From Asparagopsis taxiformis (Eukaryota > Rhodophyta > Florideophyceae > Bonnemaisoniales > Bonnemaisoniaceae): a stretch of 64,000 bases of DNA. Of this stretch, positions 1-64,000 are shown piece by piece. The translations under genes and the position numbers were made by a program. Under the pieces are notes generated by a model, which worked only from the letters and a program-made list of their open reading frames with translations, made no database searches and was not told the origin of the DNA. Position 1 is the stretch's first letter, and each line of letters opens with the position of its first letter. The stretch spans positions 124,001-188,000 of the forward strand of contig JALQPE010002603.1 in the NCBI GenBank assembly GCA_030407315.1. Direction: 5' to 3'.

Positions 1-2329
1 CTCTGTACGCTGTGTATGGGCGCCCAAAGAGTATTATGCGCAAGTCATTTCTGAGCACAGAGATGGCAATTGGGTCGGTTAAGCAGCCGAAGGAGTTGCA
101 ATGGCATCTCACCAATGCCATTGCAATGTATAGAGGGGACGACCGGAGCAGTGAGGTTCGAATGCGACGGAGAACCACGCGTTTACAGGATTTGGAAACG
201 AACTTGAAAGAGTTTTTCAATCCGACATTGAAGAAGAAGACTAAGGCTCGACGCAAACGCCGCCCTTCTGCTGCCAATGTGAGACTCACTCACAAGAAGC
301 AGCGGAATGTCGAACATGAGCCTGCTTCGCATAGCATCCGCCGCCGTTCACAGCGACTTCGCTCGACGGGGAGCACACGCCTCGAGGAAGAAGAGCCGGT
401 TGTGGTACAACAATCCGCCGGGAAGAAGAGCAGGCCGTTGTTGATAAACCCACCGATCAACAACAAGCCACTGCTTCCGGTGATGAGGTTGACGAAGACT
501 CCGCCCGTTCCCCCGATTCTGCCGTTGAGATTGTCCCCCAAGATAACCAACGTGCTGGTGCGACTCCCTCCAACCAAGAATCTGTCCATAACGTTTCGGA
601 CGAGGAAGAAAACAACAGTGCAGATGAGGGCCAAGTCGAAAGCAAGGGGGTCCGCGAAGTGACAATTACACTCACTGTTCCGGAAGGAGTCGAAGTCGAT
701 GAAGACGGTTACATCGTTCGTGACTCTCCTTCTGAACACGACCTCCTGTTCGACGACCGGATGCCATCTCTTCCCGACGATTTCGAAGTCAAAGACCGAG
801 CTGAAGGGCATCATCTGGCGCAGCGTCCCGCGGACGTCATCGCATCGGTGAGGGTTGGTTGTCTGCCCCCGATTGAGCTCAGGTTGTTATTGGAGAGTGT
901 GGAAATCGATGAGGAGGGCAGAGAGGTGAGGTATTTGAAGCAAGTGGCGATGGACCCTGTGTTTGAGGGGCTGCATATTCCGGAACAACATCGGGCTCGT
1001 CATCTTGTTTTCGAGATCGACACCATCTATCCGATGTTTTTCGCAGCGTGGAAGATGGCTGCCAAGGCGATGTGTGAGCCTACATCGACGTTTCTACCCT
1101 CGAGGCTAGACTTCGCCCAGGTTGCGCGAATGTCTACAAGCTGGAAGGATTCGTATGAGGCCGGCACTGGTATGGCGTACTTCCACAATTGCCGAACGGA
1201 AATCAACGAGCGAGGGTATACGGTGATGCACAATTTCGCGGATGTAAGCTACCTCGATGCGTCGGACAAGTTCCCATTTGACTTGGGTCTCATGGAAGAA
1301 ATTCCTATCCAGGAATTGTTTCGGTACTTTTTGGGAACGTGGGAGGGGGAGGAGGTGCACAAGGACCCTGGGAACCGGCAGCTGTGGAGTCCCATTGTCA
1401 ATACGGGGGACGATGAAACAGATGAGAAGAACCGGAATGAGGGGAGGGCTCGCTTCACGTCTACGCGCCACTGCCTGGTTGACTATGCCGAGAACGATGA
1501 GACGCATATCGACCGGTTCAAGTTTGTGACGCGGCGAGCCCTGCTGGATGTGTGGTTGGGAATCCTTGTCCGGCTGATAGGGCTGGAGGAGTGCGGTTTA
1601 CCGGGAGAAAAACTTGTCATGCCGGCATCTGGGGGACGGTTTTTGATAACGGGAAAGGGGTGTCCTCGGCAGGTCCCACACAATGATTTCCCTGTTCCTC
1701 CTCGCGACCGCAAAGATCAACTTCCGGGTTACTTTGTTATTGCCAACGGAGATGACCCATTCCCTATCTGGGTGTGTCCAGGGTCCCACAAGTACGTCTT
1801 TTCCAAAGCGCTGGAATTAGATATGTACGCCAAGACGATGAAGCTGAAGAAGGTAATCGTTCCGCCACGTTCAGTCTTCATCGGTCACGGCTATGTACAA
1901 CATGCCGGGGCAGGGCATGTCGACAGAGTTGTGTCACACACGACAACGAGGTATCACACGTATTTCAGGAATGCGTCATATCCGATTCCCGACAATGTTT
2001 CGTTTGGTTTCATCAGGCGGTTGGGATTCGAAGAAGAAGTAATCCCCAATGCTCCGCGCCGGTCTGCCAGGCAAAGTCAACCGGCACCTGTCAATGTTCG
2101 CCACAAGACAGTTGTTCCCATCCCGGTCAAGAAAGATCGTAGGCCGAAGACAGGGCAGCTCGGAATCATGCGGATGAAGACGACAGAAGCTCCCAAGAAG
2201 AGAACCCTCACAGCGGGTCAAAAATTCATCTTGAGCAGATCAACTCCACAGTTGCCGATAACGCCTATTCTGCCGGGAGATCCTGAATATAGTAGGGACG
2301 AAGACGAAGAAGAATTTTCCGACGGCTAG
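1..2329 (+). pseudogene. Family A ParB/2OG-dioxygenase-like gene, copy alpha (5' cut by window, frameshifted)
   Basis: This is the C-terminal ~60% of the family A protein; the complete copy is at 53067-57023 and the ParB part lies outside the window. One G is missing at about 419 (GGG where the other copies have GGGG). This breaks the frame between the basic nuclear-localisation-like region and the acidic linker, and the downstream frame runs 659-2329. The dioxygenase-like core is intact in the second frame: a His-Asn-Asp near 1678, a distal His in a QHAGAG segment near 1905, and a downstream Arg in TTRYHTYF. The C-terminus reads SRSTPQ..YSRDEDEEEFSDG, matching the 9407-12994 copy and differing slightly from the 53-57 kb copy. 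The lost base could be a sequencing error, in which case the gene would be intact. Confidence 0.85.
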
Positions 2330-2589
2330 ATAGCTTAACAACTACTACTTTGGTAAACAATTATCGAGAATATAATCATCTCCTTTATCACTTCCAATCT
2401 ATGAACCTAGTATAATGTACTTCCGTTCCATGCTTTCAAACTAGATTGTCCATTCCCTCGTGGGTTGCAGCATGATTTCCAGGACGATTCCCTCACATCT
2501 CTAGACTCGATGGTCTATGCTAGAAATAGCAGAACAATTGGGTTTGTACGTGCTTCATCGCCTACTTGCTTCCGGTAATGTGTGGACGT
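2330..2589. other. A gene 3' flank
   Basis: AT-rich stretch conserved after every A copy (also 12995-13254, 57024-57284, and inverted at 42990-43253). It presumably holds the 3' UTR and polyadenylation region. I see no other feature in it. Confidence 0.5.
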
Positions 2590-3215
2590 GCACGATACAC
2601 GATCAACCTGAAATGGACGTCCGGTGGATGTCCAGCTCAGATGCATTGCTGGCCAGCCCAGAAATTCTACAATTCAGGGCAGAAAAAAATATTGCAAAAA
2701 ACATCGATTTCGGCGGTCGATTGTGCCGTACGGCACACCCCCATCTCAAAAACATGTTCACATGTGCATGTTTTTGAGAATAGCCCAAATTTTAATTCTA
2801 ATCAAGGTGTCTAATTTAGCCACAACAGCCCCAGGAACCGACCGCCGGCCCCGATCGGGGGCTATCACTGGCGTCTGTAAGCACCAACTGTAAGCCGGAA
2901 CCGGCCACCGCCCCGATCGGGGCTATCACTGGCTTCTACAAGCACCAACTGTAAGGCTAAATGGCGTCTCACGAAGGGTCGATTTCAGGCTCAATACGCC
3001 AGGGACAGGTCTTGGTCCTTGTTTCATCATGGTCCCGCCCCACTCTCTCACGACCAACCTGAAATGGACGTCCGGTGGATGTCCAGCTCGATTGCATTGC
3101 TGGCCAGCCCAGAAATTCTAAAATTTCCGAAAAATCAATTTGGTGGCCCAGCATCTCCTGTGCCGAAAATTCCCGCACTCACTTCTGATATACGTCTAGA
3201 CGTGTTTCGCACTTG
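2590..3215 (+). repeat. R repeat (palindrome-bearing unit) plus partial second unit
   Basis: The R unit contains GGACGTCCGGTGGATGTCC, a conserved GCCAGCCCAGAAATTCTAAA block, the perfect 16-bp palindrome TGTGCCGTACGGCACA at 2722-2737, a second large palindrome (CTCAAAAACATG ... CATGTTTTTGAG), and CCCGATCGGGG-type palindromes. A partial second unit begins near 3051. The same unit recurs at least ten times in the window in both orientations, most often beside family A genes. It encodes no protein that I can support. Confidence 0.85.
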
Positions 3216-3419
3216 TACGCATCAGGGAAGGCGTCACGGAAGGTTGAGACTACGCTACTTGTGTACCGCGTCGTCTGAAATAGCGAGTAGTGTTTGTTGT
3301 ATAGTTGTGGAGTATGCGTCTAGTGGTTTGTAAAGCTTGCAGAACGGGATAGGGATGTGGGTGGCCCTATTTTATGAATACATGAGTACCAATATTCAAG
3401 GGTGCCAAACGGAAAGTCA

Positions 3420-4390
3420 TAGGCTCGTACATGTTTGAGATTGCATAGTAGAGAAAATATTTTCATCGAAATTTACATGGAGCTGATGGAGGTATTAAGG
3501 ATGAGGTATGAGAGGAAGAAAATTCTTCTGTGGTATGAAGATGTGTTCTGTGGGGGGTGGATGGAATCTTGGGATGGTACAGGGGGAGGTGGAAATGTAC
3601 GGAGTGCGGGTTTAGAATGGAGTGTGATTCGGAGAGGAGTGCCGACAAGCATATTATGGGGATTGGGGAGACGCTGCGGGGTGTTGGGGTAGTGAGGGCG
3701 GAGGAGGTGTTTAGGTGGGACCGTAGGAGGGTGCGGTTGAAGTCGCCGAGAGGAGGGGTTTTTAGGAAAGTGAGGAGAAAGAGGGGGAGGGGGGTGGCGT
3801 CTGTTCTGGCTGTGGTGAGTGGGGATGTGATGGAGAAGAAGGGGGTTATTGTATTTGGGGAGGGAGGGGAGTGGGAGGAAGGGTGCGAAGTGGGGGGTTG
3901 ATATGTGTTTCAGAGCGGGGAGGTTTCTGGGGAGACGGCGGGGGAGCGGGAGCGTGGGCCGGTGGTGGTGGTGTATACGGTATCGAAGATGCGGATGGCG
4001 TGGGGGGCATGGAGCAGCTGAGGGAGGGAGGGGTGGAGCAGGTCGGGTACGGGATGGGGAGTGAGAGGTTTTGGAAGAGTAAGCTGCAGGGGAAGTTTGT
4101 GGAGAGGGCGAAGGAGAGGGGTTGGAGGTAGAGGAGTGAGGGTACTGAAGAACAATACGTTTCAAAGGTGATGGGGGAGAGCATGGTCGAGGAGATAGGG
4201 GGTGTTTTGCCCTATTCTGAGGTAGTATGAGGACTGGTTATACGAAATCTGTACGGTAGAGCAGAAAAGTAGGTATGGAATGGAGGTGTGCACCGTGGAA
4301 GCGGGGATAGGTAGCTGAAAATGCGTGCTAGAGTGGTATTGGGGGTGTTTGAGGTACAGTACGGGGGAGGTGAGCACTAACAGGAAGGGG
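3420..4390 (+). repeat. G-rich tail with degenerate small ORF
   Basis: Strongly G-rich on the plus strand; the reverse strand gives a proline-rich open frame that is probably a composition artefact. A small protein may once have been encoded on the plus strand. The pieces LLWYEDVF, then WKCTECGF, then ADKHIMGIGETL lie in two frames here but in one continuous frame in the copy at 58130-58447. The Cys-x2-Cys followed by His suggests a zinc-finger relic. Other copies are at 14085-15055, 58130-58582 and, inverted, 40790-41770. No function can be assigned. Confidence 0.45.
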
Positions 4391-4454
4391 GTGTGAGCGA
4401 GAGGATGAAAAAATTAAAGACGAAATTGGAGTCGACCGACAAGGAAAAATAGAG

Positions 4455-4764
4455 TGGTCGCCGTGATGGATGCGGACATCCATGTCGAGCACGGCGGCAG
4501 AAATTTCTGGGGTCGAAATTTTGAATTTCTGAACCGGCGCCCGTCCTAGGTGGACATAGACATGGCGGAAGTCCATCCCGAGGGGGACATCCGTGGTACT
4601 AGAAACAATGAATGTCGCCCTAGTAATACTAGACGTACTAGACCGCATGGACGTCCGGTTCTAGGCGGACATCCAAAAATACTGGAGAACATGGACGTCC
4701 GCCTAGTAATACTAGGTGTACTAGAGGTTGTGGACGTCCGCGTCCATTTCCGAGAACACAGACG
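4455..4764 (-). repeat. X module (terminal-repeat-like), copy 1
   Basis: A segment rich in GGACGTCC and CTAGTAATACTAG-type palindromes. Read on the minus strand from 4764 it starts CGTCTGTGTTCTCGG and continues with AAATGGACGCGG. The same end occurs at 40436 and, with slight changes, at 44120, each time at an abrupt switch of sequence context. That behaviour is what a transposon or recombination terminus would show. It encodes no protein. Confidence 0.6.
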
Positions 4765-4994
4765 ATCCAGCGAAAGACAAGTACCGCGTGCCAGTGACGA
4801 ACGTGCGCATCCCACCGTATTCCCTGCTTGTATGCCGAACGGACGTGTATCACGGAGGAATGGGATTCGCAGAGGGTCGTTCTTCGGTGAGGTACCAGCA
4901 TCCTATCCGGTCCCATCTATCACTGCGAACTTCCAGGGAGAAGTTGCTACAACCTCCCTTCAATGTCAACTACTGGGAGCGTTTAGATTTCTGA
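4759..4994 (+). pseudogene. C-terminal fragment of a dioxygenase-like protein (family D type), copy 1
   Basis: The reading frame from about 4761 to the stop at 4992-4994 aligns with the C-terminus of the family B protein. Here KYRVPVTNVRIPPYSLLV corresponds to WKVPIHRLYVPPYSVLV in B. The distal metal-ligand His lies in DVYHGGMGF (YHYGVGF in B) and the substrate-anchoring Arg in PIRSHLSL. It begins exactly where the X module ends, so it is a gene remnant cut by X. The ParB-only gene at 38762 is cut by the same X end on the other side and may be its missing N-terminal half. It cannot be functional alone. Confidence 0.65.
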
Positions 4995-5216
4995 TGAAAT
5001 TAGTTCTTAATAGCATTCTATGGCAGGCATCAAGGCCGCCTTCAAGTAAACGATGAAAGTTAGGCTAGTACATGACGTTTGCGTATGTAGACGGGTCAGG
5101 AGATATACAATACTCAATTTAATATGAGAAGGGGAGGAAACTATGGTGGGCACTACTAGAATAGAACAAGGTAATATCGCAGTCGTCTTTGGTTACAACA
5201 TTGAGGTGAGGAAGGC
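4995..5216. other. Fragment 3' flank
   Basis: AT-leaning sequence between the dioxygenase fragment and the palindrome array. I see no gene. It is repeated at 15661-15882. Confidence 0.4.
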
Positions 5217-5563
5217 TTACAGATGATGCAGTTTCGCTGGGGTGCTGACAGCAAAGTCATCGTTACGATGACTTTGCTGTAAGAAATCAAATCATTACAG
5301 CGGCCACAATTTTTTACCGGGTAAAAAATTCTTGCTGATTTTTTACCCGGTAAAATTTACTCACCACTGTAATCAAACCTTTCCTTACAGCAAAGTCATC
5401 GTAACGATGACTTTGCTGTCAGGAAACAAAACATTACAGTAGCCATGATTTCTTTACCCGGTAAAAAAATTCTTGGCCTCTGTAATGAAACGTTTCCTTA
5501 CAGCAAAGTCATCGTAACGATGGCTTTGCTGTAAGGATCCTTGGTAAACTGCCTGAGCTGTAA
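5217..5563. repeat. 347-bp palindrome array, copy 1
   Basis: Opens with TTACAG and closes with CTGTAA. Inside are three near-perfect 37-bp palindromes built on TTACAGCAAAGTCATCGT and its complement, alternating with short palindromes of the TTTTTACCCGGTAAAAA type. Each short block is framed by CATTACAG ... CTGTAATG. The order is long, double short, long, single short, long. The exact length recurs at 15883-16229 and at 20553-20899, the last in inverse order. The arrays bracket the B gene. Confidence 0.9.
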
Positions 5564-5768
5564 TTGTCGTACAACGAAAAGTGATGTGGAAGGTTCGGAT
5601 TGGTCAACCGCAGAATATCATTACCAGGGTGTATACTAATAGGAATATGTCAGTTCTCTAAGTTTCGCCTATCTTACTCAGCTTACGCAGCAAAACAGCT
5701 TGTCGTTCAGATCTTCTTCTCTCTTTGTCAATCTTTCACTCTTCTTTCCTTATTTCTTCACCAAAGCA
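5564..5768 (+). promoter_or_regulatory. Leader/promoter region of B gene, copy 1
   Basis: Directly follows the palindrome array. The last ~70 bases are pyrimidine-rich (CTTCTTCTCTC... and CACTCTTCTTTCC) and lead to CCAAAGCAATGG. A similar CT-rich leader precedes gene D (38500-38761), so this looks like a shared promoter or 5' UTR style. No clear TATA box was seen. Confidence 0.35.
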
Positions 5769-8700
5769 ATGGCTCAACAATCCCCCAACGCTTTCGACCG
5801 CCAGGTGCGCTCTGCCAGCCGCCGTGACAACGATTCTCCCACTCCTTCTCCTTCTCCCTCTCCTTCTCTGGCCCCCCCTGTCCCCATGGACGTTTGCGAA
5901 GCTGCTGCAGCGCTGACCCAGCTCAGCCCAGCACCTAAGCCCGTCCCCTCCCCCCCTTCCGCCTCCGATCCCGCGGTTGTCCCGACAATCGACGCTGGCG
6001 TTCCCGCAACTCCGCTTCCGGCTCAATCTGCCGAATCGGCGCCAGCCGTCGAGGGATCTGGTGCTCCTCTGCCTAGCTCGCCTGCTCCGGACATGATCAT
6101 CGCGTCCGGCAGCGACTTGGCAGAGGATGCGGAGAAGGTCGATGATCACAACGCTCGTGACATCGTACCGAACAAGCCTCTCCGCAGCACCAGGCTGGCC
6201 TACCCTGGCACAGTGCCCATCCCGGTGGATGTGGAATATGACATAAGTCCGGAGAGCTGCCGAAACATTCCAGTCTTCATTTCCCCTCTGGATGTTTCTC
6301 CTCCGGCAGTCGTGTCCAGGGTGGTCAGGCCGCATCGCGTTGATGAGTTGAAGAAAACGTTTCTCACTCAGGGATTTTCCGTGATTGCTTCACGCGTGTC
6401 CGTCTGCGAGGTGATTGATTCCAATGCAAAAGTACGACTGCAATATGTCGATGGATCTCACCGAGTGACCGCGTTGAAGGCCATTCTCGAGTCGGCTGGA
6501 CCTGCTCCTGCGAAGGACAGTCCAGAATGGGAGGAGTTTGTCAGTTCAGACATTTACCGTCGATTTGGAACTATTCCAGTCTACTTTCTCCTCCCACCGA
6601 CTCGGCTTGGCCGGGATGTCTTCTGCTCCGAAGAAGTACTCCCGCTTTCACGGCTGATGAACTTCCACACCCACAATGTCAGCGAGAAAACAGTTGCTGA
6701 CAATGTGTGCTCTGTGATGGGAGTTCATCAATATCCACCGCCTGGGAAAGAAGAAGATCGAGCCGACCGTTCAATACATCAAAGAACGGAAAGCGCTGAG
6801 CTGGATTCGTTCGAGACAGCTCATGCGCTACGTCTCGATCGCGCGAGGGTTCAAGACCATTGAAAGCCCTGCTTTCAAGTACTGGTCGAGTATTCCGAAC
6901 AGGCCGGAGTTCGTGCAGTTCTCTTCGACCGAGGATCTGGCTGGTTGTACGGTGGAACTTGTTGTTCAATGGGTCGTTCAGGAGTGCTCCGGATGTGCAG
7001 AAGTGTTTCATTCTGGAGATGACGGCGCGCTACACTTGTAGCCGTCGGTCGGCCGGGCTGAAACCGTACTCGGTTGGCACCATTGGGCAGGAATGGATTG
7101 CTGGTTTGTTGGAAATCTTCGGGTACGTGAAGGAGGTGGCCGAGTACTGGAACGTGTCGGATGTGTTGCGGATGCTGGATGGGTCAATTCCCAGCGTGGG
7201 TGACCCGAGCAAGAGCTTCGACATTCGCTCGCGCGTTGTCGAAGTTCTTGCTCAGATGGTCCCCAAGAAGGGGTGTTGGGCAGACTTCCGTCCCAAGGAA
7301 GGCCCCCCCCCCCGATGGTTACAAGTCGGAGAACATTTTTCCCCGTAAGAAGTCTGTCTTCGGGAAGGACGCCAGGAAAATGCTCCTGCCCGTCACTGGG
7401 TACCGCGACATGCAAATGCGGAAACGCTTTCACGCGATGTACCCAGACATCCCACATGCTGCGCTCCCAGCCACATGTGGTGATGATGCCCCCATCCCTT
7501 CCTCTTCCAATTCCTTGCCCATCCCTTCATCCTCCATCCCTTTGCCCCCACCACCTCAACTGGAATCTTCCAGCAATTCCGAGGTTGCCCCTGTTCCTGT
7601 CTCTACCCCTGCCGTGTCGGCATCCTCCCCTGCGGTGACCCCGGTCAAGCCGACTGCGCGTGGTCCCCAGGCTGGCAGTGAACAGTCTGGTCCAGTTTCC
7701 CACGCCGGGACTGGTACCCCCAACCGTCCTGTCCAAGCCGCGCAGGAGCAGGTCTCACCGGCTTCGCAGCCTGAGCCTGCGACTCCGGCTGCCGAGCAGC
7801 ACCCTGCTGCTCCGGCCCCCGCTGTCGAAGCTTCCCGTTCTGCATCTGCTAGCAGTTCGGGAAGCTCCAGCGATGACAGTTTCGTCCCTTCACCATCCGG
7901 TGGGGTTGGACAGAAGACGGTTGCGAGGATTTCGACGGAGGGCCCTACTCCCGAGAATGTGGTCGAGGGCAGCAGTGCGAAGGGCGGTGCAGATCCTGAC
8001 GAAGATGTCATTGAAGTTAGTGATTCTGCACCGCCCGGAGTGGAAACTTCTGGGAGGAAAGTGATGCCCAGAAGGAGTACCCGCCTGCAAGCGAGTCGTT
8101 CCGGTCGTGGTGGAACGGCGGGTGGTGCTGTGGACGTCGTCGAGCTGGAGAGCGCCCCCGAGGATGCGGGTGAAAACTCCATCCTCGGGAAGCGTAACTT
8201 GGATGCGCCTTCTGCGACGCCCGAGCCTTCTACCAAAAAGAGAAGGCTCGGTGAGACTTCTTCGAAGTCGTCGTCAAAGAAATCCAAGTCGGCTTCCCGA
8301 GGTCGCTCTCGGGAGCCGGTTCTCCAGTTCGACGACGCCCAGGAGAATCCCATTCCCGACAGCATCGTCGATGAGAATGTGGCCGCCGTTCTCCCCAGCG
8401 CAATTGCGTCTGGCAGCCGGATGAAGTACTATATGGAAAGTACGACGGTGGAGACGGTTCGGGCGGAAATGAGGGCGGCAGCATTCCAGGCAGCTGCATC
8501 GCCGGGTGCTGAGGATACGGTGGTGGACAGGTACTTTGCGGTGAAGAAGGCATTGTTGGAAAACTTGGGGGTTATTGTTATGGAAGGCCTGTTGGCATCG
8601 TCCACGGCTGGTAATGCGACGCATGAGTTGTTCAGTCACTTCGCTAGGCAGTTCCCGCTGGTTGAGGAGGTTGAAAAACCCTCCCAGCAGTCTGATTCCA

Positions 8701-9406
8701 ACGATGACGACAGGGAGCCACAGGACGAGCCGCCAGCTTTCGCAAAGCCCGGCTTCGATCCTTCGCCGTGGTAGTTCATCCACAACGTGGGTGATGCGAA
8801 GGACCGCATCGATGGTGGTCGTGGGCGCCTCTCTCTGCCGCGGCGTGAGTTGTGCGACAAGTTGGAGGAGGGGAATTTGGAGATGTACAAGAACAAGTTG
8901 GTGGCAGAGCTTGCTCTTGGTGTTTGTGCGGAGTTCTTGAAGTTGGGAATGGAGGGTGATGATCCTGTCTTCTTCCCGAAGACAGGATTGCGGCTGCTTC
9001 TTACAGCAGATGGGGCTGCGGACCAGGATGGGCACACGGACTTCAAGGTATCAACGAGTCGTGTTGCAGGACCTACCGAGTCTCCATCATATTTCATGAT
9101 GTCGAGCGGAGCAGATGGATTCTCTACAGTAGCTGCCCCTTATAGTCATGTATGCCTGGCCAATCCGGACGCCGATATGTGGAAGGTTCCCATTCATAGG
9201 CTTTATGTGCCACCATATTCCGTATTGGTTGGTCGCGGTGACCTTTACCATTACGGGGTCGGCTTCAAGCGCGGAGATATTCCTGCGGGCGAAAAGCTAG
9301 TCTATGGCCTGCCCACGCGCGGCCACATCTACTTGAAGACGGAGAAGGACGTCCTCACGGACCACATCCACACCGTCGAATATTACAAGTACGATAGGAG
9401 CAATAG
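5769..9406 (+). pseudogene. Family B ParB/2OG-dioxygenase-like gene, copy 1 (frameshifts, premature stop, lost end)
   Basis: Start chosen at ATG 5769 (MAQQSPN) after a CT-rich leader; an upstream in-frame ATG at 5700 would add a hydrophobic stretch that is probably leader. A Pro/Ser-rich N-terminus (~130 residues) is followed by a ParB-like domain with VDGSHRVTALKAIL near 6444-6485. The frame then shifts near 6720, again near 6950, and at poly-C 7303-7313 (11 C; 10 would be in frame). A long Ser/Pro/acidic linker with KKRR-type basic patches follows. TAG at 8772-8774 interrupts a codon that is CAG in copy 2. The dioxygenase-like core is then readable: His-Thr-Asp at 9033-9041, His at 9249-9251, Arg at 9318-9320. 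The stop codon is lost at the 9406/9407 fusion. Confidence 0.8.
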
Positions 9407-12400
9407 ATGCGCCCCGCTGCGGAGGATGGCCCTAGCGACATTCGTACCCCTGCTGCAGCGTCAAACTTCAACGCAGCGACGAACCAGGCCAGCTCGGGAC
9501 GGATGCCCAGTACCGGTCCGGCAGGCGAAATCACTGGTTCGGGGGGTACGAAGCATCCAGCACGCTCCATTCCGGTTTCGGGAGGCACGAAGCGCCCTGC
9601 TCGCTCTGCAAGACCCTCCAGTGGAGGCACGAAGCACCCTGCTCGCTCCAACGTCACCGAAGCTACTACGCAGGACGTAACCGAAGTGGACGACGAACCG
9701 GAGGTGGCGGAAAGCATTCGTGAGCAGCAGGGGACGCAAATTACGGTGCCCAAGTTTGTGACGTCGGATTACGTCGGAGAAGGAGCGACTGTGCTGGTGA
9801 GGCAGCTAGTGGAACCGGCCGTGACCCTTCGGGATGTGAAAGAAGACCACGTGGAGGACCTGCGCAACAATATGTTGGCTGTGGGGTATGTGAGCTCTTC
9901 GCGTATCACTGTGACGGTGCTGAGGTCGCAGAACACGCATCTGCCCGCCGACACGCGTCTGTTCCAGAATGGCAAATTCCATGCCAATGCGAACGTGACC
10001 GTGATCGACGGACTGCATCGTCTCAATGCTATGCATAGCATTGCCGATGACTTCACTCGCCTCACCCGTATGCACAGAACCAAGCTGCCACAGGACGCAA
10101 ACCGCTTGCGCTGGGTTACTCAGCCTCTGGATGTGTACTACCTTCGCCGCAAGGACGACAGTGATCTTCAGCCTCATGAGATCATCCACAAGAGTGCAGA
10201 GTCGAACCATACGACTGGGACGCAACTGACGGAGCGCTCCCTGGTTCGAATCTTGTCGTCCATCCAGCAGTTCATCCGTACGATTGCTGTTGCAAATAAC
10301 GTGGAAAACGCTGGCGACTTGCGTGAGTCTGATGTCATCCGAACATTGTTCGAGGCGCAGTTCATGGGGATGATGAATTCAACGAACACGGCCCGGCGGT
10401 GGACGCGTTTGGCTATAGCAACGCTGAAGCATCCTGTTCTCGACGACGTGTTGCGGGAGCTGAACAATTCCGAGCGCCGCAACGAGATTGGGATAACGCA
10501 CCTGGACCACAAGATAGTGCGCGAGTTGCTGGAAGAAAACTTTGTCTTCGTCTTGCGTGGTCTTTCGGAGTACTTGAACCCTGCTCATGGTGGACGTCCG
10601 GATGGACGCTTTGACGTGAACGACTTCTATACATACGTCCGTCGCGTGACTGCAATAGCAAATTCTCTGTACGCTGCGTATGGGCGCCCAAAGAGTATTA
10701 TGCGCAAGTCATTTCTGAGCACAGAGATGGCAATTGGGTCGGTTAAGCAGCCGAAGGAGTTGCAATGGCATCTCACCAATGCCATTGCAATGTATAGAGG
10801 GGACGACCGGAGCAGTGAGGTTCGAATGCGACGGAGAACCACGCGTTTACAGGATTTGGAAACGAACTTGAAAGAGTTTTTCAATCCGACATTGAAGAAG
10901 AAGACTAAGGCTCGACGCAAACGCCGCCCTTCTGCTGCCAATGTGAGACTCACTCACAAGAAGCAGCGGAATGTCGAACATGAGCCTGCTTCGCATAGCA
11001 TCCGCCGCCGTTCACAGCGACTTCGCTCGACGGGGAGCACACGCCTCGAGGAAGAAGAGCCGGTTGTGGTACAACAATCCGCCGGGGAAGAAGAGCAGGC
11101 CGTTGTTGATAAACCCACCGATCAACAACAAGCCACTGCTTCCGGTGATGAGGTTGACGAAGACTCCGCCCGTTCCCCCGATTCTGCCGTTGAGATTGTC
11201 CCCCAAGATAACCAACGTGCTGGTGCGACTCCCTCCAACCAAGAATCTGTCCATAACGTTTCGGACGAGGAAGAAAACAACAGTGCAGATGAGGGCCAAG
11301 TCGAAAGCAAGGGGGTCCGCGAAGTGACAATTACACTCACTGTTCCGGAAGGAGTCGAAGTCGATGAAGACGGTTACATCGTTCGTGACTCTCCTTCTGA
11401 ACACGACCTCCTGTTCGACGACCGGATGCCATCTCTTCCCGACGATTTCGAAGTCAAAGACCGAGCTGAAGGGCATCATCTGGCGCAGCGTCCCGCGGAC
11501 GTCATCGCATCGGTGAGGGTTGGTTGTCTGCCCCCGATTGAGCTCAGGTTGTTATTGGAGAGTGTGGAAATCGATGAGGAGGGCAGAGAGGTGAGGTATT
11601 TGAAGCAAGTGGCGATGGACCCTGTGTTTGAGGGGCTGCATATTCCGGAACAACATCGGGCTCGTCATCTTGTTTTCGAGATCGACACCATCTATCCGAT
11701 GTTTTTCGCAGCGTGGAAGATGGCTGCCAAGGCGATGTGTGAGCCTACATCGACGTTTCTACCCTCGAGGCTAGACTTCGCCCAGGTTGCGCGAATGTCT
11801 ACAAGCTGGAAGGATTCGTATGAGGCCGGCACTGGTATGGCGTACTTCCACAATTGCCGAACGGAAATCAACGAGCGAGGGTATACGGTGATGCACAATT
11901 TCGCGGATGTAAGCTACCTCGATGCGTCGGACAAGTTCCCATTTGACTTGGGTCTCATGGAAGAAATTCCTATCCAGGAATTGTTTCGGTACTTTTTGGG
12001 AACGTGGGAGGGGGAGGAGGTGCACAAGGACCCTGGGAACCGGCAGCTGTGGAGTCCCATTGTCAATACGGGGGACGATGAAACAGATGAGAAGAACCGG
12101 AATGAGGGGAGGGCTCGCTTCACGTCTACGCGCCACTGCCTGGTTGACTATGCCGAGAACGATGAGACGCATATCGACCGGTTCAAGTTTGTGACGCGGC
12201 GAGCCCTGCTGGATGTGTGGTTGGGAATCCTTGTCCGGCTGATAGGGCTGGAGGAGTGCGGTTTACCGGGAGAAAAACTTGTCATGCCGGCATCTGGGGG
12301 ACGGTTTTTGATAACGGGAAAGGGGTGTCCTCGGCAGGTCCCACACAATGATTTCCCTGTTCCTCCTCGCGACCGCAAAGATCAACTTCCGGGTTACTTT

Positions 12401-12994
12401 GTTATTGCCAACGGAGATGACCCATTCCCTATCTGGGTGTGTCCAGGGTCCCACAAGTACGTCTTTTCCAAAGCGCTGGAATTAGATATGTACGCCAAGA
12501 CGATGAAGCTGAAGAAGGTAATCGTTCCGCCACGTTCAGTCTTCATCGGTCACGGCTATGTACAACATGCCGGGGCAGGGCATGTCGACAGAGTTGTGTC
12601 ACACACGACAACGAGGTATCACACGTATTTCAGGAATGCGTCATATCCGATTCCCGACAATGTTTCGTTTGGTTTCATCAGGCGGTTGGGATTCGAAGAA
12701 GAAGTAATCCCCAATGCTCCGCGCCGGTCTGCCAGGCAAAGTCAACCGGCACCTGTCAATGTTCGCCACAAGACAGTTGTTCCCATCCCGGTCAAGAAAG
12801 ATCGTAGGCCGAAGACAGGGCAGCTCGGAATCATGCGGATGAAGACGACAGAAGCTCCCAAGAAGAGAACCCTCACAGCGGGTCAAAAATTCATCTTGAG
12901 CAGATCAACTCCACAGTTGCCGATAACGCCTATTCTGCCGGGAGATCCTGAATATAGTAGGGACGAAGACGAAGAAGAATTTTCCGACGGCTAG
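9407..12994 (+). CDS. Family A ParB/2OG-dioxygenase-like protein, copy beta (5'-truncated, 1195-aa ORF)
   Basis: An uninterrupted ORF equal to the complete A protein (53067-57023) minus about the first 124 residues. The duplication junction supplies an in-frame ATG at 9407-9409. All recognisable domains remain: GGTKxPARS repeats, ParB-like domain with VIDGLHRLNAMHSI near 10002-10045, a basic nuclear-targeting-like stretch, an acidic linker, and the C-terminal dioxygenase-like fold (HND near 12343, His in QHAGAG near 12570, Arg in TTRYH). In place of its own promoter it has the tail of B copy 1, so expression would need read-through or a new promoter. A protein that binds specific DNA through ParB and oxidises a base or protein is inference. 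Confidence 0.75.
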   Translation: MRPAAEDGPSDIRTPAAASNFNAATNQASSGRMPSTGPAGEITGSGGTKHPARSIPVSGGTKRPARSARPSSGGTKHPARSNVTEATTQDVTEVDDEPEVAESIREQQGTQITVPKFVTSDYVGEGATVLVRQLVEPAVTLRDVKEDHVEDLRNNMLAVGYVSSSRITVTVLRSQNTHLPADTRLFQNGKFHANANVTVIDGLHRLNAMHSIADDFTRLTRMHRTKLPQDANRLRWVTQPLDVYYLRRKDDSDLQPHEIIHKSAESNHTTGTQLTERSLVRILSSIQQFIRTIAVANNVENAGDLRESDVIRTLFEAQFMGMMNSTNTARRWTRLAIATLKHPVLDDVLRELNNSERRNEIGITHLDHKIVRELLEENFVFVLRGLSEYLNPAHGGRPDGRFDVNDFYTYVRRVTAIANSLYAAYGRPKSIMRKSFLSTEMAIGSVKQPKELQWHLTNAIAMYRGDDRSSEVRMRRRTTRLQDLETNLKEFFNPTLKKKTKARRKRRPSAANVRLTHKKQRNVEHEPASHSIRRRSQRLRSTGSTRLEEEEPVVVQQSAGEEEQAVVDKPTDQQQATASGDEVDEDSARSPDSAVEIVPQDNQRAGATPSNQESVHNVSDEEENNSADEGQVESKGVREVTITLTVPEGVEVDEDGYIVRDSPSEHDLLFDDRMPSLPDDFEVKDRAEGHHLAQRPADVIASVRVGCLPPIELRLLLESVEIDEEGREVRYLKQVAMDPVFEGLHIPEQHRARHLVFEIDTIYPMFFAAWKMAAKAMCEPTSTFLPSRLDFAQVARMSTSWKDSYEAGTGMAYFHNCRTEINERGYTVMHNFADVSYLDASDKFPFDLGLMEEIPIQELFRYFLGTWEGEEVHKDPGNRQLWSPIVNTGDDETDEKNRNEGRARFTSTRHCLVDYAENDETHIDRFKFVTRRALLDVWLGILVRLIGLEECGLPGEKLVMPASGGRFLITGKGCPRQVPHNDFPVPPRDRKDQLPGYFVIANGDDPFPIWVCPGSHKYVFSKALELDMYAKTMKLKKVIVPPRSVFIGHGYVQHAGAGHVDRVVSHTTTRYHTYFRNASYPIPDNVSFGFIRRLGFEEEVIPNAPRRSARQSQPAPVNVRHKTVVPIPVKKDRRPKTGQLGIMRMKTTEAPKKRTLTAGQKFILSRSTPQLPITPILPGDPEYSRDEDEEEFSDG

Positions 12995-13254
12995 ATAGCT
13001 TAACAACTACTACTTTGGTAAACAATTATCGAGAATATAATCATCTCCTTTATCACTTCCAATCTATGAACCTAGTATAATGTACTTCCGTTCCATGCTT
13101 TCAAACTAGATTGTCCATTCCCTCGTGGGTTGCAGCATGATTTCCAGGACGATTCCCTCACATCTCTAGACTCGATGGTCTATGCTAGAAATAGCAGAAC
13201 AATTGGGTTTGTACGTGCTTCATCGCCTACTTGCTTCCGGTAATGTGTGGACGT
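12995..13254. other. A gene 3' flank, copy beta
   Basis: Same AT-rich flank as at 2330-2589; nothing further seen. Confidence 0.5.
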
Positions 13255-13880
13255 GCACGATACACGATCAACCTGAAATGGACGTCCGGTGGATGTCCAG
13301 CTCAGATGCATTGCTGGCCAGCCCAGAAATTCTACAATTCAGGGCAGAAAAAAATATTGCAAAAAACATCGATTTCGGCGGTCGATTGTGCCGTACGGCA
13401 CACCCCCATCTCAAAAACATGTTCACATGTGCATGTTTTTGAGAATAGCCCAAATTTTAATTCTAATCAAGGTGTCTAATTTAGCCACAACAGCCCCAGG
13501 AACCGACCGCCGGCCCCGATCGGGGGCTATCACTGGCGTCTGTAAGCACCAACTGTAAGCCGGAACCGGCCACCGCCCCGATCGGGGCTATCACTGGCTT
13601 CTACAAGCACCAACTGTAAGGCTAAATGGCGTCTCACGAAGGGTCGATTTCAGGCTCAATACGCCAGGGACAGGTCTTGGTCCTTGTTTCATCATGGTCC
13701 CGCCCCACTCTCTCACGACCAACCTGAAATGGACGTCCGGTGGATGTCCAGCTCGATTGCATTGCTGGCCAGCCCAGAAATTCTAAAATTTCCGAAAAAT
13801 CAATTTGGTGGCCCAGCATCTCCTGTGCCGAAAATTCCCGCACTCACTTCTGATATACGTCTAGACGTGTTTCGCACTTG
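13255..13880 (+). repeat. R repeat, copy after gene beta
   Basis: Duplicate of 2590-3215, with the 16-bp palindrome at 13387-13402. Confidence 0.85.
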
Positions 13881-14084
13881 TACGCATCAGGGAAGGCGTC
13901 ACGGAAGGTTGAGACTACGCTACTTGTGTACCGCGTCGTCTGAAATAGCGAGTAGTGTTTGTTGTATAGTTGTGGAGTATGCGTCTAGTGGTTTGTAAAG
14001 CTTGCAGAACGGGATAGGGATGTGGGTGGCCCTATTTTATGAATACATGAGTACCAATATTCAAGGGTGCCAAACGGAAAGTCA

Positions 14085-15055
14085 TAGGCTCGTACATGTT
14101 TGAGATTGCATAGTAGAGAAAATATTTTCATCGAAATTTACATGGAGCTGATGGAGGTATTAAGGATGAGGTATGAGAGGAAGAAAATTCTTCTGTGGTA
14201 TGAAGATGTGTTCTGTGGGGGGTGGATGGAATCTTGGGATGGTACAGGGGGAGGTGGAAATGTACGGAGTGCGGGTTTAGAATGGAGTGTGATTCGGAGA
14301 GGAGTGCCGACAAGCATATTATGGGGATTGGGGAGACGCTGCGGGGTGTTGGGGTAGTGAGGGCGGAGGAGGTGTTTAGGTGGGACCGTAGGAGGGTGCG
14401 GTTGAAGTCGCCGAGAGGAGGGGTTTTTAGGAAAGTGAGGAGAAAGAGGGGGAGGGGGGTGGCGTCTGTTCTGGCTGTGGTGAGTGGGGATGTGATGGAG
14501 AAGAAGGGGGTTATTGTATTTGGGGAGGGAGGGGAGTGGGAGGAAGGGTGCGAAGTGGGGGGTTGATATGTGTTTCAGAGCGGGGAGGTTTCTGGGGAGA
14601 CGGCGGGGGAGCGGGAGCGTGGGCCGGTGGTGGTGGTGTATACGGTATCGAAGATGCGGATGGCGTGGGGGGCATGGAGCAGCTGAGGGAGGGAGGGGTG
14701 GAGCAGGTCGGGTACGGGATGGGGAGTGAGAGGTTTTGGAAGAGTAAGCTGCAGGGGAAGTTTGTGGAGAGGGCGAAGGAGAGGGGTTGGAGGTAGAGGA
14801 GTGAGGGTACTGAAGAACAATACGTTTCAAAGGTGATGGGGGAGAGCATGGTCGAGGAGATAGGGGGTGTTTTGCCCTATTCTGAGGTAGTATGAGGACT
14901 GGTTATACGAAATCTGTACGGTAGAGCAGAAAAGTAGGTATGGAATGGAGGTGTGCACCGTGGAAGCGGGGATAGGTAGCTGAAAATGCGTGCTAGAGTG
15001 GTATTGGGGGTGTTTGAGGTACAGTACGGGGGAGGTGAGCACTAACAGGAAGGGG
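14085..15055 (+). repeat. G-rich tail, copy 2
   Basis: Duplicate of 3420-4390 at an offset of 10665. It carries the same degenerate zinc-finger-like reading. Confidence 0.45.
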
Positions 15056-15120
15056 GTGTGAGCGAGAGGATGAAAAAATTAAAGACGAAATTGGAGTCGA
15101 CCGACAAGGAAAAATAGAGT

Positions 15121-15430
15121 GGTCGCCGTGATGGATGCGGACATCCATGTCGAGCACGGCGGCAGAAATTTCTGGGGTCGAAATTTTTGAATTTCTGAAC
15201 CGGCGCCCGTCCTAGGTGGACATAGACATGGCGGAAGTCCATCCCGAGGGGGACATCCGTGGTACTAGAAACAATGAATGTCGCCCTAGTAATACTAGAC
15301 GTACTAGACCGCATGGACGTCCGGTTCTAGGCGGACATCCAAAAATACTGGAGAACATGGACGTCCGCCTAGTAATACTAGGTGTACTAGAGGTTGTGGA
15401 CGTCCGCGTCCATTTCCGAGAACACAGACG
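15121..15430 (-). repeat. X module, copy 2
   Basis: Duplicate of the X module at 4455-4764, differing by one T near 15186. It ends at the same CGTCTGTGTT (minus strand) terminus next to the dioxygenase fragment. Confidence 0.6.
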
Positions 15431-15660
15431 ATCCAGCGAAAGACAAGTACCGCGTGCCAGTGACGAACGTGCGCATCCCACCGTATTCCCTGCTTGTATG
15501 CCGAACGGACGTGTATCACGGAGGAATGGGATTCGCAGAGGGTCGTTCTTCGGTGAGGTACCAGCATCCTATCCGGTCCCATCTATCACTGCGAACTTCC
15601 AGGGAGAAGTTGCTACAACCTCCCTTCAATGTCAACTACTGGGAGCGTTTAGATTTCTGA
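15425..15660 (+). pseudogene. C-terminal dioxygenase-like fragment, copy 2
   Basis: Duplicate of 4759-4994. The same motifs are present: IPPYSLLV, DVYHGGMGF with the distal His, and PIRSHLSL with the Arg. It has no N-terminal domain. Confidence 0.65.
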
Positions 15661-15882
15661 TGAAATTAGTTCTTAATAGCATTCTATGGCAGGCATCAAG
15701 GCCGCCTTCAAGTAAACGATGAAAGTTAGGCTAGTACATGACGTTTGCGTATGTAGACGGGTCAGGAGATATACAATACTCAATTTAATATGAGAAGGGG
15801 AGGAAACTATGGTGGGCACTACTAGAATAGAACAAGGTAATATCGCAGTCGTCTTTGGTTACAACATTGAGGTGAGGAAGGC
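15661..15882. other. Fragment 3' flank, copy 2
   Basis: Duplicate of 4995-5216; no gene seen. Confidence 0.4.
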
Positions 15883-16229
15883 TTACAGATGATGCAGTTT
15901 CGCTGGGGTGCTGACAGCAAAGTCATCGTTACGATGACTTTGCTGTAAGAAATCAAATCATTACAGCGGCCACAATTTTTTACCGGGTAAAAAATTCTTG
16001 CTGATTTTTTACCCGGTAAAATTTACTCACCACTGTAATCAAACCTTTCCTTACAGCAAAGTCATCGTAACGATGACTTTGCTGTCAGGAAACAAAACAT
16101 TACAGTAGCCATGATTTCTTTACCCGGTAAAAAAATTCTTGGCCTCTGTAATGAAACGTTTCCTTACAGCAAAGTCATCGTAACGATGGCTTTGCTGTAA
16201 GGATCCTTGGTAAACTGCCTGAGCTGTAA
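15883..16229. repeat. 347-bp palindrome array, copy 2 (left of B copy 2)
   Basis: Identical in layout to 5217-5563: long palindrome, double short, long, single short, long, framed by TTACAG and CTGTAA. Confidence 0.9.
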
Positions 16230-16434
16230 TTGTCGTACAACGAAAAGTGATGTGGAAGGTTCGGATTGGTCAACCGCAGAATATCATTACCAGGGTGTAT
16301 ACTAATAGGAATATGTCAGTTCTCTAAGTTTCGCCTATCTTACTCAGCTTACGCAGCAAAACAGCTTGTCGTTCAGATCTTCTTCTCTCTTTGTCAATCT
16401 TTCACTCTTCTTTCCTTATTTCTTCACCAAAGCA
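16230..16434 (+). promoter_or_regulatory. Leader/promoter region of B gene, copy 2
   Basis: Duplicate of 5564-5768, with the same CT-rich leader directly before the start codon. Confidence 0.35.
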
Positions 16435-19400
16435 ATGGCTCAACAATCCCCCAACGCTTTCGACCGCCAGGTGCGCTCTGCCAGCCGCCGTGACAACGAT
16501 TCTCCCACTCCTTCTCCTTCTCCCTCTCCTTCTCTGGCCCCCCCTGTCCCCATGGACGTTTGCGAAGCTGCTGCAGCGCTGACCCAGCTCAGCCCAGCAC
16601 CTAAGCCCGTCCCCTCCCCCCCTTCCGCCTCCGATCCCGCGGTTGTCCCGACAATCGACGCTGGCGTTCCCGCAACTCCGCTTCCGGCTCAATCTGCCGA
16701 ATCGGCGCCAGCCGTCGAGGGATCTGGTGCTCCTCTGCCTAGCTCGCCTGCTCCGGACATGATCATCGCGTCCGGCAGCGACTTGGCAGAGGATGCGGAG
16801 AAGGTCGATGATCACAACGCTCGTGACATCGTACCGAACAAGCCTCTCCGCAGCACCAGGCTGGCCTACCCTGGCACAGTGCCCATCCCGGTGGATGTGG
16901 AATATGACATAAGTCCGGAGAGCTGCCGAAACATTCCAGTCTTCATTTCCCCTCTGGATGTTTCTCCTCCGGCAGTCGTGTCCAGGGTGGTCAGGCCGCA
17001 TCGCGTTGATGAGTTGAAGAAAACGTTTCTCACTCAGGGATTTTCCGTGATTGCTTCACGCGTGTCCGTCTGCGAGGTGATTGATTCCAATGCAAAAGTA
17101 CGACTGCAATATGTCGATGGATCTCACCGAGTGACCGCGTTGAAGGCCATTCTCGAGTCGGCTGGACCTGCTCCTGCGAAGGACAGTCCAGAATGGGAGG
17201 AGTTTGTCAGTTCAGACATTTACCGTCGATTTGGAACTATTCCAGTCTACTTTCTCCTCCCACCGACTCGGCTTGGCCGGGATGTCTTCTGCTCCGAAGA
17301 AGTACTCCCGCTTTCACGGCTGATGAACTTCCACACCCACAATGTCAGCGAGAAAACAGTTGCTGACAATGTGTGCTCTGTGATGGGAGTTCATCAATAT
17401 CCACCGCCTGGGAAAGAAGAAGATCGAGCCGACCGTTCAATACATCAAAGAACGGAAAGCGCTGAGCTGGATTCGTTCGAGACAGCTCATGCGCTACGTC
17501 TCGATCGCGCGAGGGTTCAAGACCATTGAAAGCCCTGCTTTCAAGTACTGGTCGAGTATTCCGAACAGGCCGGAGTTCGTGCAGTTCTCTTCGACCGAGG
17601 ATCTGGCTGGTTGTACGGTGGAACTTGTTGTTCAATGGGTCGTTCAGGAGTGCTCCGGATGTGCAGAAGTGTTTCATTCTGGAGATGACGGCGCGCTACA
17701 CTTGTAGCCGTCGGTCGGCCGGGCTGAAACCGTACTCGGTTGGCACCATTGGGCAGGAATGGATTGCTGGTTTGTTGGAAATCTTCGGGTACGTGAAGGA
17801 GGTGGCCGAGTACTGGAACGTGTCGGATGTGTTGCGGATGCTGGATGGGTCAATTCCCAGCGTGGGTGACCCGAGCAAGAGCTTCGACATTCGCTCGCGC
17901 GTTGTCGAAGTTCTTGCTCAGATGGTCCCCAAGAAGGGGTGTTGGGCAGACTTCCGTCCCAAGGAAGGCCCCCCCCCGATGGTTACAAGTCGGAGAACAT
18001 TTTTCCCCGTAAGAAGTCTGTCTTCGGGAAGGACGCCAGGAAAATGCTCCTGCCCGTCACTGGGTACCGCGACATGCAAATGCGGAAACGCTTTCACGCG
18101 ATGTACCCAGACATCCCACATGCTGCGCTCCCAGCCACATGTGGTGATGATGCCCCCATCCCTTCCTCTTCCAATTCCTTGCCCATCCCTTCATCCTCCA
18201 TCCCTTTGCCCCCACCACCTCAACTGGAATCTTCCAGCAATTCCGAGGTTGCCCCTGTTCCTGTCTCTACCCCTGCCGTGTCGGCATCCTCCCCTGCGGT
18301 GACCCCGGTCAAGCCGACTGCGCGTGGTCCCCAGGCTGGCAGTGAACAGTCTGGTCCAGTTTCCCACGCCGGGACTGGTACCCCCAACCGTCCTGTCCAA
18401 GCCGCGCAGGAGCAGGTCTCACCGGCTTCGCAGCCTGAGCCTGCGACTCCGGCTGCCGAGCAGCACCCTGCTGCTCCGGCCCCCGCTGTCGAAGCTTCCC
18501 GTTCTGCATCTGCTAGCAGTTCGGGAAGCTCCAGCGATGACAGTTTCGTCCCTTCACCATCCGGTGGGGTTGGACAGAAGACGGTTGCGAGGATTTCGAC
18601 GGAGGGCCCTACTCCCGAGAATGTGGTCGAGGGCAGCAGTGCGAAGGGCGGTGCAGATCCTGACGAAGATGTCATTGAAGTTAGTGATTCTGCACCGCCC
18701 GGAGTGGAAACTTCTGGGAGGAAAGTGATGCCCAGAAGGAGTACCCGCCTGCAAGCGAGTCGTTCCGGTCGTGGTGGAACGGCGGGTGGTGCTGTGGACG
18801 TCGTCGAGCTGGAGAGCGCCCCCGAGGATGCGGGTGAAAACTCCATCCTCGGGAAGCGTAACTTGGATGCGCCTTCTGCGACGCCCGAGCCTTCTACCAA
18901 AAAGAGAAGGCTCGGTGAGACTTCTTCGAAGTCGTCGTCAAAGAAATCCAAGTCGGCTTCCCGAGGTCGCTCTCGGGAGCCGGTTCTCCAGTTCGACGAC
19001 GCCCAGGAGAATCCCATTCCCGACAGCATCGTCGATGAGAATGTGGCCGCCGTTCTCCCCAGCGCAATTGCGTCTGGCAGCCGGATGAAGTACTATATGG
19101 AAAGTACGACGGTGGAGACGGTTCGGGCGGAAATGAGGGCGGCAGCATTCCAGGCAGCTGCATCGCCGGGTGCTGAGGATACGGTGGTGGACAGGTACTT
19201 TGCGGTGAAGAAGGCATTGTTGGAAAACTTGGGGGTTATTGTTATGGAAGGCCTGTTGGCATCGTCCACGGCTGGTAATGCGACGCATGAGTTGTTCAGT
19301 CACTTCGCTAGGCAGTTCCCGCTGGTTGAGGAGGTTGAAAAACCCTCCCAGCAGTCTGATTCCAACGATGACGACAGGGAGCCACAGGACGAGCCGCCAG

Positions 19401-20074
19401 CTTTCGCAAAGCCCGGCTTCGATCCTTCGCCGTGGCAGTTCATCCACAACGTGGGTGATGCGAAGGACCGCATCGATGGTGGTCGTGGGCGCCTCTCTCT
19501 GCCGCGGCGTGAGTTGTGCGACAAGTTGGAGGAGGGGAATTTGGAGATGTACAAGAACAAGTTGGTGGCAGAGCTTGCTCTTGGTGTTTGTGCGGAGTTC
19601 TTGAAGTTGGGAATGGAGGGTGATGATCCTGTCTTCTTCCCGAAGACAGGATTGCGGCTGCTTCTTACAGCAGATGGGGCTGCGGACCAGGATGGGCACA
19701 CGGACTTCAAGGTATCAACGAGTCGTGTTGCAGGACCTACCGAGTCTCCATCATATTTCATGATGTCGAGCGGAGCAGATGGATTCTCTACAGTAGCTGC
19801 CCCTTATAGTCATGTATGCCTGGCCAATCCGGACGCCGATATGTGGAAGGTTCCCATTCATAGGCTTTATGTGCCACCATATTCCGTATTGGTTGGTCGC
19901 GGTGACCTTTACCATTACGGGGTCGGCTTCAAGCGCGGAGATATTCCTGCGGGCGAAAAGCTAGTCTATGGCCTGCCCACGCGCGGCCACATCTACTTGA
20001 AGACGGAGAAGGACGTCCTCACGGACCACATCCACACCGTCGAATATTACAAGTACGATAGGAGCAATAGATAG
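16435..20074 (+). pseudogene. Family B ParB/2OG-dioxygenase-like gene, copy 2 (three frame breaks, intact C-terminus)
   Basis: ATG at 16435. Ordered content: Pro/Ser-rich N-terminus, ParB-like domain (VDGSHRVTALKAIL, ~residues 226-240), helical middle region (KYWSSIPNRPEF, then GLLEIFGYVKEVAEYW), long low-complexity linker with KKRR and KSSSKKSKS basic patches, then the dioxygenase-like domain (HTD 19697-19705, His 19913-19915, Arg 19982-19984) and stop at 20072-20074. The frame breaks near 17386 and 17616 are shared with copy 1, so they predate the duplication or are systematic sequencing errors. The poly-C has 9 C here against 11 in copy 1, and 10 would read through. From 17939 the frame is open for 711 codons. 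It could be a real gene with homopolymer errors or slippage. Confidence 0.75.
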
Positions 20075-20552
20075 CATATCAGAAGTATTAAAACCTATAC
20101 TACTGTTCCCTGCTATAAAGTTATGTCTTTCTCATCTCAACATTGTTATCTTAGCCCACTTTTCAATTTTCATCTATACATCTGTCCTTCATCTCATAGT
20201 TTAGTGCTACTCAGCAGATTGCTTGCTACTTTTTAATATTAGTCTACAACGTTATATGATTTTACTAGCTAGGCCGTAGGGGGAGACTAGTTTCAACCCT
20301 AGTGACAACGCGCAGATTTCGACTACGAGAGCCGTCACTGTGATAAATTATTTGTAGAATTTTCGTCTATCTTCCCACCTACACTAGGCTACCTATATAT
20401 ATACAGGGTATAACCTGAACAGAGACCACGTGAGGTAAAATACTCCTGAGAGCTGCTCACAGCCGTACAGACCTTTGCTGAGCAATTTACCCGACTTCAA
20501 ACTTCGCTTCTTACCTTTACCAAGATGGGAGAAGGACGAAACTCCCTGCTGC
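20075..20552. other. B gene 3' flank
   Basis: AT-rich unique sequence with a short TATATATA run near 20393-20402. No ORF or RNA that I can support. Confidence 0.4.
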
Positions 20553-20899
20553 TTACAGCCGAAGCCGTTTACCAGGGTTCCTTACAGCAAAGTCATCGTT
20601 ACGATGACTTTGCTGTAAGAAAGGAAAACATTACAGCAGCCACGATTTCTTTACCGGGTAAAAAATTGTGGCCGCTGTAATGATTTGCTTTCTTACAGCA
20701 AAGTCATCGTAACGATGACTTTGCTGTAAGGAACCGTTTCCTTGCAGTGGCCAAAGAATTTTTTACCGGGTAAAAAATCAGCAAGAAATTTTACCGGGTA
20801 AAAAAATTGTGGCCGCTGTAATGATTTGTTTTCTTACAGCAAAGTCATCGTAACGATGACTTTGCTGTCAGCATCCCCGGTAAACAGCCCGCACTGTAA
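20553..20899. repeat. 347-bp palindrome array, inverse order (right of B copy 2)
   Basis: Runs from TTACAG at 20553 to CTGTAA at 20899. On the plus strand the order is long, single short, long, double short, long, the mirror of the left array. The long palindromes keep the TTACAGCAAAGTCATCGT core. The array lies between the convergent 3' ends of genes B and M1. Confidence 0.9.
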
Positions 20900-21175
20900 T
20901 GGGGTGACTGCTTCTCCTACATCGCTCTCTTACTGGTGTTCTACATGCTGCGTTGCTACACAATTTCGCACTCACATCTTTCTAGTTTCTCTCCTTTTCG
21001 TATCCATAGGTATAGCAGTAGAAAAGTGGATAGTTTGCACTCCAGGCCGCAGATGCCTTCCTGCAGTCATGTCACGATTGTTGTAGTGTAGTCTATAATA
21101 TCTAGCGCTCTTGGAAGATGATGCACAGTCTATTGTCTCTGTCAATGCGTGTTTAATCAAATCTATCAAAGTAGC
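20900..21175. other. Spacer between palindrome array and M1
   Basis: No gene seen; probably the 3' flank of M1. Confidence 0.4.
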
Positions 21176-21987
21176 TCAGTTAGCTGGCCAATATTTTCTA
21201 CCATAGTCAGCAAATATCTCCTCATCAGCTTCAACGTCTCTGGTCAGAACGACCTTGACAGCATGGGGATTCTTGATATTTGAAGCAAAGTCCGGTTTGT
21301 CTATGGCATCGCCTTGTCGAAACTCGGCTGACTGTGTTCGACTCACCTCGGTCGCTTTCTCCGTTCCGTCAATGACCCGACAATCATTGAGGTAGCTGGT
21401 ACAATTATAGACCGCTGGAACGAGCCAGACCTTCCGAACAGGTGCACCCCTCCCTATGTACGTGGTTTCCAATTCCATATTGTAGTCCTGGAACCTCTCT
21501 CCTGTGCACCCAAATCCTTCCGGGCCGTACATCACTGATCTCTGCGGTTCCGAGTCTCGAATCTTCGCATAGAAAATCGTCCCGTTGTACCAGCCAATGA
21601 CCGTCCCCTTCTTCAGTTCTTCGCCGCGAATACGCCAAACCCACCACCTCTTACCTCCGATTGCGAAACATAGACACCGTAGAATGCAGCATCAGCAGCC
21701 AGAATCGCGTCCGGGTCTATGCTCCAAAACGAGTGCATGTCCTCGGTCGGCCACTGGTCCATAGGCACCCCGCTCAATCTGTGAAGCATAGACCCGTCCT
21801 TCTTCATTGACGCAACGAACACAAACAGATGGTTCGGCAATGCTGTCACAGCAGGTAAACCTTCTGGTGCATCTGAGATGTGCTTCTGACGAAGCCTTGG
21901 AGCTTTTCCTGTGACCGGTACCGACTCGTCCCCAAGAATACTCTCCACCTCACGCTGCAAGATCCCCCCATATCGCCCGGCTTTCAC
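21176..21987 (-). pseudogene. SET-domain segment of gene M1 (frameshifted)
   Basis: Two frames together read as a SET domain, the lysine methyltransferase fold. The first (21987-21613) ends GGGFGVFAA, the classical GxGVFA start. After a one-base shift near 21620 the second frame continues with GTVIGWYNG, then NCTSYLNDCRV, IKNPHAVKVVL, and EEIFADYGRKYW at the end, the usual ELxxDYG/YW motif. The segment also overlaps the end of the methyltransferase frame (21984): without a one-base shift near 22040 the methyltransferase frame would continue into it (ASQEWILHAFVSEVKAGRYGG). The codon at 21987 is GTG, so this is not an independent start. I infer one ParB-methyltransferase-SET polypeptide, with frame breaks from decay or sequencing error. 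Confidence 0.7.
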
Positions 21988-24167
21988 CTCACTGACGAAA
22001 GCATGCAGTATCCACTCCTGCGATGCATCGTGGCACCTTTTTCCTTCTCACACCCAATGAACCGACGATACGTACCATCCCTCAACGTCATACACGCTAT
22101 GGCTGTGCTGTATGTTCCCGAGAAGAAATCCATCACGATATCGTTCTGCTTCGAAAATCGTTCCAGAAGCTCACGAAGAGTGGTCAACGCCTTCTGCTCA
22201 TGGCGCAGTCGGTTGTTCTGCCCATCGTATTGAGCTTCACCAGCCGACAACCTCGGAACGTTGTCAATCGCGTTGGTGAACCCAGGGTGCCTCGATATGT
22301 CCGGATTGTGCAACCTGTAATCCACCATATCGTATGCAGCCATACCCTTCCCCCGCTTATACGCATGGATAACGAAATCGTGCATATTATGCAGTGTGCA
22401 CGTTTTCGTCGATGGATTGGACGTAAAGCTGTGTGGTCGGCGAGATAGCACGACTGGAACACTGTCCACAATCATCTTGCCAGGCTCGGCATTTCTGATT
22501 GCATCCATCCATGCCACGAGTTGGAGCACGCTGGAATAGATTAGAGCATGACCGCAAGGCCGAAGAACTCGAACTATTTCACACGCAACACTCGCCAACT
22601 CTTCCGGCTCCAGAATATCGTACTCCGAGTTTTCTCTGCCGCCTTCCCGCCTCGTGTTGAATGGAGGATCAGTGAGCACAAGCTGAACACTGTCCTCCAA
22701 CACGCCATCTTCCAGGAAACTAATTTTGTCCTCCACCTCTTTGGCTACATCAGTGGCGTCACAATTCACAGTGTGAATGTAACGCCCCATCACAGCTTCC
22801 AGCTTGGTGACATATTCTGGCTTGGTTTCCTTTCCGACGTCAACGAGCGGTGCTTCTGTAGGCGATACAGTGTCAACCTCCATAGCGTCATCCTCGGCCG
22901 CACCTTCTCTTGTTGCTGTTTCGCTAGCAACCGCCGCATTATCGTCCTCTCCACCACCGCGCTCCAGCCTAGCCTTCTTCCTCTGTGGCTCCAGACTATC
23001 CTCTTCTATATCCTCGCTGCCATTGTTTGGCACTGCTGCGGATATTTCCATCTGCGCAGGTGCACCTTCAAGGATGCCAGGCTCGGGCGTATCCTCAAGA
23101 CTGTGCAACTCATCCATGGTCAGAGGAAGCTTTCGTTGCTCTCGGGTTCGCAATAACCAAGCCTTCAGCCTCCTCTGACCATACAGGGCATGAGACGTGT
23201 TCAACTTGGCTCGCATGAACGAGTTCAAGCCGAACTTGTCAGGAGTGTCGAAAAGCAAGGCTCGAAGTCTCTGCATCAGCTGACCACGCTCGGCGAACAC
23301 ATTCACCTCAGTGACACATTGGCGTATCGACAGCAGGAAGGCGCTTGTCAATGATCGCAGCCTTGCATCCACAGCCACTGGAAGGTCGGCACAGAACCCG
23401 TTTCCACTGTCTACAGTTTTCGGGACAATGGTCAGGTTTTTCCGATGCTCCTCGACCGCGCAGCCATCAGACCGATTCGGGAGTGACCTGAAGCAAAGGC
23501 TCGCAGGATCGAATACCATGAACGGCCAGCACATCGATTCAACATCCTCATACCCCAACACTCTTGCCCCGGTATCCCACGCAGCTAACACACGGTCGAC
23601 AACAAATCCAAGCTGGTTGGCTTGCGCACTGGATGTTGCAATTCCAACCATTCCACCACCACCAATGGCCCCGGATGTGGCTCTGGCCCGCCTAGATGGC
23701 ACACTGCCCATCTCCTTACTGCGAATAGCCAAGATACACTGGCACATCATAACCATCAGCCTCCTGAACCGCTTCTGGCTAGCCTGCAAAGAATCTTGCA
23801 TGTCGGATGTAGCGCCGTCCAGAAAGTACCTGCTCGAAAGCAGTTCGCGGTTCAGTGGAGAGGACAATTCTCCGCGGGGTGTCTTGCCAAACATTTCGAC
23901 GGCACGAGAACTAGTCACCCCCGCCTGTTTCGGAAACTCAACCATCCTCGGAGAATCACCCATCTCTGCATTGAGTCCCCATGCATGACAAAACATTTGC
24001 CACAGACGCAAATCAATCGAACTCGAATCTTCTGCTCGGTGATACGGCCGAAGCACAGCCAGGATAGACATGCATGAGCTGTACTGCGGTTTACCACTCA
24101 GGCTTGAAGCAATTTGGCCGCTTGGATCGCAGGATTTGATCCAGCCCAACACATCAGCCATCCTCAC
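21984..24167 (-). CDS. Beta-class DNA methyltransferase segment of gene M1
   Basis: An open frame of 727 codons. The first ~420 residues are a helical region of unknown function plus an acidic linker with a QRKKARLER nuclear-targeting-like patch. The last ~260 are a DNA amino-methyltransferase. Catalytic motif DPPF at 22659-22670 comes before the AdoMet-binding motif DFFSGTYSTAIAC near 22098-22137, preceded by RHEQKALTTLRELLERF and followed by FIGCE. The order motif IV then motif I defines the beta class (N6-adenine or N4-cytosine methylation of DNA). The frame opens at GTG directly overlapping the ParB frame at 24164, so the true start is probably the ATG at 24640 upstream. Target base and site cannot be told from the sequence. 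Confidence 0.8.
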   Translation of the reverse strand: MRMADVLGWIKSCDPSGQIASSLSGKPQYSSCMSILAVLRPYHRAEDSSSIDLRLWQMFCHAWGLNAEMGDSPRMVEFPKQAGVTSSRAVEMFGKTPRGELSSPLNRELLSSRYFLDGATSDMQDSLQASQKRFRRLMVMMCQCILAIRSKEMGSVPSRRARATSGAIGGGGMVGIATSSAQANQLGFVVDRVLAAWDTGARVLGYEDVESMCWPFMVFDPASLCFRSLPNRSDGCAVEEHRKNLTIVPKTVDSGNGFCADLPVAVDARLRSLTSAFLLSIRQCVTEVNVFAERGQLMQRLRALLFDTPDKFGLNSFMRAKLNTSHALYGQRRLKAWLLRTREQRKLPLTMDELHSLEDTPEPGILEGAPAQMEISAAVPNNGSEDIEEDSLEPQRKKARLERGGGEDDNAAVASETATREGAAEDDAMEVDTVSPTEAPLVDVGKETKPEYVTKLEAVMGRYIHTVNCDATDVAKEVEDKISFLEDGVLEDSVQLVLTDPPFNTRREGGRENSEYDILEPEELASVACEIVRVLRPCGHALIYSSVLQLVAWMDAIRNAEPGKMIVDSVPVVLSRRPHSFTSNPSTKTCTLHNMHDFVIHAYKRGKGMAAYDMVDYRLHNPDISRHPGFTNAIDNVPRLSAGEAQYDGQNNRLRHEQKALTTLRELLERFSKQNDIVMDFFSGTYSTAIACMTLRDGTYRRFIGCEKEKGATMHRRSGYCMLSSVR

Positions 24168-24640
24168 AGACGAAATATGAGCGTACTTGTCCTTTCCTTT
24201 TGGACCCAGTACTCGTCTCTGAGATCAACGGCGATCATCAGATACTCAACAAACATCATGCGCCTTTGCAGGCCTGCAATGTCGTTGGATGTCGTCGCTC
24301 TCACACGGTCCAGCACAACAGCAGTACTGCTGTTGGTGTCCGCCACGATAGACTCTTCTCGCATAGGAATCGTAACGCCAGGAGGAAAGACGCCCTTCTC
24401 CATTCCACGTACAATTGCCATGCAGCGGTGCGCTCCATCCAATATCTCCAGAACGCCTTCTCGAAACCTGCCAATCACGGGATGAGCTGTGTCATAGCCG
24501 CTGTTGCGAATGCTCTCCATGAGCGCTTCCACATGACTTGCATCAACATCGCGAATCGATACGAATTTGCTGACTTGATTGGGGTCGATGAACACCCATC
24601 CGTCGTGCTTTTCACCGTGATTGTGGAACGTTCCTTCCAT
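24164..24640 (-). CDS. ParB-like N-terminal segment of gene M1
   Basis: Starts at ATG 24640 (MEGTFHNHGEKHDGW). The ParB/sulfiredoxin-like fold is clear: DVDASHVEALMESIRNSGYD is the usual helix before the sheet, and EILDGAHRCMAIVRG (about 24408-24455) carries the Asp-Gly-x-His-Arg motif. The frame ends at 24164 next to an A/G-rich run (AAAAGGAAAGG). A one-base shift there joins it to the methyltransferase frame (KDKYAHISSVRMADVLGW). ParB-methylase fusions are common in phages and bacterial mobile elements; here the chain continues to a SET domain. Known members of this fold bind DNA, cut DNA or hydrolyse CTP; which applies here is unknown. Confidence 0.75.
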   Translation of the reverse strand: MEGTFHNHGEKHDGWVFIDPNQVSKFVSIRDVDASHVEALMESIRNSGYDTAHPVIGRFREGVLEILDGAHRCMAIVRGMEKGVFPPGVTIPMREESIVADTNSSTAVVLDRVRATTSNDIAGLQRRMMFVEYLMIAVDLRDEYWVQKERTSTLIFRL

Positions 24641-25214
24641 GGCGAACAAAGGTAGAGTTTTTAAGAAAGGGATAGTTGGTTGCTGCTTGACCAGGGTGGC
24701 GCAAAGCAGAAGTTGGTTGTTTAAAACAAAGTGTCAGCGAGTGGTAGCACTTCGGTGGCTGTTTCCTTTCCACCCCTGTCCGAACCTTTACAAGATAACT
24801 ACATCGACTGTTAGCTCAATAATCAATGTAATACTAAAGTAATACTCAAAATATTTTTCCATGCAATTTATTGGGCCCCGTAACATCTCTAAGCGTATCT
24901 TTGTAGTCCAATCGTATGCATCCGACATTCACTTCTAGAACGATTATTCACATCAAATTTTATTCTGCAATCAGTTCATGGCAGACATCATCCACACTGA
25001 CGTGTCAATTTTGTCAATTGTCCATTCTATTTCTACACCACCTAAACATCTCTTCTGGACCTTTCCAATCCTCCTAGATTGTACATTCTATTTCTACACT
25101 AGCTAAACATCTCTTCTCGAGATTTCCAATCCTCCTAGTATATACTACTCTTTAGCAGAAGGTAACGGTTAGGCTTTCACTAATACAACAATTCTATCCC
25201 ATAGCTATCCCAAC
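24641..25214. other. Intergenic region between divergent M1 and the Tudor-like gene
   Basis: AT-rich, divergent promoter region. It holds two copies of a 61-bp direct repeat (25023 and 25084, starting CATTCTATTTCTACAC). No gene seen. Confidence 0.5.
25023..25140. repeat. 61-bp direct repeat, two copies
   Basis: CATTCTATTTCTACAC followed by AAACATCTCTTCT and CCAATCCTCCTAG occurs twice at 61-bp spacing with a few differences. Confidence 0.7.
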
Positions 25215-25478
25215 ATGCTTCCTCTCGCTCCAAACGACGTTATAGAAGTTCAATGGGAACTTCGGCCGTTTGGGAGGAAACGAAAGATTGTGTGGTGGTC
25301 TGCAATCGTCAAGGAAATTACTCAGGTCAAGACTGAAACAGACCCATTCCTCCATGCATTGCTCGAATACAAAGCTGAATATGGTTTCGACTCTACCCTT
25401 TCTCAAGTCAAGATTTCAGATCGTAATGAGCTCGTCGACAAGGATTCCGGAAGGGTTCTCCCGTGGCGAAGTGGTTAG
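25215..25478 (+). CDS. Tudor/Agenet-like N-terminal ORF
   Basis: ATG 25215 opens 87 codons. DVIEVQWELRPFGRKRKIVWWSAIV followed by EYKAEYGFDSTLSQVKI resembles the small barrel of Tudor/Agenet chromatin readers (aromatic WW before a beta strand, then an aromatic and acidic strand). The frame ends at TAG 25476-25478, but the same frame reopens at once and runs to 26576, so the two parts may be one gene with a single in-frame stop. No close family is recognised; the Tudor assignment is by pattern only. Confidence 0.4.
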   Translation: MLPLAPNDVIEVQWELRPFGRKRKIVWWSAIVKEITQVKTETDPFLHALLEYKAEYGFDSTLSQVKISDRNELVDKDSGRVLPWRSG

Positions 25479-25487
25479 CTTCGCAGT

Positions 25488-26576
25488 ATGGACTCACCTC
25501 CATCCCCAGCAGAGAGAGACCCGGACTACGGCATTGACCACACTCGCCACCGCCACCGCGGCATCCTTCAAGATTGCACTGCGGATCAAATGAAGAAGAC
25601 CATAGCAGAAATGCTGGCAAGATTGGAAAAGCTGGAGTCAGCTGCCAAACATCCTCTTCCCCCTCCATTCGATTCCAACAGTTCCATGACCTCCTCTGCT
25701 CTGACTGTATGTAGCATTCTGTTTCAGAAGCTTGGTGTGTACACGGACAAGCCCCTCTCCCTCCGGATGACAAAATCCGAGCACTCCAGGGGAATGCGAC
25801 AAACATCGCAAGAAGAAATCAGAGTACAGGCTGACTGCTCCCTTGCTCAATTCCGCACTATTGCCATTCAATGCAAGGCGAAAGAGAATCGTGACGTTCT
25901 CTTCCAGCCGTCCTTTGAGGACATCACCTTTCCCTCTGGAAATGAGTCGGATCTTTCCATCATTTTCCCCACCTTTCAGGCACTATGTGACTCCATAGGT
26001 ACCTCGCAACACGGGTTCCAGAAAATATTGGTGAAGAGCAGGGCGGAACGCGATGGAGGCAGCTCATCGATTGTCCGAATTTTAGGAAATCTAGTCGACG
26101 TTGACTGCTCTCATGATGCTCCTTCTTCCGCATTTCTCGTCGGCTCATCTGCTTACGTCCTGTCCAGCCCAGACCAACGTATGACAGTTCTTTGCAGAGA
26201 CTCCTACGAGTTTGACCATGTCAACAATACATTTTTACATCCCCTATATCTTAGCCAACTATCACAGTCTAGCATCGTGGACTCTTTCCACCTACGTGAT
26301 AAGGCTACTGTTACTTATGGAGCAACGTTTTCGTTACTGTGGAGACGTATTCAGCGCCGAGCTTGTTACAGCACTTTCCAGCCTCTATCAACCGCAGAGA
26401 CGTTTGGTACACTACATCTACGCTTACCTTGCTGTATTTTCAGTGGTACTACTATATGCCAGGAGCTTGAAGACATTGGCTATGAGGCTATCTCTCGTCT
26501 TGGCTTCAATGCGGATTCAGACACTACCCACCCACCCTCTCCTCCACCTGCCACCTGCAGTCCGGAGCAAAAATGA
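25488..26576 (+). CDS. Hypothetical protein, 362 aa (same frame as the Tudor-like ORF)
   Basis: ATG 25488 lies nine bases after the TAG of the preceding ORF and in the same frame. There is a short coiled-coil-like helix near the start (MKKTIAEMLARLEKLESAAK), then mixed sequence with FEDITFPSGNESDL and ISRLGFNADSDTTHPP, and a Pro-rich tail. No known domain is recognised. It converges with the gene on the other strand ending at 26893. It could be the C-terminal part of a 453-codon Tudor-like protein. Confidence 0.45.
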   Translation: MDSPPSPAERDPDYGIDHTRHRHRGILQDCTADQMKKTIAEMLARLEKLESAAKHPLPPPFDSNSSMTSSALTVCSILFQKLGVYTDKPLSLRMTKSEHSRGMRQTSQEEIRVQADCSLAQFRTIAIQCKAKENRDVLFQPSFEDITFPSGNESDLSIIFPTFQALCDSIGTSQHGFQKILVKSRAERDGGSSSIVRILGNLVDVDCSHDAPSSAFLVGSSAYVLSSPDQRMTVLCRDSYEFDHVNNTFLHPLYLSQLSQSSIVDSFHLRDKATVTYGATFSLLWRRIQRRACYSTFQPLSTAETFGTLHLRLPCCIFSGTTICQELEDIGYEAISRLGFNADSDTTHPPSPPPATCSPEQK

Positions 26577-26892
26577 TAAAGCACACCTATCCGTAGTTAT
26601 CCTGTTCCTGGGTATTCCATTCTAGAGCTCCTGTGGCCATCAATTTCTAGTAAAGACGGATACCCTCGCCCCTTCTTACTTCGACTATTCCACTACCTTT
26701 CTCTGCGCTTTTCCTTCGACTTGACACTATCGTCTGACTGGTTTCCTGATGTATCGCATCTATCTACTTCCATCTATTACAAAATTCAACTCAACAGAAA
26801 TTTTATTTCTTCATTCTTCGTCTACTACACCGAAACTGGTTTCATCCGATACTACTCCCCTTCATTCTCGATTTCATCATCGACGAATACCT
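26577..26892. other. Convergent intergenic spacer
   Basis: CT-rich spacer between two convergent ORFs; probably both 3' UTRs. No other feature seen. Confidence 0.4.
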
Positions 26893-28278
26893 TCACATAT
26901 TCTGCATCTCCTCCGTCCTCTTCCATAGACCTGAAGCTCTCCTCCAGCACTGATTCCCCCCATCGTCTACATTCAGTTCTTCATATCTATCACGCGATAT
27001 AGTCAAAACCTCCTCATTCATGAACCGACTACTCACCCGCTCCCCGGGAAGAAGCAGTTTCACTGCTTCATTGATTTCCCGGATTTGCGCTCCTTCCACC
27101 TCTGTTCCACTTTGAAATTTCAAAATCGTTCGGAACCCGTATGCAAGTATGTAGATGAATTGCAAGGAGTATTCTGAACGTCGCAGGAACATGTTCTTAT
27201 CAGAACATTGCGTGTAGGCGACTGCAAAGTTCAGTGCAACCTCTACTAAATTGATCCTCCTAGTCAAAAACCTCTTGTCCGGTTCTCCAATTATTTGAAC
27301 TTCGTACTCGACTTTGAATAGCATTTCTTTTCGCAACGCAATGAAGTCGCGAAGAATCTTCATATTCTTTTCATCCATTGCTGCACGCTCCGCTGCATTC
27401 ATTTTCCTCTGCGCCGAGTACAGACTTGGAACTGACTCAATGTCCAGCCCACCGTCGTGCAAATGATGCTCCATTCGGACTGAACCTTGAAACCCACTGT
27501 ATAGAACGAATCCAAGATCTCGGATGAACCGGTTTCGCACATGATCTCTGGACTTGTTCATAAACCCGGTCACTGCCGTCAGTGCCGATTTCGTCACAGT
27601 GATGCCTACCTCCTTTCTGTGCAACGGCCCATTGTCACCAACCTTTCTTCGCTTCTGCTTTCGAGCGGCCCCATCACTTCCCTCGGACGTCCCATGCATT
27701 CCATCCATGCGAGCAGAGTCCGTTCCGCGAATTGTCTCCTCAATGGTCCCGGTAGTCACATACCCCCGCGCCCTCCACCGTTCGATACCTTCCGACGTTC
27801 CATTGGAGCTGGAACGGTCTCCTCCCTCTCTGAAAGAATTGTTTTGACACGTATTCTTGATTAAAGAGGTCACAACTTGGCAGCGCAATTCAATGTGGTT
27901 CCGGCCGGCAAGCGTCCTATTGAACACATCCTTTCGCTCATTGCTCTGCCTGGCGAACATCAGCGTATTGATTAGCTGGCATCCGTTGAAATGCCTATCC
28001 CTCTTATCCACCATTGCCTTCGTGTACGTTGGAACAACAGCACACAGCACAGCACACACCATTTCGAACGTGAACGATTTCTCCGCATCCTGCGCAATGC
28101 GGAGACGTTCCCTGTCCTTCTCGGAGGCGATCTTCTTCGGATGTCCTTGTCCCTGGCTCAGAAGCCCATCGACGATGCTCTTGACCTCCTGCATATCGGT
28201 GTTTAGCATGGAGACAGTCTTGGCGACATTTCCGAGAGTCTCGCGTAATTGAATGGTGCTCTTCTCGACGGCATCCAT
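26893..28278 (-). CDS. Hypothetical nuclear-type protein, 461 aa (possible upstream exon)
   Basis: ATG at 28278. N-terminal ~55 residues are heptad-like (IQLRETLGNVAKTVSMLNTD), suggesting a coiled coil. A central Gly/Ser-rich part carries a basic patch (RKQKRRKVG). The C-terminal half is helical and rich in charged residues (ERAAMDEKNMKILRDFIALRKE). The frame stays open upstream of the ATG to about 28401 (SNCKFNINPETSVSIAAFSE), where CTCCTTTTAG could be a splice acceptor preceded by TACTAAG, a branch-site-like sequence. A first exon may therefore exist. No family is recognised. Confidence 0.5.
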   Translation of the reverse strand: MDAVEKSTIQLRETLGNVAKTVSMLNTDMQEVKSIVDGLLSQGQGHPKKIASEKDRERLRIAQDAEKSFTFEMVCAVLCAVVPTYTKAMVDKRDRHFNGCQLINTLMFARQSNERKDVFNRTLAGRNHIELRCQVVTSLIKNTCQNNSFREGGDRSSSNGTSEGIERWRARGYVTTGTIEETIRGTDSARMDGMHGTSEGSDGAARKQKRRKVGDNGPLHRKEVGITVTKSALTAVTGFMNKSRDHVRNRFIRDLGFVLYSGFQGSVRMEHHLHDGGLDIESVPSLYSAQRKMNAAERAAMDEKNMKILRDFIALRKEMLFKVEYEVQIIGEPDKRFLTRRINLVEVALNFAVAYTQCSDKNMFLRRSEYSLQFIYILAYGFRTILKFQSGTEVEGAQIREINEAVKLLLPGERVSSRFMNEEVLTISRDRYEELNVDDGGNQCWRRASGLWKRTEEMQNM

Positions 28279-28953
28279 TTTATCACTTAGGGCTTTCAGC
28301 TCTGCAGTGATGTTCGAAAAGCCCTCACGCGTTATTTCGGAAAATGCGGCGATGCTTACGGAGGTTTCGGGATTGATGTTGAACTTGCAATTGGAGTTTG
28401 CTAAAAGGAGAAGTGCTTTGAAGGAAGGATGTCACGCTTAGTACAGCAGTGTTGTAGCAAATATCATTCCAGTGGATGCATCCATCCTGTTCTACTCTAC
28501 ATAATAATAATGCTTCCCAGTGCTCCGTAACGGTTATTTTTCATAATTTAGTGGTGGATGGTGCATATTCTTTCCTTTGCCACTACCCACGTCCTGTGCA
28601 TACCACACCTCGCTACCAGACTGACGTCTCCTACTCGACACTTTCAATGCAAAGATAGATAAGTATAATTTGAAATGCTAAACTCAACATAATATAGCTA
28701 CTCTGTACATTCTCTCCTTACGGTGAGACAAACGAGATATGTTCAATCTTCCCAATCTTTCATTCTACGTCCTATTCAACATCTAGCTTCCCTGCACCCA
28801 ACTATCTGTAAAGCACCATCACAATTACTATAGTCGTGTACCACACACCATTCCAGTATTTACCTTCACACCAACACTATGCACCACATTTCCTGTCAAG
28901 TCCACTCCACCAGACAGTGTTGTGAACCAATGCACGGTACTACCCGCAGACAA
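28279..28953. other. Upstream region of the 461-aa gene
   Basis: Besides the possible acceptor and branch site near 28400-28440 I see no gene. The right end is the copia insertion site, with target copy GACAA at 28949-28953. Confidence 0.4.
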
Positions 28954-29441
28954 TGTTGAAACGAATTGGTCGCTTACCGAGCGTTTACTGAATCTGCGAG
29001 CTCACTACATAATTTGTATTCTCGCCGAGGTGCGCCGGCGGTGCTAAGGACAGCCTGTTCAAGGCTGCTCCAGACAGACTGTCACTGACAGTCTGTCCTA
29101 GCAAGCACCCGCTGCCAATCTGGTACACGTGGGCTTCTCTATCATATCATCCACACGTGTACACTTATCATAACATTTTCCCTCTGCCATGATGGCAACC
29201 CATCTTGGCATTTCTAATTACTAATTGAAACTATGACAAACAAATTGAAACTTCAGACGCTGTTATCTCCGTGAAGAAAGGTCGTAGAAGCTTCGGAGAA
29301 GTTGCTACCCGACTAATTCGGGCACGCTGAACACGATGAGATAGGTTTCGGAGCGCCTAGAGCACTCCTTCTAGGAGAAATCGAGGGTCAAAGTTTTCTC
29401 ACGTAATTGAGGCCCTCAGGGCCAATTCCAGTGCTTCAACA
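28954..29441 (-). repeat. 3' LTR of copia element 1
   Basis: 488 bp with TG...CA ends. Contains a strong internal inverted repeat (GACAGACTGTCA then CTGACAGTCTGTC). Nearly identical to 34908-35395 and to 63382-63868. Confidence 0.95.
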
Positions 29442-29972
29442 CTCCCCCTCTTTGACCTTCTCGATTAATGATTTGGTAGTTACCCCCATAAGTTCACGAA
29501 GCTTGACGAACTGAATCCTTTGCAGAGGCTTAGTGAGGACATCCGCTACCATATCAGATGTTGGACAGCAGTCGATATCGAACATCCCTTCGAGGAGGCA
29601 ATCCCGGACAAAGTGATACCGAATGTCGATATGCTTTGTGCGGGTTCCAGAAGCATCGTTCCTAGCCATTTTGATAGATCCTTGATTATCCACATTGATG
29701 AGGATAGGATCTGCAGGATTTGTACTGCTGCTGAAACCAACGATGTTTCTCAGCCAGATTGCCTCCTTCACTGCTGCACTGAGAGCCATGTATTCGGCTT
29801 CTGAGGAAGACTGGGCTACACAGCCTTGCTTACGAGACTTCCAGCTCACCGCTCCTCCAGCCATCTTGAAGACATAGCCACTGGTCGACTTCCGGTTGAT
29901 ACTATCAACCGGAAGTCGTAGTACTAGTAGTACAACCGCCCCAGTCCGAGTCGCTGTACCCGGCTGGTGCAA
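29436..29972 (-). pseudogene. copia RNase H segment (element 1)
   Basis: Contains KSTSGYVF, then SWKSRKQGCVAQSSSEAEYMA, the copia RNase H signature, and a C-terminal tail that overlaps the polypurine tract; the TGA stop uses the first bases of the LTR. It is out of frame with the upstream RT because of a 16-bp inverted duplication around 29902. Role: degrades the RNA strand during reverse transcription. Confidence 0.85.
29442..29457 (-). other. Polypurine tract of copia element 1
   Basis: Minus-strand GGTCAAAGAGGGGGAG directly before the 3' LTR. This is the plus-strand DNA primer site. Confidence 0.8.
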
Positions 29973-31983
29973 GTGTTGCTGTAGCTTTATACATCACGCC
30001 AAAGTCCCGTGTACCAGCGATGTAGCGTAGGACACGTTTAACGGCTACCCAGAGAGCTTTTGTCGGGGCCTCAACGAACTGTGCAAGTCTCCCAACGGCA
30101 AATGCGATGTCAGGGCGAGTTCCCACCGCTAGGTACATCAGGCTGCCAATTGCTCTGCGATAGAGGGTAGAGTCTATGGGCTCAGTTTCGGTATCCGCGA
30201 CGGAGATCTGAGCTTGCATTGGCGTAACAACCGGACTTGCGTTTTCCATTCCAAACCGTTCCAATACCTTCTCAGCGTAGCGGGACTGATTCAAGTGTAG
30301 CAGTCCTTTCGAGGTGTTGCGCGCAATCTCCAGGCCAAGACATACCCGAGCTCTACCACAATCCTTCATCTCGAAACGCTTGCTGAACTCTGCTTTCAGC
30401 TCATCCAACATATCTCTACTGCTTGAAGCAAGAAGAATATCGTCGACGTATAGTGCAATGATGATCATAGAGTCGTCACGATACCTGACATAGAAACATG
30501 GATCGTACGGAGAGCTCTGGAAGTCGAGCTGTGAAATGAGAAAGTCATCGATCTTAGCATGCCACTGCCTCGGAGCTTGTTTGAGTCCGTATAGAGCCTT
30601 TTGCAGTTTGCAGACATGGTCTGGATGCTTCGAGTCGATAAATCCCTCCGGCTGCTCCATGAAGATGTCCTGCTCGAGATCTCCGTAGAGAAAGGCTGTT
30701 TTGACGTCCATTTGGTCGCAGTGCAAATCGTGGTGGACAGTGAGCGCAAAGAACATGCGAAGGGTACAGAACTGGACAACGGGGGCATAAGTCTCGGAGT
30801 AGTCGATGCCGTACTTCTGCTGGAATCCTCGAGTTACGAGTCGAGCTTTGTGTTTGATCGAGTGCTCACCAGTTTCACTGACAACATCTTTGCGTTTGAA
30901 GACCCACTTCGAAGTGAGGAGGTTGAGAGCTTCACTGCGGGGGACCAGAATCCAGGTGCCATTTGCTTCGAGGGAATCCATCTCGGACTGAATGGCCTCA
31001 ATCCAGAGATCTTTTTCCTCCCCCTTGGTCACCTCAGTGAAGGTAAGAAGATGTTCCGGAGTGGTATCAGCAGTAGTGGAGACAAGGGCAGTTGTTTTCC
31101 ACCACTCACCCGGAGGTTTACGAGATCGGGAAGATTTACGCGGAGCGTTAAGGAGAGACTCATCAGTAGATGCTGAGGGAGTTGGTGGAGGAGATTGAGG
31201 TTGTGGAGCGTTGGTGTCAGAGTCAGAGTCCGAATGGGATGAAGGAGGAGTATCCTGTTTGGTAGAGAGACCAGACTTGCTGTCTCCATCCCATGGCTCA
31301 GTATTGGACTCAGGAGCAGCATCAACGCTGTTGTAGTCTGTATCAGAAGATGGTAAACGCTTCTTCTGCAGCTCGTCGAACACTACGTCTCGCGACACAA
31401 CGACCTTTTCATTTGCTGTGTCCCATAGTTTGTAGGCTTTCTGGGAGCTTGCGTATCCAAGCATAATTGCTTCCTTTGCCCGCAAATCAAGGGTCTGAAG
31501 AAGTTTATCAGGCGTTTTGTACCAGCATCTACTTCCGAACGTTCGCATATGAGCAATACTCGGTTTCCTACCATACCAGATCTCATACGGAGTATTTCCT
31601 GTTGGCAGGGAGCGGCTGGTGACACGGTTACGAATGTAGGCAGCACAGGAGAGTGCTTCTGCCCAGAACTCGAATGGGGTGTTGCTGTGATGGAGCATGG
31701 CACGAATTTGATCTTTGAGGGTTCTGTTCATTCTCTCTGCCACACCATTCTGTTGCGGAGTGTATGCACAGGTGGTCTGACGTTTGATTCCTTTGCTGTC
31801 GAGGAAGGAGGTAAAGTCGTTTGAGAAGAACTCTCCCCCTCCATCCGAGCGTAGTTGGCGGAGTTTACAACCAGTTTGCGTTTCAGCAATGCGCAGGAAT
31901 CTCTGGAAGGAGTCGAAGCAATCGGACTTACGGTGGAGCGGGTATACCGTTAGCCATCGGGACTTGTCATCGATGAATGTCAC
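29905..31983 (-). CDS. copia integrase and reverse transcriptase segment (element 1)
   Basis: 692 codons. Integrase: the first catalytic Asp lies upstream in the gag frame (VHTDLAGPM), the second in LRSDGGGEF and the Glu in PQQNGVAERMNRTL; GKR-like Ser/Pro-rich spacer follows. Reverse transcriptase: KWVFKRK, YSETYAPVVQF, MDVKTAFLYGDL, KALYGLKQAPRQWH, then the active site LYVDDILLAS. RPDIAFAVGRLAQF and YSDSDWGGC begin the RNase H connection. The frame is separated from gag by one TGA (CGA in element 2) and ends at the inverted duplication near 29902. Confidence 0.93.
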   Translation of the reverse strand: MTFIDDKSRWLTVYPLHRKSDCFDSFQRFLRIAETQTGCKLRQLRSDGGGEFFSNDFTSFLDSKGIKRQTTCAYTPQQNGVAERMNRTLKDQIRAMLHHSNTPFEFWAEALSCAAYIRNRVTSRSLPTGNTPYEIWYGRKPSIAHMRTFGSRCWYKTPDKLLQTLDLRAKEAIMLGYASSQKAYKLWDTANEKVVVSRDVVFDELQKKRLPSSDTDYNSVDAAPESNTEPWDGDSKSGLSTKQDTPPSSHSDSDSDTNAPQPQSPPPTPSASTDESLLNAPRKSSRSRKPPGEWWKTTALVSTTADTTPEHLLTFTEVTKGEEKDLWIEAIQSEMDSLEANGTWILVPRSEALNLLTSKWVFKRKDVVSETGEHSIKHKARLVTRGFQQKYGIDYSETYAPVVQFCTLRMFFALTVHHDLHCDQMDVKTAFLYGDLEQDIFMEQPEGFIDSKHPDHVCKLQKALYGLKQAPRQWHAKIDDFLISQLDFQSSPYDPCFYVRYRDDSMIIIALYVDDILLASSSRDMLDELKAEFSKRFEMKDCGRARVCLGLEIARNTSKGLLHLNQSRYAEKVLERFGMENASPVVTPMQAQISVADTETEPIDSTLYRRAIGSLMYLAVGTRPDIAFAVGRLAQFVEAPTKALWVAVKRVLRYIAGTRDFGVMYKATATLAPAGYSDSDWGGCTTSTTTSG

Positions 31984-31989
31984 AAAGTA

Positions 31990-33546
31990 TCAAGCTCCCC
32001 CTTTCGAGAGTACTTCCATCGGCCCTGCCAGATCTGTGTGAACCAACTCGAGTAGCTCAGATGCTCTCGTTTCGGAAAGCTTTGGAATAGCTGCTCGGGG
32101 CATTTTGCCGGTTATGCATCCTTCACATGGGGCACCTGCATCTGATTTCTGAGATTTGATTCGAAGGCCCTTCACAGCAGATAGCTGCTCCATGCGTGAG
32201 ATACCGGATTTGTTGACATGCCCGAGCCGCTCGTGCCAGAGCTGTAGCGAGGCCACACAGGCTGTTTGCTGCACATGATCTTTTGGGGCCTCTGACGAGA
32301 AGAGATCAATGGCATAGAGTCCCTTGCTTCTCCGTCCAGTGGCTATCGGTTTGTTGTTCTGAGTCAGGATGACTGTATTGTTATTGAACTGCACCGATAT
32401 GCCTCGAGTAGTGAGGGTGCTGACGGAGATGAGAGAAAATACAAAAGAGGGAACGTGGAGGACGTCACGAAGTATGCACTGTTTTATTTCCCCATATAGA
32501 GAGATCATTAAACGAACATCACCACGGCCGACTGCCATTGAGGTAGACTTATCTCCCAGAGTTACGGAGAACGGTGTTATTTCCTTATAGGAAACAAACA
32601 TGGAGCGATCGAAGGTCATGTGAGAGGTGGCAGCAGAGTCTATGTACCAAGTTGATGTATGAAGAGATCCAGGAGTAGTTGACATGAGGCAAACATACTC
32701 TTTCTCTTCATCATTATGGAAAGTAGACGCTGAAACAGAGTTTGATGGAGGATTGCCTTCTGAATCGGTGAGAGTAACCATGGCAGAAGGTTTAGACCGT
32801 GCAGGCCGAGAGCGGGATGGACGGCCATACTTTTGCCAACAATACGGTTCAGTGTGGTTGGTACGACCGCAATGAGTGCATTTCTTTCGGTTACTGCCGG
32901 GTTGTTTTCCAGACCTGGATAATAATGCAGCTGAGTCAGAAGAAGAGCTTCCAGGTTTCAAAATAGAAGCTCTACGTTCCTCCTGAAGAAGGAGGCTTCG
33001 GACTTTGTCGAAGGTGAATGTAGGGTCCTCATCACCTATAGCATCAAGAGCAGTAATGAGTGTCTGGAAGGAAGAAGGAAGGCCATTGAGGACAGCCATA
33101 GCCATTTCCTTGTCGTCGATGATCACGCCCATAGAGCTGAGAACCGCGGCCATCTGTCGAACACGATTAATGTAGACGAGCATCTGTTCACCGGGCTTCA
33201 TAGTGGCAGTATAGAAATCACGCCTTGCAGCTAGTTTGTTTAGGAGAGTGTGCCTTTGGTGCACGTTACAGATCTCCTGCCACATTTCCAGAGCAGTAGT
33301 GGTGTGTGAGACGTTCTTGAGCATCTCATCAGACAACGTGATCCCGATGGTCATCCGAGCAGTTTTGTCTTTGCGAAGCCACTTGGACAGTGCTTCCTGT
33401 TCTGCCGGGCGTGGAGGACGTAGGTCAGGATCGATCATTTCGTCCACCTCGCGGTGTCCGAGGATGAGCTCCATCTTTTGCTTCCATGAGTGGAAGTTGG
33501 AGTAGTCCAGCTTTTCAATGCGAATGCCGGATGAAGTGCTCTCCAT
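31990..33546 (-). CDS. copia gag, protease and integrase N-terminus (element 1)
   Basis: 518 codons from ATG 33546 (MESTSSGIRIEKLDYSNFHSWK, the UBN2-type gag start). CCHC zinc knuckle CTHCGRTNHTEPYC; aspartic protease WYIDSAATSHM; integrase zinc-binding HERLGHVN ... CEGCITGK; first catalytic Asp in VHTDLAGPM. Ends in LSKGGA then TGA. In element 2 the same codon is CGA, so the intact family encodes one gag-pol polyprotein. Confidence 0.93.
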   Translation of the reverse strand: MESTSSGIRIEKLDYSNFHSWKQKMELILGHREVDEMIDPDLRPPRPAEQEALSKWLRKDKTARMTIGITLSDEMLKNVSHTTTALEMWQEICNVHQRHTLLNKLAARRDFYTATMKPGEQMLVYINRVRQMAAVLSSMGVIIDDKEMAMAVLNGLPSSFQTLITALDAIGDEDPTFTFDKVRSLLLQEERRASILKPGSSSSDSAALLSRSGKQPGSNRKKCTHCGRTNHTEPYCWQKYGRPSRSRPARSKPSAMVTLTDSEGNPPSNSVSASTFHNDEEKEYVCLMSTTPGSLHTSTWYIDSAATSHMTFDRSMFVSYKEITPFSVTLGDKSTSMAVGRGDVRLMISLYGEIKQCILRDVLHVPSFVFSLISVSTLTTRGISVQFNNNTVILTQNNKPIATGRRSKGLYAIDLFSSEAPKDHVQQTACVASLQLWHERLGHVNKSGISRMEQLSAVKGLRIKSQKSDAGAPCEGCITGKMPRAAIPKLSETRASELLELVHTDLAGPMEVLSKGGA

Positions 33547-33730
33547 GGCTCTGTATTATGTCTTATCTGTTCGACCCTTCCCAAGTGGACAACCGATAGT
33601 CGTCTAGGACCAAGCTGGGATCTATAGGATAGAGACTTTTAGCTAAGAGCAAGATGAGTGGAGAACAAGAAAACAAGGTTTATCAAAGAGAAATCAGCTA
33701 GATTTCTATTGTGTCTAGAGAAGAGGAGTA

Positions 33731-34150
33731 CTACTTATCGGAGGAGGAAGAAGCCTTAGAGGCTTTAGCGGCTTTGAGAGTCTTCTCGATGCCACGGTGG
33801 CGACTACCGCGGAGGTGGTTGTCGAACTCGCTCTGGGTGCGAACGATGACACCGCAGGGCTTGCAGACCTTGAGACCACCTTCCTTGAGGCGTTCGATAG
33901 TCTTCTTATGTCTAGAGCCGCTGAAGTGTGCGACTCTAGACTCGGCGGAGTTGAGAAAGACGTTGCAGTGATGGCACATCGAGCGGTTTGCCTTCTTGTG
34001 AGCGGCGTACTTCTTCTTGTTATCCCTCCTTTCGGCGATGCTGTAGGCTTTGCGGAAGACCCGGTCTTGGAGAGACTCCCCCTCGCGACGAAGCCTGGGA
34101 GGCTGCTCGTCGGTGCGCGGTTCCACGCGGTCTTCGTCACTGCTAGACAC
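33731..34150 (-). CDS. Extra ORF upstream of gag: double U1-type zinc-finger protein
   Basis: 139 codons on the element's sense strand, between the leader and gag. Two zinc fingers with U1/matrin spacing (Cys-x2-Cys-x12-His-x5-His): CHHCNVFLNSAESRVAHFSG followed by SRHKK, and CKPCGVIVRTQSEFDNHLRG followed by SRHRG. A basic N-terminus and a Lys/Ser-rich tail flank them. Fingers of this type usually bind RNA or structured nucleic acid. The frame opens at GTG directly after TCTCTGCAG, a good splice acceptor, and a GTAAGT donor lies 97 bases upstream at 34241-34246. I therefore infer a spliced leader, but no obvious ATG exon is seen. A frameshifted copy is in element 2. Confidence 0.65.
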   Translation of the reverse strand: MSSSDEDRVEPRTDEQPPRLRREGESLQDRVFRKAYSIAERRDNKKKYAAHKKANRSMCHHCNVFLNSAESRVAHFSGSRHKKTIERLKEGGLKVCKPCGVIVRTQSEFDNHLRGSRHRGIEKTLKAAKASKASSSSDK

Positions 34151-34246
34151 TGCAGAGATAAGAGAACAAGAGAGTTAGAAGTTATACCGATCAATACTAA
34201 GGTCTAAACCTTGAAATAGACCGAAAGGTGAAAGGTATAAACTTAC
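34150..34246 (-). other. Candidate intron in copia leader
   Basis: Donor GTAAGT (minus strand, from 34246) and acceptor TCTCTGCAG ending at 34150. Both are conserved in element 2 (59343 and 59439). A second GTAAGA donor lies at 34343-34348. Confidence 0.4.
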
Positions 34247-34426
34247 TTGTGGAAACAGTTGACAATAAAACCAAACGTTTGATGAGTTTATTCGGTGATA
34301 TGTAAAGGCTATAACGCTATACCGATCAGGACAAGGTCACTGTCTTACAAGAGCAGGACCGAGTTGAGAAAGGTATAGACTAGCCAATATAAAAGCAAAG
34401 GTCGATTCCAGTAATTGGGCCTTGAA

Positions 34427-34506
34427 TGGCCCGGTAGCCGAGTCGGTTGGACGGTCCACGGCGATGTATAGATCCTTGGTTCGAGTCCCAGCAGAGACGC
34501 TGGCCA
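34427..34506 (+). tRNA. tRNA-like sequence antisense to the copia element
   Basis: A-box-like TAGCCGAGTCGG at 34435-34446 and a perfect B-box GGTTCGAGTCC at 34478-34488. GGCCCGG (34428-34434) can pair in part with GCTGGCC (34499-34505), and TTTTT at 34510-34514 could terminate RNA polymerase III. The D arm pairs (GCCG with CGGT). However, the T arm does not abut the acceptor and the anticodon arm is poor, so it is not a canonical tRNA. It is best called tRNA-derived or tRNA-like. It is kept in element 2 (59081-59163, minus strand), antisense to the element in both. Confidence 0.45.
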
Positions 34507-34514
34507 AACTTTTT

Positions 34515-34889
34515 CTTACGCGAACCCCAGATAAAAGAATGATGTCACCTGATGACGATGACCCGGAAACGGATGGCAAGATGACAGAGTGTCAGTATGA
34601 CACAGTGTGGATGACAGGATGTCAGTGTCAGTGACAGGATGACACAGTGTCGGCGCGGAGCGGCGACAGAGGTGCGCGGCGGCGACAGAGGTGCGCGGCG
34701 GTCGTCGAGGGAGCGTGGAGGAGACGCCCAGCAAGACCGCGGAAGCGCGGGAAGGCGCAGAACGGAAGAAAAGCGAGTAGACGAAGAGAAGAGAGAACGA
34801 GGCGAGAACGAGACGAAATAGGTAAGAGAACGCCGACGCAAACGACGCACTTACCAAAGCGCTAGAGAATAAGAAACGACCCGAGCGAG
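34515..34889 (-). other. Leader of copia element 1
   Basis: Short-repeat DNA with many GACACAGTGT and GGATGACA motifs and a twice-repeated GGCGACAGAGGTGCGCGGC. Probable untranslated and packaging region. Element 2 lacks it: there the LTR is joined directly to the tRNA-like part. Confidence 0.5.
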
Positions 34890-34907
34890 CGCGCTGGGCC
34901 CATAACC
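34890..34907 (-). other. Primer-binding site complementary to the initiator tRNA-Met anticodon region
   Basis: Directly after the 5' LTR the minus strand reads GGTTATGGGCCCAGCGCG. Its complement CGCGCTGGGCCCATAACC matches the anticodon stem-loop (CAT anticodon) of initiator tRNA-Met. This is the half-tRNA priming known from Drosophila copia and plant Tnt1-type elements. Confidence 0.75.
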
Positions 34908-35395
34908 TGTTGAAACGAATTGGTCGCTTACCGAGCGTTTACTGAATCTGCGAGCTCACTACATAATTTGTATTCTCGCCGAGGTGCGCCGGCGGTGCTA
35001 AGGACAGCCTGTTCAAGGCTGCTCCAGACAGACTGTCACTGACAGTCTGTCCTAGCAAGCACCCGCTGCCAATCTGGTACACGTGGGCTTCTCTATCATA
35101 TCATCCACACGTGTACACTTATCATAACATTTTCCCTCTGCCATGATGGCAACCCATCTTGGCATTTCTAATTACTAATTGAAACTATGACAAACAAATT
35201 GAAACTTCAGACGCTGTTATCTCCGTGAAGAAAGGTCGTAGAAGCTTCGGAGAAGTTGCTACCCGACTAATTCGGGCACGCTGAACACGATGAGATAGGT
35301 TTCGGAGCGCCTAGAGCACTCCTTCTAGGAGAAATCGAGGGTCAAAGTTTTCTCACGTAATTGAGCCCCTCAGGGCCAATTCCAGTGCTTCAACA
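34908..35395 (-). repeat. 5' LTR of copia element 1
   Basis: 488 bp, TG...CA ends, nearly identical to the 3' LTR. This suggests recent insertion. Confidence 0.95.
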
Positions 35396-35470
35396 GACAA
35401 TACAATTTGCTATCTACACTACTGTCTACAGATTTACCCAGACAGTGCAGTAATACAATTCAATGCATTG

Positions 35471-35706
35471 CCTCAGACAGTAAAATGTACTGTCTGCACA
35501 TACTGTCTGGCGGCAACACTTCCGGACAGTAAAATTTACTGTTCTGGACAGTAAATTTTACTGTTTTTGATACTGTCCAGATTTCGTGCCAGTTTACTGC
35601 TGCAGCAGTATTCTGAAATTTCCAGACAGTAAATTTTACTGTCTCCGCGCACTGTCTTGGCCAGACAGTAATTTTTACTGTCTCAGACAGTAAATTTACT
35701 GTCTTT
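35471..35706. repeat. Palindrome array of the GACAGTAAATTTTACTGTC family
   Basis: At least five perfect or near-perfect short palindromes of the form CAGACAGTAAATTTTACTGTCTG-like, each under 25 bp and spaced by 10-60 bases. They lie directly upstream of the truncated M2 coding sequence. The copia element inserted into the left part of the same CAGACA-rich tract. Confidence 0.8.
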
Positions 35707-35725
35707 TTTCATTCTCAACACCGTA

Positions 35726-36898
35726 GTGGGGAGAGAAGGCTGGGGGATGGTTAATTACCGAAATGCCGGATACATACCTTCTAGATTCAAGGCTTGGACA
35801 AATGTCATCGACAACATCCCGCGGATCACTGCGTCGGAGACGGTGAAATATATGGACAAGGACAAGAAGAAGGTTACGTTGCGCCCCGAGCAGAAGACCG
35901 TCGCTCTCATGCAAGAGCTCATTGGGCGTTTCTCAAACCAGGGCGACCTGGTTGTTGACATGTTTGCTGGAACTTTCTCCACTGCTGTTGCATGCCTGAC
36001 AATGCACCATGGTCAGTACAGGAGGTTTGTCGGGTGTGAGAAGTTCAAGGATTGCTACGAACTGTCTCTTCCTAGAGTCAACGTCGCATTTCTCCACCAG
36101 GTCTCTATTGGGAACTTTGCCCAGCAGTCCACGACTGCCCTACAGCAGCTGGCTTCTGCTCGTCTGGGAACTTCGGAAGAGAGCCTCTCTTCCGAAGTTC
36201 CCAGACGAGCAGAAGCCTGAACTGAGTTCATCATTGAAGACAACCTCAAAAGTGCCCATTTCAACCAAACTTCCGCCCCACCTCATCAGCTTTCTTACTG
36301 GCATCTGGTGCATTCCGGACCAGCACAAGGAGTTGACAGACCAACCCATTGATAAGTGGCCACAATCGCTGCTGGGTTTGTTGTCTACCGTGGATACTAA
36401 AACCCTGCTGTCAATAGACGCGATGGCACACAATGTATACGTTGCAGCGTCAACGATTCCTTCGGCTGGTGACGGTCTGTTTGCAAGAGTGGATATTGAT
36501 CCTGGAGATATCGTAGGGTACTATTTCGGGTCTGTGGTTTACGAGGATTTGTACAAGGCGAAGTTGAAGACTTTCGGTACTGGACCTACTTCCTTCTCGA
36601 TTGAGCGTTTCCAGAAGTACGCTGTTCAAATTAAGGATGCAAATGTGAAATGTCTGATGCCATCTACGTCTGCAAGTCCAATCTTCATTGTTCCATTCGA
36701 GTATTGTTTGTGGACCCAGCGGAGGGAACTGAGCGTCCGTCGCGTCCTGCTAATGTTAGTTTCTCTTCCCCCATACAAGAAGTTCTTGATGAGACCTCTG
36801 TATCAACCTATCAAGTTGTATGCGTCACTGCCAATGTGCCCATTTCAGCTGGCTCAGAGTTATTCATCGAGTACGGACACGAATACTTTTCCGTATAA
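35726..36898 (+). pseudogene. Truncated methyltransferase-SET gene M2
   Basis: A second, divergent copy of family M lacking the ParB part and the methyltransferase DPPF part. Readable: MVNYRNAGYIPSRFKAWTNV, RPEQKTVALMQELIGRF, motif I-like VVDMFAGTFSTAVACLTM, and FVGCEK. Next is a 33-bp perfect inverted duplication at 36151-36217 that disrupts the frame. A second frame then carries HNVYVAAS and GDGLFARVDIDPGDIVGYYFG, the SET start. After another shift near 36650 comes ISAGSELFIEYGHEYF, the SET end. The sequence matches the order in M1, supporting an ancestral fused protein. It begins right after the palindrome array. Confidence 0.75.
36151..36217. repeat. 33-bp perfect inverted duplication inside M2
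   Basis: Arms 36151-36183 and 36185-36217 around one base. The left arm is normal M2 sequence and the right arm is its snap-back copy. Confidence 0.95.
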
Positions 36899-37045
36899 CC
36901 AGTACCCTGTCAGGAGAAATGTTGAGAAGTAAATGTTTTCCCATCTTCCTTTAAACTCTGTTCATAGAATTGTAGTTCAAATAAGTGTATGCGAGACAGG
37001 ATGTAAATCCTTGCACAAGTCTCCCAAACGACATAAAATACGAGC

Positions 37046-37170
37046 GTAAAATTTGGTAATTTTTTTTGGCTGTGAAATTACTGCAGTAAAAAGCGATCTA
37101 GCTTGTGCACTTAGGTAGATCGCTTTTTACTGCAGTAATTTCAGAGCCAAAAAAAATTACCAAATTTTAC
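37046..37170. repeat. Hairpin element H1 (125 bp)
   Basis: Long, nearly perfect palindrome: arms start GTAAAATTTGGTAATTTT and run through ACTGCAGTAAAAAGCGATC, with a short GTGCAC-centred loop. MITE-like; no coding capacity. Confidence 0.9.
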
Positions 37171-37635
37171 AGTATAGCTTGTGGCGCCTGTGGTACCTTT
37201 TCGGCGACTGCTCTAGTCTGAGCTCTAGTCTGCACTCAACACGACCGTTGCTTCAATGATGGCATTAAGCAAAACGGTATGGCTTACGTTTACTTTCTAC
37301 AATAAACGGTCTTTGACGCAGCTTGACTGTGTATGATGGTTCTGTACCACACCTTGTGGGTGTCACGATTGTTTGCTCGCAGGCGCAAGTAGCTCCACTG
37401 AGGCACAGACCAGAACATGTATTCGTGGTCATGCTTCGTGCATTACCATACGGTGCATTTTGATTAGTTCATGTACATCCGGGTGAATATAGCGATGGAA
37501 AAGTAGAGGAACAACTACATTGCATTGCTCGCTGGCTTCCGTTCCGATGGTTGAGATGCCCGGAACAGAGGGTATTGGTCCGCGGTATGAGGGGAGATGT
37601 GCAAGGCAAGTGCCACAGGCGCCACAAGCTAGACT
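37171..37635. other. Region between hairpins H1 and H2
   Basis: No gene seen. 37185-37325 recurs inverted at 37998-38135. Confidence 0.5.
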
Positions 37636-37758
37636 GTAAAATTTGGTAATTTTTTTGGCTGTGAAATTACTGCAGTAAAAAGCGATCTACCTAAGTGCAC
37701 AAGCTAGATCGCTTTTTACTGCAGTAATTTCACAGCCAAAAAAATTACCAAATTTTAC
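37636..37758. repeat. Hairpin element H2 (123 bp)
   Basis: Same palindrome as H1; its loop is the reverse complement of the H1 loop, so it is an inverted copy. Confidence 0.9.
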
Positions 37759-37769
37759 GCTCGTATTTT

Positions 37770-37995
37770 ACGTCGTTTACGAGACTTGTGCAAGGATTTA
37801 CATCCTGTCTCGCATACACTTATTTGAATTTTATGAACAGGGTGTAAAGGAAGATGGGAAAACATTTACTTCTCAACATTTCTCCTGACAGGGTGCTGGT
37901 TACACAGAAAAGTATTTCGTGTCCGTACTCGATGAATTACTCTGAGCCAGCTGAAATGGGCACATTGGCAGTGACGCATACAACTTGATAGACAC
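37770..37995 (-). pseudogene. Inverted fragment of the M2 SET 3' end
   Basis: On the minus strand this matches M2 from about 36815 to 36995, including the codons for the C-terminal PISAGSELFIEYGHEYF-like end and the following 3' flank. A short duplicated remnant, not a gene. Confidence 0.8.
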
Positions 37996-37997
37996 AG

Positions 37998-38135
37998 TCA
38001 AGCTGCGTCAAAGACCGTCTATTGTAGAAAGTAAACGTGAGCCATTCTGTTTTCCTCAATAAAATCATCGAAGCAACGGTCGCGTTTAGTGCAGGCTAGA
38101 GCAGTCGCCGAAAAGGCGCCACGGGTCAGCTCAAG
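37998..38135 (-). repeat. Inverted copy of 37185-37325
   Basis: Shares TCAAGCTGCGTCAAAGACCG and GAGCAGTCGCCGAAAAGG-type blocks in opposite orientation. It lies directly next to the inverted SET fragment, with hairpins H2 and H3 outside. Confidence 0.8.
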
Positions 38136-38142
38136 GTGCGCT

Positions 38143-38263
38143 TAAAATTTGGAAATTTTTTTCGCTCTGAAATTACTGCAGTAAAAAGTGATCTACCTAA
38201 GTGCACAAAGCTAGATCACTTTTTACTGCAGTAATTTCAGAGCGAAAAAAATTTCCAAATTTA
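38143..38263. repeat. Hairpin element H3 (121 bp)
   Basis: Diverged relative of H1/H2 with the same ACTGCAGTAAAAAGTGATC core; arms end TAAAATTTGG and CCAAATTTA. Confidence 0.85.
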
Positions 38264-38761
38264 ATGCCCATCCTCCATTCTCTCCATGACCGTTCAATAT
38301 GAGTTCTGATTGATTAGGACGCAACCGCCGGATATTATGCGCATTAGTTGTTATATTGCGCTGTCCCACGGTCCTGTTTGGACAACCTTCAAGGGCATAC
38401 CTTACACGACCATCCACTTCTTCTTTCTCGGCTCCTACTCATCTGCTACTCTCTCTGCTTCTTCTGCACCTGAAAAGCAATCCCGATCGAGGACTTCCCC
38501 CTACGAGACGCACTGTTCCGCTCTCTCTCTTTCTCTCTTTCACTCCCTACACCAATCTCTCCACCTCTACCTACCTCTCTCTGCCAACCTTTCAGGGATC
38601 CTCTCTACCACTTCATTGCCAATCTCTCTGGCGCTATCCACCACACTCTCCCTCCCACTGTCTCTCTAAAGCGACAGTCTATCTCTCCTCAACCATCTCT
38701 ATTCTCCTATCCCCCTCTCTTTCTCACTACACTTCCGCGCTACCCACTCGGCAAAAACAAC
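38264..38761 (+). promoter_or_regulatory. Leader/promoter region of gene D
   Basis: From about 38420 strongly CT-rich (CTCTCTCTTTCTCTCTTTCA and similar) up to the start codon context AAAACAACATGCC. Resembles the leader of family B genes. Confidence 0.35.
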
Positions 38762-40435
38762 ATGCCTCCGCGTACTATCCCTCTGTCGACCACCAGTGCA
38801 GCTCGAGAGCTCACCATCCCTGCCATGTCCCGCACTGGCACCTCGCTTTCGAACTACCTGTTCAGGGAAACGAAACTTCCGATCGCTGAAATTCATGTCA
38901 CGGAAGAAACATCCCGCGAGGTTGATGTCTCTCATGTTGAAGTGCTGTTCCAGAAGATGGTTCTCGAAGGCTTTCAGACCTCTTCTGTGGGCTCCATGAC
39001 TGTGGTAAATCTACCATTTGGGCCCGATGGAACACGCTACTACATAGCGGACGGTCTTCATCGTCGTGGAGCTCTGGTGCGGGCGAAGGAGGAACAGGTT
39101 GAGCGTTTAGCTTCCGTTGTGGACAGCGTTCCTGTCCAGGAAGCCTTGAGGCCGGATGGTGCGCCAATGACTATGGAGGATGTCCTTTACCTCAGTCAGC
39201 GGTTGAATGAGCTTGTTCACACTGTTTTGCCAACCACCATCCGGGATCGTATACATGCTATCATTAGCATATACAATTGCAACCTCAAGTACGCTCAACC
39301 TGGGGATAGGAATCTGGCCAACATGACGGCTTCGCAGCTGTCTAATTGGTTCTTCCAACGTCATTTTTCTGGCATCCTCCGGAAGAGTACCGTGACGTCC
39401 ATCGTCAATGTGGCTATGAATATGCGACGTTCGCCTCGCACGTACGCAGCCTACAAGATGGCTTCCGGGAGGAAGGAGAACGAGGTCGGCATCAGCCTTC
39501 TGGTCCTAAAAGACACAGCATTCACGAAGGCTGAAGACCGTGCTAGTGAATTGATGGTCAAATGCCTTCACTACCGGTCTGTGCTGCTGATGCATTCGTT
39601 TGGACGTATCCCAGGTCTCCAGCTCCGTACATATCTCAATTACGTTAGAGATTTCTACGAGGTCATCCGTGAACTAGCACCCATGGTTGACCTCAGTACG
39701 GAGCAATTGGCAGACCTGGAAGACCTTGAACCGGATGGAAAGGAAATGATCCCGACCTGGAAATCCGTGTTCAAGCGTATGGTTCAGTACGAGGAGGAGC
39801 CGGTGCCGAAGAGAACGGAGAACCAAGATCTTCGTATAGAAGATTTCCGTTCGGTCATCCAGCATCGTTTCAATGTTGCACCGAAGCAACAGACTCCTCG
39901 TACTGAGCCGTTGGACTCTGCTGCGAATACCACTCCCGCCAATGACGTGGTAATGGAGGAGGGTGCGAGGGCTTCAACGAGTGCTCCTCCTGCACCTGTC
40001 CCTCCGCCAGGATCACCATCGCAAGTGCCTGGCAAGGATCGTTCTCCGACACAGTTCGGAGAAACTATCATCGAGCCTCTCCCTGTCCCCCTTCCCTCTG
40101 AGCCCCTCCCAGAGGATGAAACTGGTCCCTTGGACATTTCTGCTGCTGTTCCACCTGAACAAACGCAGCAGAATGCTCCCGGGTCCTCAGGCAATCCCAC
40201 CACCCCTCCTGCCAAACCCACCACCCCTCCTGCCAATCCTACCACCCCTTCTCCTCATCCCTCTCCTGCTCAGTCTCCCATGGCTGTCTCAACCCCCTCC
40301 GCTGCCCGGGTTCCATCTTCTCCCCCCAAGTCTCCTATGGCTGTGTCACCACCCTCCCCTGCTCCAGTTCCCCCCACACCTATGGGGGAACAGCAGAACC
40401 CCGAAATTGCGGAAGTCTCTGAACCGCTGGGGGGT
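38762..40435 (+). pseudogene. Gene D: ParB-like half of a ParB/dioxygenase-type protein, truncated by X module
   Basis: ATG 38762 in a good context (MPPRTIPLSTTSA). ParB-like domain: ETKLPIAEIHVTEE, DVSHVEVLFQKMVLEGFQ, then YYIADGLHRRGALVRA near 39040-39087. A ~200-residue helical middle follows (NWFFQRHFSGILRK, YLNYVRDFYEVIRE), then a Pro/Ser/Thr-rich linker with TTPPANPTTP-type repeats. The native sequence stops at 40435, where the X module begins. The ORF continues to 40654 through X, adding about 70 non-native residues. By analogy with A and B a dioxygenase domain should follow; the fragment at 4759-4994 starts at the same X end and may be of the same gene type. As it stands it could still make a ParB-only protein of about 630 residues. 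Confidence 0.7.
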
Positions 40436-40765
40436 CGTCTGTGTTCTCGGAAATGGACGCGGACGTCCACAACCTCTAGTACACCTAGTATTACTAGGCG
40501 GACGTCCATGTTCTCCAGTATTTTTGGATGTCCGCCTAGAACCGGACGTCCATGCGGTCTAGTACGTCTAGTATTACTAGGGCGACATTCATTGTTTCTA
40601 GTACCACGGATGTCCCCCTCGGGATGGACTTCCGCCATGTCTATGTCCACCTAGGACGGGCGCCGGTTCAGAAATTCAAAAATTTCGACCCCAGAAATTT
40701 CTGCCGCCGTGCTCGACATGGATGTCCGCATCCATCACGGCGACCACTCTATTTTTCCTTGTCGG
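40436..40765 (+). repeat. X module, inverted relative to 4455-4764
   Basis: Starts CGTCTGTGTTCTCGG at 40436 and cuts gene D. Same palindromes as the other copies. Confidence 0.6.
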
Positions 40766-40789
40766 TCGACTCCAATTTCGTCTTTAATT

Positions 40790-41770
40790 TTTTCATCCTC
40801 TCGCTCACACCCCCTTCCTGTTGGTGCTCACCTCCCCCGTACTGTACCTCAAACACCCCAATACCACTCTAGCACGCATTTTCAGATACCTATCCCCGCT
40901 TCCACGGTGCACACCTCCATTCCATACCTACTTTTCTGCTCTACCGTACAGATTTCGTATAACCAGTCCTCATACTACCTCAGAATAGGGCAAAACACCC
41001 CCTATCTCCTCGACCATGCTCTCCCCCATCACCTTTGAAACGTATTGTTCTTCAGTACCCTCAACCCCTCTCCTTCGCCCTCTACACAAACTTCCCCTGC
41101 AGCTTACTCTTCCAAAACCTCTCACTCCCCATCCCGTACCCGACCTGCTCCACCCCTCCCTCCCTCAGCTGCTCCATGCCCCCACGCCATCCGCATCTTC
41201 GATACCGTATACACCACCACCACCGGCCCACGCTCCCGCACTGCGGGGTGGCTCCCCCGCCGTATCCCCAGAAACCTCCCCGCTCTGAAACACATATCAA
41301 CCCCCCACTTCGCACCCTTCCTCCCACTCCCCTCCCTCCCCAAATACAATAACCCCCTTCTTCTCCATCACATCCCCACTCACCACAGCCAGAACAGACG
41401 CCACCCCCTCCCCTTCTTTCTCCTCACTTTCCTAAAAACCCCTCCTCTCGGCGCCTTCAACCGCACCCTCCTACGGTCCCACCTAAACACCTCCTCCGCC
41501 CTCACTACCCCAACACCCCGCAGCGTCTCCCCAATCCCCATAATATGCTTGTCGGCACTCCTCTCCGAATCACAATCCATTCTAAACCCGCACTCCGTAC
41601 ATTTCCACCTCCCCCTGTACCATCCCAAGATTCCATCCCCCCACAGAACACATCCTCATACCACAGAAGAATTTTCTTCCTCTCATACCTCATCCTTAAA
41701 ACCTCCATCAGCTCCATGTAAATTTCGATGAAAATATTTTCTCTACTATGCAATCTCAAACATGTATGAG
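40790..41770 (-). repeat. Tail segment, inverted (C-rich on plus strand)
   Basis: Inverted copy of 3420-4390. A small insertion near 41230 creates a CCCGCA/TGCGGG snap-back. On the minus strand the WKCTECGF reading is kept but frameshifted. Confidence 0.45.
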
Positions 41771-41989
41771 CCTATGCCTTTCCGCTTTGTCAACCCTGAA
41801 TATTGGTACTCATGTATTCATAAAATAGGGCCACCCACATCCCTATCCCGTTCTGCAAGCTTTACAAACCACTAGACGCATACTCCACAACTATACAACA
41901 AACACTACTCGCTATTTCAGACGACGCGGTACACAAGTAGCGTAGTGTCAACCTTCCGTGACGCCTTCCCTGATGCGTACAAGTGGGAA

Positions 41990-42989
41990 ACACGTCTAGA
42001 CGTATATCAGAACTGAGTGCGGGAATTTTCGGCACAGGAGATGCTGGGCCACCAAATTGATTTTTCGGAAATTTTAGAATTTCTGGGCTGGCCAGCAATG
42101 CAATCGAGCTGGACATCCACCGGACGTCCATTTCAGGTTGGTCGCGAGAGGGTGGGGCGGGACCATGATGAAACAAGGACCAAGACCTTTCCCTGACGTG
42201 TTGAGCCTGAAATCGACCCTTCGTGAGACGCGATTTTGGCTTACAGTTGGTGCTAATAGAAGCCAGTGATAGCCCCGATCGGGGCGGCAGCCGGCTCCGG
42301 CTTACAGTTGGTGCTTACAGACGCCAGTGATAGCCCCCGATCGGGGCCGGCGGTCGGTTCCTGGGGCCGTTGTGGCCAAATTAGACACCCTGATTTGAAT
42401 TAAAATTTGGGCTATTCTCAAAAACATGCACATGTGAACATGTTTTTGAGATGGGGGTGTGCCGTACGGCACAATCGACCTGCCCAAATCGTTGATTTTT
42501 TACAATTTTTTGTGCCCGAAATTTTAGAATTTCTGGGCTGGCCAGCAGTGCAATCGAGCTGGACATCCACCGGACGTCCATTTCAGGTTGGTCGTGAGAG
42601 AGTGAGGCGGGACCATGATGGAACAAGGACCAAGACCTGTCCCTGGCGTATTGAGCCTGAAATTGACCCTTCGTGAGACGCGATTTTGGCTTACAGTTAG
42701 TGCTTACAGAAGCCAGTGATGGCCCCACTCGGGGCGGTGGCCGGTGCCTGGGGCCGTTGTGGCCAAATTAGACACCCTGATTTGAATTAAAATTTGGGCT
42801 ATTCTCAAAAACATGCACATGTGAACATGTTTTTGAGATGGGGGTGTGCCGTACGGCACAATCCACCCGCTGAAATCGATGTTTTTTGCAATATTTTTTT
42901 GTGCCCGAAATTGTAGAATTTCTGGGCTGGCCAGCAATGCATCTGAGCTGGACATCCACCGGACGTCCATTTCAGGTTGATCGTGTATC
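41990..42989 (-). repeat. R repeats, inverted, tandem pair
   Basis: Two full R units with TGTGCCGTACGGCACA at 42458-42473 and 42845-42860, plus a partial unit near 42060-42140. Confidence 0.85.
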
Positions 42990-43253
42990 GTGCACGTCCA
43001 CACATTACCGGAAGCAAGTAGGCGATGAAGCACGTACAAACCCAATTGTTCTGCTATTTCTAGCATAGACCATCGAGTCTAGAGATGTGAGGGAATCGTC
43101 CTGGAAATCATGCTGCAACCCACGAGGGAATGGACAATCTAGTTTGAAAGCATGGAACGGAAGTACATTATACTAGGTTCATAGATTGGAAGTGATAAAG
43201 GAGATGATTATATTCTCGATAATTGTTTACCAAAGTAGTAGTTGTTAAGCTAT

Positions 43254-44119
43254 CTAGCCGTCGGAAAATTGTTCTTCCTCTTCGTCCTCACTATATTCAG
43301 GATCTCCCGGCAGAATAGGCGTTATCGGCAACTGTGGAGTTGAATAGCTCAAGATGAATTTTTGACCCGGTGTGAGGGTTCTCTTCTTGGGAGCTTCTGT
43401 CGTCTTCATCCGCATGATTCCGAGTTGCCCTGTCTTCGGCCTACGATCTTTCTTGACCGGGATGGGAACAACTGTCTTGTGGCGAACATTGACAGGTGCC
43501 GGTTGACTTTGCCTGGCAGACCGGCGCGGAGCATTGGCGATTACTTCTTCTTCGAATCCCAACCGCCTGATGAAACCAAACGAAACATTGTCGGGAATCG
43601 GATACGACGCATTCCTGAAATACGTGTGATACCTCGTTGTCGTGTGTGACACAACTCTGTCGACATGCCCTGCCCCGGCATGTTGTACATAGCCGTGACC
43701 GATGAAGACTGAACGTGGCGGAACGATTACCTTCTTCAGCTTCATCGTCTTGGCGTACATATCTAATTCCAGCGCTTTGGAAAAGACGTACTTGTGGGAC
43801 CCTGGACACACCCAGATAGGGAATGGGTCATCTCCGTTGGCAATAACAAAGTAACCCGGAAGTTGATCTTTGCGGTCGCGAGGAGGAACAGGGAAATCAT
43901 TGTGTGGGACCTGCCGAGGACACCCCTTTCCCGTTATCAAAAACCGTCCCCCAGATGCCGGCATGACAAGTTTTTCTCCCGGTAAACCGCACTCCTCCAG
44001 CCCTATCAGCCGGACAAGGATTCCCAACCACACATCCAGCAGGGCTCGCCGCGTCACAAACTTGAACCGGTCGATATGCGTCTCATCGTTCTCGGCATAG
44101 TCAACCAGGCAGTGGCGCG
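43254..44119 (-). pseudogene. Family A C-terminal fragment, copy delta
   Basis: Encodes about the last 288 residues of protein A, from RHCLVDYAEN to the SDG end, including the whole HND ... QHAGAG ... TTRYH dioxygenase-like core, in one open frame. The C-terminus reads SEDEEEEQFSDG, closer to the 53-57 kb copy than to alpha or beta. It is cut at 44119 by an X terminus and has no ParB part or promoter. Confidence 0.85.
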
Positions 44120-44440
44120 CGTCTGTGTTTTCGGAAGTGGACGCGGACGTCCAGTCTCTCTAGTACGGGTCCTAGTCGGCCCCGAGATTTACTAGAACAA
44201 ATGAACCTCCGCGTCCAAAAAAAATAAAAATTTTTTGGATGCGGACGTCCACTTTCTCTAGTACATATGGCGGAATACTAGGACCCGACATCCACTTTCT
44301 CTAGTACATATGGCGGAATACTAGGACCCGACATCCACTTTCTCTAGTACATATGGCGGAATACTAGGGCCCGACATCCACTTTCTCTAGTACGTTTGGC
44401 GGAATACTAGGACCCGACATCCAGTATACAATATATCAGC
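44120..44440 (+). repeat. X-like module 2 with 43-bp tandem repeats
   Basis: Begins CGTCTGTGTTTTCGG. Four copies of a 43-bp unit starting ACTTTCTCTAGTACATATGG follow at 44251, 44294, 44337 and 44380. An AT-rich inverted repeat around 44210-44240 joins GGACGCGGAGG and GGATGCGGACG arms. Confidence 0.75.
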
Positions 44441-44573
44441 GAAAACCGGGAGGGAAGAAATTACAGCGGATGGTAAATTCAGGGCCCATATCGGACCGTA
44501 TTTTATTCTCTCATTTAGGAAACTGCTCGTATACAATACGTCTCTCTAGAATAGGGTAGGAAATAAATACGCG

Positions 44574-44655
44574 GTTAGAATAGGAAATACGTATCCAGCC
44601 AGAATACGGAATATGTATCCAGCCAGAATACGAAATACGTATCCAGCCAGAATAC
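44574..44655. repeat. 24-bp tandem repeat, three copies
   Basis: Unit TATCCAGCCAGAATACGAAA-like, period 24 bp. Confidence 0.8.
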
Positions 44656-44979
44656 AAAATACCTGTCAGCATATCGTCGATCACCCATCTCCCTCACTAT
44701 CACGTTCTCCCTACCATCCGAACGCCATGCACCACCATCCGCACATACTTCAAGAACCCTCACGACCTAGATTACAAAAAATACGCTCCTTCCCAATACC
44801 ATCCCCGCTTTCCTCAACACCACCCCAGCCCATTAAATCATCAAGACATCAAACACGAACATGGTCAGCAAAATCTTACACCACTAGAAACCCACTCTCA
44901 CTTCTATCGTATGCCCGAAAATATACACATACCAGAAACGCCTCACAGCTTCATTCCCCATCTTCCTAGATCCCTTCTT

Positions 44980-46440
44980 CACTCTCCTGGAGTCCTGCCG
45001 TTCCTGTTTCACCACTCCTGCATCACATACAAAACATCAACCTCAACAGTCAGATTCAAATGCAACGCTCACCACGACAGATATCCTAGAAACTCCCTTA
45101 CTTACCTCTCATCCATCCTACACACAATACAAACCATGATCCAAAAACCTTGCAATGAATAATCATAGTCAGCAGTCCATATCTTCGCAAAACACATCCT
45201 GGCGCTCAATGAAACTTACCTTCTGTCATCACCATTCCTGCATCACCTGCACAAAATCGAAATCAACAACAACAGTCGGACTCAAAACCCACATGTCCCT
45301 CTCAGCATACTCTCAAAACTTCCGCACTTTCCTTCGCTCGACACAATACGCACCATGACTTGATAAGCTTCCAATGAATAAATATCGCATCAACTGCAAT
45401 AGTCAGATTCGAAACAAACACTTCCCTCGATGCATACCCTCAGAACTCACTTACCCTCGTTTCATTCTACACACAATACAGACCAAAAGTCAAAAATCTC
45501 ACAACCAACAAATGAAGTCAACATTCCGCATCTTCGCACCACCGGACTGCGCGCTAAATGCAACTTACCTTCCGTCATCACCATTCCTGCATCACCTACA
45601 AAAAATCGAAATCAACAACAACAGTCGGACTGAAAACCCATGCTTCCCTCGCTGCATACCCTCAGAACTCACTTACCCTCGTTGTATCCTGCACACAATA
45701 GAAACCATAAGTCAAAAGTTGTACAAAAAAATGTAGTCAGCATTCCATATCTTCGCGCAACTTAACTAGGCGCTCAATGTAACTTACCTTCCGTCATCAC
45801 CATTCCAGAATCACCTACACAAAATCAGCATCAACCACAGCAGTCAGACTCAAAACCCACATTCCACTCACTGCACCCCTCAAATGCTCGCCTACCTCCC
45901 TTCCACCCTTCAGCAAATATGCACCATGAATCACTAAGCTCCCAATAAATAAATATTGCATAAAAGACGACAGTCAAATTCAAAACAAACACTTCCCTCG
46001 CTTCGTACCCTCCGAGGGTGAATCCTGAGTCAGGACGCACTTAACCTCTTCATCTCGTTACATCATACAAACAATACAACCAATAAGTCACAAATCGTGC
46101 AACGAAAAAATGTAGTCAGCATTCCATTTCATCGCGAAACCCGTCTTTAACCTCAATGAAACTTACCTTACTTCATCACTATTCCTGCACCACCTATACA
46201 ACATCAAAATGAACCAGAACAGTCAGACTAAAAACCCATGCATCCCTTATTGCACACCCGCGAGACTCACTTACTTACCTGCCTCCCATCGTTCACAACA
46301 TGCAAACCATGACTCACGAAGCTTCTATTGAATCTATATCGCATCAACGACAACAGTACGACTCAAAACACACCCTTCCCTCGCTGCATACTCTCCAAAC
46401 TGCCATACTCACCGTCGTTCTATCCTCTACACCAAAGAAA
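44980..46440. repeat. Degenerate satellite, unit about 170-220 bp
   Basis: Recurring blocks: CTTACCTTCCGTCATCACCA, then CCTGCATCACCTACA, CAACAACAGTCGGACT, CATACCCTCAGAACTCACTT and CACACAATA. Clear occurrences start near 45211, 45563, 45782 and 46164, with variant units between. No gene supported. Confidence 0.7.
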
Positions 46441-46984
46441 GGAAACACGGCCAAAGAACCTCAGCCAGTGACGGCGGAGAAGTGGAATTCCACAGGTTAA
46501 CCTGCGGCGTCGACTGGACAGCTTTCAACGTCAGCTTAAGTCCTGCTGTGCATACTCCATATCATCGCCGGTATTGAGATTAATAATGGCCCAAGCCATG
46601 GTCTCTGAACTCCCGAATGATGAGATCCGGATCGAGAACATCGAAATGGTATAATCATATATATCACAATCCATTTGCTTCCCTTAAATGATCCCTGTAA
46701 TATCTACTGTAAAGCACAAACTTATTCCATGAAGTTCGCAATTAATATAATTTTATTATTTCAAATGAATTAATTGAAAATCCATCTCCCACGGCGGTCA
46801 TTCGTCCTTCCAAGCAAACGTTTCCAGCAAAATGTATGACCTAGCAGTAGGTGATGATTGATCGCTCAGGCACATTCCACCATTGGGCTGCCAGAAGTGA
46901 GCACAAAACTGATACCCACAAAACCACGAGAACATTACAAACGAGGTCTCGAACGCACATTTAGAATACAATATAAATACTATA
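46441..46984. other. Unannotated spacer
   Basis: AT-rich near 46740-46790. No gene, RNA or repeat that I can support. Confidence 0.3.
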
Positions 46985-47159
46985 CAACAAACTCTACTCG
47001 CTATCTCAGACGACGCGGCTCACAAGTGGCGTAGTCCCAATTTTCCGTAACGCCTTTCCTGATGCTTAAAAGTAAGAAACATGTCAAAACGTATATCAGA
47101 AATGAGTGCGAAAGTTTTCTGCACGGGAGATGATGGGCCACCAAATTGACTTTTTGGAA

Positions 47160-47716
47160 ATTTTAGAATTTCTGGGCTGGCCAGCAATGCAATTGAGCCG
47201 GACATCCACCAGACGTCCATTCTGGGTTGTTCGTGTGCTGCTCACATCCACGCATTACAGCAACCACGCAGGCGGGCCCACTGCTCATACGAAGTGCACG
47301 TAGTATGTGCAGCACGATGGATGAGTAGTGTTTGTCGTGAGAAAGTGGGGTGGGAGCATGTCGAAACAAGGACCAAAACTTTGCCCTGGCGTATTGAGCC
47401 TGAGCCTGGAATCGATCCTTCGTGAGATGTGGCTTTGCTTACAGTTGATGCTTACAGAAGCCAGCGATGGCCCCGCTCGGGGCGTCGGATGGCTTCTTCT
47501 GGGGCCGTTGTGGCCAGATTAGACACCTTGATTTGAGTTGAATTTTGAGCCATTCTCAAAAACATGCACATGTGAACATGTTTTTGAGATGGGGGTGTGC
47601 CGTACGGCACTTTCGACCGCCCAAATCGATGTATTTTTGCATTTTTTTTCTGACTGAAATTTTAGAATTTCTGGGCTCACCAGCAATGCAATTGCGCTGG
47701 TCATTCATCGGACGTC
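47160..47716 (-). repeat. Left arm of the R inverted repeat
   Basis: R sequence on the minus strand, with the 14-bp core GTGCCGTACGGCAC near 47597. Confidence 0.85.
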
Positions 47717-47875
47717 TATATGTGCTCAAGCGATTGCTGTCTGCTTCAAATACTTGAGACATTATTGCCCCACACGACATAAAGTCCCCCAACATGCGAC
47801 GCCCATCAAACATAAACAATTTCATCCTCTTACTACATTCTAGTCGCACACATACATCCATCTCCAAACAAAAAA

Positions 47876-48302
47876 TGTCATTTAAACACCACCAGTTCCG
47901 CTTCATCGTACGCCAATACCGCCCAGTCGCCCAGCAGACAAGCTAGCCGTGCAGAAAATAAGCACCGCCATCTACGACGGAAACGACTGGATCTCATCAT
48001 CGCTCTCAGCATTTCCAACAAGCCCAACATGTTTCCCCTACGTCACCCTCCAAAACGATACCATTGTATACTTCTGCATTCTCCGTCAATTGCATTCATT
48101 CAATCTGCGCAATGAATTCTTCAATCTCGAAGCCGGCCGGGTTTTCTGCCTATCCTGCAATAATGGCATTGGAGAAAGTTCTCTAGCAATGGCCACTAAA
48201 GCCTTGATGCAACTACACGGTGCTGATTGCTTCTATCGCTTCCTCAAATCTGTCGACATTTACAACATACCATCCATCCGACACATTTCCAAACTAAACT
48301 AG
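47876..48302 (+). CDS. Small hypothetical ORF pair
   Basis: ATG 47876 opens 23 codons (MSFKHHQFRFIVRQYRP), and a second frame from 47949 (opens at GTG) runs 117 codons to 48302 with a coding-like texture (VFCLSCNNGIGESSLAMATKALMQLH, in two parts). A spliced or frameshifted small gene is possible. No homology is recognised. Confidence 0.25.
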
Positions 48303-50477
48303 ACTGTTCATTGACAAACTCGTGTGTAGCCCCATTTAGACCACTCACCACTGGTATCTGCTGAGTCACCGCGCACTGCCCTGGTGCTCCCTCCTGAATT
48401 CGCTTGGGCTGTCTCAATACATTCCGTACTATGCCTATGAAGCAGTCCCGTTATGGATCAGCGTTCTGCGTGTTCAGCACATCATCCCCACGTTACCAGA
48501 GCTGCAATTTCTCAGCGGTACGGGTATCATCAATCCTTAGCACAGATGTGATACAGCAGCCGATGCAGGTCAATTTCTAGACTCATAATTTTGCACTCAA
48601 GAAGGGAGATCGGTATGGAAATTGTCCAGGCATAACAAACCGCCTGTCCTGCTCTCCTGCAGAGCAAGCTCCATCGATCCAGTTGATCAGGAACCTGGCG
48701 ACATGTACTCGGCGTTCGTTCCGGACGCGGAAAGGGCAAATTGTTGTGTGGCGTTTGCAGATTCAGTCGCAACGGGAAGCGATGAAACTTTCCGCATGGC
48801 GTTTGACGGCGGTTTATCTGAGACAGACATCGCGCGATCGGTGTTTCTGTCCAGATGAAGCTGGAGATCAATGCCGTATTTGAGCTGATAATTGGAGCAA
48901 AGATTTGAAACAAATTTTCTGTGCAAATTTACGACGCGACACGGCAGAGGGTGGATAACTCAACGTTAGATGTTATTGGTTGAGCCAACATTACAAGACC
49001 GTACCGACGACACGCGCAATCATTGATTTTTCGCTCATTGCTTAGAGAGCAAAACTGTCCAATGGTCGTATCAAGTTAGACCAGCACATATTTCCGCAAC
49101 ATCTTGGTGGAACGAAGTCGGTGCTCACGAAAGCCTGAGAGCTGCCTTGAGTCGAGGCTTTTGTACGCCGCCTTATCTGTGGTAGTTTCATACTGCGTTG
49201 TTTCACCATTGGACTTGTGCCACGCACACTTGGATCTCTCTCCATACGTACGTGTAGATAAGATGTGAATTGAGCTACAATAGCATACCAAACTGGAAAC
49301 CAGTATCTACATGCTTTGTGAGAATATAATGCCTCTTCCTCGAGAAAAGGCCTCCTTCGGAGTACTAGATTTCATCCAACCATATCCATCCATCTCCCAT
49401 CGCTTCAGCATGAAATCATCACCTTCCATCCATCGCAACGTGCGTCTCTATCCAAACACCACTCTCCACACATCTCCCCGATCTTTCAGTCCGACCGTAC
49501 CCGGCGGCGGCCGAGAGTAACGTACTGGCCATTGTTAAAAGCATCTACGACGGCAATGAGCGCATATATTAAATCCTTCTCTATGTGAACAGAGACCCTG
49601 ATTGCCTCTCGTTTGTGGCAGAAATCAAACAAACACAAAGTGGGAGGATTTGTCTTGTTCCGACACCTGTCAAACCCCGATGCGCAGCACCAGGTAATCT
49701 GAATTGAAGGCGGTCGTATGCGGCCTGGAGCTCGGAGCCACGGTGCAAAATATGAAACAATACGTTTTGTAACCCCCCTACTGCAACTCGTCCATGCGAG
49801 AAGCAAAAGCTGCAGATTTTTAGCAAGTATCGATAGCTACAAAAAACCACTGCAACGTTTATTCCAGACTTGTATACATTTTCATTAGCAATTACATTAC
49901 CAAACACGAATAGTATTGCATTAAGATTTTTATGAGAATGACAGGGGTCAGCGGCCGGGTTCCCTCCAGCTCAGCTTAGCTCAGCTCCGGATGCAGATGT
50001 GGTGAAGGGAAGAGAGAACAGTCAGATATTCTACCATAATCTGATTTGATTTGCAATCCGAGAACTTCTTGACTCCCAAATGGTGTAAACAGTATCCCTG
50101 CATATTGGCATCGACCAAAAGAACTGCAGCACTAACTCAATTTTCATTGCAGAGATCAGCACAACGTATTCGTCTTGAGTGTCACAAGTTGCTCTTAGAT
50201 GGCGCTAGCTCGAAGCTAGGAGAGTTGGTAGTTGTGCCGAGTCGGCGTCTTCGGTTTGATCGCTCGTGTGAATCATTTATGATATGATATGATATCCAAG
50301 CAAAATGGCAGGCAAGGAGATACAAAGCCACGCAACAATCAAGCTTACCACATTCCCCAGCCAGAATCACCATAGCAATCCTTGCAGTCTGCATCCCACA
50401 GATCATCTTACGCAGTGCGTGCTGCCCAGGTCGTTATTCGGCCCTATCCAGAAACACTTTCAGGCCTAGTGCAACCA
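48303..50477. other. Unannotated interior of the inverted-repeat segment
   Basis: Only short, unconvincing ORFs on either strand. No RNA gene or clear repeat was seen, apart from a short GATATGATATGATAT run near 50279-50294. Confidence 0.3.
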
Positions 50478-50780
50478 GTAGATCTGAAATGGAAATGGAC
50501 GTCCGGTGAATGACCAGCGCAATTGCATTGCTGGCGAGCCCAGAAATTCTAAAATTTCAGTCAGAAAAAAAAATGCAAAAATACATCGATTTGGGCGGTC
50601 AAAAGTGCCGTACGGCACACCCCCATCTCAAAAACATGTTCACATGTGCATGTTTTTGAGAATAGCCCAAAAAATAAAGCAATTCAGGACGTCCGCCGGA
50701 CATAGGCTTGATTCTAATTTGGCCACAACGGCCCCAGAGGCTACCAAGCGCCCCGAGCGGCCCCTCCCCGCTCACTTACC
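50478..50780 (+). repeat. R repeat, single unit
   Basis: Core palindrome GTGCCGTACGGCAC at 50605-50618, followed by the CTCAAAAACATG palindrome. Confidence 0.85.
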
Positions 50781-51399
50781 CACTCACGCCCATCTTGCAG
50801 AAACGTTCCTGCTGGCCTCATCCATGCCTTCACATCCACATCATAATCCTCTGCTGAGCTGTTCACCTTGGACGCTCACTGGAAGTACTCGTCTTCGACG
50901 TCCGCCAATGCAGGACAACACCATGAATACTAAACACACCGTGGATCTCAGTCATCAACGGTGGGCGTCCTTTAAATGACTGCTATAGAACCATTGCCCA
51001 AAGCCCTCTAGTTTTGGACGCTCAGCCAACAGCGATTGCTGCTCTACCTCCTTGGTCGTTCTCCGATGCATGTAAATGCGTCAAAGTACGACCGATGGGG
51101 CAGTCCAAACTTTTTGCACCAGTGCACGCCTAGGGATACCACAAGGTTCGTCATACACACACAAACACACAAACAACCACGCACTGCAGCACCCAACTTT
51201 CGCATGCGTCAGTGATGTGCTGCTGCAGTGTGTATGCGCCGTGCGGTAGCAAGATTTCCATGCTTGCAGCCATTCACATCCAGACATCCAGCCGCCGACC
51301 AGGGAAGCCGTTTGCAGCCGATTCCCTCTTGTCTGCATGGCATCTCGGTGCTCTCAACACTTGCTTAGTTGCTGCGATGCGAGCAAATGTGCAGCACTC
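50781..51399. other. Spacer between R units
   Basis: No gene supported; includes a small CA-rich run near 51158-51176. Confidence 0.3.
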
Positions 51400-52740
51400 G
51401 CCTAGCTTGAAATGGACGTCCAGTGGAAGTCCGGCTCGGTTACATTGCTGGTCAGCCCTGAAATTCTAAAATGTTGGGCTGAGAAATAGCTGCAAAACTG
51501 TATCCATGTGCAATACTCGACCAACCTGAAATGGACGTCCGGTGAATGTCCAGCTCAATTGCATTGCTGGCGAGCCCAGAAATTCTAAAATTTCAGTCAG
51601 AAAAAAAATTGCAAAATTATATCGATTTGGGCGGTCGAAAGTGCCGTACGGCACACCCCCATCTCAAAAACATGTTCACATGTGCATGTTTTTGAGAATG
51701 GCTCAAAATTCAACTCAAATCAAGGTGTCTAATCTGGCCACAACGGCCCCAGAAGAAGCCATCCGACGCCCCGAGCGGGGCCATCGCTGGCTTCTGTAAG
51801 CATCAACTGTAAGCAAAGCCACATCTCACGAAGGATCGATTCCAGGCTCAGGCTCAATACGCCAGGGCAAAGTTTTGGTCCTTGTTTCGACATGCTCCCA
51901 CCCCACTTTCTCACGACAAACACTACTCATCCATCGTGCTGCACATACTACGTGCACTTCGTATGAGCAGTGGGCCCGCCTGCGTGGTTGCTGTAATGCG
52001 TGGATGTGAGCAGCACACGAACAACCCAGAATGGACGTCTGGTGGATGTCCGGCTTAATTACATCGCTGGCTAGCCCAGAAATTCTAAAATTTCGGGCAC
52101 AAAAAATTGTGAAAAATCAACGATTTGGGCGGGTCGATTGTGCCGTACGGCACACCCCCATCTCAAAAACATGTTCACATGTGCATGTTTTTGAGAATAG
52201 CCCAAATTTTAATTCAAATCAGGGTGTCTAATTTGGCCACAACGGCCCCAGGAACCGGCCGCCGCCCCGAGTGGGGCCATCACTGGCTTCTGTAAGCACT
52301 AACTGTGAGGCTAAATGGCGCCGAAAGATGGGTCGATTCCAGGCTTTAAGCCTAAGTTATGCTAGGGAGAAATCTTCTTCCGTGTTTCATAATGGTCCCG
52401 CCTTACTCCCTCAACACAAACACTACTCACCCATCACGTTACTCATATTCCGTGCACTTTGTATTAGTAGTGAGCCCGCTGGCTTAGTTTCTGCAATGCG
52501 TCGATGTAGGCAGCACACGATCAACCTGAATTGGACGTCCGGCGGATGTCCAGCTCAGATGCATTGCTGGCCAGCCCAGAAATTCTAAACTTTCGGGCAC
52601 AAAAAATCTTGCAAAAATCAACGATTTGGGCGGTCGATTGTGCCGTACGGCACACCCCCATCTCAAAAACATGTTCACATGTGCATGTTTTTGAGAATAG
52701 CCCAAATTTTAACTCAAATCAGGGTGTTCCCCGGATAAAG
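51400..52740 (+). repeat. Tandem R units upstream of the complete A gene
   Basis: A partial unit at 51400-51480, then three full units with palindromes at 51641, 52139 and 52639, spaced 498 and 500 bp. The first two belong to the right arm of the inverted repeat. The array ends about 330 bp before the A start codon. Confidence 0.85.
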
Positions 52741-53066
52741 GGGTGCTCGCAGCCGCCCCAAAAGCCGCCTAGCTTGACAGCTGTAATTTTAACACATTAC
52801 ACATCAAGGACACTGCCTGCTTCACGCCACCTCGTCAGGTTTCGAGAGCCCGACTCGGGCCCGTTCCGAACGGACACTCACATCTCGATTGCCTCTCTTG
52901 CATTCCAGCGGTCACGATAGGTGTGTACCTAACAAAATTTCGGTTGTATTGTGTTATTATTTCCAGCGATTGGCGTTCACGACCATTCTTCAACGTGAAA
53001 CATACCATCCACATCACTCCAATACGTCAACGTCAACCATCTCTTTTCCTTTCCAACTCAACAACC
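52741..53066 (+). promoter_or_regulatory. Leader/promoter region of the complete A gene
   Basis: Unique to this copy. Contains the palindrome-like CCCGACTCGGG and GTTCCGAAC, a possible small intron (AG then GTGTGT at 52920, TTTCCAG ending 52966), and a pyrimidine-rich stretch before CAACAACCATGG. Confidence 0.35.
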
Positions 53067-56000
53067 ATGGCGGATACGCATTTCAGCAGTTTGTTTTCAA
53101 CGGTTTGCGGCGATCAAGTGAGCGCGTCAGCGGAGTCGCGCGGACTCAAGCGCGGCGTCGATGTCAATTTGTTTGCGGACGTGGACGGTGCGGCTGTGCA
53201 TATTGGGACGGCTTCGGTGAGCACTGCTGGTGGCGATGTTGGCCTTCCGCGCACGCTGCACAACCACAAGCTGCCGGAAACCGACGAGGCGGACTATATC
53301 GTCGTGCGCAACATTGCGACTAAGGACAAGTTCAAGGACCTCCCGTTCCCGTACATGTTTGATGGCGCCGAGGGACCGCCGGAGACGATGGGTGGAGCAT
53401 ACGCCGCGGCGTTTTACCCTTGGGATACTCGGATGATGCGCCCCGCTGCGGAGGATGGCCCTAGCGACATTCGTACCCCTGCTGCAGCGTCAAACTTCAA
53501 CGCAGCGACGAACCAGGCCAGCTCGGGACGGATGCCCAGTACCGGTCCGGCAGGCGAAATCACTGGTTCGGGGGGTACGAAGCATCCAGCACGCTCCACT
53601 CCGGTTTCGGGAGGCACGAAGCGCCCTGCTCGCTCTGCAAGACCCTCCAGTGGAGGCACGAAGCACCCTGCTCGCTCCAACGTCACCGAAGCTACTACGC
53701 AGGACGTAACCGAAGTGGACGACGAACCGGAGGTGGCGGAAAGCATTCGTGAGCAGCAGGGGACGCAAATTACGGTGCCCAAGTTTGTGACGTCGGATTA
53801 CGTCGGAGAAGGAGCGACTGTGCTGGTGAGGCAGCTAGTGGAACCGGCCGTGACCCTTCGGGATGTGAAAGAAGACCACGTGGAGGACCTGCGCAACAAT
53901 ATGTTGGCTGTGGGGTATGTGAGCTCTTCGCGTATCACTGTGACGGTGCTGAGGTCGCAGAACACGCATCTGCCCGCCGACACGCGTCTGTTCCAGAATG
54001 GCAAATTCCATGCCAATGCGAACGTGACCGTGATCGACGGACTGCATCGTCTCAATGCTATGCATAGCATTGCCGATGACTTCACGCGCCTCACCCGTAT
54101 GCACAGAACCAAGCTGCCACAGGACGCAAACCGCTTGCGCTGGGTTACTCAGCCTCTGGATGTGTACTACCTTCGCCGCAAGGACGACAGTGATCTTCAG
54201 CCTCATGAGATCATCCACAAGAGTGCAGAGTCGAACCATACGACTGGGACGCAACTGACGGAGCGCTCCCTGGTTCGAATCTTGTCGTCCATCCAGCAGT
54301 TCATCCGTACGATTGCTGTTGCAAATAACGTGGAAAACGCTGGCGACTTGCGTGAGTCTGATGTCATCCGAACATTGTTCGAGGCGCAGTTCATGGGGAT
54401 GATGAATTCAACGAACACGGCCCGGCGGTGGACGCGTTTGGCTATAGCAACGCTGAAGCATCCTGTTCTCGACGAAGTGTTGCGTGAGCTGAACAATTCC
54501 GAGCGCCGCAACGAGATTGGGATAACGCACCTGGACCACAAGATAGTGCGCGAGTTGCTGGAAGAAAACTTTGTCTTCGTCTTGCGTGGTCTTTCGGAGT
54601 ACTTGAACCCTGCTCATGGTGGACGTCCGGATGGACGCTTTGACGTGAACGACTTCTATACATACGTCCGTCGCGTGACTGCAATAGCAAATTCTCTGTA
54701 CGCTGCGTTTGGGCGCCCAAAGAGTATTATGCGCAAGTCATTTCTGAGCACAGAGATGGCAATTGGGTCGGTTAAGCAGCCGAAGGAGTTGCAATGGCAT
54801 CTCACCAATGCCATTGCAATGTATAGAGGGGACGACCGGAGCAGTGAGGTTCGAATGCGACGGAGAGCCACGCGTTTACAGGATTTGGAAACGAACTTGA
54901 AAGAGTTTTTCAATCCGACATTGAAGAAGAAGACTAAGGCTCGACGCAAACGCCGCCCTTCTGCTGCCAATGTGAGACTCACTCACAAGAAGCAGCGGAA
55001 TGTCGAACATGAGCCTGCTTCGCATGGCATCCGCCGCCGTTCACAGCGACTTCGCTCGACGGGGAGCACACGCCTCGAGGAAGAAGAGCCGGTTGTGGTA
55101 CAACAATCCGCCGGGGAAGAAGAACAGGCCGTTGTTGATAAACCCACCGATCAACAACAAGCCACTGCTTCCGGTGATGAGGTTGACGAAGACTCCGCCC
55201 GTTCCCCCGATTCTGCCGTTGAGATTGTCCCCCAAGATAACCAACGTGCTGGTGCGACTCCCTCCAACCAAGAATCTGTCCATAACGTTTCGGACGAGGA
55301 AGAAAACAACAGTGCAGACGAGGGCCAAGTCGAAAGCAAGGGGGTCCGCGAAGTGACAATTACACTCACTGTTCCGGAAGGAGTCGAAGTCGATGAAGAC
55401 GGTTACATCGTTCGTGACTCTCCTTCTGAACACGACCTCCTGTTCGACGACCGGATGCCATCTCTTCCCGACGATTTCGAAGTCAAAGACCGAGCTGAAG
55501 GGCATCATCTGGCGCAGCGTCCCGCGGACGTCATCGCATCGGTGAGGGTTGGTTGTCTGCCCCCGATTGAGCTCAGGTTGTTATTGGAGAGTGTGGAAAT
55601 CGATGAGGAGGGCAGAGAGGTGAGGTATTTGAAGCAAGTGGCGATGGACCCTGTGTTTGAGGGGCTGCATATTCCGGAACAACATCGGGCTCGTCATCTT
55701 GTTTTCGAGATCGACACCATCTATCCGATGTTTTTCGCAGCGTGGAAGATGGCTGCCAAGGCGATGTGTGAGCCTACATCGACGTTTCTACCCTCGAGGC
55801 TGGACTTCGCCCAGGTTGCGCGAATGTCTACAAGCTGGAAGGATTCGTATGAGGCCGGCACTGGTATGGCGTACTTCCACAATTGCCGAACGGAAATCAA
55901 CGAGCGAGGGTATACGGTGATGCACAATTTCGCGGATGTAAGCTACCTCGATGCGTCGGACAAGTTCCCATTTGACTTGGGTCTCATGGAAGAAATTCCT

Positions 56001-57023
56001 ATCCAGGAATTGTTTCGGTACTTTTTGGGAACGTGGGAGGGGGAGGAGGTGCACAAGGACCCTGGGAACCGGCAGCTGTGGAGTCCCATTGTCAATACGG
56101 GGGACGATGAAACAGATGAGAAGAACCGGAATGAGGGGAGGGCTCGCTTCACGTCTACGCGCCACTGCCTGGTTGACTATGCCGAGAACGATGAGACGCA
56201 TATCGACCGGTTCAAGTTTGTGACGCGGCGAGCCCTGCTGGATGTGTGGTTGGGAATCCTTGTCCGGCTGATAGGGCTGGAGGAGTGCGGTTTACCGGGA
56301 GAAAAACTTGTCATGCCGGCATCTGGGGGACGGTTTTTGATAACGGGAAAGGGGTGTCCTCGGCAGGTCCCACACAATGATTTCCCTGTTCCTCCTCGCG
56401 ACCGCAAAGATCAACTTCCGGGTTACTTTGTTATTGCCAACGGAGATGACCCATTCCCTATCTGGGTGTGTCCAGGGTCCCACAAGTACGTCTTTTCCAA
56501 AGCGCTGGAATTAGATATGTACGCCAAGACGATGAAGCTGAAGAAGGTAATCGTTCCGCCACGTTCAGTCTTCATCGGTCACGGCTATGTACAACATGCC
56601 GGGGCAGGGCATGTCGACAGAGTTGTGTCACACACGACAACGAGGTATCACACGTATTTCAGGAATGCGTCGTATCCGATTCCCGACAATGTTTCGTTTG
56701 GTTTCATCAGGCGGTTGGGATTCGAAGAAGAAGTAATCCCCAATGCTCCGCGCCGGTCTGCCAGGCAAAGTCAACCGGCACCTGTCAATGTTCGCCACAA
56801 GACAGTTGTTCCCATCCCGGTCAAGAAAGATCGTAGGCCGAAGACAGGGCAACTCGGAATCATGCGGATGAAGACGACAGAAGCTCCCAAGAAGAGAACC
56901 CTCACACCGGGTCAAAAATTCATCTTGAGCTATTCAACTCCACAGTTGCCGATAACGCCTATTCTGCCGGGAGATCCTGAATATAGTGAGGACGAAGACG
57001 AAGAAGAATTTTCCGACGGCTAG
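53067..57023 (+). CDS. Complete family A protein: ParB-like domain plus 2OG-Fe(II) dioxygenase-like domain, 1318 aa
   Basis: Start at ATG 53067 (ACAACCATGG; MADTHFSSLFS); an in-frame ATG at 52923 would add 48 unlikely residues. Order: unique N-terminus (1-160); three GGTKxPARS repeats (~170-205); ParB-like domain with DVKEDHVEDLRNNMLAVGY and VIDGLHRLNAMHSI (~270-340); helical region (~360-600); basic nuclear-targeting-like stretch KKKTKARRKRRP (~617-630); acidic linker; C-terminal beta-fold with His-x-Asp (PHNDF, ~1101), distal His (QHAGAG, ~1177) and Arg (TTRYHTYF, ~1191), the 2-oxoglutarate/iron dioxygenase triad plus 2OG anchor; basic and acidic tail. Inference: it is targeted to DNA by ParB and oxidises a nucleobase or chromatin protein. 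It is flanked by R palindrome units on both sides. Confidence 0.8.
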   Translation: MADTHFSSLFSTVCGDQVSASAESRGLKRGVDVNLFADVDGAAVHIGTASVSTAGGDVGLPRTLHNHKLPETDEADYIVVRNIATKDKFKDLPFPYMFDGAEGPPETMGGAYAAAFYPWDTRMMRPAAEDGPSDIRTPAAASNFNAATNQASSGRMPSTGPAGEITGSGGTKHPARSTPVSGGTKRPARSARPSSGGTKHPARSNVTEATTQDVTEVDDEPEVAESIREQQGTQITVPKFVTSDYVGEGATVLVRQLVEPAVTLRDVKEDHVEDLRNNMLAVGYVSSSRITVTVLRSQNTHLPADTRLFQNGKFHANANVTVIDGLHRLNAMHSIADDFTRLTRMHRTKLPQDANRLRWVTQPLDVYYLRRKDDSDLQPHEIIHKSAESNHTTGTQLTERSLVRILSSIQQFIRTIAVANNVENAGDLRESDVIRTLFEAQFMGMMNSTNTARRWTRLAIATLKHPVLDEVLRELNNSERRNEIGITHLDHKIVRELLEENFVFVLRGLSEYLNPAHGGRPDGRFDVNDFYTYVRRVTAIANSLYAAFGRPKSIMRKSFLSTEMAIGSVKQPKELQWHLTNAIAMYRGDDRSSEVRMRRRATRLQDLETNLKEFFNPTLKKKTKARRKRRPSAANVRLTHKKQRNVEHEPASHGIRRRSQRLRSTGSTRLEEEEPVVVQQSAGEEEQAVVDKPTDQQQATASGDEVDEDSARSPDSAVEIVPQDNQRAGATPSNQESVHNVSDEEENNSADEGQVESKGVREVTITLTVPEGVEVDEDGYIVRDSPSEHDLLFDDRMPSLPDDFEVKDRAEGHHLAQRPADVIASVRVGCLPPIELRLLLESVEIDEEGREVRYLKQVAMDPVFEGLHIPEQHRARHLVFEIDTIYPMFFAAWKMAAKAMCEPTSTFLPSRLDFAQVARMSTSWKDSYEAGTGMAYFHNCRTEINERGYTVMHNFADVSYLDASDKFPFDLGLMEEIPIQELFRYFLGTWEGEEVHKDPGNRQLWSPIVNTGDDETDEKNRNEGRARFTSTRHCLVDYAENDETHIDRFKFVTRRALLDVWLGILVRLIGLEECGLPGEKLVMPASGGRFLITGKGCPRQVPHNDFPVPPRDRKDQLPGYFVIANGDDPFPIWVCPGSHKYVFSKALELDMYAKTMKLKKVIVPPRSVFIGHGYVQHAGAGHVDRVVSHTTTRYHTYFRNASYPIPDNVSFGFIRRLGFEEEVIPNAPRRSARQSQPAPVNVRHKTVVPIPVKKDRRPKTGQLGIMRMKTTEAPKKRTLTPGQKFILSYSTPQLPITPILPGDPEYSEDEDEEEFSDG

Positions 57024-57284
57024 ATAGCTTAACAACTACTACTTTGGTAAACAATTATCGAGAATATAATCATCTCCTTTATCACTTCCAATCTATGAAC
57101 CTAGTATAATGTACTTCCGTTCCATGCTTTCAAACTAGATTGTCCATTCCCTCGTGGGTTGGAGCATGATTTCCAGGACGATTCCCTCACATCTCTAGAC
57201 TCGATGGTCTATGCTAGAAATAGCAGAACAATTGGGTATGTACGTGCTTCATCGCCTACTTGCTTCCGGTAATGTGTGGACGTG
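57024..57284. other. A gene 3' flank, copy gamma
   Basis: Same flank as at 2330-2589; nothing else seen. Confidence 0.5.
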
Positions 57285-57930
57285 CACGATACACGATCAA
57301 CCTGAAATGGACGTCCGGTGGATGTCCAGCTCAGATGCATTGCTGGCCAGCCCAGAAATTCTAAACTTTCGGGCACAAAAAATCTTGCAAAAAACATCGA
57401 TTTCGGCGGTCGATTGTGCCGTACGGCACACCCCCATCTCAAAAACATGTTCACATGTGCATGTTTTTGAGAATAGCCCAAATTTTAATTCAAATCAGGG
57501 TGTCTAATTTGGCCACAACGGCCCCAGGAACCGGCCGCCGCCCCGATCGGGGGCTATCACTGGCGTCTGTAAGCACCAACTGTAAGCCGGAACGGTCACC
57601 GCCCCGATCGGGGCTATCACTGGCTTCTACAAGCACCAACTGTAAGGCTAAATGGCGTCTCACGAAGGGTCGATTTCAGGCTCAATACGCCAGGGACAGG
57701 TCTTGGTCCTTGTTTCATCATGGTCCCGCCCCACTCTCTCACGACCAACCTGAAATGGACGTCCGGTGGATGTCCAGCTCGATTGCATTGCTGGCCAGCC
57801 CAGAAATTCTAAAATTTCCGAAAAATCAATTTGGTGGCCCAGCATCTCCTGTGCCGAAAATTCCCGCACTCACTTCTGATATACGTCTAGACGTGTTTCG
57901 CACTTGTACGCATCAGGGAAGGCGTCACGG
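57285..57930 (+). repeat. R repeats downstream of the complete A gene
   Basis: Palindrome at 57415-57430, then GATCGGGG-type palindromes and a partial second unit from about 57745. Confidence 0.85.
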
Positions 57931-57936
57931 AAGGTT

Positions 57937-58006
57937 GAGACTCAGTCTCAGACAACGCGGTACACAAGTAGCATAGCCTATGCTACTTGTGTACCGCGTC
58001 GTCTGA
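57937..58006. repeat. Snap-back inverted duplication in the tail
   Basis: Arms 57948-57975 and 57979-58006 (one mismatch, 3-base spacer), plus GAGACTCAGTCTC at 57937-57949. The other tail copies lack the left arm. Confidence 0.9.
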
Positions 58007-58129
58007 AATAGCGAGTAGTGTTTGTTGTATAGTTGTGGAGTATGCGTCTGGTGGTTTGTAAAGCTTGCAGAACGGGATAGGGATGTGGGTGGCCCTATTT
58101 TATGAATACATGAATACAAATATTCAGGG

Positions 58130-58582
58130 TTGACAAAGCGGAAAGGCATACGCTCATACATGTTGAGATTGCATAGTGGAGAAAATATTTACATCGAAAT
58201 TTACATGGAGCTGATGGAGGTTTTAAGGATGATGTATGGGAGGAAGAAAATTCTTCTTTGGTATGAGGATGTGTTCTGTAGGGGGGGGGTTGGATGGAAT
58301 CTGGGATGGTACAGGAGGAGGTGGAAATGTACGGAGTGCGGGTTTAGACTGGAATGTGATTCGGAGAGGAGTGCTGACGAGCATATTATGGGGATTAGAG
58401 AGACGCTGCGGGGTGTTGGGGGTAGTGAGGGCGGAGGAGGTGTTTAGGTGGGACCGTAGGAGGCTGTGGTTGAAGGCGCCGAGAGGAGGGGGTTTCAGGA
58501 AAGTGAGGAGAAAGAGGGGGAGGGGGGTGGCGTCTGTTCTGGCTGTGGTGAGTGGGGATGTGATGGAGAAGAAGGGGGTTAT
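58130..58582 (+). repeat. G-rich tail, copy interrupted by copia element 2
   Basis: The first ~105 codons are continuous here (LLWYEDVF ... WKCTECGF ... ADEHIMGIRETL), unlike the other copies. The copy stops at 58582 where the LTR of element 2 begins (other copies continue GGGTTATTGTATTTGGG). Confidence 0.5.
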
Positions 58583-59067
58583 TGTTGCGAATAATTGAGT
58601 CGCAGCAACAGAAGCACTCAATCTCGAGAATATCCTGTGAAAATCTCGATGAAGGAGTCCTCTAGGAGCCTTGAAATATGGCTCATCGTGTTCAGCGTGC
58701 CCGAATTAGTCGGGTAGCAACTTCTCCGAAGCTTCTACGACCTTTCTTCACGGAGATAACAGCGTCTGAAGTTTCAATTTGTTTGTCATACTTTCAATTA
58801 GTAATTAGAAAAGCCAGGATGGGTTGCCATCATGGCACAGGGAAAATGTTATGATTAGTGTACACGTGTGGACGATATGATAGAGAAGCCCACGTGTACC
58901 AGATGGCAGCGGGTGTTTACCAGGACAGACTGTCAGTGACAGACTGTCTGGAGCAGCTATTAACAGGCTGTCCTTAACACCGCCGGCGCACCTCGGCGAG
59001 AATACAAATAATGTAGTGAGCTCGCAGATTCAATAAACGCTCGGTAAGCGACCATTTCGTTTCAACA
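58583..59067 (+). repeat. 5' LTR of copia element 2
   Basis: 485 bp; the reverse complement of the element 1 LTR sequence with several differences in the first 120 bases. Confidence 0.88.
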
Positions 59068-59080
59068 GGTAAGAAAAAGT

Positions 59081-59163
59081 TTGGGCCAGCGTCGCTGCTG
59101 GGACTCGAACCAAGGATCTATACATCGCCGTGGACCGTCCAACCGACTCGGCTACCGGGCCAT
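59081..59163 (-). tRNA. tRNA-like sequence, copy in element 2
   Basis: Same A- and B-box-like sequence as 34427-34506, again antisense to the element. The acceptor side is slightly changed (GGGCCAGC). Confidence 0.4.
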
Positions 59164-59441
59164 TCAAGGCCCAATTACTGGAATCGACCTTTGCTTTTAT
59201 ATTGGCTAGTCTATACCTTTCTCAACTCGGTCCTGCTCTTGTAAGACAGTGACCTGTCCTGATCGGTATAGCGTTATAGCCTCTACCTATCACCGAATAA
59301 ACTCATCGAACGTTTGGTTTCATTGTCAACGGTTTTCCACAAGTAAGTTTATACCTTTCACCTTTCGGTCTATTTCAGGTTTAGACATTAGTATTGATCG
59401 GTATAACTTCTAACACGCTCTCTACTTTCAATCTGCAGTGT

Positions 59442-59858
59442 CTAGCAGTGACGAAGACCGCGTGGAACCGCGCTCCGACGAGCAGCCTCCCAGGCTCCGT
59501 CGCGAGGGGGAGTCTCTTCAAGACCGGGTCTTCCGCAAAAGCCTATAGCATCGCCGAAAGGAGGGATAACAAGAAGAAGTACGCCGCTCACAAGAAGGCA
59601 AACCGCTCGAGGTGTCACCACTGCAACGTCTTCCTCAACTCCGCCGAGTCTAGAGTCGCACACTTTAGCGGCTCTAGACATAAGAAGACTATCGAACGCC
59701 TCAAGGAAGGTGGTCTCAAGGTCTGCAAACCCTGCGGTGTCATCGTTCGCACCCAGAGCGAGTTCGACAACCACCTCCGCGGTAGTCGCCACCGTGGCAT
59801 CGAGAAGACCCTCAAAGCCGCTAAAGCCTCTAAGGCTTCCTCGTCCTCCGATAAGTAG
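59442..59858 (+). pseudogene. U1-type zinc-finger ORF of element 2 (frameshifted)
   Basis: Same protein as at 33731-34150 with both fingers intact (CHHCNVFLNSAESRVAHF, CKPCGVIVRTQSEFDNHL). A one-base shift near 59541 separates the N-terminal ~35 residues. The upstream donor GTAAGT (59343) and acceptor CTGCAG (59439) are kept. Confidence 0.6.
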
Positions 59859-60040
59859 TACTCCTCTTCTCTAGACACAATAGAAATCTAGCTGATTTCT
59901 CTTTGATAAACCTTGTTTCTTGTTCTCCACTCATCTTGCTCTTAGCTAAAAGTCTCTATCCTATAGATCCCAGCTTGTCCTAGACGACTATCGGTTGTCC
60001 ACTTGGGAAGGGTCGAACAGATAAGACATAATACAGAGCC

Positions 60041-63000
60041 ATGGAGAGCAATTCATCCGGCATTCGCATTGAAAAGCTGGACTACTCCAACTTCCACTCA
60101 TGGAAGCAAAAGATGGAGCTCATCCTCGGACACCGCGAGGTGGACGAAATGATCGATCCTGACCTACGTCCTCCACGCCCGGCAGAACAGGAAGCACTGT
60201 CCAAGTGGCTTCGCAAAGACAAAACTGCTCGGATGACCATCGGGATCACGTTGTCTGATGAGATGCTCAAGAACGTCTCACACACCACTACTGCTCTGGA
60301 AATGTGGCAGGAGATCTGTAACGTGCACCAAAGGCACACTCTCCTAAACAAACTAGCTGCAAGGCGTGATTTCTATACTGCCACTATGAAGCCCGGTGAA
60401 CAGATGCTCGTCTACATTAATCGTGTTCGACAGATGGCCTCGGTCCTCAGCTCTATGGGCGTGATCATCGACGACAAGGAAATGGCTATGGCTGTCCTCA
60501 ATGGCCTTCCTTCTTCCTTCCAGACACTCATTACTGCTCTTGATGCTATAGGTGATGAGGACCCTACATTCACCTTCGACAAAGTCCGAAGCCTCCTTCT
60601 TCAGGAGGAACGTAGAGCTTCTATTTGAAACCTGGAAGCTCTTCTTCTGACTCAGCTGCATTATTATCCAGGTCTGGAAAACAACCCGCAGTAACCGAAA
60701 GAAATGCACTCATTGCGGTCGTACCAACCACACTGAACCGTATTGTTGGCAAAAGTATGGCCGTCCATCCCGCTCTCGGCCTGCACGGTCTAAACCTTCT
60801 GCCATGGTTACTCTCACCGATTCAGAAGGCAATCCTCCATCAAACTCTGTTTCCGCGTCTACTTTCCATAATGATGAAGAGAAAGAGTATGTTTGCCTCA
60901 TGTCAACTACTCCTGGATCTCTTCATACATCAACTTGGTACATAGACTCTGCTGCCACCTCTCACATGACCTTCGATCGCTCCATGTTTGTTTCCTATAA
61001 GGAAATAACACCGTTCTCCGTAACTCTGGGAGATAAGTCTACCTCAATGGCAGTCGGCCGTGGTGATGTTCGTTTAATGATCTCTCTATATGGGGAAATA
61101 AAACAGTGCATACTTCGTGACGTCCTCCACGTTCCCTCTTTTGTATTTTCTCTCATCTCCGTCAGCACCCTCACTACTCGAGGCATATCGGTGCAGTTCA
61201 ATAACAATACAGTCATCCTGACTCAGAACAACAACCGATAGCCACTGGACGGAGAAGCAAGGGACTCTATGCCATTGATCTCTTCTCGTCAGAGGCCCCA
61301 AAAGATCATGTGCAGCAAACAGCCTGTGTGGCCTCGCTACAGCTCTGGCACGAGCGGCTCGGGCATGTCAACAAATCCGGTATCTCACGCATGGAACAGC
61401 TATCTGCCGTGAAGGGCCTCCGAATCAAATCTCAGAAATCAGATGCAGGTGCCCCATGTGAAGGATGCATAACCGGCAAAATGCCCCGAGCAGCTATTCC
61501 AAAGCTCTCTGAAACGAGAGCATCTGAGCTACTCCAGTTGGTTCACACAGATCTGGCAGGGCCGATGGAAGTACTCTCGAAAGGGGGAGCTCGATACTTT
61601 GTGACATTCATCGATGACAAGTCCCGATGGCTAACGGTATACCCGCTCCACCGTAAGTCCGATTGCTTCGACTCCTTCCAGAGATTCCTGCGCATTGCTG
61701 AAAACGCAAACTGGTTGTAAACTCCGCCAACTACGCTCGGATGGAGGGGGAGAGTTTCTTCTCAAACGACTTTACCTCCTTCCTAGACAGCAAAGGAATC
61801 AAACGTCAGACCACCTGTGCATACACTCCGCAACAGAATGGTGTGGCAGAGAGAATGAACAGAACCCTCAAAGATCAAATTCGTGCCATGCTCCATCACA
61901 GCAACACCCCATTCGAGTTCTGGGCAGAAGCACTCTCCTGTGCTGCCTACATTCGTAACCGTGTCACCAGCCGCTCCCTGCCAACAGGAAATACTCCGTA
62001 TGAGATCTGGTATGGTAGGAAACCGAGTATTGCTCATATGCGAACGTTCGGAAGTAGATGCTGGTACAAAACGCCTGATAAACTTCTTCAGACCCTTGAT
62101 TTGCGGGCAAAGGAAGCAATTATGCTTGGATACGCAAGCTCCCAGAAAGCCTACAAACTATGGGACACAGCAAATGAAAAGGTCGTTGTGTCGCGAGACG
62201 TAGTGTTCGACGAGCTGCAGAAGAAGCGTTACCATCTTCTGATACAGACTACAACAGCGTTGATGCTGCTCCTGAGTCCAATACTGAGCCATGGGATGGA
62301 GACAGCAAGTCTGGTCTCTCTACCAAACAGGATACTCCTCCTTCATCCCATTCGGACTCTGACTCTGACACCAAACGCTCCACAACCTCAATCTCCTCCA
62401 CCAACTCCCTCAGCATCTACTGATGAGTCTCTCCTTAACGCTCCGCGTAAATCTTCTCGATCTCGTAAACCTCCGGGTGAGTGGTGGAAAACAACTGCCC
62501 TTGTCTCCACTACTGCTGATACCACTCCGGAACATCTTCTTACCTTCACTGAGGTGACCAAGGGGGAGGAAAAAGATCTCTGGATTGAGGCCATTCAGTC
62601 CGAGATGGATTCCCTCGAAGCAAATGGCACCTGGATTCTGGTCCCCCGCAGTGAAGCTCTCAACCTCCTCACTTCGAAGTGGGTCTTCAAACGCAAAGAT
62701 GTTGTGAGTGAAACTGGTGAGCACTCGATCAAACACAAAGCTCGACTCGTAACTCGAGGATTCCAGCAGAAGTACGGCATCGACTACTCCGAGACTTATG
62801 CCCCCGTTGTCCAGTTCTGTACCCTTCGCATGTTCTTTGCGCTCACTGTCCACCACGATTTGCACTGCGACCAAATGGACGTCAAAACAGCCTTTCTCTA
62901 CGGAGATCTCGAGCAGGACATCTTCATGGAGCAGCCGGAGGGATTCATCGACTCGAAGCATCCAGACCATGTCTGCAAACTGCAAAAGGCTCTATACGGA

Positions 63001-63381
63001 CTCAAACAAGCTCCGAGGCAGTGGCATGCTAAGATCGATGACTTTCTCATTTCACAGCTCGACTTCCAGAGCTCTCCGTACGATCCATGTTTCTATGTCA
63101 GGTATCGTGACGACTCTATGATCATCATTGCACTATACGTCGACGATATTCTTCTTGCTTCAAGCAGTAGAGATATGTTGGATGAGCTGAAAGCAGAGTT
63201 CAGCAAGCGTTTCGAGATGAAGGATTGTGGTAGAGCTCGGGTATGTCTTGGACTAGAGATTGCGCGCAACACCTCGAAAGGACTGCTACACTTGAACCAG
63301 TCTCGCTACGCTGAGAAGGTATTGGAACGGTTTGGAATGGAAAATGCAAGTCCGGTTGTTACGCCAATGCAAGCTCAGATC
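60041..63381 (+). pseudogene. copia gag-pol of element 2 (multiple frameshifts)
   Basis: ATG 60041 (MESNSSGIRIEKLDYSNFHSWK). Gag is open to 60628, where one T is lost. Further single-base changes lie near 60688, 61235, 61702, 61752, 62230 and 62370. All copia motifs are still readable across frames: zinc knuckle, DSAATSHM protease, integrase LRSDGG and PQQNGVAERMNRTL, RT FLYGDLEQD, YGLKQAPRQWH and YVDDILLAS. At the place of the TGA of element 1 the codon is CGA. The coding sequence ends at 63381 at the element 3 insertion. Confidence 0.9.
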
Positions 63382-63868
63382 TGTTGAAACGAATTGGTCG
63401 CTTACCGAGCGTTTACTGAATCTGCGAGCTCACTACATAATTTGTATTCTCGCCGAGGTGCGCCGGCGGTGCTAAGGACAGCCTGTTCAAGGCTGCTCCA
63501 GACAGACTGTCACTGACAGTCTGTCCTAGCAAGCACCCGCGCCAATCTGGTACACGTGGGCTTCTCTATCATATCATCCACACGTGTACACTTATCATAA
63601 CATTTCCCTCTGCCATGATGGCAACCCATCTTGGCATTTCTAATTACTAATGAAACTATGACAAACAAATTGAAACTTCAGACGCTAATATCTCCATGAA
63701 GAAAGGTCGTAGAAGCTTCGGAGAAGTTGCTACCCGACTAATTCGGGCACGCTGAACACGATGAGATAGGTTTCGGAGCGCCTAGAGCACTCCTTCTAGG
63801 GAGAAATCGAGGGTCAAAGTTTTCTCACGTAATGTGAGCCCCTCAGGGCCAATTCCAGTGCTTCAACA
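63382..63868 (-). repeat. 3' LTR of copia element 3
   Basis: Very close to the element 1 LTRs but with several one-base deletions in short runs. Confidence 0.92.
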
Positions 63869-64000
63869 CTCCCCCTCTGACCTTCTCGATAATGATTTGG
63901 TAGTTACCCCCATAAGTCACGAAGCTTGACGAACTGAATCCTTTGCAGAGGCTTAGTGAGGACATCCGCTACCATATCAGATGTTGGACAGTAGTCGATA
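63382..64000 (-). mobile_element. Ty1/copia LTR retrotransposon 3, 3' end only (window edge)
   Basis: 3' LTR 63382-63868 (487 bp; TGTTGAA...TTCAACA), then the polypurine tract complement CTCCCCCTCT and 120 bases of RNase H-end coding sequence on the minus strand. It is inserted in element 2 in the opposite orientation. The flank AGATC at 63377-63381 would be the left target copy. Confidence 0.9.

Follow-up and report, generated by a model that had tools for sequence, protein, structure and literature searches.

Several kinds of transposable elements that carry a single type of epigenetic enzyme have been described: TET/JBP in fungi, C5 DNA methyltransferases (DNMTs) in retroelements and SET in Harbinger, as far as the relevant passages of the sources go. 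Fungal DNA transposons (EnSpm, Plavaka, KDZ and others) encode TET/JBP dioxygenases, which were proposed to help them evade silencing; most have 5'-CA..TG-3' ends and target site duplications (TSDs) of 2-5 bp (PMC12730594). For HarbingerS and MuDR, which belong to other superfamilies, the same paper names a SET histone methyltransferase as transposon cargo; neither a DNA methylase nor a ParB fusion is mentioned in that passage. Retrotransposons with C5 DNMTs occur in dinoflagellates and charophytes (PMC5890265). ParB-methylase fusions are common in phages, and sulfiredoxin is the commonest eukaryotic ParB-fold protein in the survey PMC12704722. In bdelloid rotifers, a bacterial-type N4 methylase works as a host enzyme (PMC8885841).

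The locus analyzed here, a 64,000-nt stretch of the genome of the red alga Asparagopsis taxiformis (the window), shares features with several of these systems. The fungal elements include CACTA/EnSpm and Plavaka lineages and carry a DNA-modification dioxygenase; the locus likewise has CACTA/EnSpm-like and perhaps Plavaka-type transposons with putative oxidase-like proteins, but the host is a red alga and the cargo consists of ParB-methyltransferase-SET and ParB-HxD..H..R proteins. It resembles the C5-DNMT retrotransposons in being selfish, in having hundreds of copies and in encoding a DNA methyltransferase; those elements, however, are retrotransposons with a C5-cytosine enzyme, and ParB, SET and oxygenase are not named in the pertinent part of PMC5890265. 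With HarbingerS and MuDR it shares a SET domain on a DNA transposon. Here, a bacterial-type amino-methylase-SET fusion and two oxidase-like proteins, all ParB-linked, occur in one element. The word "ParB" does not occur in the main text of PMC12730594, nor do "transpos" and "SET domain" in that of PMC12704722, and no earlier description of such elements was found in the open-access papers searched (supplements excluded).

Table 1. Features of the window, with motif positions
Feature	Position	Strand	Remarks
A gene, two ORFs covering just its C-terminal part	12..2329	+	left edge of the window
B gene, second copy	5643..9398	+	within the tandem duplication; DGSHRVTAL at 6450
A gene copy without N-terminus	9407..12994	+	ParB-like (DGLHRLNAM at 10007) + HxD...H...R
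B gene, in two frames	16309..20074	+	ParB-like (DGSHRVTAL at 17116) + HxD...H...R
M gene, broken copy	21179..24733	-	ParB-like, methyltransferase, SET
M gene, SET part	21179-21691	-	
M gene, N6/N4 DNA methyltransferase part	21984-24167	-	
M gene, ParB-like part	24167-24733	-	DGAHRCMAI at 24439
ORF, function unassigned	25488..26576	+	467-aa family in intact copies
ORF, function unassigned	26893..28278	-	537-aa family, shorter here; adjoins copia insertion
Left terminus (CACTACGGTGTTGAGAATG), M-type transposon	35710..35728	-	exact match, junction displayed
Second methyltransferase-SET gene, C-terminal part	35729..36932	+	split by M-type element
D gene	38474..40654	+	ParB-like (DGLHRRGAL at 39050), low-complexity C-terminus
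Inverted copy of A gene tail and downstream repeats	41786..44119	-	inverted repeats I1-I6
A gene, full length	52773..57023	+	N-terminal small domain
Full-length A gene, ParB-like domain	about 53811-54284	+	DGLHRLNAM at 54036
Full-length A gene, HxD...H...R	about 56373-56700	+	

The initial annotation had proposed four families with a ParB-like motif (A, B, M and D), and all four were recovered at the expected places (Table 1), with six motif matches in total; 100 first-order Markov windows contained 0.0 on average. The helix HVExLxxxMxxxGF, said to precede each motif, was present as the exact pattern (GF/Y) in A and D, but had a looser form in B (HRVDELKKTFLTQGF) and M (HVEALMESIRNSGY). Assignment of the module to the ParB fold did not yield uniform results. 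None of 13 tested ParB-like domains from M or A/B/D reached PF02195 in Pfam, and PDB profile searches gave nothing significant, with SbnI appearing only at E 1.6. Alignment to phage ParB with hhalign was in register, at E values of 1.7e-4 and 0.0096 and low probabilities (50 and 4, respectively). The structure predicted for residues 15-95 of M has the order E-H-E-E-H-E (block pLDDT 68-88). The ParB motif is missing from the sequences P0020 and L037.

The module could also be an enzyme that acts on small molecules, as SerK and Srx do, or a DndB-like regulator, neither of which would load onto DNA. The DGxHR motif is similar to SerK-type motifs. DndB was the best Pfam match for two of seven A/B/D-type domains, and binding of both ATP and GTP is described for a DndB-like protein (PMC12704722). 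We regard this alternative as rather doubtful, as one and the same module is joined to differing DNA/chromatin-type enzymes and, as in the phage ParB-methylases, lies N-terminal to a DNA methylase.

The M gene of the window is split into several frames, and intact copies elsewhere encode 1186 aa. The proposed DNA methyltransferase was confirmed by PF01555 in the window copy (E 3.1e-14) and in the intact copy (2.4e-16), and the proposed SET domain by PF00856 in the intact copy (E 4.3e-6, above the cut-off). For two other sequences, PF00856 scored above (P0018, E 3.1e-5) and below the cut-off (L037, E 0.037), and by eye the NHxC of SET reads NDC in M. Assignment to the beta class is based on PF01555, on DPP[FY] ahead of motif I and on the fold, for which the methyltransferase part of the M model (residues 617-886) was searched. 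DPP and the motif-I residues were invariant in eight aligned M-type sequences with identities down to about 20%. From its sequence, M is thus a predicted beta-class N6-adenine/N4-cytosine DNA methyltransferase with a SET domain. Among known systems, the bdelloid N4CMT (PDB 8s9o) is close to the methyltransferase. It is a host gene rather than transposon cargo, and it is not known to be fused to ParB or SET.

The link with the ParB-methylases of phages was borne out. Scanning viral contigs with a single M sequence gave no relative; a scan with the alignment of the M family found 15, and the 10 that were scanned, methylases of 403-525 aa, all carry PF01555. Eight of them have an N-terminal PF02195 at E<=0.01, two above the curated cut-off. 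In these fusions (IMG/VR L070-L081), as in M, the ParB-like domain comes ahead of a beta-class amino-methyltransferase but, unlike M, those scanned gave no SET match. In a tree without the viral relatives L073 and L076, 11 methylases from this genome and from environmental sequences were separated from 13 viral rows with a branch support of 85/86. Two long branches make rooting of the tree unsafe, and therefore no origin is claimed.

The A and B genes had been annotated as carrying a dioxygenase-like domain. HxD...H...R is indeed invariant in all six aligned A/B/B2-type sequences, but the fold is not supported by any profile. None of the six regions matched a Pfam family at E<=10, TET/JBP included, and PDB profiles gave nothing significant (best match E 0.48, unrelated). 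The structure model of A was poor (pLDDT 38.8, four rows in its alignment). Pfam gave no support for a TET/JBP identity; HMMER filters may miss remote kin, and a distant kinship is conceivable. Fold aside, the proposed combination of the ParB-like domain with DNA methylase, SET and oxidase-like domains was upheld. A is multicopy genome-wide, and B recurs on contigs C44, C92, C132 and C337.

The complete M-type element comprises 27.2 kb and is bordered by inverted repeats starting with CACTA, with palindromic subterminal repeats. It contains a transposase-like protein, M and two ParB-like proteins with the conserved HxD...H...R domain. The element on C44 has CACTACGGTGTTGA at both ends, inverted termini of the CACTA..TAGTG kind. 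The left-end 19-mer has 353 and the right end 898 exact copies genome-wide, compared to none for the reversed controls. Eight end pairs, spanning 8.9 to 27.2 kb, were used for the analysis of target duplications; the C122 pair was excluded as mispaired, the C64 pair lies at a contig start without left flank, and a second right end is possible for C212. Duplications of 2 bp, within the 2-3 bp typical of CACTA/EnSpm-like (CMCT) transposons, were found in four of the eight tested pairs and not in the other four (chance 1 in 16 per pair). Of 48 checkable M hits, 38 sit within defined termini at a constant spacing, and seven of the 48 have no fixed distance to any listed left end. Element copies are near-identical, and reading frames are intact in dozens of them. 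In the window, the M-type element extends from its terminus at 35710-35728 toward lower coordinates and is inserted in another methyltransferase-SET gene (PF01555, E 5.4e-11; SET start assigned by eye). A tandem duplication of 10.67 kb lies at about 1-20 kb.

The transposase-like protein of 1288 aa has no Pfam transposase match itself. One of 20 members of its family matches Plavaka (PF18759) at 5e-4, and hhalign aligned it with a Plavaka protein in register but weakly (probability 8.7, E 0.004). DYP and CxxC are invariant across 20 aligned of 23 such proteins; the H(3-4)H that, along with C(2)C, is expected between the second D and the E of the DDE transposases of CACTA/EnSpm-like elements was not found by eye. 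In the fungal TET/JBP transposons, C(2)C follows the second catalytic D (PMC12730594).

We estimate a probability of about 70% that the motif-family genes are cargo of large, recently multiplied CACTA/EnSpm-like DNA transposons of this red alga with a ParB-linked modification toolkit. The initial annotation had suggested an undescribed selfish or defence-type system. Its eukaryotic, multicopy and selfish-looking nature was upheld, but no sign of defence was seen, and the defence reading is unsupported. M and B are enclosed in transposons that have termini, a transposase-like gene and, for half of the pairs tested, target duplications. A chance amplification, close to transposons, of host genes of a defence or epigenetic kind is very unlikely. 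The proteins do resemble chromatin regulators, and the bdelloid N4 methylase is a precedent for a host enzyme (PMC8885841), but the fixed position of M within termini that are present hundreds of times argues against a host locus, and this reading was rejected once copy numbers reached hundreds. A large DNA virus that became endogenous, or a Polinton-like element, would also have many genes, tens of kilobases and near-identical copies; phages commonly have ParB-methylases (PMC12704722), and contigs C337 and C64 end at a terminus. However, the ends are of the CACTA type with 2-bp TSDs, the scanned viral relatives are methylases of 403-525 aa, mostly with ParB_N, and no capsid, polymerase or packaging gene was present among the Pfam-scanned ORFs. 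This very improbable explanation was therefore rejected.

It is unlikely that the genes are passive cargo that was picked up by transposons and has no role in transposition or silencing. The existence of short derivatives, seen in the excess of right over left ends and in the range of pair lengths, would fit. Against it stand the dozens of copies with intact frames, the invariant methyltransferase residues and the finding that two element groups seemingly carry the same function set. 

The second group comprises A, D and a Plavaka transposase encoded nearby (PF18759, E 1.6e-24; 123 scored copies). The Plavaka-to-A distance agrees in C136 and C132/L037 and deviates in C519 and C1567. The order and ends were assembled from several contigs, termini were not found in the three 2-kb stretches searched, and Pfam recognised no enzyme domain in D. 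Seemingly, A, D and Plavaka form another transposon family, equipped with a toolkit of this kind.

As part of such a transposon toolkit, M would methylate adenine-N6 or cytosine-N4 and, in addition, histone or other lysines, and the HxD...H...R proteins might be Fe(II)/2-oxoglutarate oxygenases by which marks are taken off or changed. A common nucleotide-dependent part for DNA loading or targeting could be supplied by the ParB-like module. As a whole, the toolkit may keep the element open to its own transposase and shielded from host silencing. Tentatively, the transposons might carry a ParB-guided circuit, in which the palindromic subterminal repeats would act like parS and ParB-fold modules would load and spread there, bringing one writer for 6mA/4mC and one for histones, along with oxidative erasers, to the DNA of the element. 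The transposon would thereby write a self-identity mark that could be read by its transposase and by the host.

These results suggest that this mobile DNA manages the chemical marks it bears. The elements are a natural system for asking whether selfish DNA is itself the writer and eraser of its marks, and they also bear on the importance, if any, of 6mA or 4mC for red algae. Relatives are present in other sequence sets. Because of these relatives and the near-identity of the copies, native long-read sequencing would allow a direct test of the system.

The genes of the window are best explained, with a probability of roughly 70%, as cargo of CACTA/EnSpm-like transposons that carry predicted mark-managing enzymes. 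They have the anatomy of mobile DNA, conserved motifs and multiple intact frames. The ParB-like families proposed in the initial annotation were recovered: the DGxHRxxA[LMI] motif occurs six times in the window, always within long frames, versus not once in 100 simulated windows. The helix of the HVExLxxxMxxxGF type said to precede each motif was exact (HVExLxxxMxxxGF/Y) in A and D, whereas B and M contain a looser form. The window's copy of M is split into several frames, and intact copies with the ParB-like motif close to the N-terminus are present elsewhere in the genome. An intact frame of 1186 aa matched both the DNA methyltransferase profile PF01555 (E 2.4e-16) and the SET profile PF00856 (E 4.3e-6) in a Pfam scan, confirming the predicted architecture. 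Two further ParB-methylase types were found, DGMHR (locus L004) and DGEHR (locus L007). Judged by eye, the former has a C-terminus similar to A's small N-terminal domain; the latter ends in a cysteine-rich tail.

The multicopy claim also held in a genome-wide search (141.5 Mb, 3156 contigs). PF01555 matched all 150 scored of 2605 first-look candidates, several methylase families included, and 34 scored of 4782 candidates for A yielded 41 matched stretches; both are lower bounds, i.e., at least 150 matches and at least 41 stretches. Open frames of 1161-1204 aa were present in 50 of the 150 PF01555 matches, with exactly 1186 aa in 38 of these. The A stretches had open frames of 1364-1450 aa and 97-100% identity, with in-frame stops in 6 of 41 rows. 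Five M copies with flanks were 99.76-99.91% identical across 6.65-7.70 kb.

The M-type unit has a sharp left border starting CACTACGGTGTTGAGAATG, common to three contigs and followed, as judged by eye, by palindromic ACAGTAAATTTACTGT-type repeats. Extension of contigs C44 and C337 revealed a common right border that ends TCAACACCGTAGTG. The element in C44, having both borders, is thus complete; it spans 27,188 bp and its inverted ends measure 14 bp. Genome-wide, 353 copies of the left-end 19-mer (171+, 182-) were counted, as were 898 of the right-end 22-mer (462+, 436-); both reversed controls gave 0. Positions were taken from the first 100 places listed per end. Distances to the left end were determined for 48 M matches, on the 45 contigs common to this list and the M matches used. 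A correctly oriented left end was 6.35-6.60 kb from M in 38 cases and 5.23 kb in three; the other seven had no fitting distance, and confidence in the cargo reading was set slightly lower for this reason. End pairs used gave element lengths of 8.9 to 27.2 kb; two lengths recurred, 14,445 bp in C19 and C104, and roughly 15.1 kb in C10 and C212. The excess of right over left ends, together with left and right ends in the same direction 151 bp apart in C20 and C214, suggests short derivatives or nested insertions.

Features of the window, the complete C44 element and other contigs or loci
Location	Feature	Strand	Remark
Window 1-20074	tandem duplication of 10.67-kb unit		tail of A, repeats, B, start of A; 99.9% over 9.4 kb
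Window 28954-35207	copia retroelement (RVT_2, gag)		inside M-type transposon; LTRs identical, 300/300 bases compared
Window 35710-35728	transposon left end		inside another methyltransferase-SET gene
Window about 58644-63387	copia retroelement (RVT_2, gag)		
C44 element, 1 (leftmost)	537-aa ORF	+	
C44 element, 2	467-aa ORF	-	
C44 element, 3	M	+	
C44 element, 4	tandem repeats of 881 bp		
C44 element, 5	B	-	
C44 element, 6	B2, 1087 aa	-	DGSHR + HTD...H...R
C44 element, 7	1288-aa ORF	-	
C1526:7582-7839 (L001)	PF02195 match		E 8.8e-8; sole match in genome search; 14.7-kb contig, which may be bacterial contamination or organellar
L045:5261-9478	apparent second, broken relative of 1288-aa protein, by eye	-	downstream of C92 element

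Target site duplications were analyzed at both flanks of seven usable pairs plus C44, leaving out C122 (mispaired) and a pair at the very start of contig C64 (no left flank). A 2-bp duplication was present at four of the eight (GC, AG, GA, TA) and absent at the other four. The element copy in C132 splits a gene that runs uninterrupted in locus L037, and a right end interrupts the M gene of locus L031 at a site through which all five compared M copies continue. In two contigs, C337 (end 118325) and C64 (start 3), the contig edge falls on the left terminus or at most two bases from it; they may represent linear extrachromosomal copies, or the assembly may have broken at the repeat.

For the 1288-aa protein, 22 relatives with 35-55% identity were found, its own match not counted. 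DYP and CxxC are invariant in the 20 of 23 proteins that were aligned, as in CACTA-type transposases, for which PMC12730594 gives a C(2)C rule. The Plavaka profile matched one of 20 members (5e-4), and pairwise profile comparison was weak (E 0.004, probability 8.7). From its position within CACTA ends, we infer that this protein is the transposase of the M-type element.

A Plavaka transposase (E 1.6e-24) adjoins the C132 element copy and belongs to a family of at least 123 scored copies, of 1208 candidates. C132 and L037 combined gave the order Plavaka, a 592-aa coiled-coil gene, a methyltransferase-SET gene without ParB, and A. D converges on A in the window and in C44. Plavaka and A lie about 9.8 kb apart, and they do so again in C136; in C519 and C1567 the spacing is larger. 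As termini were looked for in three 2-kb stretches and not found, it is hypothesized that these genes form one single element.

Seven relatives of M were found: P0015, taken from its identity to be from the host species, and six with 22-44% identity over the alignment. Precomputed annotation contained PF00856 together with PF01555 in three of the seven (P0015, P0016, P0020), and our own scan matched both in P0018. P0015-P0019 and P0021 have the ParB motif, whereas P0020 and L037 lack it. A had three matches, with local identity of 30-36%. Viral relatives of the M methylase were found at 15 loci. Of ten scanned, all had PF01555 and eight also had PF02195 at E<=0.01, two of these above the curated cut-off, in line with the proposed parallel to phage fusions. 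The domain order common to M and these proteins suggests that the fusion came from phages or bacteria, but the methylase tree resolved no origin. The ParB survey PMC12704722 describes fusions with methylases from phages; for eukaryotes, it gives sulfiredoxin as the main ParB form. Epigenetic cargo in DNA transposons is already known; no earlier description of red-algal CACTA-like elements combining a ParB-methylase-SET fusion and ParB-HxD proteins was found in the open-access literature searched.

M would write 6mA or 4mC plus a lysine mark, and A, B and B2 would oxidise marks. M, A, B and B2 share the ParB-like module, which could load on DNA or sense nucleotides, with the subterminal palindromes as candidate loading sites. 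The element might thereby escape silencing or gain a self-mark aiding transposition; the same kind of benefit is proposed for fungal TET/JBP transposons (PMC12730594), and retrotransposon DNMTs have been shown to methylate CG sites de novo (PMC5890265).

The tandem duplication in the window could be genuine or stem from the assembly. The host is a red alga, probably a florideophyte, to judge from contig C469. Genes for allophycocyanin and phycocyanin lie on this contig, and one phycobilisome match is repeated at equal score 177,170 bp onward, which suggests a circular plastid read beyond its start. The closest PDB match of the phycocyanin beta subunit was 5y6p, followed by 6kgx, both of them red-algal phycobilisomes.
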